Assembly (NCBI RefSeq): GCF_963576615.1
Contig: NC_088711.1
Location: 682,001 to 746,000 of the forward strand
DNA length: 64,000 bases
Reading direction: 5' to 3'
DNA from: Watersipora subatra
Lineage: Eukaryota > Bryozoa > Gymnolaemata > Cheilostomatida > Watersiporidae
In this document: positions 1-64,000 of the stretch, piece by piece
How positions within the stretch are numbered: position 1 is the stretch's first letter
How the letters are laid out: each line of letters begins with the position of its first letter
Notes under the pieces: generated by a model
What the model saw: the letters and a program-made list of their open reading frames with translations, nothing else
What the model was told of the DNA's origin: nothing
Database searches by the model: none
Position numbers and translations under genes: made by a program

Positions 1-107
1 AGTTTTCTGTCAGAATGAATGGCAGAGAAAAGCAGATAGAAGTTGTCTATAGGAATTATAACTATGAACTGGTCACCATTGTGTTTGGGGGAGGAGCCGT
101 TGAAGAT
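1..107 (+). CDS. Collagen exon 1 in window: TSPN domain, partial
   Basis: Frame 3 is open and reads [19 protein letters not shown], then [14 protein letters not shown], a beta-rich laminin-G/TSPN-like stretch, ending in phase 0 at donor GTAAGT (108). The bases just before position 14 resemble a pyrimidine tract plus CAG, so the exon may really begin at 14; the left edge prevents a decision. Confidence 0.75.
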
Positions 108-3100
108 GTAAGTCTTTTGTGAATACCTGAAGGCTCTGATATACAATTATATTGTTATGTGTACACATGCATGTCTGGTGTATCATAGTGGGTGTAAAGC
201 TTTTACATATTATGCCATACAGCCTATGCATGTGTCCGCTGTAATGTGTCCGCAGTAACAGGAGCTACACATCTACTTGCACCCTTGAATTGTATTATGA
301 ACCTATATGTACTTGTTCACATACATGCTTACATACATGCTTACATATGTACTTACATACGTGCTTACATTCATGCTTACATACATGCTTACATACATGC
401 TTACATACATGCTTACATACATGCTTACATACATGCTTACATACATGCTTACATACATGCTTACATACGTGCTCACATACGTGCTTACATACGTGCTTAC
501 ATACGTACTTACATACATGCTTACACACATGCTTACATACATGCTTACATACATGCTTACATACATGCTTACATACATGATTACATATGTGCTTACATAC
601 ATCCTCACATACATGCTTACATACGTGCTCACATATGTACTTACATACATCCTCACATACATGCTTACATACATGCTCATATACATGCTTACATACATGC
701 TTACATACATGCTTACATACATGCTTACATACGTGCTCACATATGTACTTACATACATGCTTACATACATGCTTACATATCTGCTTACATACATGCTTAC
801 ATACATGCTCACATAGATACATAAATTTATTTATATAATTAAGGGTTATGCTCATTTCATTCAAATACTAATGCTTTCCTATATGTACATTTATTAAATA
901 AGATATTGCACTAAAATGTACATGCATATGTACATATAATATACATGCCTATTATGGCATTTAAGTGACTGCATATAGGTACACATATTTGCTCATACAT
1001 GTGTATCATACAGTTATCATATAGTTACTATTACATTTTGCTCACAAACATATATATAATACTGTCTGTTGTACTATGTACTCTGAATGTTGTATTATGT
1101 ACAAAACCATATTATCATAAGTTGTACCATATACAAATACTTACTTTAGACTGTCTACTAATATCATATAGCTGCTTCCAAGTTGGTGTTATGGTCTGTT
1201 GCAGGTCTTTGATCTGAACTGGCACAAGATCAGCATGAGCTTTCTCGATGACAAGATCGTGTTGTACCTAGACTGTGTGCAGGTTGCTGAGGCACAATGG
1301 GGGCAGGATGTTCGCAGTCAAATAGGCACAAACGGAAATGTATATCTTGCCCTGAATGACCGTGACAAGTCAACAGAGGTAGGCCAAACTTGGCAGGCTA
1401 TTTGAATGTTTGCAGAGCATTTTATTGATGCTAAAAAGCTGAGCCATCACAGATATAGTCTCTCAAACACTTGCACTACTAGTTAGTAGTTGTCACATCA
1501 TAGAGTTACACTCTCAGACCTGTGCACTACTAATTAGTAGTTGTCACATCATAGAGATAGCCTCTCAAACACTTGCACAATTAGTTAGGAGTTGTCACAT
1601 CGCAGAGTTAACCTCTCAAACACTTGCACCATTAGTTAGAAATTGTCACATTGTAGAGTTCACCTCTCAAACCCTTGTTCTATTAGTTAGGAGTTGTCAT
1701 CTCATAGAGTTGTAACCTTTCAAACCCTCAAACCCTTGCACTACTAGTTAGTAGTGGTCACATCATAGAGGTAACCTTTCAAACCCTTGCACTACTAGTT
1801 AGTAGTGGTCACATCATAGAGCTAATTTCTCAAACCCGTGCACTACTAGTTAGTAGTTGTCACATCGTAGAGATAGCCTCTCAATTACTTGCACAATTGC
1901 ATGTAGTTAGGAGTTGTCACATCGCAGAGGTAACCTCGCAAACACTTGCACCATTAGTTAGAAATTGTCACATTGTAGAGTTCACCTCTCAAACCCTTGT
2001 TCTATTAGTTAGGAGTTGTCATCTCATAGAGTTCACCTCTCAAACCCTTGCACATCATAGAAATAGCCTTTGAAATTGTGTCATTATTAGTTAATAGTTG
2101 TAAGTTATAAGATCATAGAGTTAACCTCCCAAATCCTTGTACTATTATTAGGTGGCGATGAAAATGCTAAGTTAAATTTCTAGCAACTTTATCAGTTCTA
2201 TATTTTGCAGATTGACATCCAATGGCTGGTTATTCACTGCGATCCTTACCTGGCTGCAAAGGAAACCTGCCTGGAAATACCTCCTATTCAAGATGGCCCT
2301 GATATAGAGCCTTGTCAGGAGCAATGTCCCGCTGGTCCCCAGGGTCCACAAGGTTACCCTGTGAGTTTCTCTCTCGCCCTAATTGCCTCATTTGTAGCCA
2401 ACTTGATAAGCTTTTATATCGTGCCTCAAATTTCATTACTATTTTTATAGGGAGAGAGAGGAGCGACTGGATTTGATGGACCAAAGGGCGACAGAGGTGC
2501 TACTGGTGCAGCTGGACGACCCGGCCAAGATGGCAGAGATGGATATGATGGAAAAACCGGAGAACAAGGACCACCAGGTGCACCTGGTGCAGTTGGTGCT
2601 CCAGGTAACCCAGGAGCACGAGGAGATCAAGGACCTCCTGGAGACTTTGGTTCACAAGGATTGCAAGGACCTCCTGGTGAAAGAGGACCTGAGGGTCAAC
2701 CCGGACCAATGGTGGGTCAAGTGTTTCTGTTTCTCTTATAGATCAGTCATCAAACTAACATTGTTAATTAAATGAGCTGAAACAACTTCATTCCATATGC
2801 ATAGGGAATGCCTGGAGAAATGGGAGTAGAGGGCATGCCCGGAGCTCCCGGCAAAGCAGGTGTAGGTTCACCAGGAGAGCCTGGGCCTATGGGTATAATG
2901 GGACCAGAAGGCCCAAGAGGACCAGAAGGCAGAGGTGGCCCTCCTGGAGCTAACGGTTTAGATGGACCATCTGGTGAAAAGGTAAGTAGCCTGAATAATG
3001 AAGTGCTGGATATGCTTTCTTCAATCACATGCCCATTGCATCAATCACCTGCCCATTGCATCAATCACCTGCCCATTGCATCAATCACCTGCCCATTGCA

Positions 3101-6100
3101 TCAATCACCTGCCCATTACGTCAATCACCTGCCCATTGCATCAATCACCTGCCCATTGCATCAATCACCTGCCCATTACGTCAACTACCTGCCCATTACA
3201 TCAACCACCTGCCCATTGCATCAATCACCTGCCCATTGCATCAACCACCTGCCCATTGCATCAATCACCTGCCCATTGCATCAATCACCTGCCCATTACA
3301 TCAACCACCTGCCCATTACGTCAACTACCTGCCCATTACATCAATCACCTGCCCATTCCATCACGAATAGTTGTATGTAATAGTAGCATTTGTGTTCATT
3401 TACCTTGTAGGGAGATCGTGGACCTGAAGGTAAAGTTGGCCCTCCTGGTCCTACAGGTCCACAAGGTTCTATCGGTTCAACAGGACCTATGGGTTTAATT
3501 GGACCCACTGGAAACCCAGGCCCACAGGTATACCATAGCACTAATTCGCAACAATCATGTTTAAACAAAATATCAAAGCTTGTTTCCTCTTGCTATTCAG
3601 CGGGTACTGAATGGTAATACCCAAGTATCAGCACTTGCATACCGGAAACTTCCCAAAGATATTGTTAGACAAAAAAAACTGAGTCTAGTGGTGTGTAAAT
3701 TGGAAAGTAATCTGGTGGATTTATCTTCACACCTTCACACTATATAGCGTACACGATCCATTATTTGTTATAGGGGCCACCTGGGCAACCTGCTCCTGCT
3801 AGCCAAGCGAGGGCTGCTAGACCCGGACCACCGGTAAGTGTTTAATACGCTCTATTTATTAATACAAGTCTTCTGTTGGTTGGTCCGTAAGCGCTCTCCC
3901 CAGTTCTTCTGGATACGACCTCTGTATTAGTATTACCTTCTCTTAGGGAGAGCGAGGACTAACTGGAGCACCAGGAATGGTGGGAGAGCCAGGTCCAAAA
4001 GGTCTTGCTGGACACAAAGGAGCTACTGGTATGAAAGGAGATAATGGAAGTCCTGGTGCAGTAGGGAGGCAAGGAGCCAGAGGGTTCCAAGGTGCCAGTG
4101 GACCACCAGTAAGTGATAACTTAAACCTTTTTTTACTTGTAGTTAAGGTTTAAGTAGGTCTAACCTTGATATATGCAGTTCATAAGGTGTAAGTAGAGTC
4201 TAACCTTGACATACGCAGTTCATAAGGTGTAAGTAGAGTCTAACCTTGACATACGCAGTTCATTAGGTGTAAGTAGAGTCTAACCTTGACATACGCAGTT
4301 CATAAGGTGTAAGTAGAGTTTAACCTTGACATACGCAGTTCATAAGGTGTAAGTAGAGTCTAACCTTGACATACGCAGTTCATAAGGTGTAAGTAGAGTT
4401 TAACCTTGACATACGCAGTTCATAAGGTGTAAGTAGAGTTTAACCTTGACATACGCAGTTCATTAGGTGTAAGTAGAGTTTAACCTTGACATACGCAGTT
4501 CATAAGGTGTAAGTAGAGTTTAACCTTGACATACGCAGTTCATAAGGTGTAAGTACAGTTTAACCTTGACATGCGCAGTTCATAAGGTGTAAGCACAGTT
4601 TAACCTTGACAAACAGGCTCATTCATTTCTACTACTTTTGCGGTTGTCAAAATTGCGCTATGTTTAAGCAAACATCGTTATATAAGGATACATTGAATGT
4701 CTTATTCATCATCCAAACAAATATACTAAAAAATGTATGTAAAAGTGAATGCAAGAAAAATAAATTACATTGTATATCTTAGGAATCAAATTAATATGGC
4801 TATAAGATGTGAAGACACATGTAGCCTTAGTATCTCATCAGATGAAGACATGTGTAGCCTTAGTATCTTAAGAGATGTACAGGGTATGATGGTAGAGACA
4901 CGGTAAACTCTACTCTAGACTATGGGAACATTTTATTAATATTACATATTTATCTTTTTGTTTTGAAAGTTATCATATTGTATTTTTAGGTATTTAGTTT
5001 AGCCTTTCCACTTGATTTCATTTCAGAATTTCTTTTCTCCGCATCACTTTCATTTTTCTCCTCACAACAACTACCAGACAGGAACACAAATTTCTTAATA
5101 AATTAATGCAGAATTTGTTCACGTTTATCCACAAGCTTTTGTTTAAACGTTAAGGAAAGAGTTGTCTTCTTTTCTTTGTCACAACTCCAACCACTCTCAC
5201 TAGTCCTCCGGTCTTCCAAGATTCTAAAAACTAGAAATAAAAAGGTATGAAATTCTGCTCAATATTATTCAAGCGATGAGGAAGCAAACTATTTCAGATG
5301 CCGATAGAAGTATTTTTATGCCTTAGCAAGGAAATCTGTATGTTGAGGTGACCATAGGCCAGCCTGATTGCATAAAGTGTAACTTATTGAAACTGCAATG
5401 CATCGCATATTGGACATTACATTGGCGGTGCTGTATCATGCGTGTGATTGATGTCTCCTACCAAATGTGTGACAATTTATCATGACTTAAAACTTCTGTT
5501 AATGGCTAGAAATCTGCAGGGTGGTGAAAAGCTTCTACTTGCAAATCTTGGCATGGACTTGTGGTTCTGCAATGAAAAATCTCCGGCACGCACAAAATCG
5601 GCTTAATGTAGAATTTCTTTCGTTACTATGGCATTCTGTAGGATAAAGCGATGACAGTTACAGTTAACATCAATATATTATAGTCGATGATTAGCGGACA
5701 ACCAAGTATTGCTAAAAATGGCGCAGATATGGTTGTTGTTAAGACCACATACTACATCTGTGTCTCGACGTGTGTTAAAAAGTCACCAGACTTTCTGTTT
5801 TATTAACAAACGCTTAATTTTATGATCATATTTCTATTATCTATCCTGCATATTATGTTTCTAGCAGTGCTGACTATGTGGCAAGAGGTCTTTACCATGT
5901 GTTTTAGGGCATGCAGGGCAACAAAGGTCAAAGGGGAGAAGACGGTGCAGTTGGAGCTCCTGTGAGTACCACCATTCTTCCATAGTGTCGCGCTATTAAC
6001 AAAGATATTACTGCATTCATTGGTGTTACCTGTTCCTCTACTATATCTACTATCTCTGCTGATATATTTACTATCTCTGCTGATATATCTATTGGCTCTG

Positions 6101-9100
6101 CTGATATATCTACTATCTCTGTTGATATATCTACTATCTCTGATGATATATCTACTATCTCTACTGATATATCTAGGTACTATATCTGCTGATATATCTA
6201 CTATCTCTGCTGATATATCTGCTATCCCTGATGATATATCTACTATCTCTGCTAATATATCTGCTATCTCTGCTGATATATCTACTATCTCTGCTGATGT
6301 ATCTATTATCTCTGCTGATATATTTACTATCTCTGCTGGTATATATGCTATCTCTGCTGATATATCTACTATCTCTACTGATATATCTACTATCTCTGCT
6401 GATATATCTAGGTACTAGCTCTGCTGATATATCTACTATCTCTGCTGATATATCTACTATCTCTGCTGATATATCTACTCTGATGATATATCTACTATCT
6501 CTGCTGATATATCTACTATCTCTGCTGCTGTATCTACTTTCTTTATCTCGATTGCTACTGCTAATGAATATGGTTGCTTTCTAGGGTAAAACAGGTCCTC
6601 AAGGTACCCCAGGCCTGCCTGGTGCCCAAGGAATACAAGGAGATATGGGGCTTCCAGGAGCTAAAGGAGCACAAGGGATTGCCGGTCCAGAGGTGTGTAG
6701 TTTAAGCATCGTGTGCAGACTAACAATGCCAGTTGCAACGCTAATTATGCAAATATGATGATGAAGAGAAGAGATAGTATCAGATCCACAAGAATTCCCT
6801 CTTGACTGGCTTCATGTCAACATTTCAATTCTATCTCTCCATCATCTTTTTTATTCTCGGGCTAATTGGACAGGAAGCCATACTGCTCTAACCTCCCACA
6901 TCCAATTTTTTTCTGCTCATCTATTTGCATGTTTAATATTGTCCATCGGTGACCGCCCCTGTTTTGTGTTTGCGTAAACAGAGTGAAGAGAGACGTTTGC
7001 AGACTTGAAGGATGGGGTGTCATCTGGTGAGAATGGGTCTCGTTAAGCCTCTGTGAATGAACTGGCTTATCTCTAATATATATCTGAGAGAGAGCTTGTT
7101 GTTTACACAAAGTTATTTGCAATATTAACAAAGACCTGCATATCTTGTGATTATCTTTTAAATTAATAATCGGTAAGATTGTTGGGGCCCTTAATAGCTA
7201 CTCGGCATACGAGTGCTCATGAGCATTCCAATCAGCGGATCATTACCCTAACCCTTCTACCAACCCATGCCCTCACTTCCTCTGCTTCTCTCTTTCATCC
7301 TTCTCTCCTCCCACGCCATCTCTTCCCCTCTGTGCTTCTCTCTCTTAAACTTCCATTATCATTTCATATGTCTGATTCTTGTCCTAGCCAGCTCAGTTTT
7401 CACCTGCTGCAGCTGCCACCACCTGACATTGCCATATATTGCTGCTTCCTCACTCAGCTCTTCCTGTAAGCCTTCATGGTGCATGGTGAGCCTGAAGTGT
7501 GTGGGTATTGAGTAGATACAAACAGTAAGTGTGTTGGTATTGGGTAGATACAAACAGTAAGTGTGTTGGTATTGGGTAGATACAAACAGTAAGTGTGTTG
7601 GTATTGGGTAGATACAAACAGTAAGTGCGTTGGTAATGGGTAGATACAAACAGTAAGTGCGTTGGTATTGGGTAGATACAAACAGTAAGTGCGTTGGTAT
7701 TGGGTAGATACAAACAGTAAGTGCGTTGGTATTGGGTAGATACAAACAGTAAGTGCGTTGGTATTGGGTAGATACAAACAGTAAGTGCGTTGGTATTGGG
7801 TACATACAAACAGTAAGTGCGTTGGTATTGGGTAGATACAAACAGCAAGTGCGTTGGTATGAAATCGAGGCAGTCGGTAGGCGTGTGTGCCAGTATCATG
7901 CGCTCATTTACCAATGTGTCATCTTAGTTCCGCTTAATTGGCCTGTCATTCTTTTAGGGACCTCCTGGACCTGACGGCAGGAGCATTACAGGACCTGCCG
8001 GCGCCACTGTAAGTACAAACTACTAAAAGAATGATTTTCTCGGTCAAGTTTATGGCTTTATGACTTGCAAGAAAAAGAGTCACCAAAACAGCAAACACAT
8101 ATGAGTCAATGCAGTTTTACTGAAATGTATGAATTATATTCTATAAGTTCACATTCAAAAAATACTTTAGTTTTACCTTAAAACAGATGAGAGTAAGTCA
8201 TAAGATGCATTTTTCATTTTTAGGGACCGATGGGACCAATAGGGGCTCCAGGAGCACCAGGTGAAGTAGGACCAATGGTTAGTATCGTACTTGTCTTCCT
8301 TAGCAAGAGTTGATTCATTTACAATAGCCCTTCTGAATATTTCATAATCCTCAAAGCTATGCTCTAGGGAAAACATTTTATTAACCGGTAGCGAGTTGTT
8401 ATTTCTCAATATTTGATTTGGGAGAAACCTTTGATTGCACTAATCTGACAAGGAAAGTGTGGCATTGGCTAGCGCTAGCCAATGGCATGAATGAGATGTA
8501 GGATGCGAGAGTGCTTTGAGAATGTATATAGTAGTGGACTATTATGCAGCATAAAAAGACAGACACGGCATTACAGCATTACTGCGGCATCGTGTGCACC
8601 AAGCATTCTGACATTCATAAGCATTCATAGGTGTGAAACCTTTTGTGTATTTCGATCATCAAAGAACTAAAGCTTGCACTAAACATCTGAGATAGTTTAT
8701 GATATTTTGTGTCAGAGCGTTATTATGACTGTGGAGGGGTGAAATGTACATGCGGAAGGATGTTTTGGTGCTCCTAATTCTTATACAAACTTTGAATGTG
8801 GCATCCGGAGACTCTGGGCGACATGCCTACACAGAGAGTGTTTCGAGTGGAGTTAAGAAATCTTGTAGATTCAACTGGGCATGGGAAACTGTAGTGTATG
8901 GAGACTTGTGTCTTCCTGCCAAGTCATCCTTCCTGCCTCGCAAGAAGTCATCATCAACAAACCGTCACAGACAGAGACATAGAAGCAAGAACTATGATGA
9001 CAAACCAGGCAGTAAGAGAGGTTCCTTGCAGGAACGAGAGCTCGGAGGACTAATGTTTGCGAGTGGGGAGAATGCTCCTATAGATGGGCTCCTATTGGAT

Positions 9101-12100
9101 GCTCCCCAGCGATACCAAATGGATGCCCCGGCATACCAGAAGATGGTGAGTCGCTCTAGCCTTCTGTTTACTGTTACAGGGTGCAATGGGACTGCCCGGT
9201 GCTCAGGGCCCTATGGGTACTACAGGAGACCCTGTAAGTGCGTCTTCCTTTTACCAAACCCCACTAAACCTCTTACACGCCTTTGCATGCGGTAAATGTA
9301 GAAGACTTATCAAAACAGCTTGTCGTTTAGGGTTTTATTCTACCAATCCATCTCTGGTGACTTCTGTGATTAAAAACTGTGAAGTTAGTGAACACTTTGA
9401 TGGCCACAGGAAATCTCTGGCTGTCCTAACAATTCTTAACTAGGTATTCTCCCTCGTCTGGGTTCTACAAATCTATCTCATCTCTGTGTTGTGTGGTCTT
9501 GGTTTTGCCACTACTCCTGCACGGGTTCAGCTTGTAGCTTTTGGCTAGTGCATTTAACAGCAGGGAGGATGCATGTTGTTGAGTATACTGTATAACTGTA
9601 GCTGTCGCTGCAGATAACGTGTCAGCGGGGTCAGCAATCCCTAAAATTCAAATAGTAACATAGCTAGTCCAGCCAACTAAATAAACATGTAGGCAAAGGA
9701 ACCATGAACAAAAGTAGTGGCTTGCCCAAACAGGAAAACGATGTATTAAGAGAATAGGGGGAGTGGGGGTGCTGGTAATTAAGAATACTTGACCTCGCTT
9801 AGGCTACTTGAGCTTTCTAGAACTTTCTGTAGCTAAAGTCACAAAATGGCTGTCCTTGTGTCAGAGAATTTTGGATTGGAATGATCTAACAGTTGGCCTG
9901 AGGCCGCTGTCAGTAAATGTGGGAAGCTGTGGAATCAAAGCCACAGTGTTTTCCCAGACTGTTTATTTAGATAAGGGTGCAAAGGGCTGAGATGTTTCCA
10001 TGAATTGATGACATCAGTTGATCGGTTGATTTGATCGGTTTCATCTGTTGAACTATTTTAGAATCCTATTCATTCTTATGTAAGCTATGCAGAAAAAAGT
10101 AGATGAGAGACGCTGATTAGAGTAGGTTGATAAGACCACCTAGAGTGTAAGTTGATACGCGTAGCGGCATTACGCTGACTCAGCCTCTGCCCTCTGCCTC
10201 ATCCCATCACGTTCACCAAATCACTTTTGATATCTATTTAACGAGTGAGCTGAGGTGTACCCACACAACTGAGCTTTAAACTCGTAGTCATTTTATTGCG
10301 GTATGCGCATGTGCTCCTGTCAGTTTCAAGAACCTGTTCAAACCATTTCAATGAAAACCATGTTTCTGTTAGGGTTTGCCTGGATTCATGGGACCAAGAG
10401 GAGAGCCTGGACAAATAGGTGCATCGGTGAGTTCCTATCCACTTACCATTTGCCAGCCTTCAGGATGAGATGAATAGAACAACCTTTTTATACTTTTATT
10501 GCTGATTGGGCGATACAACTTTTATTAATGAAAATTCCTTTACCGTTAAATGCCATAATTCACCTTCGTCAAAACTTTCACTCCCGTTGTATTGGCTTTC
10601 ACTTGACTCTGGCCGCTTGACGAATGTGGGTACTGTTTGCTTTTCAAGTATTGCAAACACTGTCAACTCAGATTACCGCATGCAATACCCACTATGAGTA
10701 GTGTCTGCATTACTCACTATGAGTAGTGCTTGCATTACCCGCTATGAGTAGAGCCTGCATCGCCCACTATGAATAATGCAAGCTCTCTTATAATCGTGGC
10801 AGTTTGATCGAGCTGCTGCCATCACAAGTCGGGGCGCACAACTTCGTTTGTCCTTCATAGTTTCGAGTCATTGATAAGCATCTTCAAGCGAACTGCTATT
10901 TTCTTCCTAATCCAATACAAACATGATTCAATCACAATCTTCAAGATTGTTTTTAGCCAAGAGGGAGCTAATCCTATTGTGTCGAGCTCACACCTGGTAG
11001 ACCCTTCGGCAGGCAGCTTCTTATAAATAATCAGCTAGCATCAAATCCAATTACTCGCCACAATATTTGTTTTTAACAGCAAAGCGTGCATCTTCTAGAC
11101 ACATCTTACTCGCAATTGGTTTAGTGAGCTCACCTCTGGTTGTATAGCGCTTCAGGCGCTGTTTCGATGCCGATGCCGCAATCGAGACTGATTTAAACTC
11201 GCAGTCACTCAGACGCTAGTAACATGTAATAGAAAGCATGTGACCAAGAACTGTTGCATAGTTGGTAATATTACGAATGGTTTTAGGGACCAAAAGGAGA
11301 AGCAGGAGTTTCAGGAGACAGAGGTCTTCCAGGAAGGACTGTAAGTGTGTTGTAGTATATGTTAGAAGTAACGACGCTGCCCTAGCTTACTGGCTCCACA
11401 GACAGAGTACTTGGAAAACAATTTTAAAAATTGTATATTTTACTCTGATAAGACCAAACACCTGTTTGATGCTAACTATTTGGTGATTTGACAGGGTCGA
11501 ATTGGACCTCCAGGAGCTCCCGGTATTCCAGGCCTTGATGGAGAAAGGGTAAGATTAGTACTTTTAGCGAGTTACTTTAATGCAATTGCAGCAACAACAT
11601 TTATTCATTTGAAAACTAATTTCATGACATCGAATAGGGAGAGCAAGGAGCTATCGGAAATCCAGGAATGGTAGGACCACCAGGTAAAGATGGAGTAGCC
11701 GGTGTGATGGGATTTCCGGGACCAACTGGATTGCAAGGACCCCGTGGACAAGAAGGAGCTACCGGGCCACAGGTAAAGCCTCCTTAACCTAATATTAGTT
11801 GTTTGTGTATTTTTGGTAGAGAACAATTGCTTTAATTAGCTGTTGGCAAACATCTTTACATAGGTATTAGCAAGAGTCTAAGAACAGGCCTCCACTCACG
11901 CCTAATTACTTACAACAAACCGCAAGCCTCATCTTTTGTTTTATAATTATAATTGCATTTTAATAGGGGTGAAAGGAATTGATAGGCACTTGCTACTGTC
12001 TATCGCACTTGCTACTGTCTGCCGCAGCAGACTGGCATTCAGACATTTTAAATGAACATGGCTGATGTCATGGCAGGTTAGATTGTTTCAAATCTTAACT

Positions 12101-15100
12101 CGTTACTCGATCAGGTGTTAATACTTAAGTCTGCCATCGCCAAACATATGCTAAATAATTTATTTTGTTGTAGGGACCACCTGGCCCTCCTGGACCTCCC
12201 GCAATTGTAAGTATATTCAGGTATCTGCCGACATGCATCAGTAGAATTTGTGCCATTAGGAAATACTACAAAGCTCTTGTGCATTGTCTAAAGCTTAATG
12301 CACCGAATTGTGTTTGTAGCTGACAGAGAGTGGCCAACTTATCGAGGGTCCTATGGGACCACAGGGACCAACAGGACCTCGAGGACCTGCTGGCATGGTA
12401 ATGTATTACAAGATTTTTACTAGCGCCATTCAACTTGCTTTTTTAGCGCAAGACACACTAAAGCTCGGTGACTTTCTAACTGCTGTTATTTTAGAATGGC
12501 GAAAGAGGACCCTCAGGTATGCGTGGTCTTCCTGGCCCATCTGGTGCCGCCGGCGTTAATGGTATGCCAGGTCCACCCGGAGCCAGCGGACAACGAGGTT
12601 TCCCTGGTCAAGCGGGACCACCGGGCCTTCCTGGTTTGCCTGTAAGTAGAACAGCTATGCTTTTCAGAGTGCTGACAGAGAGGCTTGCATGATTTAGAAC
12701 AACTTTCAAGTTTTTAATAAAATTTATTAAGAAATGGGCAGACGTTTTCGAAGCCCTAATTGTCACGAAGAAACTGAGCGGAAGTTTTTGAGAGAAACTA
12801 GCATAATTGATTACTCAGCAGGAGACGTTAATTGCTGCACCTGCTCTGGCTTGGCCTCTTCATTTGCGCAATACTTCTTCTCCGTTTATTGTTCACTGGC
12901 ATGCCGCTCAGAGATCCTTGTGGCCTGTTTCTTAAGCAGTCACCAAGCTGGCGGCATACGAGGTCGAAGTAGGAGACCACCCGCTCTCAATGTTTGTGGA
13001 TCACTCCGCAATTGTTTGCACCTCATGTTTTTGGTGGTTGTGTCGTGCCTTTTTATTGATTGATTGCATTAGCTAAGCGTGAATGGTGGGCATTCAGTGC
13101 ACAAGCCTCGCTCAAACACACTACAGGCTTCTTCAGCAGTCTATCTAGAGTGCACGCTATTTGAGAGTTGTCTCATGCTCGATCGATCCTTGAAATGCTT
13201 TTAACATGAGCATTGTTGAGATCTAGTGATAATTGTATACAGAGCATACAGATGAGCATAGAGAAGAGGTCATTGTCTCTCATTGTTCAACATTCTTTGC
13301 TTATATTCTTGGCAGTTTGAGGTAAAATTTTTCATTCACCACCTCGAGAGTTTGCATGCATGGCTCGTAGCTAGAAGACCTTTTCTATCCCATCTGCTGA
13401 TTTGTGATTTGAACTCAGTGCAAAATGTGGGGCATTGGAAACAGCTGTTATACTATCATGAGAAATTGTCAAATTGTTATTGGGTTTTCATTTTGCGAGT
13501 AAAATTCCCAAATATCTGACATTTATATATCAGCTTTAATCTATTTATATAAATCTCAAAGTCTGTCGTGCGGTGTGTCCAGCTATAGCTATTAAAAACT
13601 ATGAAGGAAAGTTTTGGTTCGTGCTGGATTTGATCTGGGAATCTCTCAATAACTCGGCGTTATTCTTACCAAATAAGCTTCACGAGATGCCATGATTCAT
13701 TAAGCAATATGAGTCGTTATGTCAGCTAAAATATGCATAGCACTCTGTATTATGCAACGCTCTAAGCTTGCTCTCGCGGCTCTTATTAGTAAGTTTAGCA
13801 ACACGGATAGTAGCCGTTGGTGATGTGCCAGGTTAATGGCAAGTGGCAAACAACTACACTACCTGCCACTGTTTATACGCTGTTTTTAATACCCATGCAA
13901 CGCCGGGAATTTGGCTAGTATTTATATATAAATCTCAGTGTCTGTGGACTGTCCAGTTATAGCGATAAGGTTTTAGTAACGAAAAATGCATTTTGCAAAG
14001 GATTTGATCTCGGAGCCTCCAGTTCTAGAGGTGTCAAGCTTATCCATTAGACTTTGTGTTCAACTGAGCGCAGTAATCAATAATGGTGAAGATATTCCTT
14101 ACATCGGTTAAAATTATTGTCACACGTACCGATTACCAGCTGGCCTCACTAGTTGAATAGTAATAAAAACATCTTATAAACAGTTGCAGATAATGTAGTC
14201 TGAAGATAATGTAGGTAATTTAATGTTTATAAGCTGTTTTTTATTACCCGTGCAACGTAGGGAATTTTGCTGGTATTTATAATGTAAGTCAGATAAACAC
14301 TCATTGATAATTTTTGTAATAATAACGATGTCAATGATAATATTATTAATAGCGAATCAGATAGATAATAATGGTAATTACTTACTTCGTGTGCCAGGCG
14401 GGGCATTTTAAACTCTCCTCTCTCCTTATTGTCCTCTTTCTTTCCCGCTTTTTTTCTAATGTTTAACAATAACAATAATAATAACAATTAGAATGTCAAC
14501 AGCTTAAACTCTGCATGTTTCGCTCTCTACAAATTTAGGTAAATACAAGGTCAAGTTAACGAGGTCAAGGTTGTTAGCAATACTATTGGTACGCTCCTTG
14601 GCTCTGAAGAACTTTTGCATTCAATAAGCATTGTAGATAGCCTTGTTAGTGGTCTGTATGTTTCATTTTGTATGACTTTATTTAGGGTGAGGCCGTGTCT
14701 GTGAATGAAGTAAGGGCCATCTGCGCTCAGGTTCTCCGAGGTAAGCCAAGTCTATTACTACAGTACTCTCATATCTCACATTCCAAACATTTAAACACAT
14801 TCTCAGCAGCAAAAAGGATAAACTCAAAAGGCTTTTCTCATCAATCTACGTGTAGTTAATACGTTCCCAATGTAGAACGCAACAATAGCCGTAAATATTG
14901 ACAAGTGTATATGACACGCAAGGCGTCAAGGGCGCAGGAAATTCATTGAATAGGAGACTTGTCAATGGTGGTTAATTGCAAAAATGTGTAGAAACCAGTT
15001 GGCACGGCTTGTTACTCATTAACTCTGTTTCGCTCATCAATTGTTTGTGTGTAAGTGGGAGGGGTGAAGGGTAGGCCTTGACTTCAACTCGATACATACC

Positions 15101-16457
15101 TATCTGCATGTGTGTGCACTCCGTCACTGCGCACTCACTCTTGCTTGCATTCACTCAGTGACTCTCTACCCATTCAGTGACTCTCTACCCACTCGTTGAC
15201 TCTCTACCCACTCGTTGACTCTCTACCCACTCAGTGACTCTCTACCCACTCAGTGACTGCCTCTTCTCACTATTTTATTCTCATCACTTTGAAAAGATCT
15301 TCATTTTTTTTTTTTAAATGTCCTCGTCTTGTCACGGCCAGTTTGCAACAAAAGATGATGTTGTTAGCGCAGTTTTGTACCCGAGTAGAAGCATTCGTGA
15401 CTAAAACTGTACCTCGGTTCTCTGACGCAAAGCAAAACACGATGTGTATTCTACTATTACAGAGCAAATAGAAGATCTCACAGCTAGGTTACAAGGTCCA
15501 CAGGGTCCACCAGGAGCTGGTTTCCCTGGAGTGCCTGGAGAGCCTGGTCCACAAGGTTTGACAGGTAGGATTTTCATTTTTACATAAAGAACCAACGTAT
15601 TGCAAGGCTGAGTTATCCCCTCATGTTGAGCTGTACAGCCCTTTCCAGACAGTCATTGCTTGTGGTACTTATACAATAACTATTCATGCTTGCAGGAGAA
15701 AAGGGTAGCCGAGGTTTACCAGGAGAAATGGGTTTTATGGGAATGCCTGGAGCTCCAGGACCTCAAGGACCAGCTGGCGCAAAGGGTGACACCGGAGAGA
15801 TGGGCCCAAGAGGGCCAGAGGGCATTGGTAAAGAGGGTCCTGTTGGTGCACCCGGTTTACAAGGAGTACAAGGACCACCTGGCATTGGTTTACCTGGTCC
15901 TCAGGGCGACCTTGGACCTCGTGGCATGAGGGGCGAAATTGGACCAATTGGGATGACAGGCAAACAAGGTAGGCCTATAACCTTTTTTGTTATGTTTTCG
16001 CACATCAGCGCAATTCAGGGTGGGGTTACTCTCTATCTGAAGCAAATCTATTGCTGCCACTGAATAACTTGTTTAAATGACACCATGGCGCATGTTTGAC
16101 TTGCCCACATACTTACATAAGCAAATACTAACTAGCATTATTATTGGCTGGTAAAGAAAAGTGAGGTCATTGATCATTGAACACCTCGTGTGTTTAGTAC
16201 ACAGTCTCTCAACTTTCTATTAACAGTTCAGCTTTTTCTTATGCTCTGAAATACTTACAATGTACATGTAAGCTACTCGTGGTCTGCTTGTCCGTCTGTT
16301 TGTCTGTCTGTCTAGCCAGCAGTCTGTTAGGCACATATTCACCTTGATGGTTGCTTCAACAACGTTCTCTGTTCTGCTTGTAGGTCCACCTGGCTACTGC
16401 GCGGGTTGTAACGGAGGAGTACAGTCCGCACCCCGATTAAGTGGTTCAAAGGGCTAG
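1..16457 (+). CDS. FACIT-type collagen gene, 3' part, 24 exons in window
   Basis: Extracellular-matrix collagen of the fibril-associated (FACIT) type. Exons joined by GT-AG introns: 3-107, 1205-1378, 2211-2360, 2451-2711, 2805-2981, 3411-3527, 3774-3833, 3947-4108, 5908-5961, 6585-6692, 7958-8008, 8224-8277, 9180-9233, 10373-10426, 11287-11340, 11495-11548, 11638-11772, 12174-12206, 12320-12397, 12495-12641, 14686-14740, 15463-15564, 15696-15968, 16384-16457. This gives about 861 residues. Order: end of a TSPN/laminin-G-like domain (about residues 1-130), a short linker with CQEQC, an interrupted Gly-X-Y domain, an NC2 segment ([17 protein letters not shown] then [11 protein letters not shown]), a COL1 helix with two Gly-X-Gly imperfections, and NC1 containing GYCAGC and a TAG stop. 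Exons 1-20 all end in phase 0; the last three junctions are phase 1. No fibrillar C-propeptide (COLFI) follows, which argues against a fibrillar collagen. The signal peptide and first exons lie left of the window. The orthology group (IX, XII, XIX, XXI and others) is not resolved. Confidence 0.9.
313..822. repeat. 12-bp minisatellite, about 42 copies
   Basis: Unit ACATACATGCTT with G/A and T/C variants, in the intron after collagen exon 1. Because 12 is divisible by three and the unit lacks stops in most frames, it leaves long low-complexity ORFs on both strands; these are not genes. The largely alternating purine/pyrimidine sequence could favour non-B DNA. Confidence 0.95.
1205..1378 (+). 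CDS. Collagen exon 2: TSPN domain core
   Basis: 58 codons in phase 0 between TGCAG (ends 1204) and GAG|GTAGGC. It contains [20 protein letters not shown], the conserved W-H-[KR] strand and Cys of TSPN domains, then [12 protein letters not shown]. Confidence 0.9.
1440..2155. repeat. 51-bp minisatellite, about 14 degenerate copies
   Basis: Unit around GTTGTCACATCATAGAG plus CCTCTCAAACACTTGCAC plus TTAGTTAG, fills most of the intron between collagen exons 2 and 3. Confidence 0.9.
2211..2360 (+). CDS. Collagen exon 3: end of TSPN, hinge, first Gly-X-Y
   Basis: 50 codons. [19 protein letters not shown] closes the TSPN domain with its Cys pair. A short hinge with CQEQC could form inter-chain disulfides, and the helix starts at GPQGPQGYP. 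Acceptor TTTTGCAG, donor GTGAGT. Confidence 0.9.
2451..2711 (+). CDS. Collagen exon 4: 29 Gly-X-Y triplets
   Basis: 261 bp of uninterrupted Gly-X-Y starting on Gly, rich in GAPG, GPPG and GERG-type triplets. Acceptor TTTTTATAG, donor GTGGGT. Confidence 0.93.
2805..2981 (+). CDS. Collagen exon 5: Gly-X-Y with one Gly-X-Gly imperfection
   Basis: 59 codons. The triplet run has one missing residue at AGVGSPG, which explains why the length is not a multiple of nine. Donor GTAAGT. Confidence 0.92.
3023..3363. repeat. 20-bp minisatellite, 17 copies, E-box in each
   Basis: Unit TCAATCACCTGCCCATTGCA in the intron after collagen exon 5. Every copy keeps an intact CACCTG E-box or a one-base variant. 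The period is not a multiple of three, so the three open frames on + are all the same repeat and not coding. Confidence 0.95.
3411..3527 (+). CDS. Collagen exon 6: 13 Gly-X-Y triplets
   Basis: 117 bp of uninterrupted Gly-X-Y ([16 protein letters not shown] and onward). Acceptor CCTTGTAG, donor GTATAC. Confidence 0.92.
3774..3833 (+). CDS. Collagen exon 7: non-collagenous interruption
   Basis: 20 codons: GPPGQP, then the Gly-free stretch [11 protein letters not shown], then GPP. An exon-sized break in the helix, probably a flexible hinge. Donor GTAAGT. Confidence 0.85.
3947..4108 (+). CDS. Collagen exon 8: 18 Gly-X-Y triplets (162 bp)
   Basis: 162 bp is three times the 54-bp collagen exon unit. 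Uninterrupted helix from GERGLTG to GASGPP. Acceptor TCTCTTAG, donor GTAAGT. Confidence 0.93.
4142..4612. repeat. 40-bp minisatellite, about 12 copies
   Basis: Unit CATAAGGTGTAAGTAGAGTC plus TAACCTTGACATACGCAGTT, directly after exon 8. Copies differ by single substitutions (for example cataagg/cattagg and gagtc/gagtt). Confidence 0.95.
4613..5907. other. Intron stretch without recognised content
   Basis: AT-rich intron sequence before exon 9. A tandem duplication of about 31 bp lies at 4811-4869 (around CATGTAGCCTTAGTATCT). No Gly-X-Y exon or RNA gene seen. Confidence 0.6.
5908..5961 (+). CDS. Collagen exon 9: 54-bp exon
   Basis: Six triplets, [18 protein letters not shown], between GTTTTAG and GTGAGT. 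Confidence 0.93.
6037..6540. repeat. 21-bp minisatellite, about 24 copies
   Basis: Unit ATATCTACTATCTCTGCTGA(T) in the intron before exon 10. It is in frame on + (ADISTIS repeats), but it is intronic and low complexity, so not called as coding. Confidence 0.93.
6585..6692 (+). CDS. Collagen exon 10: 108-bp exon
   Basis: Twelve triplets ([13 protein letters not shown] and onward) between TTTCTAG and GTGTGT. Confidence 0.93.
6693..7494. other. Intron stretch without recognised content
   Basis: Mixed sequence with a pyrimidine-rich tract at about 7250-7350. Short ORFs occur on both strands without recognisable domains. Confidence 0.55.
7495..7860. repeat. 32-bp minisatellite, about 11 copies
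   Basis: Unit GTGCGTTGGTATTGGGTAGA plus TACAAACAGTAA in the intron before exon 11. Left copies carry GTGTG, right copies GTGCG, a clear directional variant pattern. Confidence 0.94.
7958..8008 (+). CDS. Collagen exon 11: helix with short interruption
   Basis: 17 codons, [22 protein letters not shown] is a five-residue break in the triplet pattern. Donor GTAAGT. Confidence 0.9.
8224..8277 (+). CDS. Collagen exon 12: 54-bp exon
   Basis: [18 protein letters not shown], six triplets, acceptor TTTTTAG. The donor GTTAGT is weaker than the neighbouring ones, which may matter because an alternative first exon lies in the following intron. Confidence 0.92.
8463..8560 (+). promoter_or_regulatory. Candidate internal promoter of the collagen short isoform
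   Basis: A perfect 22-bp palindrome (8463-8484; arms CATTGGCTAGC) places one CCAAT box and one inverted CCAAT box back to back. Two TATA-like sites follow, TATATA at 8525-8530 and CATAAAAAG at 8550-8558. The signal-peptide ATG is about 185 bp further on. The spacing suits a CCAAT/TATA promoter; the transcription start is not known. Confidence 0.45.
8725..8742 (+). other. Short upstream ORF (five codons plus stop)
   Basis: ATG ACT GTG GAG GGG TGA ends one base before the ATG of the alternative first exon. If the short transcript starts near 8580-8600, this uORF would be in its 5' leader and could tune initiation. Confidence 0.35.
8744..9145 (+). CDS. Alternative first exon with signal peptide, collagen short isoform
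   Basis: 134 codons opening with MYMRKD and the hydrophobic run [16 protein letters not shown], a classic signal peptide, followed by a novel segment. That segment has two Cys (SCRFNWAW...GDLC), a strongly basic stretch (RKK, then RHRQRHRSK) and an acidic/apolar tail ending AYQKM. It ends in phase 0 at GTGAGT, the phase every collagen exon here needs. Spliced to exon 13 (9180) or 14 (10373) it would give a secreted collagen of about 504 or 486 residues that lacks TSPN and most of COL2 but keeps NC2, COL1 and NC1. Established parallel: COL9A1 uses an intronic first exon to make a form lacking its N-terminal globular domain. The exon is inferred from sequence only. Another reading is an independent nested 183-codon ORF running to 9295, but its 3' part merely reads collagen exon 13 out of frame. 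Confidence 0.7.
9180..9233 (+). CDS. Collagen exon 13: 54-bp exon
   Basis: [18 protein letters not shown] between TGTTACAG and GTAAGT. Its acceptor lies only 34 nt after the donor of the alternative first exon. Confidence 0.92.
9234..10372. other. Intron between collagen exons 13 and 14
   Basis: About 1.1 kb. No conserved exon, RNA gene or transposon end recognised. A short ORF at 9808-9990 has no recognisable domain. Confidence 0.5.
10373..10426 (+). CDS. Collagen exon 14: 54-bp exon
   Basis: [18 protein letters not shown] between TTCTGTTAG and GTGAGT. Confidence 0.93.
10678..10788. repeat. Short tandem repeat, about 30 bp x 4
   Basis: Four diverged copies around GCATTACCCACTATGAGTAG in the intron after exon 14. 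The remainder to 11286 holds nothing recognised. Confidence 0.75.
11287..11340 (+). CDS. Collagen exon 15: 54-bp exon
   Basis: [18 protein letters not shown] between GGTTTTAG and GTAAGT. Confidence 0.93.
11495..11548 (+). CDS. Collagen exon 16: 54-bp exon
   Basis: [18 protein letters not shown] between TTTGACAG and GTAAGA. Confidence 0.93.
11638..11772 (+). CDS. Collagen exon 17: 15 Gly-X-Y triplets
   Basis: 135 bp of uninterrupted helix from [10 protein letters not shown] to GATGPQ. Donor GTAAAG. Confidence 0.93.
12174..12206 (+). CDS. Collagen exon 18: helix end before an interruption
   Basis: Only 11 codons, [11 protein letters not shown], leading into the non-helical start of exon 19. 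Clear TTGTTGTAG acceptor and GTAAGT donor. Confidence 0.88.
12320..12397 (+). CDS. Collagen exon 19: interruption then helix
   Basis: 26 codons: LTESGQLIE, then [17 protein letters not shown]. Together with exon 18 this makes an 11-residue break ([11 protein letters not shown]). The exon ends in the middle of a triplet (GM|N), unlike its neighbours. Confidence 0.88.
12495..12641 (+). CDS. Collagen exon 20: Gly-X-Y
   Basis: 49 codons beginning with Asn, which completes the GMN triplet, then 16 triplets ending GLPGLP. Acceptor TTATTTTAG, donor GTAAGT. Confidence 0.92.
12642..13553. other. Intron stretch without recognised content
   Basis: First part of the 2-kb intron between exons 20 and 21. 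ORFs at 12734-13063 and 13283-13519 (+) have no recognisable domain and look like chance openings. Confidence 0.5.
13554..13918 (+). mobile_element. Helitron-like non-autonomous element, copy A
   Basis: Begins TCTCAAAGTCTGTCGTG after an A and ends CCCATGCAACGCCGGG, 8 bases, CTAG before a T. These are the hallmarks of Helitron termini: 5' TC, a GC-rich hairpin about ten bases from 3' CTRR, and insertion between A and T. It contains a weak tRNA-like segment on the - strand at about 13626-13690. No Rep/helicase coding sequence, so it would move only in trans. Confidence 0.7.
13933..14273 (+). mobile_element. Helitron-like non-autonomous element, copy B
   Basis: Second copy, head-to-tail with copy A and only 14 bp apart. 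Starts TCTCAGTGTCTGTGG after an A; ends CCCGTGCAACGTAGGG, 8 bases, CTGG before a T. On the - strand 13999-14055 reads like a tRNA-Arg: A-box-like GTCTAATGGATAAG, TCT in the anticodon position, and B-box-like GAGATCAAATCC at tRNA spacing. Confidence 0.7.
14686..14740 (+). CDS. Collagen exon 21: NC2 trimerisation segment
   Basis: [18 protein letters not shown] plus one base (phase 1). With the start of exon 22 it gives a short amphipathic segment with one Cys, the pattern of FACIT NC2 domains that nucleate chain trimerisation (family knowledge). Acceptor TTTATTTAG, donor GTAAGC. Confidence 0.85.
14741..15462. other. Intron between collagen exons 21 and 22, with a 19-bp tandem repeat
   Basis: Contains about six copies of a 19-bp unit (ACTCGTTGACTCTCTACCC) at 15151-15260 and a T-run near 15305. 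Nothing else recognised. Confidence 0.75.
15463..15564 (+). CDS. Collagen exon 22: NC2 end and COL1 start
   Basis: Completes Glu across the junction, then [10 protein letters not shown] ends NC2. The helix restarts with [12 protein letters not shown], with a GA imperfection. Ends in phase 1 at GTAGGA. Confidence 0.88.
15696..15968 (+). CDS. Collagen exon 23: COL1 helix
   Basis: 273 bp, the longest exon here. Two Gly-Ile-Gly imperfections (EGIGKEG and PGIGLPG) match the two conserved breaks in COL1 of FACIT collagens. Phase 1 at both ends. Confidence 0.92.
16384..16457 (+). CDS. Collagen last exon: COL1 end and NC1
   Basis: [12 protein letters not shown], then [12 protein letters not shown] and TAG. 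The two Cys at the COL1/NC1 border are the FACIT inter-chain disulfide position, although the spacing here (C-x2-C) is tighter than in vertebrate forms. NC1 is very short. Confidence 0.9.
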
Positions 16458-16835
16458 TTTTGGCGACTGTTTCTTATCTTGAGTCAAGCATCAATCCTAC
16501 ATTTTGTAAAATACATGAAAAATAATTATAAAATATGTGAACGTAGCAAACTAGTACTTAAAGGAGAATAGTTTAGACAGTAGAGGCAGTCAATATTTCC
16601 ACCAGTCAGCTATTTTTGGTTCACTTCTCCATCTTGTTCAGGTACAAGTACCTGCTTTGTTAATACTCATTAGTTCAACACTCGAATTTCCTTAGCAACA
16701 GATCAACAGATGTAGCGTTTGCCGTCTGACTTGGCATCTATTCTATATGTTAGTGGTATTTTTGTATAGATATGGGCACCTGCTACACCTGCTACAGACC
16801 AATATAACTCATTAAATGCCTCTCCAATATTTCTT
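16458..16835 (+). other. Collagen 3' UTR (approximate end)
   Basis: AT-rich sequence after the stop. No AATAAA was found. The variant ATTAAA at 16811-16816 is the best polyadenylation signal candidate, so the transcript would end near 16835. Confidence 0.3.
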
Positions 16836-17180
16836 ACTTTTCAGCCGGGCAAAGCTTTTGTACAGAATTTCACACTTTGATATAAGCTGTTTGTTGAGAC
16901 AAATATATATAAGTAAGAGATAGTCTTGTAGTTTACTACTATAACTACACCGGAGAAACATTTGCCGTGTACAGCTGGTCATGTGTATCCAAAGCATAAA
17001 TCAACGCCGTGTGTTAATTATTGAAGAAAGGGGAGAGATTCATCTGACACGCCAATATATTGTTGAATTAGTTTGTGGATTGAAATATTGTTCACACACA
17101 CTTGAAGATATATAAAAATGAAGCTCAGTACTGATTAGAATTGTTCATGAAATAGAGCCTTCTGCTCTTCATGGGGCCCT

Positions 17181-18254
17181 CAAGTCCTATGTTGTGATGG
17201 CATATAAAGAGTTCGATGAATAACAAGTCCTATGTTGTGATGGCATATAAAGAGTTCGATGAATAACAAGTCCTATGTTGTGATGACATATAAAGAGTTT
17301 GATAAATAACAAGTCCTATGTTGTGATGGCATATAAAGAGTTCGATAAATAACAAGTCCCATGTTGTGATGGCATATAAAGAGTTCGATGAATAACAAGT
17401 CCCATGTTGTGATGGCATATAAAGAGTTCGATGAATAACAAGTCCCATGTTGTGATGGCATATAAAGAGTTTGATGAATAACAAGTCCTATGTTGTGATG
17501 GCATATAAAGAGTTCGATGAATAACAAGTCCTATGTTGTGATGGCATATAAAGAGTTCGATGAATAACAAGTCCCATGTTGTGATGGCATATAAAGAGTT
17601 TGATGAATAACAAGTCCTATGTTGTGATGGCATATAAAGAGTTCGACGAATAACAAGTCCTATGTTGTGATGGCATATAAAGAGTTCGATGAATAACAAG
17701 TCCCATGTTGTGATGGCATATAAAGAGTTCGATGAATAACAAGTCCCATGTTGTGATGGCATATAAAGAGTTTGATGAATAACAAGTCCTATGTTGTGAT
17801 GGCATATAAAGAGTTCGATGAATAACAAGTCCTATGTTGTGATGGCATATAAAGAGTTCGATGAATAACAAGTCCCATGTTGTGATGGCATATAAAGAGT
17901 TCGATGAATAACAAGTCCTATGTTGTGATGGCATATAAAGAGTTCGATGAATAACAAGTCCTATGTTGTGATGGCATATAAAGAGTTCGATGAATAACAA
18001 GTCCCATGTTGTGATGGCATATAAAGAGTTCGATGAATAACAAGTCCTATGTTGTGATGGCATATAAAGAGTTCGATAAATAACAAGTCCCATGTTGTGA
18101 TGGCATATAAAGAGTTCGATGAATAACAAGTCCCATGTTGTGATGGCATATAAAGAGTTCGATGAATAACAAGTCCTATGTTGTGATGGCATATAAAGAG
18201 TTCGATAAATAACAAGTCCTATGTTGTGATGGCATATAAAAAGTTAGATGAATA
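17181..18254. repeat. 43-bp minisatellite, 25 copies
   Basis: Unit CAAGTCCTATGTTGTGATGG plus CATATAAAGAGTTCGATGAATAA, in the spacer between the convergent genes. Copies differ mostly at CCTATG/CCCATG, TTCGA/TTTGA and GATGAA/GATAAA. Long - strand ORFs across it are repeat artefacts. Confidence 0.96.
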
Positions 18255-19783
18255 ATAAGAATGAAAGCTACCAAGTCGACGAATGAAATAAGCACAAATA
18301 GATAGGAGGGAGGTAGATTGAATGGAGAACAAGTGTTAAGGGAGAAAAATAGTTTATATGAGCAAAGGTGGCTTAGTGACTTACCTAGTGACCTACCTTA
18401 GTGACTTACCCTTCTCTACAACCATTTTAATGTTAGGCCCAAAATTTTTAGTTAACCAGCAAAGCGTGGTCACTGCTAAAGAATAGTGCTAATCACTGAA
18501 AGAATAATTCTGTATTCCCAATCAAAAGGTTTATAAATACGCTCATCTACAAATATTTTCAAGCATTTGGTAAGGCGAGTGGGTCAGCAGACTCAATATC
18601 AATAATAAAATATCAATATATCGAGATACATTGTGGAAATGTAACAAACAAGCCTTTGCTAGAGCTTGAGATAACCAGCTGACAGGAAAAAATTCAATCA
18701 ACTTTCAAATCTATAATTCAGGAGCATGAAAAACAATATTGTTACTACAGAGCACTCATGTGGAGTTGTCTTCACTTCAGTCATAATGTTACTAACTCTT
18801 GGGCAAATGGTCAAAATATGTAGATATATCGGGGGACTAAAGCAAATAGACAATAGAAAAGGAGGATAAGAAACAGTAAAGGAAAACGCAAGTAGCCTTT
18901 TTCAACAGTTGTGCAACACAAAATATCAACTACCTCTATCATGTGCTTAATAGCGACCTTGAATAGCGACCTTGTTCCCATTGATAAGCTAATGCATTAA
19001 ACAGTTTAATAAAAGGTAGAAAAATCCAATTATGGAATGCTATGAAATTTAGGATTGCATAAACTTCTTCCATGACAGCATTCGGATAGCATGCGACGAT
19101 AAGTAACCCTCAAAACATCGCGGATAATCATTATAAGTACTTCTACCAATGATATACAGCCCCTGCTGTATATCATTGCTTCTACAATCCAACTTTGCTG
19201 ATACGCTGTAATCATTCCGTTCCCAGGAGGCTGCCATAAGGGTGGTAGCAACTGCCTTATAACAAGAGATGGTATTGAAATACTAACTTTGACAAGAAAT
19301 GGTTTGATAAAAGCCTGTAGGTAGAACACTAACAGATGTCGGCAGTAAAGTGATATAGTGATCTGCTCCCGTTTGAGTTCATGTTGTTATTATTAGATAA
19401 AACGTAAGAAGTGAGCTGCTTTGAAATGGTATATTTGGTAAGTGATAAACATGTAATAAGACAGTAAAAAGATACAAATAAATTAGAAAGCTTATAAATG
19501 TATAACATAGGTTTATATTTTTGCTAAGCATGTATACATTTGTTTTGAAAAACCACATTGAGCTACCTTGATTGATCTTCAGATTACATAACAGAGAGAG
19601 AGAGACTCTGCTGACTTATATATATGAGAGACTTTGTACTGGCTGTGCAAGACAGTCGTTCTCAGGCAGCTTCATGCATAAGCTATCCAGATAATCTGTT
19701 ACCTGGCCTTGACAACTCTCTTGTATGGTTTCTGAAAAAAAAAACGGTGAAGAATTAATTCCCTCCGATCTATCTGCCTCTCA
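18255..19783. other. Intergenic stretch, no gene recognised
   Basis: AT-rich spacer. It holds one perfect hairpin (19147-19178) and short - strand ORFs at 19030-19329 without a recognisable domain. A - strand segment near 19704-19732 is flanked by a T-rich CAG acceptor and a GTAACA donor and might be a small exon, but nothing supports it. Confidence 0.4.
19147..19178. other. Perfect 14-bp inverted repeat with 4-nt loop
   Basis: Arms CAATGATATACAGC and GCTGTATATCATTG around CCCT. It would form a stable hairpin in either strand. No terminator or transposon context was recognised. Confidence 0.85.
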
Positions 19784-20230
19784 GAGACTGCTACAGAACA
19801 GTGTTCTAGGAAGAGATGGCTACAGAACAGTGTTCTAGGAAGAGACTGCTACAGAACAGTGTTCTAGGAAGAGATGGCTACAGAACAGTGTTCTAGGAAG
19901 AGATGGCTACAGAACAGTGTTCTAGGAAGAGACTGCTACAGAACAGTGTTCTAGGAAGAGATGGCTACAGAACAGTGTTCTAGGAAGAGATGGCTACAGA
20001 ACAGTGTTCTAGGAAGAGATGGCTACAGAACAGTGTTCTAGGAAGAGATGGCTACAGAACAGTGTTCTAGGAAGAGATGGCTACAGAACAGTGTTCTAGG
20101 AAGATATGGCTACAGAACAGTGTTCTAGGAAGAGATGGCTACAGAACAGTGTTCTAGGAAGAGATGGCTACAGAACAGTGTTCTAGGAAGAGACTGCTAC
20201 AGAACAGTGTTCTAGGAAGAGATGGCTACA
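19784..20230. repeat. 29-bp minisatellite, about 15 copies
   Basis: Unit CTACAGAACAGTGTTCTAGG plus AAGAGATGG, very homogeneous; the main variation is GAGATGG/GAGACTG. Confidence 0.96.
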
Positions 20231-20336
20231 AAAAAAACTGTGCTTAGCGATTGATTTGAGAAACACTGAAAATATAGTTTAGGTATTATTACTAGATTTC
20301 TCGTTGATTGAAAAACTTAAAAATGCCTGCTTTTAG

Positions 20337-20605
20337 AGATGCCCATATATGGTAGGTGACGCAGTGTGTACTTATGTTGCGAGAGATGCCCATATATGGT
20401 AAGTGACACAGTGTGTACTGATGCTGCTAGAAAGGCCCATATATGATAAGTGACTAAGTGTGTACCACTGTAGTCAAAGACACCCATATATGGTAAGTGA
20501 TTCTGTGTGTCGCGATGCAACTAGAGATGCCTGTGTACGATAAGTGACTAAGGGTGTACTGATGCTGCTAGAGACGCCCATATATGGTAAGTGACCTGGT
20601 GCTGC
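20337..20605. repeat. About 47-bp tandem repeat, 6 diverged copies
   Basis: Unit GATGCCCATATATGGTAAGT plus GACacaGTGTGTACTGATGCTGCTAGA. The core CCCATATATGG resembles a serum-response CArG box by chance or design. Confidence 0.85.
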
Positions 20606-20708
20606 TGTGTGGCGAGTGTCATCAAATAATGCTGTTATTTAAAGCAGATATTTGCTCAGTTTTATGTTTCAAGCCTACCATACATGTACATTCATCATTC
20701 ATGTGTGT

Positions 20709-20919
20709 GGGTGAGTTAAGGGTGAGTTATGGGTGAGTTAAGGGTGAGTTAAGGGTGAGTTAAGGGTGAGGTAAGGGCGAGTTAAGGATGAGTTGAGGAT
20801 GAGTTGAGGGTGAGTTGAGGGTGAGTTAAGGATGAGTTAAGGGTGAGTTAAGGGCGAGTTAAGGGTGAGTTAAGGATGAGTTGAGGGTGAGTTAAGGGTG
20901 AGTTAAGGGTGAGTTAAGG
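20709..20919. repeat. 11-bp minisatellite, about 19 copies
   Basis: Unit GGGTGAGTTAA with AAGGATG and TTGAGGG variants. It lies just beyond the putative 3' end of the - strand gene. Confidence 0.95.
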
Positions 20920-20967
20920 CAAGTGAAGTGAATAACTTGCCCACAGCTGGTCTATTACTATCAACTA

Positions 20968-21035
20968 CTATTTAAAGGTATACGTATAGACAAGTGTTGT
21001 AATATTTTCTAGCGCCAGCAACATGCTCTGATACC
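20968..21035 (-). CDS. Possible terminal exon with stop
   Basis: After a strong acceptor (TTTTGTTATTGTTTCAG on the - strand), two bases complete Gly from the upstream phase-1 donor. The exon then encodes [20 protein letters not shown], Lys and TAG. It supplies none of the last three Fz cysteines, so the final Fz would be incomplete. Alternatively, the true continuation lies elsewhere or this end is decayed. Confidence 0.4.
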
Positions 21036-21388
21036 CTGAAACAATAACAAAATATATAGCATAATGTAGAGCCATTCGCGGCTCTGTAAATCATTTTAAT
21101 ATTGACCATACCTAGACATATACTTTTACAGAGCTGTAACTCAAATCCCATCAGACATCTTGGGAACATCATGTTGCAAACACTCCATCTAGCCGCGAAC
21201 TCATCAAAGGTGCAGTTTTGAAGAGCTAGCTCAGCTGCCATTGAGAAGTTGGCATATTGTTCACTAGAGTTGAGCCCAAAAAGCTGGTTTGGGTATGTTG
21301 TGTACGGCGATATATCACGACATTCAGGCGGCGATAAACTGCATTTCTCACTGCTGCAACAAATTAGTTAATACTATAGTAATAGTTC

Positions 21389-21422
<34 letters not shown>

Positions 21423-24400
21423 CTATATATCTATATATCTATATATATATATCTGTATATATATATTTCTCAAAGTCCGTGTGCTGGAAATCCGTCTGTC
21501 GGAAATCCGGCTATAGATCTGAAAATCTTGAAATAAATATTCTGTACCGAATAGGATTCGATCTCGGACCAAGCCGTTCATCAGTCTAACCTGCCTAGCC
21601 CACTAGACTACGGAAGTCAAATTGCTAACCTGTCAATACATATAAGTCATTATATCAGAGCAATACCTAACTGCTTTACATATGACGCGGGTCATAGCAT
21701 AACATCAGGAGAAACTGTTCACTCACATAATTAAACTGGCTAATAGCAAAACTCTCACTACTTCTCATTTTTTATAAGACAAAAAACTTTTCTCATGATA
21801 TGTAGCTTGAAAGTTAGAATGGCAAATGTTGTTATATGTTAAATAAAAATCAATTTTCTGTTCAAATACTCTTCTATTACACATGCAACGCCGGGTCGCA
21901 CAGCTAGTATATATATATATAGTTCATACTATAAATTGGTTCATACTATGGGCATTCCACATAGTCAAGCAGATCATAACTAAAAAGAAACGATGCATTT
22001 GCATATCTCTTACTACCAACATTGATGAAGCTGTGGGTGTAGTAGATGAGCTGGTGAAAAAGCACAGTGTGTAATTAGAGCTACTTTTAGAGTTATCTCA
22101 TCCTTAACTAACTTAGCACCAGCCTATTACATTCATTTCTGTTTCACACAGAGCCTTACCAGGATATTTCATCTTTTCCGCTGTAACAGTTATAACTCAA
22201 ATCACACACAGCGTCCTGAGGAATACATTGTCCGTCCCCGCAAGAAAACTCATCTTCTCCACACATATTCATCATGTTGTCGATAGGCTCTGACAAACAT
22301 CGCTCTTCCGGTAGCTTCATGCACAGCATCACCAGCTGTTCTCGCCCTTCTCCGGAGCAATACTCGTACGTAGCATCTGCAAAATGAACAGTTGAAAATG
22401 ACTAGTTAGAAATGTTTGAGACAGCGAAATGTAATTTCGAAACAGTCATTACAAGAGGGCAAGATAGAAGCGTACTTAGACATGTATTTCTACAGAGCTG
22501 TAACTCGAATCCCATCAGACATCTTGGGAACATCATGTTGCAGACACCCCATTTAGCCGTGAACTCATCTATAGTACAATTAGCCAGCGCCTTCTGAATG
22601 GTCGTCGAGAAGTTCAAATAGTCTTCTTCCGTCTCCAATTCAAAGATCTTATTTGGATAGGTGGTGTATGGAACGATATCTTTACACTCCTCGGGCGCAG
22701 GAGAACATTTTTCATCACTTCAAAACAAACAGAAAAATCATATCGAAATGGTTGAGCTCATGCTTGTAACTTCACAGAAGTTAGTACAGAAAGCTATGAA
22801 CAGTTACAGGTAATGCGTAAATGTGAAAACACACCCATGTGAAAACCGCATTAAATAAACCTAGTCAAGTTCTGTCCATGAAGCAGGAGACAAGAAATTC
22901 GTATCTGACCATAAAGTACCCAAAGGTCCGGCATATGGAACGATATCTTTACATTCCTCGGGCGCAGGAGAGCACAACTCATCACTATTAATATTTAATA
23001 ACACATAGCTGAGAAACTCAAAACATCAAACACATGCAATGGAAGATAAATTAACCTATAATGCAAATAATATTTTTAGTAACAAAGTCTTTAGAATATT
23101 ATGAATTAACCCAAGGCTGTGAGTTAATACAAGTAACTGAAATGTTTAGACAGGAGTTGTAACTCTTGGCAATTGAATAATACCATATAATAAACTCTCA
23201 TGAAAGTTGGTGAAAATGTCAAAATGGTGCCTTAAGAAGCAGTCAATATAATTTTTTGTCCCATTGAATGAACAGAATTGGGCATGCAAGGTCTAGGTCC
23301 AAAGCTCACCTCTGCAGTCAATAATATAATTACTAGAAAATTAAAAATATGACATCCCATTTACAATAATCTTATCCTATGCTACATTTAAGGACACGCG
23401 TGCACAGCAACCTGTTGTACATAGTATATTACCTAGCTATGTACATAGCATGTAATAGCTATATACATAGCTATTACATGCCATACAAATATAGTGAATG
23501 TGAAGCAGTTGCTAGGAATTCCATGATGCCAAAGTCTTGAGAAAGAAAAGTAAAAAAATTACACCATTATTAAAGGAAACTATTATTGTCGTTAGATACC
23601 GATTTTCGAACAGCTTGTATAAAATATGATTAATCATTATTAATATAATTAATAAAACTAGAAATTGCACTGTCATACAGCCCACGACCAAAGTGATATT
23701 CCCCTGTCATACAGCCCACGACCAAAGTGATATTCCCCTGTCATACAGCCCACGACCAAAGTGATATTGGAAAAAAGAAAAGGTATTGATGGTTGAGAAA
23801 TGCAATATTAGCAGTCAAATGGCACTGCAGTGCAATAGGATAACTGCAATGGTAGCTGTAATGTACTGGGTGTGGGTGTTATTATATACAACAAACAGCA
23901 ATAATGAAAGGAAAAGATTATATGTTTATATATCTCTCCCCCTGCAATAAGAGAAATGCAATATTGGCCAATATTAGAAGTAAAATGCACTGATATTATT
24001 AGAATAGCCAATATTATTAATATAGTAATAGTATAAAACTAATGCACAATTTTGTTTACATTTCAAAACGTCATAGCTAACAATATCAAGAAGTTGTGAC
24101 ATTTATATAGGTTTTTAGAAAATCTATTTAAAAAAGTGTTTGTTCATGACAAACAGCAATAATGAAATAAAAAGATTATATCTCTCCCCCTGCAATAAGA
24201 GAACTGCAGTATTAGAAGTAAAATGCACTGATATTATTAGAATAACCAATATTATTAATACAGTAATAATAAAAAACCAATGCACAATTTTGTTTACATT
24301 TCAAAACGTCATAGCTAACAATATCAAGAAGTATCAAGAAGAATATCCAAACTTATAATTAAAAATTGTAATAATCTCATTAGAATCGTTAGAAAAAAAT

Positions 24401-27400
24401 ATCATCATCATTTCCTTTACTTTAACTGCTTTGGACATCAGTTAGAATACCAAAGTACTCAAAAGTTTCCAAAATGTCAATTACTTTGAAATCGGCGAAA
24501 TAGAAACGATTCCTGTACTTCTACGTTAATTACAGAAACCGTCGCCAATTTGACAATGTTATAGACTGGTGAACTTAAAACGTTATTTTTTCGTGAAAAC
24601 TTAAGTGTTCTCTTTTCTGTCACTCAACGTTTTGATGTTCGCTTGGCGCTCTTAATGTTGATAAAAGTAAGGCTTGGCCAGTTTTAATAACGATTTTCGG
24701 CCAAATTAATCTGTCTATTTATGTATAATCCGATCAGATGGGTTAGTTTTAAGATTTTGCGGTAACCTTTCAAAGACCTGCAAACATGTTTAAATAGGTT
24801 TGTATGTGTTTTGTATCGTTATTATACTTTAACGAATCTACAAAAAATGGTTAAATTTGTTGATGAGATTTCGATGCAAGGGTTTCGACGTTGTTGATGA
24901 ATAATTTTCGTAAGTTGTGTGCACATGCATTTATCATAAAAACTCTCAAACATTCTCTCCGCTCATTTTTTTGTGGAATTAATGAGCACAACAGATAAAC
25001 TCTTAAAAAAGCTGAAAAAAATTAGGTAATAGAGTTTTAGGATCCGATTAATTGATAAAAGCCACGCAGAGTTTGTGTTAGTGAGAATAAAGCAGCCTGT
25101 GTCACCACGGAGGTTCTGCTCCTTCAGGGCTACCTTCCTTTTCAACTCAGCAGGCAGCTTTGCTATCTGTACACGTAGCCTCCAGGTCGGAGTCTTGGTT
25201 GAGGCCAGTATTTCCACGGGCTCAATCTCTCTAATAAGCAAAATATCCAGGTTGGCTCGAACAACTAGACTCCACTTTCTCTACTCTTTCGAAATGCTCA
25301 TAAGTCTCAAGGGGTGCTTCACTCGGTTCACTTGGTCGTCTGCTTGGCATCACTTTGAAGAGAATGATCCGAGCAGGCACGGCTATTTTTTTCACAGGTT
25401 CCTCACACTCTCCTTCTCGGTTTCCAGGAAGTCCCATTACCTCATCTGAGCTAGCAGGGCCCTGCTCCTAAACATGAATATGGACTCTTCATCCTAGCTA
25501 AGCAGGTCTGCTAAGCGTTCCTCTTCTGCCATCTCTATTGACTCTAGCAGGCTCAACTTATTCGCAAAAGAGCTTACTGTCTCACCTGGTTGAGCCATGT
25601 CGACAGGTTTGTCAGAAAGTTTATCGGTGTCTGTGGCGTATATATCGCTATATTTCTGAGAGAAAGATTGCTCACTGTAAGGTGTAGAAGCAAATGGTTT
25701 TGGCCCATTAATCTCCCGAGATTGCCACCTTTCTTCAGCCCCTGTATTCATACGCAGGAAGTAATCAGGATTAGCTACCACTGCCGATAGGCCGTCCACT
25801 GTCCATACCAATCTGGCTGCCAAGTGATCCAGGAGTAGTGCTGAGTGACATCAAGTACCCTTTGCACCGAGCTTGAAAGCCGGACCGACGCGGGACTCAC
25901 GGGTTGGGCTGACTTTTCTGAAACATCGCATGTCTGCTCTTCTAGCTGCCTTCAGAGCTCTTTTAGCCGAACCTCAAGTTCTTGAATAAACTCTGGGCCT
26001 CTGGTAGTTTCAGCACTGTGTTTTGCCAATTCCAATTCAGCCCTCAACCCGACTTGTCCTTCCGGTCTCTTGGCCTTGGCCTTTTTCATATTAGGGCCTT
26101 TACAAGGTTCCATTCCATGGTAGCTGATGCTCTTCTGGGCAGGCATGGAAGACTTCAGCCAGCTCTCAATTTGCACAGATGATTGCCCCTAGCACACTAT
26201 TGAGCAAGTGTGGTTACACCAGGCCTTAATAACCTAGTAAAGTCCCAATAACTTTGCTTGGAGCTTTGGGTTATCCCTGCTTTTTTATCTTTTTTTAGGA
26301 GCTAAACACAGTCCCCTAGTTGCATATAGTGGAGGATATTTTTTGTTCTCCGATCGGATAGCTATCTGCTCTTCTCTAGAAGCTGCATGCATCTCCTCCA
26401 GCTTCTTCAGCATTTCCACCAAATATTCGTGTGAGGTCTTGGCTTCCGTAGGTGGTGGGCTAAACTCTAGCTAGTCAGGTAGGCGCAACTCCCATTCAAG
26501 CATTAACAGATTGGCCATCTCTTGTAGCCGAGTACGGTGTACCATGGTACGCTCTCATCAGTTGAAAGCAACATGTCCTACTTTTTCTGCCTTGGGGTCA
26601 GCAGTGGTGCTCGCAGAGAGTCACTCAGCTGTCCATTGTCGCGTTCTACTACATCATTGGCTTACGGGTGGCAAGGCATCGTGTGAGGCTTCTCTACCCG
26701 CCAGAGCTGGCACAGCTTGGTCATTAGCTGACTCTCAAACTGTACTGCCTGATCGGTGCAGATTTGTTCTGGCTTGTCTATATAGCAGAACACTTGCTCA
26801 TCTAAGGTATTAGCCACAATTGGAATCATGGCTTTTAGGAGAGCCAGGGCGTTTTGCCATCTCGTAAAGTGGTCCGTTAGCACCATGATCCACTTGTTTC
26901 CTCCCAGTATATCCAGGATTGGTTCCGCTAGGTCCATGGTCACCTGCTGCTAGGGGCCTCTGGCATAAAGTCTATGTCTGCTGCCAGACGTTTTGGTGCC
27001 GCCATGCAGACGTCACAGTTTTTGATCAGTCTCCTAACTATGACTGTCATTCCTGGCCGGTCCCAGTACCAGGCAGGTCGCAGTCGGCTGATCGTTATGC
27101 TCACCCCAGAGTGAGTAAAGCTGTAAGTCTGCCAAATGGTTGTCTCCCTGATGGCATGCTGAACAGACCGTACACTGCTGAGGTTGGCCATAGTGGGATG
27201 TCCATGCCTCCAGTACCCCATTAAGTTGTAGCCTGAGGAATAACAACATCCTAGGTAGCTATTGAAGTTCCTGTACTCCCAGCTTCAGCTGATCCTGAGT
27301 CATTTCCTCTGCTCGAGCGGTGGCATGGTAAATGGTGGCCACAGGTCCACGGCCATTAACTTGCATCCGGGCCAGCTCCTGGTTGGTTTCACTTCGAGCC

Positions 27401-30400
27401 ATTACCTGAGCGGTGTCACAGAGTTCCAGGATGGCCTCAATTGATCCTGGGCTGGCTCTCTAGGTTGCCGTGGCAAAACAAGCCCATATGACTGACCATC
27501 TGGCTCACAGTTCTGGAGAGCCCTGACACAACTGTTGGTCTACCCAGCAAGGTCTGACCCTCCATGGCAAGCTCCCTGTAAGTCAGCCCTCTGTCTCTCA
27601 GCTCAATGAGCTTGCAATGTTGTCCTCCCAGATCTGTAAACTGAGCGCATCAGCATTTCCATGTCATAGTCTGGCTCGGTATTCCAGACTATACTGAAAC
27701 TCGACTAGGATTTCTAGCTACCTGGCCACTTGGTTCGAGGGCTCCTTTTGCTAGTATAAACATTAGAAAAAAGCCTAGTCTGTATGCAGACAGAGCTGCT
27801 GTCAATAAGGGTAGGACCGAAAATGCTTCAGGACTTTTACAATAGCTAACAGCTCCTCCGGGTTATACAGTAGTTTCGCTCTGTCGGTGCAAGGGTCTTA
27901 CTGAAAAAAGTGATCACCTTCTTGGTCCTTTCTTGTACTTGTGATATCACGGCACTCACTCCTCAGCCACTGGCATCCGTATCCAATTTATATGGCTGGC
28001 TCGAATCAGGGTAGCCTAGTACAAGTGTTGAGGACAGATGCTCCTTCAGCTTGTCAAAATCCGTCTCCTTTTCCTCACACCATTTCTCACTTTTTCTTGT
28101 TAATTGGTCCAAGGGCTGTGCTGTGGTAATGAAGCTCAAAATATACTGCTGGTAGTAGCCTACCATATCCTGAAAGCATTACAGCTTCCTGAGCTCTCTC
28201 GAATCGGCCATTTTCAGATCACCTGCGTCTTTTCTGGGTCAGCAGATATGCCTTTATTGCTAACCACATGGCAAGGCACCTGTGACTGGAGTGACTCACT
28301 CTTCAAAGGTTTCAGCTTCAGCCTAGCTTTCTTCAAATACTGAAACATATTCTTCAACTGGTGCAGGTGAATGTCAAAACTAGGGGCAATGACGATGATG
28401 TCATCTAGGTACAACAGCAACATTCTCCAATGCAAACTGTGTAGCATGCGCTCTCTTAGCCTCTGAATAGTAGCTGGCGCTGAGTGTAGGACTAGAGGGA
28501 CCTTCCAATTCCAGAGCCTGGAGCAGGTTTTAGACGCTGAATTATCCTGTGCATCGGTATCTAAAGGTTCTTGCCAGTAGCCACTGACCAGATCCAGTGT
28601 ACTGAAGTATTTGCTACCAGACAAGGCATCAAGACTGTTGCCAATCTAGAAAAGGAGGTGTACTGCTCAGTGACGGCATTTAGCTGCCAGTAGTAAACGC
28701 AGAAATGCCAATTGCCATCCTTTTGTCGAACCAACCCTACCAGAAAGATCCAGGCACCTCCAGCCGGCTTGATGAGTCTTGCTCAGCAGGTCCTGGACTT
28801 GATGGCGCTTAGCCTCCGTCTCTTTCTCTAGTCCCAGCCTATGTAGAGGCTGCCGAATGAGCTGAGTTTGCTCCTTCAGTAAAATAAAGTGTTCCGCCTT
28901 AGAGGTTTATTCTACATCTCTGTCGCCGGTGTTGAATGTACTCTGGTAATGTGTTAGCAACTGTTCCAGCCACTTGACCTGCCCCTGCTTTGAGCAGGTC
29001 CTTCGAGCTGCTACAAACAGCTCTTGGAGGTGGACTGGCGTCCCTGTCTCTGACATGTTCACACTCTGAAATGCGACACCAGAACCAGAGTGGTGGTTAA
29101 TCATCCACCTTGTGGTTTTTCACTCTCGTATGAGTGCTGACCGCGACGTCGGCTGGAAAGTGTAGGAGCTGGTCTGTAAGGTTGAGGCATCGCGTGACTA
29201 CTCTTCCTTTTGGCCAAGGCTAGCTCAAGCTTGTAGCCACTGATAGCTCACCCGAGCAACCCTCTATCACCCCTAACAAACAGTACTTACATGTAGTCAC
29301 TCAACATGGAACAGCAATCATGGTCCAGGCCGGCACCACCATGTCTCCCACTACCTGAACCTTGCTGAGCAACAGCCGGTTGTGTCTGTCTGTAAAGGTC
29401 AGCAGCCGGTTGTCCACAGAGACCACGGGCTGTTGATCCTTCATAGCATGCTGGTGTGCCACCAAGAATGGCATCCTTAGGATGGCATCTTTGCTAGTGT
29501 GACTCACCACAAAGACTTCTTTGGTCTTTACATGACTAAGCCGTGTGGGCAGACGTATGACTCCCATGGAATGGCAGCCGGATCCCATCAGCCAGGAAAC
29601 TGTGGCTGTCACTCTCTTTTAGCAAGACTCTTGCCCAGAGTGAACTTGTTGAACACTTGCTTGCTCATCTAGTTTTTGGTACACCCGGTATCGATCAGAA
29701 ATTGGACGGGTCACTCTTTCAACAACCCGGTGAGGAAGTAACTAGTAAAGTGGGGCCTGTTCAGAGCTTGTGAGCTGGTCAGTTCCATACTACCCGTACC
29801 TCGCAGGGCAAGTTTTTTGAGTTCGGGAACTCCTGGATTTGTTGGAGCAGCCTTCTGAAGTGTCCTCTGAGTGTAAGAGAGGGCGCACAGTGAGACAGCG
29901 CGGCCACCTTCAAGGAAGGTTTCCGATTATGTGCCGGCCGGCTTTCTTCAGACCCTGATCTGAGGATAACCTCAGAGAATTCACTCCTGGAGCAGGCTCC
30001 TGGGGTGTCGGATCAATTCGGAAGGAAGCATAAGGCATATTGGGCCGGACCCCAAGACAAACTTTGGACAATACAAAGAGCCGGGATCATTATGGCTGCA
30101 AACGCACTCCTGGCAACACAGCCTGGTATAGCTAAATCTAGTTTGAAGCTTGTTGCCAGGTTCGACCGGTCCTCCAGGCACTCGAGTTCCAGTTCCTCCA
30201 GAGCCTTGTAGTAATTTCGAAAAGCTACGGCCAGAGTCTCCTTCACTTCCATCTCGGCCACTGTGGTAAATACAGACTTCCTCCATCTTGGCATTCTACT
30301 ACTCATTAAACCACTCCGGGTTGGAGCTCTTCCTGACAGGACATCTTCAACCAGCGGCATGCCAAACCGGCCATTTGAACGAGCTTCCAATATTGCACCA

Positions 30401-33400
30401 CCAGAGATTCTTTTGTCAAGGAGGCGAAATTAGTTCGGGGCCTTATTGCAACCAGTAGTCAGCCCAACTGTTGGGGCCTCTTGCCATTTACCCGCTGCTG
30501 AGGCTTCCCATTTGGACGACTTCTACAGATATTCCACTGACCTTCACACGCCTAACATTATAGGAATTCCTCTCGGTGGCTTCCAAAAGCAGACCTTACT
30601 CTTGCGGCAACTGTTGGACCTGCTTTGTCAGCTGCTGCACAGGCAGTGCGAGCTATTTGAGAGTCTGGTGCTGGACCACTGCAATTCGCTTTTCTGGTGC
30701 CTCCTTAACGGACCTGACGTCGACTGACTGACAGCCTTGCAGCTTAACCTAGAGGAACTCTGTCCATGCTCAGACCACATCGGTCAACGTCGGAGTCGGC
30801 ACAGCCAGCAGGTGTCGCTGTTGTCCAGCGTAGTTCACCGTGCTGCAGACCAGCTCTTTGCCAATGTCCATCCTACAAAGTGCTGGCAAGTTTCACTGAG
30901 CTCCAAGGACTAGGCGCTCTGCCAGGCAAGCATGATCCTGGATGGTAGTGACCACAACTCACCTAAAGGTACCCAATTTACAACAAGCCTGCCTGAAAAA
31001 GAGAGGCTAAAGAGGGCTCATAGCATGTCAAAGAGGGCTTGCGTGTGGCCAGCACGATCGCAGTTCTCTACCTCCTTGAAAAGCCTCTCGGGTCTGGGGC
31101 GAACTGAAAACTGGCAACCTCAAGCTAGCTGTTTGCATCTGCAACCTCCATGAAATGGCTTATAAAGTACTCGATGTCTTCCGAACCAGAACCAAAAAAG
31201 TGATCTGAATAGGTAACTCAGGGCCCGAAGGACAAACATCATTCTCTTAAGTAACTCGGCAAAACAGTCGGTAACTCAACTCCTGCTCCGAGGGCGTCTG
31301 TCGTACCTCTCAATGCCAACCCTTACGGGAAGTTGCCGATCGATAAGGAGCAGGCTGGCATTAAGCAGTGACTGCTCGCTTCTTGTGGAGTGCCACTTCT
31401 TGTAGAGACTGAATCAATGACCTCTACTGCTGCCGCCAAAGTAAAGCCGATATGAGCCGGGTCTAACCTGGTCATGGCCTAAGCTCGGGCGTCAGCAAAG
31501 ACGCCAGCCGAAATCGGGGTGCTCTGCTGGTACAATATGACATTGCACTAAATATGATATAACAAGATAAAGGACATAGCACTAAAAATGATGTAACATT
31601 AAAGATGACGTTACACTAAATAAAACATGCCAGTAAAAAAAATAAAATATTGAATATGATACAACATTAAATACAACAAAAATTGAAAAATGCTTAGTAT
31701 GATAAAATGATAAGTATGACAAAGCACCGAACACACTATAACATCATATTTGATGTGACACTAAATATTACACAACATTAAACATGATGTAACGCTAACT
31801 ATACCATGACACAAATTATGATGTGACTTATGGTTCAGAAGTGTGTGGTATGTCTAAACAAAAAAAACTGGTTAAAAATGAAGACAACATGAAACGAAAA
31901 AACTAACTATCATGCGTCGGACAATGGAAGCGCCAAAACAGAAACCATACAAATGGATGAAGATATGAAAAAAGAAAACAACGGCTGAACAAAACAAAGG
32001 GCAACAGAAATGCATATAACAAAAGATAATATGAAAAGGACCTAAAACATGTAAAACAGAAAACAGCACACATATGTACATACCATATAACCTCATCGGA
32101 GGCATCGCAACAATCATAAGTCTTGTCACATACGCTCAGCCCGTGAATACATTTTCCGTCACCGCAAGGAAACTCATCTTCTCCACACATATTCATCATG
32201 TTGTCGATAGGCTCTGACAAACATCGCTCTTCCGGTAACTTCATGCACAGCATCACCAGCTGTTCTCGCCCTTCTCCGGAGCAATACTCGTACGTAGCAT
32301 CTGCAAAATGAACAGGTGAAAATGACTAGCTAGAAATTTTTGAGACAACGAAATGTATTTTCGAAACAGTCATTACAAGAGGGCAAGATAGAAGCGTACT
32401 TAGACATGTATTTCTACAGAGCTGTAACTCGAATCCCATCAGACATCTTGGGAACATCATGTTGCAGACACCCCATTTAGCCGTTAACTCATCTATAGTA
32501 CAATTAGCCAGCGCCTTCTGAATGGTCGTCGAGAAGTTCAAATAGTCTTCTTCCGTCTCCAATTCGAAGATCTTATTTGGATAGGTGGTGTATGGAACGA
32601 TATCTTTACATTCCTCGGGCGCAGGAGAACACTTTTCATCACTTCAAAACAAACAGAAAAATCATATCGAAATGGTTGAGCTCATGCTTGTAACTTCACA
32701 GAAGTTAGTACAGAAAGCTATGAACAGTTACAGGTAGTGCGTAAATGTGAAAACACACCCATGTGAAAACCGCATTAAATAAACCTAGTCAAGTTCTGTC
32801 CATGGAGCAGAAGACAAAAAACTCGTATAAGACCATAAAGTACTCAAAAATCCGGCATATGGTTTCTACATATTACAGTGAACGCAGAACATCGAAAATA
32901 CAACTGACATCGCATCGTTTATGAGTGTAAAAATCTCAAGTAGCAAAATCACCTGCGCGCGTATCTATAAATTCACTGCAAACCTTCCAAACAATTCTTA
33001 TACATGAAGACGATGTCGTCGTAGGATAATGAATACGATTTGTTTAAAAATATAATCATTGCGTACCACATCTCGTCTGCTCCAGTCCTGCAATCATAAG
33101 TCTTGTCACATACGCTCAACCCGTGAATACATTTTCCGTCACCGCAAGGAAACTCATCTTCTCCACACATATTCATCATGTTGTCGATAGGCTCTGACAA
33201 ACATCGATCTTCCGGTAACTTCATGCACAGCATCACCAGCTGTTCTCGCCCTTCTCCGGAGCAATACTCGTACGTAGCATCTGCAAAATGAACAGGTGAA
33301 AATGACTAGCTAGAAATTTTTGAGACAACGAAATGTATTTTCGAAACAGTCATTACAAGAGGGCAAGATAGAAGCGTACTTAGACATGTATTTCTACAGA

Positions 33401-36400
33401 GCTGTAACTCGAATCCCATCAGACATCTTGGGAACATCATGTTGCAGACACCCCATTTAGCCGTTAACTCATCTATAGTACAATTAGCCAGCGCCTTCTG
33501 AATGGTCGTCGAGAAGTTCAAATAGTCTTCTTCCGTCTCCAATTCAAAGATCTTATTTGGATAGGTGGTGTATGGAACGATATCTTTACATTCCTCGGGC
33601 GCAGGAGAACACTTTTCATCACTTCAAAACAAACAGAAAAATCATATCGAAATGGTTGAGCTCATGCTTGTAACTTCACAGAAGTTAGTACAGAAAGCTA
33701 TGAACAGTTACAGGTAGTGCGTATATGTGAAAACACACCCATGTGAAAACCGCATTAAATAAACCTAGTCAAGTTCTGTCCATGGAGCAGAAGACAAAAA
33801 ACTCGTATAAGACCATAAACTACTCAAAAATCCGGCATATGGTTTCTACATATTACAGTGAACGCAGAACATCGAAAATACAACTGACATCGCATCGTTT
33901 ATGAGTGTAAAAATCTCAAGTAGCAAAATCACCTGCGCGCGTATCTATAAATTCACTGCAAACCTTCCAAACAATTCTTATACATGAAGACGATGTCGTC
34001 GTAGGATAATGAATACGATTTGTTTAAAAATATAATCATTGCGTACCACATCTCGTCTGCTCCAGTCCTGCAATCATAAGTCTTGTCACATACGCTCAAC
34101 CCGTGAATACATTTTCCGTCACCGCAAGGAAACTCATCTTCTCCACACATATTCATCATGTTGTCGATAGGCTCTGACAAACATCGCTCTTCCGGTAACT
34201 TCATGCACAGCATCACCAGCTGTTCTCGCCCTTCTCCGGAGCAATACTCGTACGTAGCATCTGCAAAATGAACAGGTGAAAATGACTAGCTAGAAATTTT
34301 TGAGACAACGAAATGTATTTTCGAAACAGTCATTACAAGAGGGCAAGATAGAAGCGTACTTAGACATGTATTTCTACAGAGCTGTAACTCGAATCCCATC
34401 AGACATCTTGGGAACATCATGTTGCAGACACCCCATTTAGCCGTTAACTCATCTATAGTACAATTAGCCAGCGCCTTCTGAATGGTCGTCGAGAAGTTCA
34501 AATAATCTTCTTCCGTCTCCAATTCAAAGATCTTATTTGGATAGGTGGTGTATGGAACGATATCTTTACATTCCTCGGGCGCAGGAGAACACTTTTCATC
34601 ACTTCAAAACAAACAGAAAAATCATATCGAAATGGTTGAGCTCATGCTTGTAACTTCACAGAAGTTAGTACAGAAAGCTATGAACAGTTACAGGTAATGC
34701 GTAAATGTGAAAACACACCCATGTGAAAACCGCATTAAATAAACCTAGTCAAGTTCTGTCCATGAAGCAGGAGACAATAAACTCGTATAAGACCATAAAG
34801 TACTCAAAAATCCGGCTTTTGGTTTCTACATATTACAGTGAACGCAGAACATCGAAAATACAACTGACATCGCATCGTTTATGAGTGTAAATATCTCAAG
34901 TAGCAAAATCACCTGCGCGCGTATCTATAAATTCACTGCAAACCTTCCAAATAATTCTTATACAAGAAGACGATGTCATCGTAAGATACTGAATACGATT
35001 TGTTTAAAAGTATAGTCATTGCGTACCACATCTCGTCTGCTCCAGTCCTGCAATCATAAGTCTTGTCACATACGCTCAGCCCGTGAATACATTTTCCGTC
35101 ACCGCAAGGAAACTCATCTTCTCCACACATATTCATCATGTTGTCGATAGGCTCTGACAAACATCGCTCTTCCGGTAACTTCATGCACAGCATCACCAGC
35201 TGTTCTCGCCCTTCTCCGGAGCAATACTCGTACGTAGCATCTGCAAAATGAACAGGTGAAAATGACTAGCTAGAAATTTTTGAGACAACGAAATGTATTT
35301 TCGAAACAGTCATTACAAGAGGGCAAGATAGAAGCGTACTTAGACATGTATTTCTACAGAGCTGTAACTCGAATCCCATCAGACATCTTGGGAACATCAT
35401 GTTGCAGACACCCCATTTAGCCGTTAACTCATCTATAGTACAATTAGCCAGCGCCTTCTGAATGGTCGTCGAGAAGTTCAAATAGTCTTCTTCCGTCTCC
35501 AATTCAAAGATCTTATTTGGATAGGTGGTGTATGGAACGATATCTTTACATTCCTCGGGCGCAGGAGAACACTTTTCATCACTTCAAAACAAACAGAAAA
35601 ATCATATCGAAATGGTTGAGCTCATGCTTGTAACTTCACAGAAGTTAGTACAGAAAGCTATGAACAGTTACAGGTAATGCGTAAATGTGAAAACACACCC
35701 ATGTGAAAACCGCATTAAATAAACCTAGTCAAGTTCTGTCCATGAAGCAGGAGACAATAAACTCGTATAAGACCATAAATTACTCAAAAATCCGGCATAT
35801 GGTTTCTACATATTACAGTGAACGCAGAACATCGAAAATACAACTGACATCGCATCGTTTATGAGTGTAAATATCTCAAGTAGCAAAATCACCTGCGCGC
35901 GTATCTATAAATTCACTGCAAACCTTCCAAACAATTCTTATACATGAAGACGATGTCGTCGTAGGATAATGAATACGATTTGTTTAAAAATATAATCATT
36001 GCGTACCACATCTCGTCTGCTCCAGTCCTGCAATCATAAGTCTTGTCACATACGCTCAACCCGTGAATACATTTTCCGTCACCGCAAGGAAACTCATCTT
36101 CTCCACACATATTCATCATGTTGTCGATAGGCTCTGACAAACATCGCTCTTCCGGTAACTTCATGCACAGCATCACCAGCTGTTCTCGCCCTTCTCCGGA
36201 GCAATACTCGTACGTAGCATCTGCAAAATGAACAGGTGAAAATGACTAGCTAGAAATTTTTGAGACAACGAAATGTATTTTCGAAACAGTCATTACAAGA
36301 GGGCAAGATAGAAGCGTACTTAGACATGTATTTCTACAGAGCTGTAACTCGAATCCCATCAGACATCTTGGGAACATCATGTTGCAGACACCCCATTTAG

Positions 36401-39400
36401 CCGTTAACTCATCTATAGTACAATTAGCCAGCGCCTTCTGAATGGTCGTCGAGAAGTTCAAATAGTCTTCTTCCGTCTCCAATTCAAAGATCTTATTTGG
36501 ATAGGTGGTGTATGGAACGATATCTTTACATTCCTCGGGCGCAGGAGAACACTTTTCATCACTTCAAAACAAACAGAAAAATCATATCGAAATGGTTGAG
36601 CTCATGCTTGTAACTTCACAGAAGTTAGTACAGAAAGCTATGAACAGTTACAGGTAATGCGTAAATGTGAAAACACACCCATGTGAAAACCGCATTAAAT
36701 AAACCTAGTCAAGTTCTGTCCATGAAGCAGGAGACAATAAACTCGTATAAGACCATAAAGTACTCAAAAATCCGGCTTTTGGTTTCTACATATTACAGTG
36801 AACGCAGAACATCGAAAATACAACTGACATCGCATCGTTTATGAGTGTAAATATCTCAAGTAGCAAAATCACCTGCGCGCGTATCTATAAATTCACTGCA
36901 AACCTTCCAAATAATTCTTATACAAGAAGACGATGTCATCGTAGGATACTGAATACGATTTGTTTAAAAGTATAGTCATTGCGTACCACATCTCGTCTGC
37001 TCCAGTCCTGCAATCATAAGTCTTGTCACATACGCTCAGCCCGTGAATACATTTTCCGTCACCGCAAGGAAACTCATCTTCTCCACACATATTCATCATG
37101 TTGTCGATAGGCTCTGACAAACATCGCTCTTCCGGTAACTTCATGCACAGCATCACCAGCTGTTCTCGCCCTTCTCCGGAGCAATACTCGTACGTAGCAT
37201 CTGCAAAATGAACAGGTGAAAATGACTAGCTAGAAATTTTTGAGACAACGAAATGTATTTTCGAAACAGTCATTACAAGAGGGCAAGATAGAAGCGTACT
37301 TAGACATGTATTTCTACAGAGCTGTAACTCGAATCCCATCAGACATCTTGGGAACATCATGTTGCAGACACCCCATTTAGCCGTTAACTCATCTATAGTA
37401 CAATTAGCCAGCGCCTTCTGAATGGTCGTCGAGAAGTTCAAATAGTCTTCTTCCGTCTCCAATTCAAAGATCTTATTTGGATAGGTGGTGTATGGAACGA
37501 TATCTTTACATTCCTCGGGCGCAGGAGAACACTTTTCATCACTTCAAAACAAACAGAAAAATCATATCGAAATGGTTGAGCTCATGCTTGTAACTTCACA
37601 GAAGTTAGTACAGAAAGCTATGAACAGTTACAGGTAGTGCGTATATGTGAAAACACACCCATGTGAAAACCGCATTAAATAAACCTAGTCAAGTTCTGTC
37701 CATGGAGCAGAAGACAAAAAACTCGTATAAGACCATAAACTACTCAAAAATCCGGCATATGGTTTCTACATATTACAGTGAACGCAGAACATCGAAAATA
37801 CAACTGACATCGCATCGTTTATGAGTGTAAAAATCTCAAGTAGCAAAATCACCTGCGCGCGTATCTATAAATTCACTGCAAACCTTCCAAACAATTCTTA
37901 TACATGAAGACGATGTCGTCGTAGGATAATGAATACGATTTGTTTAAAAATATAATCATTGCGTACCACATCTCGTCTGCTCCAGTCCTGCAATCATAAG
38001 TCTTGTCACATACGCTCAACCCGTGAATACATTTTCCGTCACCGCAAGGAAACTCATCTTCTCCACACATATTCATCATGTTGTCGATAGGCTCTGACAA
38101 ACATCGATCTTCCGGTAACTTCATGCACAGCATCACCAGCTGTTCTCGCCCTTCTCCGGAGCAATACTCGTACGTAGCATCTGCAAAATGAACAGGTGAA
38201 AATGACTAGCTAGAAATTTTTGAGACAACGAAATGTATTTTCGAAACAGTCATTACAAGAGGGCAAGATAGAAGCGTACTTAGACATGTATTTCTACAGA
38301 GCTGTAACTCGAATCCCATCAGACATCTTGGGAACATCATGTTGCAGACACCCCATTTAGCCGTTAACTCATCTATAGTACAATTAGCCAGCGCCTTCTG
38401 AATGGTCGTCGAGAAGTTCAAATAGTCTTCTTCCGTCTCCAATTCAAAGATCTTATTTGGATAGGTGGTGTATGGAACGATATCTTTACATTCCTCGGGC
38501 GCAGGAGAACACTTTTCATCACTTCAAAACAAACAGAAAAATCATATCGAAATGGTTGAGCTCATGCTTGTAACTTCACAGAAGTTAGTACAGAAAGCTA
38601 TGAACAGTTACAGGTAGTGCGTATATGTGAAAACACACCCATGTGAAAACCGCATTAAATAAACCTAGTCAAGTTCTGTCCATGGAGCAGAAGACAAAAA
38701 ACTCGTATAAGACCATAAAGTACTCAAAAATCCGGCATATGGTTTCTACATATTACAGTGAACGCAGAACATCGAAAATACAACTGCCATCGCATCGTTT
38801 ATGAGTGTAAAAATCTCAAGTAGCAAAATCACCTGCGCGCGTATCTATAAATTCACTGCAAACCTTCCAAACAATTCTTATACATGAAGACGATGTCGTC
38901 GTAGGATAATGAATACGATTTGTTTAAAAATATAATCATTGCGTACCACATCTCGTCTGCTCCAGTCCTGCAATCATAAGTCTTGTCACATACGCTCAAC
39001 CCGTGAATACATTTTCCGTCACCGCAAGGAAACTCATCTTCTCCACACATATTCATCATGTTGTCGATAGGCTCTGACAAACATCGATCTTCCGGTAACT
39101 TCATGCACAGCATCACCAGCTGTTCTCGCCCTTCTCCGGAGCAATACTCGTACGTAGCATCTGCAAAATGAACAGGTGAAATTGACTAGCTAGAAATTTT
39201 TGAGACAACGAAATGTATTTTCGAAACAGTCATTACAAGAGGGCAAGATAGAAGCGTACTTAGACATGTATTTCTACAGAGCTGTAACTCGAATCCCATC
39301 AGACATCTTGGGAACATCATGTTGCAGACACCCCATTTAGCCGTTAACTCATCTATAGTACAATTAGCCAGCGCCTTCTGAATGGTCGTCGAGAAGTTCA

Positions 39401-42400
39401 AATAATCTTCTTCCGTCTCCAATTCAAAGATCTTATTTGGATAGGTGGTGTATGGAACGATATCGTTACATTCCTCGGGTGCAGGAGAACACTTTTCATC
39501 ACTTCAAAACAAACAGAAAAATCATATCGAAATGGTTGAGCTCATGCTTGTAACTTCACAGAAGTTAGTACAGAAAGCTATGAACAGTTACAGGTAGTGC
39601 GTAAATGTGAAAACACACCCATGTGAAAACCGCATTAAATAAACCTAGTCAAGTTCTGTCCATGAAGCAGGAGACAATAAACTCGTATAAGACCATAAAG
39701 TACTCAAAAATCCGGCTTTTGGTTTCTACATATTACAGTGAACGCAGAACATCGAAAATACAACTGACATCGCATCGTTTATGAGTGTAAATATCTCAAG
39801 TAGCAAAATCACCTGCGCGCGTATCTATAAATTCACTGCAAACCTTCCAAATAATTCTTATACAAGAAGACGATGTCATCGTAGGATACTGAATACGATT
39901 TGTTTAAAAGTATAGTCATTGCGTACCACATCTCGTCTGCTCCAGTCCTGCAATCATAAGTCTTGTCACATACGCTCAGCCCGTGAATACATTTTCCGTC
40001 ACCGCAAGGAAACTCATCTTCTCCACACATATTCATCATGTTGTCGATAGGCTCTGACAAACATCGATCTTCCGGTAACTTCATGCACAGCATCACCAGC
40101 TGTTCTCGCCCTTCTCCGGAGCAATACTCGTACGTAGCATCTGCAAAATGAACAGGTGAAAATGACTAGCTAGAAATTTTTGAGACAACGAAATATATTT
40201 TCGAAACAGTCATTACAAGAGGGCAAGATAGAAGCGTACTTAGACATGTATTTCTACAGAGCTGTAACTCGAATCCCATCAGACATCTTGGGAACATCAT
40301 GTTGCAGACACCCCATTTAGCCGTTAACTCATCTATAGTACAATTAGCCAGCGCCTTCTGAATGGTCGTCGAGAAGTTCAAATAGTCTTCTTCCGTCTCC
40401 AATTCAAAGATCTTATTTGGATAGGTGGTGTATGGAACGATATCTTTACATTCCTCGGGCGCAGGAGAACACTTTTCATCACTTCAAAACAAACAGAAAA
40501 ATCATATCGAAATGGTTGAGCTCATGCTTGTAACTTCACAGAAGTTAGTACAGAAAGCTATGAACAGTTACAGGTAATGCGTAAATGTGAAAACACACCC
40601 ATGTGAAAACCGCATTAAATAAACCTAGTCAAGTTCTGTCCATGAAGCAGGAGACAATAAACTCGTATAAGACCATAAAGTACTCAAAAATCCGGCTTTT
40701 GGTTTCTACATATTACAGTGAACGCAGAACATCGAAAATACAACTGACATCGCATCGTTTATGAGTGTAAATATCTCAAGTAGCAAAATCACCTGCGCGC
40801 GTATCTATAAATTCACTGCAAACCTTCCAAACAATTCTTATACATGAAGACGATGTCGTCGTAGGATAATGAATACGATTTGTTTAAAAATATAATCATT
40901 GCGTACCACATCTCGTCTGCTCCAGTCCTGCAATCATAAGTCTTGTCACATACGCTCAACCCGTGAATACATTTTCCGTCACCGCAAGGAAACTCATCTT
41001 CTCCACACATATTCATCATGTTGTCGATAGGCTCTGACAAACATCGCTCTTCCGGTAACTTCATGCACAGCATCACCAGCTGTTCTCGCCCTTCTCCGGA
41101 GCAATACTCGTACGTAGCATCTGCAAAATGAACAGGTGAAAATGACTAGCTAGAAATTTTTGAGACAACGAAATGTATTTTCGAAACAGTCATTACAAGA
41201 GGGCAAGATAGAAGCGTACTTAGACATGTATTTCTACAGAGCTGTAACTCGAATCCCATCAGACATCTTGGGAACATCATGTTGCAGACACCCCATTTAG
41301 CCGTTAACTCATCTATAGTACAATTAGCCAGCGCCTTCTGAATGGTCGTCGAGAAGTTCAAATAATCTTCTTCCGTCTCCAATTCAAAGATCTTATTTGG
41401 ATAGGTGGTGTATGGAATGATATCTTTACATTCCTCGGGTGCAGGAGAACACTTTTCATCACTTCAAAACAAACAGAAAAATCATATCGAAATGGTTGAG
41501 CTCATGCTTGTAACTTCACAGAAGTTAGTACAGAAAGCTATGAACAGTTACAGGTAATGCGTAAATGTGAAAACACACCCATGTGAAAACCGCATTAAAT
41601 AAACCTAGTCAAGTTCTGTCCATGAAGCAGGAGACAATAAACTCGTATAAGACCATAAAGTACTCAAAAATCCGGCATATGGTTTCTACATATTACAGTG
41701 AACGCAGAACATCGAAAATACAACTGACATCGCATCGTTTATGAGTGTAAATATCTCAAGTAGCAAAATCACCTGCGCGCGTATCTATAAATTCACTGCA
41801 AACCTTCCAAATAATTCTTATACAAGAAAACGATGTCATCGTAGGATACTGAATACGATTTGTTTAAAAGTATAGTCATTGCGTACCACATCTCGTCTGC
41901 TCCAGTCCTGCAATCATAAGTCTTGTCACATACGCTCAGCCCGTGAATACATTTTCCGTCACCGCAAGGAAACTCATCTTCTCCACACATATTCATCATG
42001 TTGTCGATAGGCTCTGACAAACATCGCTCTTCCGGTAACTTCATGCACAGCATCACCAGCTGTTCTCGCCCTTCTCCGGAGCAATACTCGTACGTAGCAT
42101 CTGCAAAATGAACAGGTGAAAATGACTAGCTAGAAATTTTTGAGACAACGAAATATATTTTCGAAACAGTCATTACAAGAGGGCAAGATAGAAGCGTACT
42201 TAGACATGTATTTCTACAGAGCTGTAACTCGAATCCCATCAGACATCTTGGGAACATCATGTTGCAGACACCCCATTTAGCCGTTAACTCATCTATAGTA
42301 CAATTAGCCAGCGCCTTCTGAATGGTCGTCGAGAAGTTCAAATAGTCTTCTTCCGTCTCCAATTCAAAGATCTTATTTGGATAGGTGGTGTATGGAACGA

Positions 42401-45400
42401 TATCTTTACATTCCTCGGGCGCAGGAGAACACTTTTCATCACTTCAAAACAAACAGAAAAATCGTATCGAAATGGTTGAGCTCATGCTTGTAACTTCACA
42501 GAAGTTAGTACAGAAAGCTATGAACAGTTACAGGTAGTGCGTATATGTGAAAACACACCCATGTGAAAACCGCATTAAATAAACCTAGTCAAGTTCTGTC
42601 CATGGAGCAGAAGACAAAAAACTCGTATAAGACCATAAAGTACTCAAAAATCCGGCATATGGTTTCTACATATTACAGTGAACGCAGAACATCGAAAATA
42701 CAACTGACATCGCATCGTTTATGAGTGTAAATATCTCAAGTAGCAAAATCACCTGCGCGCGTATCTATAAATTCACTGCAAACCTTCCAAACAATTCTTA
42801 TACATGAAGACGATGTCGTCGTAGGATAATGAATACGATTTGTTTAAAAATATAATCATTGCGTACCACATCTCGTCTGCTCCAGTCCTGCAATCATAAG
42901 TCTTGTCACATACGCTCAACCCGTGAATACATTTTCCGTCACCGCAAGGAAACTCATCTTCTCCACACATATTCATCATGTTGTCGATAGGCTCTGACAA
43001 ACATCGATCTTCCGGTAACTTCATGCACAGCATCACCAGCTGTTCTCGCCCTTCTCCGGAGCAATACTCGTACGTAGCATCTGCAAAATGAACAGGTGAA
43101 AATGACTAGCTAGAAATTTTTGAGACAACGAAATGTATTTTCGAAACAGTCATTACAAGAGGGCAAGATAGAAGCGTACTTAGACATGTATTTCTACAGA
43201 GCTGTAACTCGAATCCCATCAGACATCTTGGGAACATCATGTTGCAGACACCCCATTTAGCCGTTAACTCATCTATAGTACAATTAGCCAGCGCCTTCTG
43301 AATGGTCGTCGAGAAGTTCAAATAGTCTTCTTCCGTCTCCAATTCAAAGATCTTATTTGGATAGGTGGTGTATGGAACGATATCTTTACATTCCTCGGGC
43401 GCAGGAGAACACTTTTCATCACTTCAAAACAAACAGAAAAATCATATCGAAATGGTTGAGCTCATGCTTGTAACTTCACAGAAGTTAGTACAGAAAGCTA
43501 TGAACAGTTACAGGTAGTGCGTATATGTGAAAACACACCCATGTGAAAACCGCATTAAATAAACCTAGTCAAGTTCTGTCCATGGAGCAGAAGACAAAAA
43601 ACTCGTATAAGACCATAAAGTACTCAAAAATCCGGCATATGGTTTCTACATATTACAGTGAACGCAGAACATCGAAAATACAACTGACATCGCATCGTTT
43701 ATGAGTGTAAAAATCTCAAGTAGCAAAATCACCTGCGCGCGTATCTATAAATTCACTGCAAACCTTCCAAACAATTCTTATACATGAAGACGATGTCGTC
43801 GTAGGATAATGAATACGATTTGTTTAAAAATATAATCATTGCGTACCACATCTCGTCTGCTCCAGTCCTGCAATCATAAGTCTTGTCACATACGCTCAAC
43901 CCGTGAATACATTTTCCGTCACCGCAAGGAAACTCATCTTCTCCACACATATTCATCATGTTGTCGATAGGCTCTGACAAACATCGATCTTCCGGTAACT
44001 TCATGCACAGCATCACCAGCTGTTCTCGCCCTTCTCCGGAGCAATACTCGTACGTAGCATCTGCAAAATGAACAGGTGAAAATGACTAGCTAGAAATTTT
44101 TGAGACAACGAAATGTATTTTCGAAACAGTCATTACAAGAGGGCAAGATAGAAGCGTACTTAGACATGTATTTCTACAGAGCTGTAACTCGAATCCCATC
44201 AGACATCTTGGGAACATCATGTTGCAGACACCCCATTTAGCCGTTAACTCATCTATAGTACAATTAGCCAGCGCCTTCTGAATGGTCGTCGAGAAGTTCA
44301 AATAATCTTCTTCCGTCTCCAATTCAAAGATCTTATTTGGATAGGTGGTGTATGGAACGATATCTTTACATTCCTCAGGCGCAGGAGAACACTTTTCATC
44401 ACTTCAAAACAAACAGAAAAATCATATCGAAATGGTTGAGCTCATGCTTGTAACATCACAGAAGTTAGTACAGAAAGCTATGAACAGTTACAGGTAATGC
44501 GTAAATGTGAAAACACACCCATGTGAAAACCGCATTAAATAAACCTAGTCAAGTTCTGTCCATGAAGCAGGAGACAATAAACTCGTATAAGACCATAAAG
44601 TACTCAAAAATCCGGCTTTTGGTTTCTACATATTACAGTGAACGCAGAACATCGAAAATACAACTGACATCGCATCGTTTATGAGTGTAAATATCTCAAG
44701 TAGCAAAATCACCTGCGCGCGTATCTATAAATTCACTGCAAACCTTCCAAATAATTCTTATTCAAGAAGATGATGTCATCGTAGGATAATGAATACGATT
44801 TGTTTAAAAATATAATCATTGCGTACCACATCTCGTCTGCTCCAGTCCTGCAATCATAAGTCTTGTCACATACGCTCAACCCGTGAATACATTTTCCGTC
44901 ACCGCAAGGAAACTCATCTTCTCCACACATATTCATCATGTTGTCGATAGGCTCTGACAAACATCGATCTTCCGGTAACTTCATGCACAGCATCACCAGC
45001 TGTTCTCGCCCTTCTCCGGAGCAATACTCGTACGTAGCATCTGCAAAATGAACAGGTGAAAATGACTAGCTAGAAATTTTTGAGACAACGAAATGTATTT
45101 TCGAAACAGTCATTACAAGAGGGCAAGATAGAAGCGTACTTAGACATGTATTTCTACAGAGCTGTAACTCGAATCCCATCAGACATCTTGGGAACATCAT
45201 GTTGCAGACACCCCATTTAGCCGTTAACTCATCTATAGTACAATTAGCCAGCGCCTTCTGAATGGTCGTCGAGAAGTTCAAATAGTCTTCTTCCGTCTCC
45301 AATTCAAAGATCTTATTTGGATAGGTGGTGTATGGAACGATATCTTTACATTCCTCGGGCGCAGGAGAACACTTTTCATCACTTCAAAACAAACAGAAAA

Positions 45401-48400
45401 ATCATATCGAAATGGTTGAGCTCATGCTTGTAACTTCACAGAAGTTAGTACAGAAAGCTATGAACAGTTACAGGTAGTGCGTATATGTGAAAACACACCC
45501 ATGTGAAAACCGCATTAAATAAACCTAGTCAAGTTCTGTCCATGGAGCAGAAGACAAAAAACTTGTATACGACCATAAAGTACTCAAAAATCCGGCATAT
45601 GGTTTCTACATATTACAGTGAACGCAGAACATCGAAAATACAACTGACATCGCATCGTTTATGAGTGTAAAAATCTCAAGTAGCAAAATCACCTGCGCGC
45701 GTATCTATAAATTCACTGCAAACCTTCCAAACAATTCTTATACATGAAGACGATGTCGTCGTAGGATAATGAATACGATTTGTTTAAAAATATAATCATT
45801 GCGTACCACATCTCGTCTGCTCCAGTCCTGCAATCATAAGTCTTGTCACATACGCTCAACCCGTGAATACATTTTCCGTCACCGCAAGGAAACTCATCTT
45901 CTCCACACATATTCATCATGTTGTCGATAGGCTCTGACAAACATCGATCTTCCGGTAACTTCATGCACAGCATCACCAGCTGTTCTCGCCCTTCTCCGGA
46001 GCAATACTCGTACGTAGCATCTGCAAAATGAACAGGTGAAAATGACTAGCTAGAAATTTTTGAGACAACGAAATGTATTTTCGAAACAGTCATTACAAGA
46101 GGGCAAGATAGAAGCGTACTTAGACATGTATTTCTACAGAGCTGTAACTCGAATCCCATCAGACATCTTGGGAACATCATGTTGCAGACACCCCATTTAG
46201 CCGTTAACTCATCTATAGTACAATTAGCCAGCGCCTTCTGAATGGTCGTCGAGAAGTTCAAATAGTCTTCTTCCGTCTCCAATTCAAAGATCTTATTTGG
46301 ATAGGTGGTGTATGGAACGATATCTTTACATTCCTCGGGCGCAGGAGAACACTTTTCATCACTTCAAAACAAACAGAAAAATCATATCGAAATGGTTGAG
46401 CTCATGCTTGTAACTTCACAGAAGTTAGTACAGAAAGCTATGAACAGTTACAGGTAGTGCGTATATGTGAAAACACACCCATGTGAAAACCGCATTAAAT
46501 AAACCTAGTCAAGTTCTGTCCATGGAGCAGAAGACAAAAAACTCGTATAAGACCATAAAGTACTCAAAAATCCGGCATATGGTTTCTACATATTACAGTG
46601 AACGCAGAACATCGAAAATACAACTGACATCGCATCGTTTATGAGTGTAAAAATCTCAAGTAGCAAAATCACCTGCGCGCGTATCTATAAATTCACTGCA
46701 AACCTTCCAAACAATTCTTATACATGAAGACGATGTCGTCGTAGGATAATGAATACGATTTGTTTAAAAATATAATCATTGCGTACCACATCTCGTCTGC
46801 TCCAGTCCTGCAATCATAAGTCTTGTCACATACGCTCAACCCGTGAATACATTTTCCGTCACCGCAAGGAAACTCATCTTCTCCACACATATTCATCATG
46901 TTGTCGATAGGCTCTGACAAACATCGATCTTCCGGTAACTTCATGCACAGCATCACCAGCTGTTCTCGCCCTTCTCCGGAGCAATACTCGTACGTAGCAT
47001 CTGCAAAATGAACAGGTGAAAATGACTAGCTAGAAATTTTTGAGACAACGAAATGTATTTTCGAAACAGTCATTACAAGAGGGCAAGATAGAAGCGTACT
47101 TAGACATGTATTTCTACAGAGCTGTAACTCGAATCCCATCAGACATCTTGGGAACATCATGTTGCAGACACCCCATTTAGCCGTTAACTCATCTATAGTA
47201 CAATTAGCCAGCGCCTTCTGAATGGTCGTCGAGAAGTTCAAATAATCTTCTTCCGTCTCCAATTCAAAGATCTTATTTGGATAGGTGGTGTATGGAACGA
47301 TATCTTTACATTCCTCAGGCGCAGGAGAACACTTTTCATCACTTCAAAACAAACAGAAAAATCATATCGAAATGGTTGAGCTCATGCTTGTAACATCACA
47401 GAAGTTAGTACAGAAAGCTATGAACAGTTACAGGTAATGCGTAAATGTGAAAACACACCCATGTGAAAACCGCATTAAATAAACCTAGTCAAGTTCTGTC
47501 CATGAAGCAGGAGACAATAAACTCGTATAAGACCATAAAGTACTCAAAAATCCGGCTTTTGGTTTCTACATATTACAGTGAACGCAGAACATCGAAAATA
47601 CAACTGACATCGCATCGTTTATGAGTGTAAATATCTCAAGTAGCAAAATCACCTGCGCGCGTATCTATAAATTCACTGCAAACCTTCCAAATAATTCTTA
47701 TTCAAGAAGATGATGTCATCGTAGGATAATGAATACGATTTGTTTAAAAATATAATCATTGCGTACCACATCTCGTCTGCTCCAGTCCTGCAATCATAAG
47801 TCTTGTCACATACGCTCAACCCGTGAATACATTTTCCGTCACCGCAAGGAAACTCATCTTCTCCACACATATTCATCATGTTGTCGATAGGCTCTGACAA
47901 ACATCGATCTTCCGGTAACTTCATGCACAGCATCACCAGCTGTTCTCGCCCTTCTCCGGAGCAATACTCGTACGTAGCATCTGCAAAATGAACAGGTGAA
48001 AATGACTAGCTAGAAATTTTTGAGACAACGAAATGTATTTTCGAAACAGTCATTACAAGAGGGCAAGATAGAAGCGTACTTAGACATGTATTTCTACAGA
48101 GCTGTAACTCGAATCCCATCAGACATCTTGGGAACATCATGTTGCAGACACCCCATTTAGCCGTTAACTCATCTATAGTACAATTAGCCAGCGCCTTCTG
48201 AATGGTCGTCGAGAAGTTCAAATAGTCTTCTTCCGTCTCCAATTCAAAGATCTTATTTGGATAGGTGGTGTATGGAACGATATCTTTACATTCCTCGGGC
48301 GCAGGAGAACACTTTTCATCACTTCAAAACAAACAGAAAAATCATATCGAAATGGTTGAGCTCATGCTTGTAACTTCACAGAAGTTAGTACAGAAAGCTA

Positions 48401-51400
48401 TGAACAGTTACAGGTAGTGCGTATATGTGAAAACACACCCATGTGAAAACCGCATTAAATAAACCTAGTCAAGTTCTGTCCATGGAGCAGAAGACAAAAA
48501 ACTTGTATACGACCATAAAGTACTCAAAAATCCGGCATATGGTTTCTACATATTACAGTGAACGCAGAACATCGAAAATACAACTGACATCGCATCGTTT
48601 ATGAGTGTAAAAATCTCAAGTAGCAAAATCACCTGCGCGCGTATCTATAAATTCACTGCAAACCTTCCAAACAATTCTTATACATGAAGACGATGTCGTC
48701 GTAGGATAATGAATACGATTTGTTTAAAAATATAATCATTGCGTACCACATCTCGTCTGCTCCAGTCCTGCAATCATAAGTCTTGTCACATACGCTCAAC
48801 CCGTGAATACATTTTCCGTCACCGCAAGGAAACTCATCTTCTCCACACATATTCATCATGTTGTCGATAGGCTCTGACAAACATCGATCTTCCGGTAACT
48901 TCATGCACAGCATCACCAGCTGTTCTCGCCCTTCTCCGGAGCAATACTCGTACGTAGCATCTGCAAAATGAACAGGTGAAAATGACTAGCTAGAAATTTT
49001 TGAGACAACGAAATGTATTTTCGAAACAGTCATTACAAGAGGGCAAGATAGAAGCGTACTTAGACATGTATTTCTACAGAGCTGTAACTCGAATCCCATC
49101 AGACATCTTGGGAACATCATGTTGCAGACACCCCATTTAGCCGTTAACTCATCTATAGTACAATTAGCCAGCGCCTTCTGAATGGTCGTCGAGAAGTTCA
49201 AATAATCTTCTTCCGTCTCCAATTCAAAGATCTTATTTGGATAGGTGGTGTATGGAACGATATCTTTACATTCCTCGGGCGCAGGAGAACACTTTTCATC
49301 ACTTCAAAACAAACAGAAAAATCATATCGAAATGGTTGAGCTCATGCTTGTAACTTCACAGAAGTTAGTACAGAAAGCTATGAACAGTTACAGGTAATGC
49401 GTAAATGTGAAAACACACCCATGTGAAAACCGCATTAAATAAACCTAGTCAAGTTCTGTCCATGAAGCAGGAGACAATAAACTCGTATAAGACCATAAAG
49501 TACTCAAAAATCCGGCTTTTGGTTTCTACATATTACAGTGAACGCAGAACATCGAAAATACAACTGACATCGCATCGTTTATGAGTGTAAATATCTCAAG
49601 TAGCAAAATCACCTGCGCGCGTATCTATAAATTCACTGCAAACCTTCCAAATAATTCTTATACAAGAAGACGATGTCATCGTAGGATACTGAATACGATT
49701 TGTTTAAAAGTATAGTCATTGCGTACCACATCTCGTCTGCTCCAGTCCTGCAATCATAAGTCTTGTCACATACGCTCAGCCCGTGAATACATTTTCCGTC
49801 ACCGCAAGGAAACTCATCTTCTCCACACATATTCATCATGTTGTCGATAGGCTCTGACAAACATCGCTCTTCCGGTAACTTCATGCACAGCATCACCAGC
49901 TGTTCTCGCCCTTCTCCGGAGCAATACTCGTACGTAGCATCTGCAAAATGAACAGGTGAAAATGACTAGCTAGAAATTTTTGAGACAACGAAATGTATTT
50001 TCGAAACAGTCATTACAAGAGGGCAAGATAGAAGCGTACTTAGACATGTATTTCTACAGAGCTGTAACTCGAATCCCATCAGACATCTTGGGAACATCAT
50101 GTTGCAGACACCCCATTTAGCCGTTAACTCATCTATAGTACAATTAGCCAGCGCCTTCTGAATGGTCGTCGAGAAGTTCAAATAATCTTCTTCCGTCTCC
50201 AATTCAAAGATCTTATTTGGATAGGTGGTGTATGGAACGATATCTTTACATTCCTCGGGCGCAGGAGAACACTTTTCATCACTTCAAAACAAACAGAAAA
50301 ATCATATCGAAATGGTTGAGCTCATGCTTGTAACTTCACAGAAGTTAGTACAGAAAGCTATGAACAGTTACAGGTAATGCGTAAATGTGAAAACACACCC
50401 ATGTGAAAACCGCATTAAATAAACCTAGTCAAGTTCTGTCCATGAAGCAGGAGACAATAAACTCGTATAAGACCATAAAGTACTCAAAAATCCGGCTTTT
50501 GGTTTCTACATATTACAGTGAACGCAGAACATCGAAAATACAACTGACATCGCATCGTTTATGAGTGTAAATATCTCAAGTAGCAAAATCACCTGCGCGC
50601 GTATCTATAAATTCACTGCAAACCTTCCAAATAATTCTTATACAAGAAGACGATGTCATCGTAGGATACTGAATACGATTTGTTTAAAAGTATAGTCATT
50701 GCGTACCACATCTCGTCTGCTCCAGTCCTGCAATCATAAGTCTTGTCACATACGCTCAACCCGTGAATACATTTTCCGTCACCGCAAGGAAACTCATCTT
50801 CTCCACACATATTCATCATGTTGTCGATAGGCTCTGACAAACATCGCTCTTCCGGTAACTTCATGCACAGCATCACCAGCTGTTCTCGCCCTTCTCCGGA
50901 GCAATACTCGTACGTAGCATCTGCAAAATGAACAGGTGAAAATGACTAGCTAGAAATTTTTGAGACAACGAAATGTATTTTCGAAACAGTCATTACAAGA
51001 GGGCAAGATAGAAGCGTACTTAGACATGTATTTCTACAGAGCTGTAACTCGAATCCCATCAGACATCTTGGGAACATCATGTTGCAGACACCCCATTTAG
51101 CCGTTAACTCATCTATAGTACAATTAGCCAGCGCCTTCTGAATGGTCGTCGAGAAGTTCAAATAATCTTCTTCCGTCTCCAATTCAAAGATCTTATTTGG
51201 ATAGGTGGTGTATGGAATGATATCTTTACATTCCTCGGGTGCAGGAGAACACTTTTCATCACTTCAAAACAAACAGAAAAATCATATCGAAATGGTTGAG
51301 CTCATGCTTGTAACTTCACAGAAGTTAGTACAGAAAGCTATGAACAGTTACAGGTAATGCGTAAATGTGAAAACACACCCATGTGAAAACCGCATTAAAT

Positions 51401-54400
51401 AAACCTAGTCAAGTTCTGTCCATGAAGCAGGAGACAATAAACTCGTATAAGACCATAAAGTACTCAAAAATCCGGCATATGGTTTCTACATATTACAGTG
51501 AACGCAGAACATCGAAAATACAACTGACATCGCATCGTTTATGAGTGTAAAAATCTCAAGTAGCAAAATCACCTGCGCGCGTATCTATAAATTCACTGCA
51601 AACCTTCCAAACAATTCTTATACATGAAGACGATGTCGTCGTAGGATAATGAATACGATTTGTTTAAAAATATAATCATTGCGTACCACATCTCGTCTGC
51701 TCCAGTCCTGCAATCATAAGTCTTGTCACATACGCTCAACCCGTGAATACATTTTCCGTCACCGCAAGGAAACTCATCTTCTCCACACATATTCATCATG
51801 TTGTCGATAGGCTCTGACAAACATCGATCTTCCGGTAACTTCATGCACAGCATCACCAGCTGTTCTCGCCCTTCTCCGGAGCAATACTCGTACGTAGCAT
51901 CTGCAAAATGAACAGGTGAAAATGACTAGCTAGAAATTTTTGAGACAACGAAATGTATTTTCGAAACAGTCATTACAAGAGGGCAAGATAGAAGCGTACT
52001 TAGACATGTATTTCTACAGAGCTGTAACTCGAATCCCATCAGACATCTTGGGAACATCATGTTGCAGACACCCCATTTAGCCGTTAACTCATCTATAGTA
52101 CAATTAGCCAGCGCCTTCTGAATGGTCGTCGAGAAGTTCAAATAATCTTCTTCCGTCTCCAATTCAAAGATCTTATTTGGATAGGTGGTGTATGGAACGA
52201 TATCTTTACATTCCTCAGGCGCAGGAGAACACTTTTCATCACTTCAAAACAAACAGAAAAATCATATCGAAATGGTTGAGCTCATGCTTGTAACTTCACA
52301 GAAGTTAGTACAGAAAGCTATGAACAGTTACAGGTAGTGCGTATATGTGAAAACACACCCATGTGAAAACCGCATTAAATAAACCTAGTCAAGTTCTGTC
52401 CATGGAGCAGAAGACAAAAAACTCGTATAAGACCATAAAGTACTCAAAAATCCGGCATATGGTTTCTACATATTACAGTGAACGCAGAACATCGAAAATA
52501 CAACTGACATCGCATCGTTTATGAGTGTAAATATCTCAAGTAGCAAAATCACCTGCGCGCGTATCTATAAATTCACTGCAAACCTTCCAAACAATTCTTA
52601 TACATGAAGACGATGTCGTCGTAGGATAATGAATACGATTTGTTTAAAAATATAATCATTGCGTACCACATCTCGTCTGCTCCAGTCCTGCAATCATAAG
52701 TCTTGTCACATACGCTCAACCCGTGAATACATTTTCCGTCACCGCAAGGAAACTCATCTTCTCCACACATATTCATCATGTTGTCGATAGGCTCTGACAA
52801 ACATCGATCTTCCGGTAACTTCATGCACAGCATCACCAGCTGTTCTCGCCCTTCTCCGGAGCAATACTCGTACGTAGCATCTGCAAAATGAACAGGTGAA
52901 AATGACTAGCTAGAAATTTTTGAGACAACGAAATGTATTTTCGAAACAGTCATTACAAGAGGGCAAGATAGAAGCGTACTTAGACATGTATTTCTACAGA
53001 GCTGTAACTCGAATCCCATCAGACATCTTGGGAACATCATGTTGCAGACACCCCATTTAGCCGTTAACTCATCTATAGTACAATTAGCCAGCGCCTTCTG
53101 AATGGTCGTCGAGAAGTTCAAATAGTCTTCTTCCGTCTCCAATTCAAAGATCTTATTTGGATAGGTGGTGTATGGAACGATATCTTTACATTCCTCGGGC
53201 GCAGGAGAACACTTTTCATCACTTCAAAACAAACAGAAAAATCATATCGAAATGGTTGAGCTCATGCTTGTAACTTCACAGAAGTTAGTACAGAAAGCTA
53301 TGAACAGTTACAGGTAGTGCGTATATGTGAAAACACACCCATGTGAAAACCGCATTAAATAAACCTAGTCAAGTTCTGTCCATGAAGCAGGAGACAATAA
53401 ACTCGTATAAGACCATAAAGTACTCAAAAATCCGGCTTTTGGTTTCTACATATTACAGTGAACGCAGAACATCGAAAATACAACTGACATCGCATCGTTT
53501 ATGAGTGTAAATATCTCAAGTAGCAAAATCACCTGCGCGCGTATCTATAAATTCACTGCAAACCTTCCAAATAATTCTTATACAAGAAGACGATGTCATC
53601 GTAGGATACTGAATACGATTTGTTTAAAAGTATAGTCATTGCGTACCACATCTCGTCTGCTCCAGTCCTGCAATCATAAGTCTTGTCACATACGCTCAGC
53701 CCGTGAATACATTTTCCGTCACCGCAAGGAAACTCATCTTCTCCACACATATTCATCATGTTGTCGATAGGCTCTGACAAACATCGATCTTCCGGTAACT
53801 TCATGCACAGCATCACCAGCTGTTCTCGCCCTTCTCCGGAGCAATACTCGTACGTAGCATCTGCAAAATGAACAGGTGAAAATGACTAGCTAGAAATTTT
53901 TGAGACAACGAAATATATTTTCGAAACAGTCATTACAAGAGGGCAAGATAGAAGCGTACTTAGACATGTATTTCTACAGAGCTGTAACTCGAATCCCATC
54001 AGACATCTTGGGAACATCATGTTGCAGACACCCCATTTAGCCGTTAACTCATCTATAGTACAATTAGCCAGCGCCTTCTGAATGGTCGTCGAGAAGTTCA
54101 AATAGTCTTCTTCCGTCTCCAATTCAAAGATCTTATTTGGATAGGTGGTGTATGGAACGATATCTTTACATTCCTCGGGCGCAGGAGAACACTTTTCATC
54201 ACTTCAAAACAAACAGAAAAATCATATCGAAATGGTTGAGCTCATGCTTGTAACTTCACAGAAGTTAGTACAGAAAGCTATGAACAGTTACAGGTAATGC
54301 GTAAATGTGAAAACACACCCATGTGAAAACCGCATTAAATAAACCTAGTCAAGTTCTGTCCATGAAGCAGGAGACAATAAACTCGTATAAGACCATAAAG

Positions 54401-57400
54401 TACTCAAAAATCCGGCTTTTGGTTTCTACATATTACAGTGAACGCAGAACATCGAAAATACAACTGACATCGCATCGTTTATGAGTGTAAATATCTCAAG
54501 TAGCAAAATCACCTGCGCGCGTATCTATAAATTCACTGCAAACCTTCCAAATAATTCTTATACAAGAAGACGATGTCATCGTAGGATACTGAATACGATT
54601 TGTTTAAAAGTATAGTCATTGCGTACCACATCTCGTCTGCTCCAGTCCTGCAATCATAAGTCTTGTCACATACGCTCAGCCCGTGAATACATTTTCCGTC
54701 ACCGCAAGGAAACTCATCTTCTCCACACATATTCATCATGTTGTCGATAGGCTCTGACAAACATCGCTCTTCCGGTAACTTCATGCACAGCATCACCAGC
54801 TGTTCTCGCCCTTCTCCGGAGCAATACTCGTACGTAGCATCTGCAAAATGAACAGGTGAAAATGACTAGCTAGAAATTTTTGAGACAACGAAATGTATTT
54901 TCGAAACAGTCATTACAAGAGGGCAAGATAGAAGCGTACTTAGACATGTATTTCTACAGAGCTGTAACTCGAATCCCATCAGACATCTTGGGAACATCAT
55001 GTTGCAGACACCCCATTTAGCCGTTAACTCATCTATAGTACAATTAGCCAGCGCCTTCTGAATGGTCGTCGAGAAGTTCAAATAGTCTTCTTCCGTCTCC
55101 AATTCAAAGATCTTATTTGGATAGGTGGTGTATGGAACGATATCTTTACATTCCTCGGGCGCGGGAGAACACTTTTCATCACTTCAAAACAAACAGAAAA
55201 ATCATATCGAAATGGTTGAGCTCATGCTTGTAACTTCACAGAAGTTAGTACAGAAAGCTATGAACAGTTACAGGTAGTGCGTATATGTGAAAACACACCC
55301 ATGTGAAAACCGCATTAAATAAACCTAGTCAAGTTCTGTCCATGGAGCAGAAGACAAAAAACTCGTATAAGACCATAAACTACTCAAAAATCCGGCATAT
55401 GGTTTCTACATATTACAGTGAACGCAGAACATCGAAAATACAACTGACATCGCATCGTTTATGAGTGTAAAAATCTCAAGTAGCAAAATCACCTGCGCGC
55501 GTATCTATAAATTCACTGCAAACCTTCCAAACAATTCTTATACATGAAGACGATGTCGTCGTAGGATAATGAATACGATTTGTTTAAAAATATAATCATT
55601 GCGTACCACATCTCGTCTGCTCCAGTCCTGCAATCATAAGTCTTGTCACATACGCTCAACCCGTGAATACATTTTCCGTCACCGCAAGGAAACTCATCTT
55701 CTCCACACATATTCATCATGTTGTCGATAGGCTCTGACAAACATCGCTCTTCCGGTAACTTCATGCACAGCATCACCAGCTGTTCTCGCCCTTCTCCGGA
55801 GCAATACTCATACGTAGCATCTGCAAAATGAACAGGTGAAAATGACTAGCTAGAAATTTTTGAGACAACGAAATGTATTTTCGAAACAGTCATTACAAGA
55901 GGGCAAGATAGAAGCGTACTTAGACATGTATTTCTACAGAGCTGTAACTCGAATCCCATCAGACATCTTGGGAACATCATGTTGCAGACACCCCATTTAG
56001 CCGTTAACTCATCTATAGTACAATTAGCCAGCGCCTTCTGAATGGTCGTCGAGAAGTTCAAATAATCTTCTTCCGTCTCCAATTCAAAGATCTTATTTGG
56101 ATAGGTGGTGTATGGAATGATATCTTTACATTCCTCGGGTGCAGGAGAACACTTTTCATCACTTCAAAACAAACAGAAAAATCATATCGAAATGGTTGAG
56201 CTCATGCTTGTAACTTCACAGAAGTTAGTACAGAAAGCTATGAACAGTTACAGGTAATGCGTAAATGTGAAAACACACCCATGTGAAAACCGCATTAAAT
56301 AAACCTAGTCAAGTTCTGTCCATGAAGCAGGAGACAATAAACTCGTATAAGACCATAAAGTACTCAAAAATCCGGCATATGGTTTCTACATATTACAGTG
56401 AACGCAGAACATCGAAAATACAACTGACATCGCATCGTTTATGAGTGTAAATATCTCAAGTAGCAAAATCACCTGCGCGCGTATCTATAAATTCACTGCA
56501 AACCTTCCAAATAATTCTTATACAAGAAAACGATGTCATCGTAGGATACTGAATACGATTTGTTTAAAAGTATAGTCATTGCGTACCACATCTCGTCTGC
56601 TCCAGTCCTGCAATCATAAGTCTTGTCACATACGCTCAGCCCGTGAATACATTTTCCGTCACCGCAAGGAAACTCATCTTCTCCACACATATTCATCATG
56701 TTGTCGATAGGCTCTGACAAACATCGCTCTTCCGGTAACTTCATGCACAGCATCACCAGCTGTTCTCGCCCTTCTCCGGAGCAATACTCGTACGTAGCAT
56801 CTGCAAAATGAACAGGTGAAAATGACTAGCTAGAAATTTTTGAGACAACGAAATATATTTTCGAAACAGTCATTACAAGAGGGCAAGATAGAAGCGTACT
56901 TAGACATGTATTTCTACAGAGCTGTAACTCGAATCCCATCAGACATCTTGGGAACATCATGTTGCAGACACCCCATTTAGCCGTTAACTCATCTATAGTA
57001 CAATTAGCCAGCGCCTTCTGAATGGTCGTCGAGAAGTTCAAATAGTCTTCTTCCGTCTCCAATTCAAAGATCTTATTTGGATAGGTGGTGTATGGAACGA
57101 TATCTTTACATTCCTCGGGCGCAGGAGAACACTTTTCATCACTTCAAAACAAACAGAAAAATCGTATCGAAATGGTTGAGCTCATGCTTGTAACTTCACA
57201 GAAGTTAGTACAGAAAGCTATGAACAGTTACAGGTAGTGCGTATATGTGAAAACACACCCATGTGAAAACCGCATTAAATAAACCTAGTCAAGTTCTGTC
57301 CATGGAGCAGAAGACAAAAAACTCGTATAAGACCATAAACTACTCAAAAATCCGGCATATGGTTTCTACATATTACAGTGAACGCAGAACATCGAAAATA

Positions 57401-60400
57401 CAACTGACATCGCATCGTTTATGAGTGTAAAAATCTCAAGTAGCAAAATCACCTGCGCGCGTATCTATAAATTCACTGCAAACCTTCCAAACAATTCTTA
57501 TACATGAAGACGATGTCGTCGTAGGATAATGAATACGATTTGTTTAAAAATATAATCATTGCGTACCACATCTCGTCTGCTCCAGTCCTGCAATCATAAG
57601 TCTTGTCACATACGCTCAACCCGTGAATACATTTTCCGTCACCGCAAGGAAACTCATCTTCTCCACACATATTCATCATGTTGTCGATAGGCTCTGACAA
57701 ACATCGCTCTTCCGGTAACTTCATGCACAGCATCACCAGCTGTTCTCGCCCTTCTCCGGAGCAATACTCGTACGTAGCATCTGCAAAATGAACAGGTGAA
57801 AATGACTAGCTAGAAATTTTTGAGACAACGAAATGTATTTTCGAAACAGTCATTACAAGAGGGCAAGATAGAAGCGTACTTAGACATGTATTTCTACAGA
57901 GCTGTAACTCGAATCCCATCAGACATCTTGGGAACATCATGTTGCAGACACCCCATTTAGCCGTTAACTCATCTATAGTACAATTAGCCAGCGCCTTCTG
58001 AATGGTCGTCGAGAAGTTCAAATAATCTTCTTCCGTCTCCAATTCAAAGATCTTATTTGGATAGGTGGTGTATGGAATGATATCTTTACATTCCTCGGGT
58101 GCAGGAGAACACTTTTCATCACTTCAAAACAAACAGAAAAATCATATCGAAATGGTTGAGCTCATGCTTGTAACTTCACAGAAGTTAGTACAGAAAGCTA
58201 TGAACAGTTACAGGTAATGCGTAAATGTGAAAACACACCCATGTGAAAACCGCATTAAATAAACCTAGTCAAGTTCTGTCCATGAAGCAGGAGACAATAA
58301 ACTCGTATAAGACCATAAAGTACTCAAAAATCCGGCATATGGTTTCTACATATTACAGTGAACGCAGAACATCGAAAATACAACTGACATCGCATCGTTT
58401 ATGAGTGTAAAAATCTCAAGTAGCAAAATCACCTGCGCGCGTATCTATAAATTCACTGCAAACCTTCCAAACAATTCTTATACATGAAGACGATGTCGTC
58501 GTAGGATAATGAATACGATTTGTTTAAAAATATAATCATTGCGTACCACATCTCGTCTGCTCCAGTCCTGCAATCATAAGTCTTGTCACATACGCTCAAC
58601 CCGTGAATACATTTTCCGTCACCGCAAGGAAACTCATCTTCTCCACACATATTCATCATGTTGTCGATAGGCTCTGACAAACATCGATCTTCCGGTAACT
58701 TCATGCACAGCATCACCAGCTGTTCTCGCCCTTCTCCGGAGCAATACTCGTACGTAGCATCTGCAAAATGAACAGGTGAAAATGACTAGCTAGAAATTTT
58801 TGAGACAACGAAATGTATTTTCGAAACAGTCATTACAAGAGGGCAAGATAGAAGCGTACTTAGACATGTATTTCTACAGAGCTGTAACTCGAATCCCATC
58901 AGACATCTTGGGAACATCATGTTGCAGACACCCCATTTAGCCGTTAACTCATCTATAGTACAATTAGCCAGCGCCTTCTGAATGGTCGTCGAGAAGTTCA
59001 AATAATCTTCTTCCGTCTCCAATTCAAAGATCTTATTTGGATAGGTGGTGTATGGAACGATATCTTTACATTCCTCAGGCGCAGGAGAACACTTTTCATC
59101 ACTTCAAAACAAACAGAAAAATCATATCGAAATGGTTGAGCTCATGCTTGTAACTTCACAGAAGTTAGTACAGAAAGCTATGAACAGTTACAGGTAGTGC
59201 GTATATGTGAAAACACACCCATGTGAAAACCGCATTAAATAAACCTAGTCAAGTTCTGTCCATGGAGCAGAAGACAAAAAACTCGTATAAGACCATAAAG
59301 TACTCAAAAATCCGGCATATGGTTTCTACATATTACAGTGAACGCAGAACATCGAAAATACAACTGACATCGCATCGTTTATGAGTGTAAATATCTCAAG
59401 TAGCAAAATCACCTGCGCGCGTATCTATAAATTCACTGCAAACCTTCCAAACAATTCTTATACATGAAGACGATGTCGTCGTAGGATAATGAATACGATT
59501 TGTTTAAAAATATAATCATTGCGTACCACATCTCGTCTGCTCCAGTCCTGCAATCATAAGTCTTGTCACATACGCTCAACCCGTGAATACATTTTCCGTC
59601 ACCGCAAGGAAACTCATCTTCTCCACACATATTCATCATGTTGTCGATAGGCTCTGACAAACATCGATCTTCCGGTAACTTCATGCACAGCATCACCAGC
59701 TGTTCTCGCCCTTCTCCGGAGCAATACTCGTACGTAGCATCTGCAAAATGAACAGGTGAAAATGACTAGCTAGAAATTTTTGAGACAACGAAATGTATTT
59801 TCGAAACAGTCATTACAAGAGGGCAAGATAGAAGCGTACTTAGACATGTATTTCTACAGAGCTGTAACTCGAATCCCATCAGACATCTTGGGAACATCAT
59901 GTTGCAGACACCCCATTTAGCCGTTAACTCATCTATAGTACAATTAGCCAGCGCCTTCTGAATGGTCGTCGAGAAGTTCAAATAGTCTTCTTCCGTCTCC
60001 AATTCAAAGATCTTATTTGGATAGGTGGTGTATGGAATGATATCTTTACATTCCTCGGGCGCAGGAGAACACTTTTCATCACTTCAAAACAAACAGAAAA
60101 ATCATATCGAAATGGTTGAGCTCATGCTTGTAACTTCACAGAAGTTAGTACAGAAAGCTATGAACAGTTACAGGTAGTGCGTATATGTGAAAACACACCC
60201 ATGTGAAAACCGCATTAAATAAACCTAGTCAAGTTCTGTCCATGAAGCAGGAGACAATAAACTCGTATAAGACCATAAAGTACTCAAAAATCCGGCTTTT
60301 GGTTTCTACATATTACAGTGAACGCAGAACATCGAAAATACAACTGACATCGCATCGTTTATGAGTGTAAATATCTCAAGTAGCAAAATCACCTGCGCGC

Positions 60401-63400
60401 GTATCTATAAATTCACTGCAAACCTTCCAAATAATTCTTATACAAGAAGACGATGTCATCGTAGGATACTGAATACGATTTGTTTAAAAGTATAGTCATT
60501 GCGTACCACATCTCGTCTGCTCCAGTCCTGCAATCATAAGTCTTGTCACATACGCTCAGCCCGTGAATACATTTTCCGTCACCGCAAGGAAACTCATCTT
60601 CTCCACACATATTCATCATGTTGTCGATAGGCTCTGACAAACATCGATCTTCCGGTAACTTCATGCACAGCATCACCAGCTGTTCTCGCCCTTCTCCGGA
60701 GCAATACTCGTACGTAGCATCTGCAAAATGAACAGGTGAAAATGACTAGCTAGAAATTTTTGAGACAACGAAATATATTTTCGAAACAGTCATTACAAGA
60801 GGGCAAGATAGAAGCGTACTTAGACATGTATTTCTACAGAGCTGTAACTCGAATCCCATCAGACATCTTGGGAACATCATGTTGCAGACACCCCATTTAG
60901 CCGTTAACTCATCTATAGTACAATTAGCCAGCGCCTTCTGAATGGTCGTCGAGAAGTTCAAATAGTCTTCTTCCGTCTCCAATTCAAAGATCTTATTTGG
61001 ATAGGTGGTGTATGGAACGATATCTTTACATTCCTCGGGCGCAGGAGAACACTTTTCATCACTTCAAAACAAACAGAAAAATCATATCGAAATGGTTGAG
61101 CTCATGCTTGTAACTTCACAGAAGTTAGTACAGAAAGCTATGAACAGTTACAGGTAATGCGTAAATGTGAAAACACACCCATGTGAAAACCGCATTAAAT
61201 AAACCTAGTCAAGTTCTGTCCATGAAGCAGGAGACAATAAACTCGTATAAGACCATAAAGTACTCAAAAATCCGGCTTTTGGTTTCTACATATTACAGTG
61301 AACGCAGAACATCGAAAATACAACTGACATCGCATCGTTTATGAGTGTAAATATCTCAAGTAGCAAAATCACCTGCGCGCGTATCTATAAATTCACTGCA
61401 AACCTTCCAAATAATTCTTATACAAGAAGACGATGTCATCGTAGGATACTGAATACGATTTGTTTAAAAGTATAGTCATTGCGTACCACATCTCGTCTGC
61501 TCCAGTCCTGCAATCATAAGTCTTGTCACATACGCTCAGCCCGTGAATACATTTTCCGTCACCGCAAGGAAACTCATCTTCTCCACACATATTCATCATG
61601 TTGTCGATAGGCTCTGACAAACATCGCTCTTCCGGTAACTTCATGCACAGCATCACCAGCTGTTCTCGCCCTTCTCCGGAGCAATACTCGTACGTAGCAT
61701 CTGCAAAATGAACAGGTGAAAATGACTAGCTAGAAATTTTTGAGACAACGAAATGTATTTTCGAAACAGTCATTACAAGAGGGCAAGATAGAAGCGTACT
61801 TAGACATGTATTTCTACAGAGCTGTAACTCGAATCCCATCAGACATCTTGGGAACATCATGTTGCAGACACCCCATTTAGCCGTTAACTCATCTATAGTA
61901 CAATTAGCCAGCGCCTTCTGAATGGTCGTCGAGAAGTTCAAATAGTCTTCTTCCGTCTCCAATTCAAAGATCTTATTTGGATAGGTGGTGTATGGAACGA
62001 TATCTTTACATTCCTCGGGCGCGGGAGAACACTTTTCATCACTTCAAAACAAACAGAAAAATCATATCGAAATGGTTGAGCTCATGCTTGTAACTTCACA
62101 GAAGTTAGTACAGAAAGCTATGAACAGTTACAGGTAGTGCGTATATGTGAAAACACACCCATGTGAAAACCGCATTAAATAAACCTAGTCAAGTTCTGTC
62201 CATGGAGCAGAAGACAAAAAACTCGTATAAGACCATAAACTACTCAAAAATCCGGCATATGGTTTCTACATATTACAGTGAACGCAGAACATCGAAAATA
62301 CAACTGACATCGCATCGTTTATGAGTGTAAAAATCTCAAGTAGCAAAATCACCTGCGCGCGTATCTATAAATTCACTGCAAACCTTCCAAACAATTCTTA
62401 TACATGAAGACGATGTCGTCGTAGGATAATGAATACGATTTGTTTAAAAATATAATCATTGCGTACCACATCTCGTCTGCTCCAGTCCTGCAATCATAAG
62501 TCTTGTCACATACGCTCAACCCGTGAATACATTTTCCGTCACCGCAAGGAAACTCATCTTCTCCACACATATTCATCATGTTGTCGATAGGCTCTGACAA
62601 ACATCGCTCTTCCGGTAACTTCATGCACAGCATCACCAGCTGTTCTCGCCCTTCTCCGGAGCAATACTCATACGTAGCATCTGCAAAATGAACAGGTGAA
62701 AATGACTAGCTAGAAATTTTTGAGACAACGAAATGTATTTTCGAAACAGTCATTACAAGAGGGCAAGATAGAAGCGTACTTAGACATGTATTTCTACAGA
62801 GCTGTAACTCGAATCCCATCAGACATCTTGGGAACATCATGTTGCAGACACCCCATTTAGCCGTTAACTCATCTATAGTACAATTAGCCAGCGCCTTCTG
62901 AATGGTCGTCGAGAAGTTCAAATAATCTTCTTCCGTCTCCAATTCAAAGATCTTATTTGGATAGGTGGTGTATGGAATGATATCTTTACATTCCTCGGGT
63001 GCAGGAGAACACTTTTCATCACTTCAAAACAAACAGAAAAATCATATCGAAATGGTTGAGCTCATGCTTGTAACTTCACAGAAGTTAGTACAGAAAGCTA
63101 TGAACAGTTACAGGTAATGCGTAAATGTGAAAACACACCCATGTGAAAACCGCATTAAATAAACCTAGTCAAGTTCTGTCCATGAAGCAGGAGACAATAA
63201 ACTCGTATAAGACCATAAAGTACTCAAAAATCCGGCATATGGTTTCTACATATTACAGTGAACGCAGAACATCGAAAATACAACTGACATCGCATCGTTT
63301 ATGAGTGTAAATATCTCAAGTAGCAAAATCACCTGCGCGCGTATCTATAAATTCACTGCAAACCTTCCAAATAATTCTTATACAAGAAAACGATGTCATC

Positions 63401-64000
63401 GTAGGATACTGAATACGATTTGTTTAAAAGTATAGTCATTGCGTACCACATCTCGTCTGCTCCAGTCCTGCAATCATAAGTCTTGTCACATACGCTCAGC
63501 CCGTGAATACATTTTCCGTCACCGCAAGGAAACTCATCTTCTCCACACATATTCATCATGTTGTCGATAGGCTCTGACAAACATCGCTCTTCCGGTAACT
63601 TCATGCACAGCATCACCAGCTGTTCTCGCCCTTCTCCGGAGCAATACTCGTACGTAGCATCTGCAAAATGAACAGGTGAAAATGACTAGCTAGAAATTTT
63701 TGAGACAACGAAATATATTTTCGAAACAGTCATTACAAGAGGGCAAGATAGAAGCGTACTTAGACATGTATTTCTACAGAGCTGTAACTCGAATCCCATC
63801 AGACATCTTGGGAACATCATGTTGCAGACACCCCATTTAGCCGTTAACTCATCTATAGTACAATTAGCCAGCGCCTTCTGAATGGTCGTCGAGAAGTTCA
63901 AATAGTCTTCTTCCGTCTCCAATTCAAAGATCTTATTTGGATAGGTGGTGTATGGAACGATATCTTTACATTCCTCGGGCGCAGGAGAACACTTTTCATC
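20968..64000 (-). CDS. Giant tandem frizzled-CRD/LDLa repeat protein gene (5' end off window)
   Basis: Transcribed right to left. The repeating cassette is an Fz exon (242 nt, phase 2 to phase 1) and an Fz-end/LDLa exon (214 or 217 nt, phase 1 to phase 2). Fz exons lie at 32400+980k to 32641+980k (k=0-32, the last cut by the edge); LDLa exons at 33067+980k to 33280+980k (k=0-31), plus 32084-32300. Older pieces follow at 22476-22717, 22160-22376 and 21112-21350, then a possible stop exon at 20968-21035. Each 152-residue unit has ten Fz cysteines (with the hallmark YTTYPN) and six LDLa cysteines, plus N-glycosylation sequons NFS, NCT and NAT. The window alone encodes about 5,000 residues. Established: Fz CRDs bind Wnts and lipids, LDLa modules bind Ca2+ and proteins, and both occur together in corin and MFRP. 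Inferred: one very long secreted or membrane protein. No signal peptide, TM or protease domain is in the window. Confidence 0.8.
21112..21350 (-). CDS. Fz exon, most diverged downstream copy
   Basis: 239 nt, phase 2 in and phase 1 out. Reads [20 protein letters not shown], then [16 protein letters not shown], and ends [20 protein letters not shown]. All seven cysteines encoded by this exon type are kept. Acceptor GCAGCAG, donor GTATGG. It differs from the array copies at many residues, so it predates the array expansion. Confidence 0.85.
21386..21467. repeat. (TA)n-rich microsatellite
   Basis: Imperfect TA/TATC run immediately before Helitron-like copy C; a second short TA run follows that copy at 21908-21922. 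Possibly one target tract split by the insertion. Confidence 0.9.
21468..21907 (+). mobile_element. Helitron-like non-autonomous element, copy C
   Basis: Starts TCTCAAAGTCCGTGTGCTGG and ends ACATGCAACGCCGGG, 8-9 bases, CTAG before a T: the same family as the pair at 13.6-14.3 kb. On the - strand 21554-21612 it holds a tRNA-like segment, A-box-like TAGTCTAGTGG and B-box-like GAGATCGAATCC about 45 bases apart. It lies in an intron of the Fz/LDLa gene between 21351 and 22159. Confidence 0.72.
22160..22376 (-). CDS. Fz-end/LDLa exon of the isolated downstream unit
   Basis: 217 nt. Begins [20 protein letters not shown] as in the array, then a diverged LDLa: [31 protein letters not shown] and TG|T for the sixth Cys. 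The C-terminal Ca2+ motif is weak (YSGKDE instead of D-x-S-D-E). Donor GTAAGG. Confidence 0.85.
22476..22717 (-). CDS. Fz exon of the isolated downstream unit
   Basis: 242 nt, nearly identical to array copies; the visible protein change is IDELTAK to IDEFTAK. The 3'-flanking intron (22718 on) is the array intron, so this unit was once contiguous with the array. Confidence 0.9.
22934..22984 (-). pseudogene. Truncated Fz exon fragment at a recombination junction
   Basis: Encodes only [17 protein letters not shown] after an intact TAG|T acceptor. At TATGG (22934-22938) the Fz exon is joined directly to array intron sequence. The same five bases occur in both parents, 713 bp apart in a normal unit, which implies a microhomology-mediated or unequal-crossover deletion of the rest of the Fz exon and one LDLa exon. 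Included in the mRNA it would have no normal donor, so it is presumably skipped. Confidence 0.8.
22985..25040. other. AT-rich intron sequence with local duplications
   Basis: Contains a 34-bp unit x 3 at 23671-23768 (TGTCATACAGCCCACGACCA and onward) and a direct duplication of about 190 bp (about 23886-24094 and 24148-24332, sharing the stretch that ends CATAGCTAACAATATCAAGA). The flanking sequence carries nothing recognised. Confidence 0.8.
25040..31530 (-). mobile_element. Ty3/Gypsy LTR-retrotransposon fossil
   Basis: A GC-richer island in AT-rich intron, on the - strand. In transcription order it shows a gag-like region (about 30.4-30.0 kb), an aspartic-protease-like region (about 29.6-29.3 kb), reverse transcriptase (about 28.6-28.2 kb), the RT/RNase H junction (about 28.2-27.9 kb), integrase zinc-binding (about 27.2-26.9 kb) and catalytic core (about 26.9-26.7 kb), and further remnant coding without a recognised domain (about 26.2-25.2 kb). 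PR-RT-RH-INT order marks Ty3/Gypsy. It is clearly broken, with probably ten or more interruptions. I could not recognise matching LTRs, so the ends are approximate and it cannot be dated from LTR divergence; it looks old. It lies in an intron of the Fz/LDLa gene, in the same orientation. Confidence 0.8.
31531..32083. other. Degenerate AT-rich repeat and intron edge
   Basis: 31540-31830 is made of decayed short units around GATGTAACACTAAATA. 31840-32083 is unique sequence next to the array's downstream end, with no other feature seen. Confidence 0.6.
32084..32300 (-). CDS. Terminal LDLa exon of the array, variant with intact Ca2+ box
   Basis: 217 nt. Identical to array exons up to VCDKTYDC, then CDASDEVI and TG|T, instead of RTGADEM and TG|T. 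CDASDE restores the canonical D-x-S-D-E calcium-binding signature of LDLa modules. Donor GTATGT. Phase 2 out, compatible with the Fz exon at 22717 across a 9.4-kb intron. Confidence 0.88.
32400..32641 (-). CDS. Fz exon, array unit k=0 (prototype)
   Basis: Starts in phase 2 (T completes Cys from the LDLa exon): [80 protein letters not shown], then A in phase 1. Seven of the ten Fz cysteines and the Y-x2-T-x2-PN signature are here. Acceptor TTTTGAAG, donor GTACGC. 32 further copies follow at 980-bp steps. Confidence 0.92.
33067..33280 (-). CDS. Fz-end/LDLa exon, array unit k=0 (prototype)
   Basis: Asn completed across the junction makes NAT; then [26 protein letters not shown] ends the Fz domain, SEPIDNMMN links, and [34 protein letters not shown] plus TG|T form LDLa. 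The Glu/Asp choice at PE[ED]RC varies between units. The calcium box is degenerate (RTGADE; canonical x-D-x-S-D-E). Acceptor TTTTGCAG, donor GTACGC. 31 further copies follow at 980-bp steps. Confidence 0.92.
43753..49632 (-). repeat. Three-unit higher-order repeat (2,940 bp x 2)
   Basis: 43753-46692 and 46693-49632 share private variants 2,940 bp apart: TAACATCACA at 44451/47391, ACTTGTATAC at 45561/48501, and the unusual intron version at about 44760/47700 (TTCAAGAAGATGATGTC). This is a duplication of three whole units. Confidence 0.85.
51593..64000 (-). repeat. Seven-unit higher-order repeat (6,860 bp, 1.8 copies)
   Basis: 51593-58452 and 58453-64000 repeat the same unit-type order. Private variants recur exactly 6,860 bp apart: GCGCGGGAG at 55161/62021, AATACTCATACG at 55801/62661, TACAAGAAAACG at 56521/63381. 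At least one difference exists (c at 53178, t at 60038). Confidence 0.88.
63760..64000 (-). CDS. Fz exon, last unit, cut by window edge
   Basis: Copy k=32. Only the acceptor-side last base (expected at 64001) is missing. The gene therefore continues to the right with more units or its 5' part. Confidence 0.9.

Follow-up and report, generated by a model that had tools for sequence, protein, structure and literature searches.

A predicted giant gene of tandem frizzled-like CRD and LDLa units in the bryozoan Watersipora subatra

The window analysed here is a 64-kb stretch of the Watersipora subatra genome (contig NC_088711.1, positions 682,001 to 746,000). It contains a tandem array on the minus strand (32642..64000), which is composed of 31 complete 980-bp units, with tops from 33621 to 63021, and a unit cut at the right edge (63022-64000, minus strand; 979 of 980 bases). 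The leftmost array unit (32084..32641, minus strand) has exon A at 32400-32641 and exon B at 32084-32300. The initial annotation had proposed at least 33 in-frame, near-identical two-exon units in this region, and the present analysis confirms it: the 980-bp period is exact, and no stop was found in any of the 33 exon pairs. The count of 33 stands with two qualifications, as the leftmost unit has both exons but is followed by a different intron, and the rightmost one lacks one base. In the leftmost unit, the end of the LDLa and the following intron are unlike the array, and the donor is GTATGT. Over 31001-64000, 96% of the positions matched at lags of 980, 1960, 2940 and 3920, and at most 30% at all other lags tested (200-3999). 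A BLAST search with the unit 33306-34285 revealed other full-length copies to the right edge of the window, which share 98.1-99.9% identity and are each exactly 980 bp. Not a single indel separates the 980-bp units of the array.

In each unit, read on the minus strand, a 242-nt exon A and a 214-nt exon B are separated by intron 1 of 99 nt and followed by intron 2 of 425 nt. For example, exon A at 33380..33621 (minus strand) encodes cysteines 1-7 of a CRD, and is entered in phase 2 and left in phase 1; exon B of the same unit (33067..33280, minus strand) encodes CRD cysteines 8-10 and the LDLa. The two exons sum to 456 nt, or 152 amino acids, so that the reading frame carries over from each unit to the next. 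The predicted frame is the only open frame of the spliced unit; the other five contain 10-26 stops per two joined units. A random open frame of 152 codons would arise with a probability of about 5e-5 at 40% GC, a figure that does not multiply over the units because they are near-copies. Since the gene lies on the minus strand, the right edge of the window is its 5' side. A set of independent single-unit genes was ruled out: every unit is entered in phase 2, the exons connect one unit to its neighbour, and the codon of the sixth LDLa cysteine is interrupted by the next intron, so that this residue is split between units.

The left limit of 32084 given by the initial annotation proved to be the end of the array only, and the gene model continues as far as 19616, where it ends in a stop. 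In the left half of the window, a translated search revealed a further unit, a diverged exon A, a 17-residue exon stub and part of the last exon (E 3.7e-7). The additional unit (22160..22717, minus strand; exon A 22476-22717, exon B 22160-22376) is in frame, and the second half of its LDLa is diverged. At this locus (22.2-22.9 kb), BLAST with an array unit matched 537 bp at 96.5% identity and 181 bp at 97.2%, with weaker pieces adjoining. A 53-bp stub (22934..22986, minus strand) joins the first bases of exon A to the middle of intron 2, and is probably the remnant of a deleted unit. Downstream are a diverged exon A of a terminal CRD (21112..21350, minus strand; 239 nt) and the terminal exon (19616..19731, minus strand), which encodes CRD cysteines 8-10 without an LDLa and ends in a stop codon. 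The homology of this last exon (19616-19731) to the array led to the rejection of an alternative 3' end, which would have stopped near 20.97 kb.

The visible model comprises 70 exons and 15,864 nt, and forms one open frame of 5,287 residues with a single stop, located at the end; its 5' side is cut by the window edge. The consensus splice sites of the initial annotation were borne out at every junction of the model, with GT-AG in 69 of 69 introns. The exons are predicted to be spliced into one messenger. The same annotation had placed any anchor or enzyme domain out of view. This holds for the 5' end, which lies beyond the window, but not for the 3' end, which is inside it: the visible C-terminus has neither a transmembrane-like segment nor, in Pfam scans, an enzyme domain. 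No protease or CUB domain was found in the Pfam scans made, and no transmembrane-like stretch is present in the visible part (the highest mean hydropathy over 19 residues of the visible chain is 0.97). Corin and MFRP are type II proteins, with the anchor near the N-terminus.

A predicted intron of 9.4 kb (22718..32083, minus strand) separates the array from the additional unit. It contains a broken Ty3/gypsy-like retroelement (26665-28645) on the minus strand, the same strand as the gene. The pieces, all on the minus strand, are a reverse transcriptase (RT; 28214-28645), an RT/RNase H (27966-28178), an integrase zinc domain (26940-27284) and an integrase core (26665-26949), the last of which is below the cut-off. 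They follow the Ty3/gypsy order, with broken frames. No long terminal repeats were found, as the direct repeats of at least 40 bp within 22900-32400 lie close together, at spacings of 238 and 34 bp, and do not flank the element.

Other features were observed in the left part of the window. A motif search found twenty Gly-X-Y runs at 2451-15976, nineteen of them on the plus strand, and 11 of these 19 are exactly 54 or 108 bp; two Gly-X-Y stretches match Pfam Collagen. The runs probably represent exons of at least one collagen gene, which would converge with the CRD-LDLa gene. The left third of the window is also rich in minisatellites, which lie within the collagen region and beside it (319-815, 1445-2053, 3021-3363, 4144-4611, 6042-6542, 7495-7860, 17181-18259 and 19783-20230); the one at 17181-18259 is composed of 25 copies of a 43-bp unit. 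Rfam and tRNA scans of the 64-kb window were empty.

The variation among the units was compared between exons and introns. The 31 complete units have 35 variable columns, including 9 of 456 in exons and 26 of 524 in introns (Fisher P=0.015), and 8 exon and 23 intron columns when single-unit variants are left out (P=0.027); these and the following P-values for constraint are too small, because the variants are linked and the units are not independent, whereas their direction is consistent. Six of the nine exon variants are synonymous, compared with 23% expected (P=0.006); the other three change the residue (V/I, D/E and one K/N). Relative to the array consensus, the 22-kb unit has changes in 5 of 373 columns of the exons and in 13 of 320 of the introns (P=0.03). 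For intron 2, this count covers the final 221 bases, and for exon B it omits the final 83, with the cut within exon B chosen after the start of the divergence was seen. The omitted 83 bases, where the LDLa is diverged, contain 32 differences without gaps, and the exon is 3 nt longer. Less variable exons and mostly synonymous changes suggest that the exons are under constraint.

These counts bear on the reading of the array as a coding-derived satellite or a decaying part of a gene, in which the cassette was amplified neutrally in or beside the gene and little of it enters the mature messenger. The near-identity, the exact period and the many minisatellites nearby would fit such an origin, as would the broken exon stub and the broken retroelement in the 3' part. 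However, there is no stop in 33 units, no length change in the array and no loss of a splice dinucleotide in any of the 69 introns; moreover, the exons vary less than the introns, mostly by synonymous changes, and the 22-kb unit shows the same bias. This evidence weakens the satellite origin, which is regarded as unlikely, although recent homogenisation alone could also keep the units intact.

The LDLa identity claimed by the initial annotation was supported by a Pfam match of PF00057 in one array unit (35.1 bits against the curated cut-off of 24.1, E 1.5e-8). LDL receptor repeats also ranked at the top of the PDB search, among the best 60 of 66 matches. Six cysteines and an acidic calcium cage (D, D, D, E) keep their spacing in all seven distinct translations, which cover all 33 array units (compared by eye); the cage positions are those of LDLR repeat 5. 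Two units depart from this pattern. The leftmost array unit carries an extra, seventh cysteine in its LDLa (32084-32118), which is possibly free for a bond to another chain, and in the LDLa of the 22-kb unit N replaces one calcium-binding D. In both outer units, the similarity to the array stops within the second half of the LDLa (22160-22245 and 32084-32111). The break within the same domain of both units suggests that exchange tracts end there. Three further Pfam results came from a four-unit concatemer. Its LDLa match (E 2.9e-30) was set aside, being inflated by the addition of repeated matches. The match to DUF3822 (28.5 bits, cut-off 24.9) is chance-like, one weak short match summed four times; in a single unit it has an E of 0.14-0.23 over 31-32 residues. 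The match to Mor (25.3 bits, cut-off 24.9) is likewise chance-like, and is absent from the single-unit matches.

The frizzled CRD of the initial annotation was upheld in part. Ten cysteines in frizzled order are present, and the terminal CRD matches PF01392 below the curated cut-off (24.5 bits against 32.1, E 4.2e-5, profile positions 7-102 of 110); whereas for an array copy no match to PF01392 was listed at E up to 10. The terminal CRD is 57% identical to the array CRD. Its score was 20.1 bits with the wrong last exon and rose to 24.5 bits with the last exon found by array homology. A 255-residue piece that combined the 22-kb unit with this wrong version of the terminal CRD gave no Fz match. 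The cysteine spacing of the array and terminal CRD is 6,35,11,6,8,3,7,11,7, compared with 7,36,8,6,9,3,6,16,11 in Frizzled-2. The last part of the CRD is therefore shortened here, the stretch of cysteines 8-10 being shorter than in Frizzled-2, and the G..WP segment common to five Fz CRDs used for comparison is missing.

Other comparisons gave mixed results. When each CRD was shuffled 1000 times around fixed cysteines, the alignment to the Frizzled-2 CRD was as good as that of the real sequence in 1 shuffle of the terminal CRD and in 11 of the array copy. The hhalign comparison with the five Fz CRDs gave an E of 0.0029, with a probability of only 10.6%. No frizzled chain was found among the best 60 of 66 matches of the first PDB search, or in the PDB searches with the terminal CRD or a two-copy profile (2 matches). 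The AlphaFold model of exon A only (80 residues, with the CRD incomplete) was poor, with a mean pLDDT of 49. The CRD would thus be a divergent, shortened frizzled-like domain, and its frizzled identity is less certain than first claimed.

The initial annotation had also called the polymer previously undescribed. An exact-word search of the open-access literature, in which absence is weak evidence, found no report of a polymeric Fz/LDLa protein, and this part of the claim is kept; the genetic design itself is known, being LPA-like. No Fz/LDLa chain is described in the available portions of PMC12716839, PMC6386478, PMC3927609, PMC8242945 and PMC13228809. Relatives were also searched for in viral contigs (5 stretches fit the pattern) and in prokaryote genome contigs (16 stretches), and none was confirmed in either set, in line with an animal origin of the gene.

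The nearest genomic design is the kringle IV type 2 (KIV-2) repeat of LPA. According to the available part of the source, a two-exon cassette encodes one kringle in frame there, with up to 40 repeats per allele, and the KIV-2 subtypes are nearly identical, being marked by three synonymous and more than 100 intronic variants (PMC11201333). Both loci have near-identical, in-frame, multi-exon units within one gene, here at the DNA level. They differ in the domains encoded (CRD and LDLa instead of kringles), in the unit size (0.98 kb here, about 5.6 kb in LPA), and in the six-exon protease domain of LPA, none of which is seen in the visible model.

Some proteins share parts of the domain composition. 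Corin also has frizzled-like and LDL-receptor repeats in one extracellular chain; whereas it contains two frizzled-like domains, eight LDLR repeats, a scavenger-like domain, a serine protease and a membrane anchor, and, as far as the available text of the source describes it, lacks the 1:1 alternation in an array (PMC6981738). MFRP combines an LDLa with a C-terminal frizzled-type CRD, but is described in the excerpted source as a type II membrane protein with two CUB domains and a single CRD (PMC4214712). DMBT1 (salivary agglutinin) resembles the predicted chain in its tandem cysteine-rich domains, and is secreted, with a domain number that varies by allele (excerpts of PMC5435793 and PMC9038570); it belongs to another family, with 7 to 21 SRCR domains per allele (same part of PMC9038570). 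In the mineral matrix of red coral, two uncharacterised proteins are labelled only 'Frizzled domain' in the portion of PMC7853314 available; these may be a lead for a matrix role, and do not match the chain described here.

With moderate confidence, the locus is read as one giant gene, in which at least 34 CRD-LDLa units and a C-terminal CRD would form a multivalent extracellular binder, encoded by a repeat like that of LPA kringle IV-2. The predicted chain has 5,287 visible residues, 555 of them cysteines, with 105 N-glycosylation sequons and a mass of about 600 kDa before sugars. A single unit has 10 cysteines in its CRD and 6 in its LDLa, 16 in total, with three sequons and a pI of 4.3. Judging from the two families, each unit would fold into two compact disulfide domains joined by short linkers, and the LDLa would be stabilised by calcium; the three sequons per unit point to a glycosylated, acidic, extracellular chain. 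The repeated CRD and LDLa faces might bind one type of ligand, such as a lipid-bearing protein, a lipoprotein or a surface particle. The affinity of a single site would be weak and the multivalent affinity strong, growing with the number of units. The site of action might be the matrix, mucus or body fluid. A further step is more tentative: the chain could represent a new class of giant extracellular polymers, built from at least 34 modules and of allele-dependent length, which would bind lipids or particles multivalently. It would then be a frizzled-family counterpart of apolipoprotein(a) or DMBT1.

Two alternative roles were considered for the protein. A glycoprotein that agglutinates microbes or particles, acting as DMBT1 does with its repeated SRCR domains, would share the logic of tandem cysteine-rich domains, and the DMBT1 domain number alters bacterial binding (excerpts of PMC5435793 and PMC9038570). 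However, the domains here differ from those of DMBT1, and the units are conserved instead of diversified, with residue changes in 3 of 9 exon variants; such a role is rather improbable. Even less probable is a polymeric Wnt sink, in which the repeated CRDs would bind lipid-modified Wnt in the manner of a secreted frizzled-related protein with many binding sites. The ten cysteines in frizzled order and the Pfam Fz match of the terminal CRD agree with it; whereas the CRD is divergent, with the short stretch of cysteines 8-10 relative to Frizzled-2 and the missing G..WP segment, and Fz domains also occur in proteins that are not Wnt receptors, including collagen XVIII, carboxypeptidase Z and corin (available part of PMC6386478).

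Among the 32 units compared, 24 distinct haplotypes were found, which are mosaic and block-duplicated, and all four gametes are present at 120 of 435 testable site pairs. At offsets of 1-19 units, identical units occur at 3 (2/29), 7 (5/25) and 15 (1/17). An assembly expansion, in which the assembler repeated a true locus of a few units, and which the initial annotation had named as a refuting case, might account for the two longest exact self-matches, which span 3,962 bp at a distance of 7 units and 3,532 bp at a distance of 3. However, an assembler loop would copy a block unchanged, and not yield 24 distinct haplotypes among 32 units in mosaic order, and the longest exact repeat (<4 kb) is below ordinary long-read length, so that its simple form is countered and an expansion is very unlikely. 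A small miscount of the 3- or 7-unit blocks is possible. The block duplication and mixing fit unequal crossing-over better than an assembler loop. Unequal crossing-over together with gene conversion would homogenise the units and change their number from one allele to another; the block duplications within this one sequence make it likely that the copy number differs between alleles.

Frizzled-type CRDs are best known as binding domains of receptors and corin-like proteins, where they occur in one or two copies. If the giant-gene reading is true, the CRD module would also be usable as a polymer, with its binding strength set by the copy number. Such a protein could hold its target through many simultaneous contacts, and individuals may differ in its length. 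The locus is a clean natural record of two-exon cassettes that were multiplied and homogenised with the frame kept, and is comparable in this to the LPA repeat, which is of medical importance.
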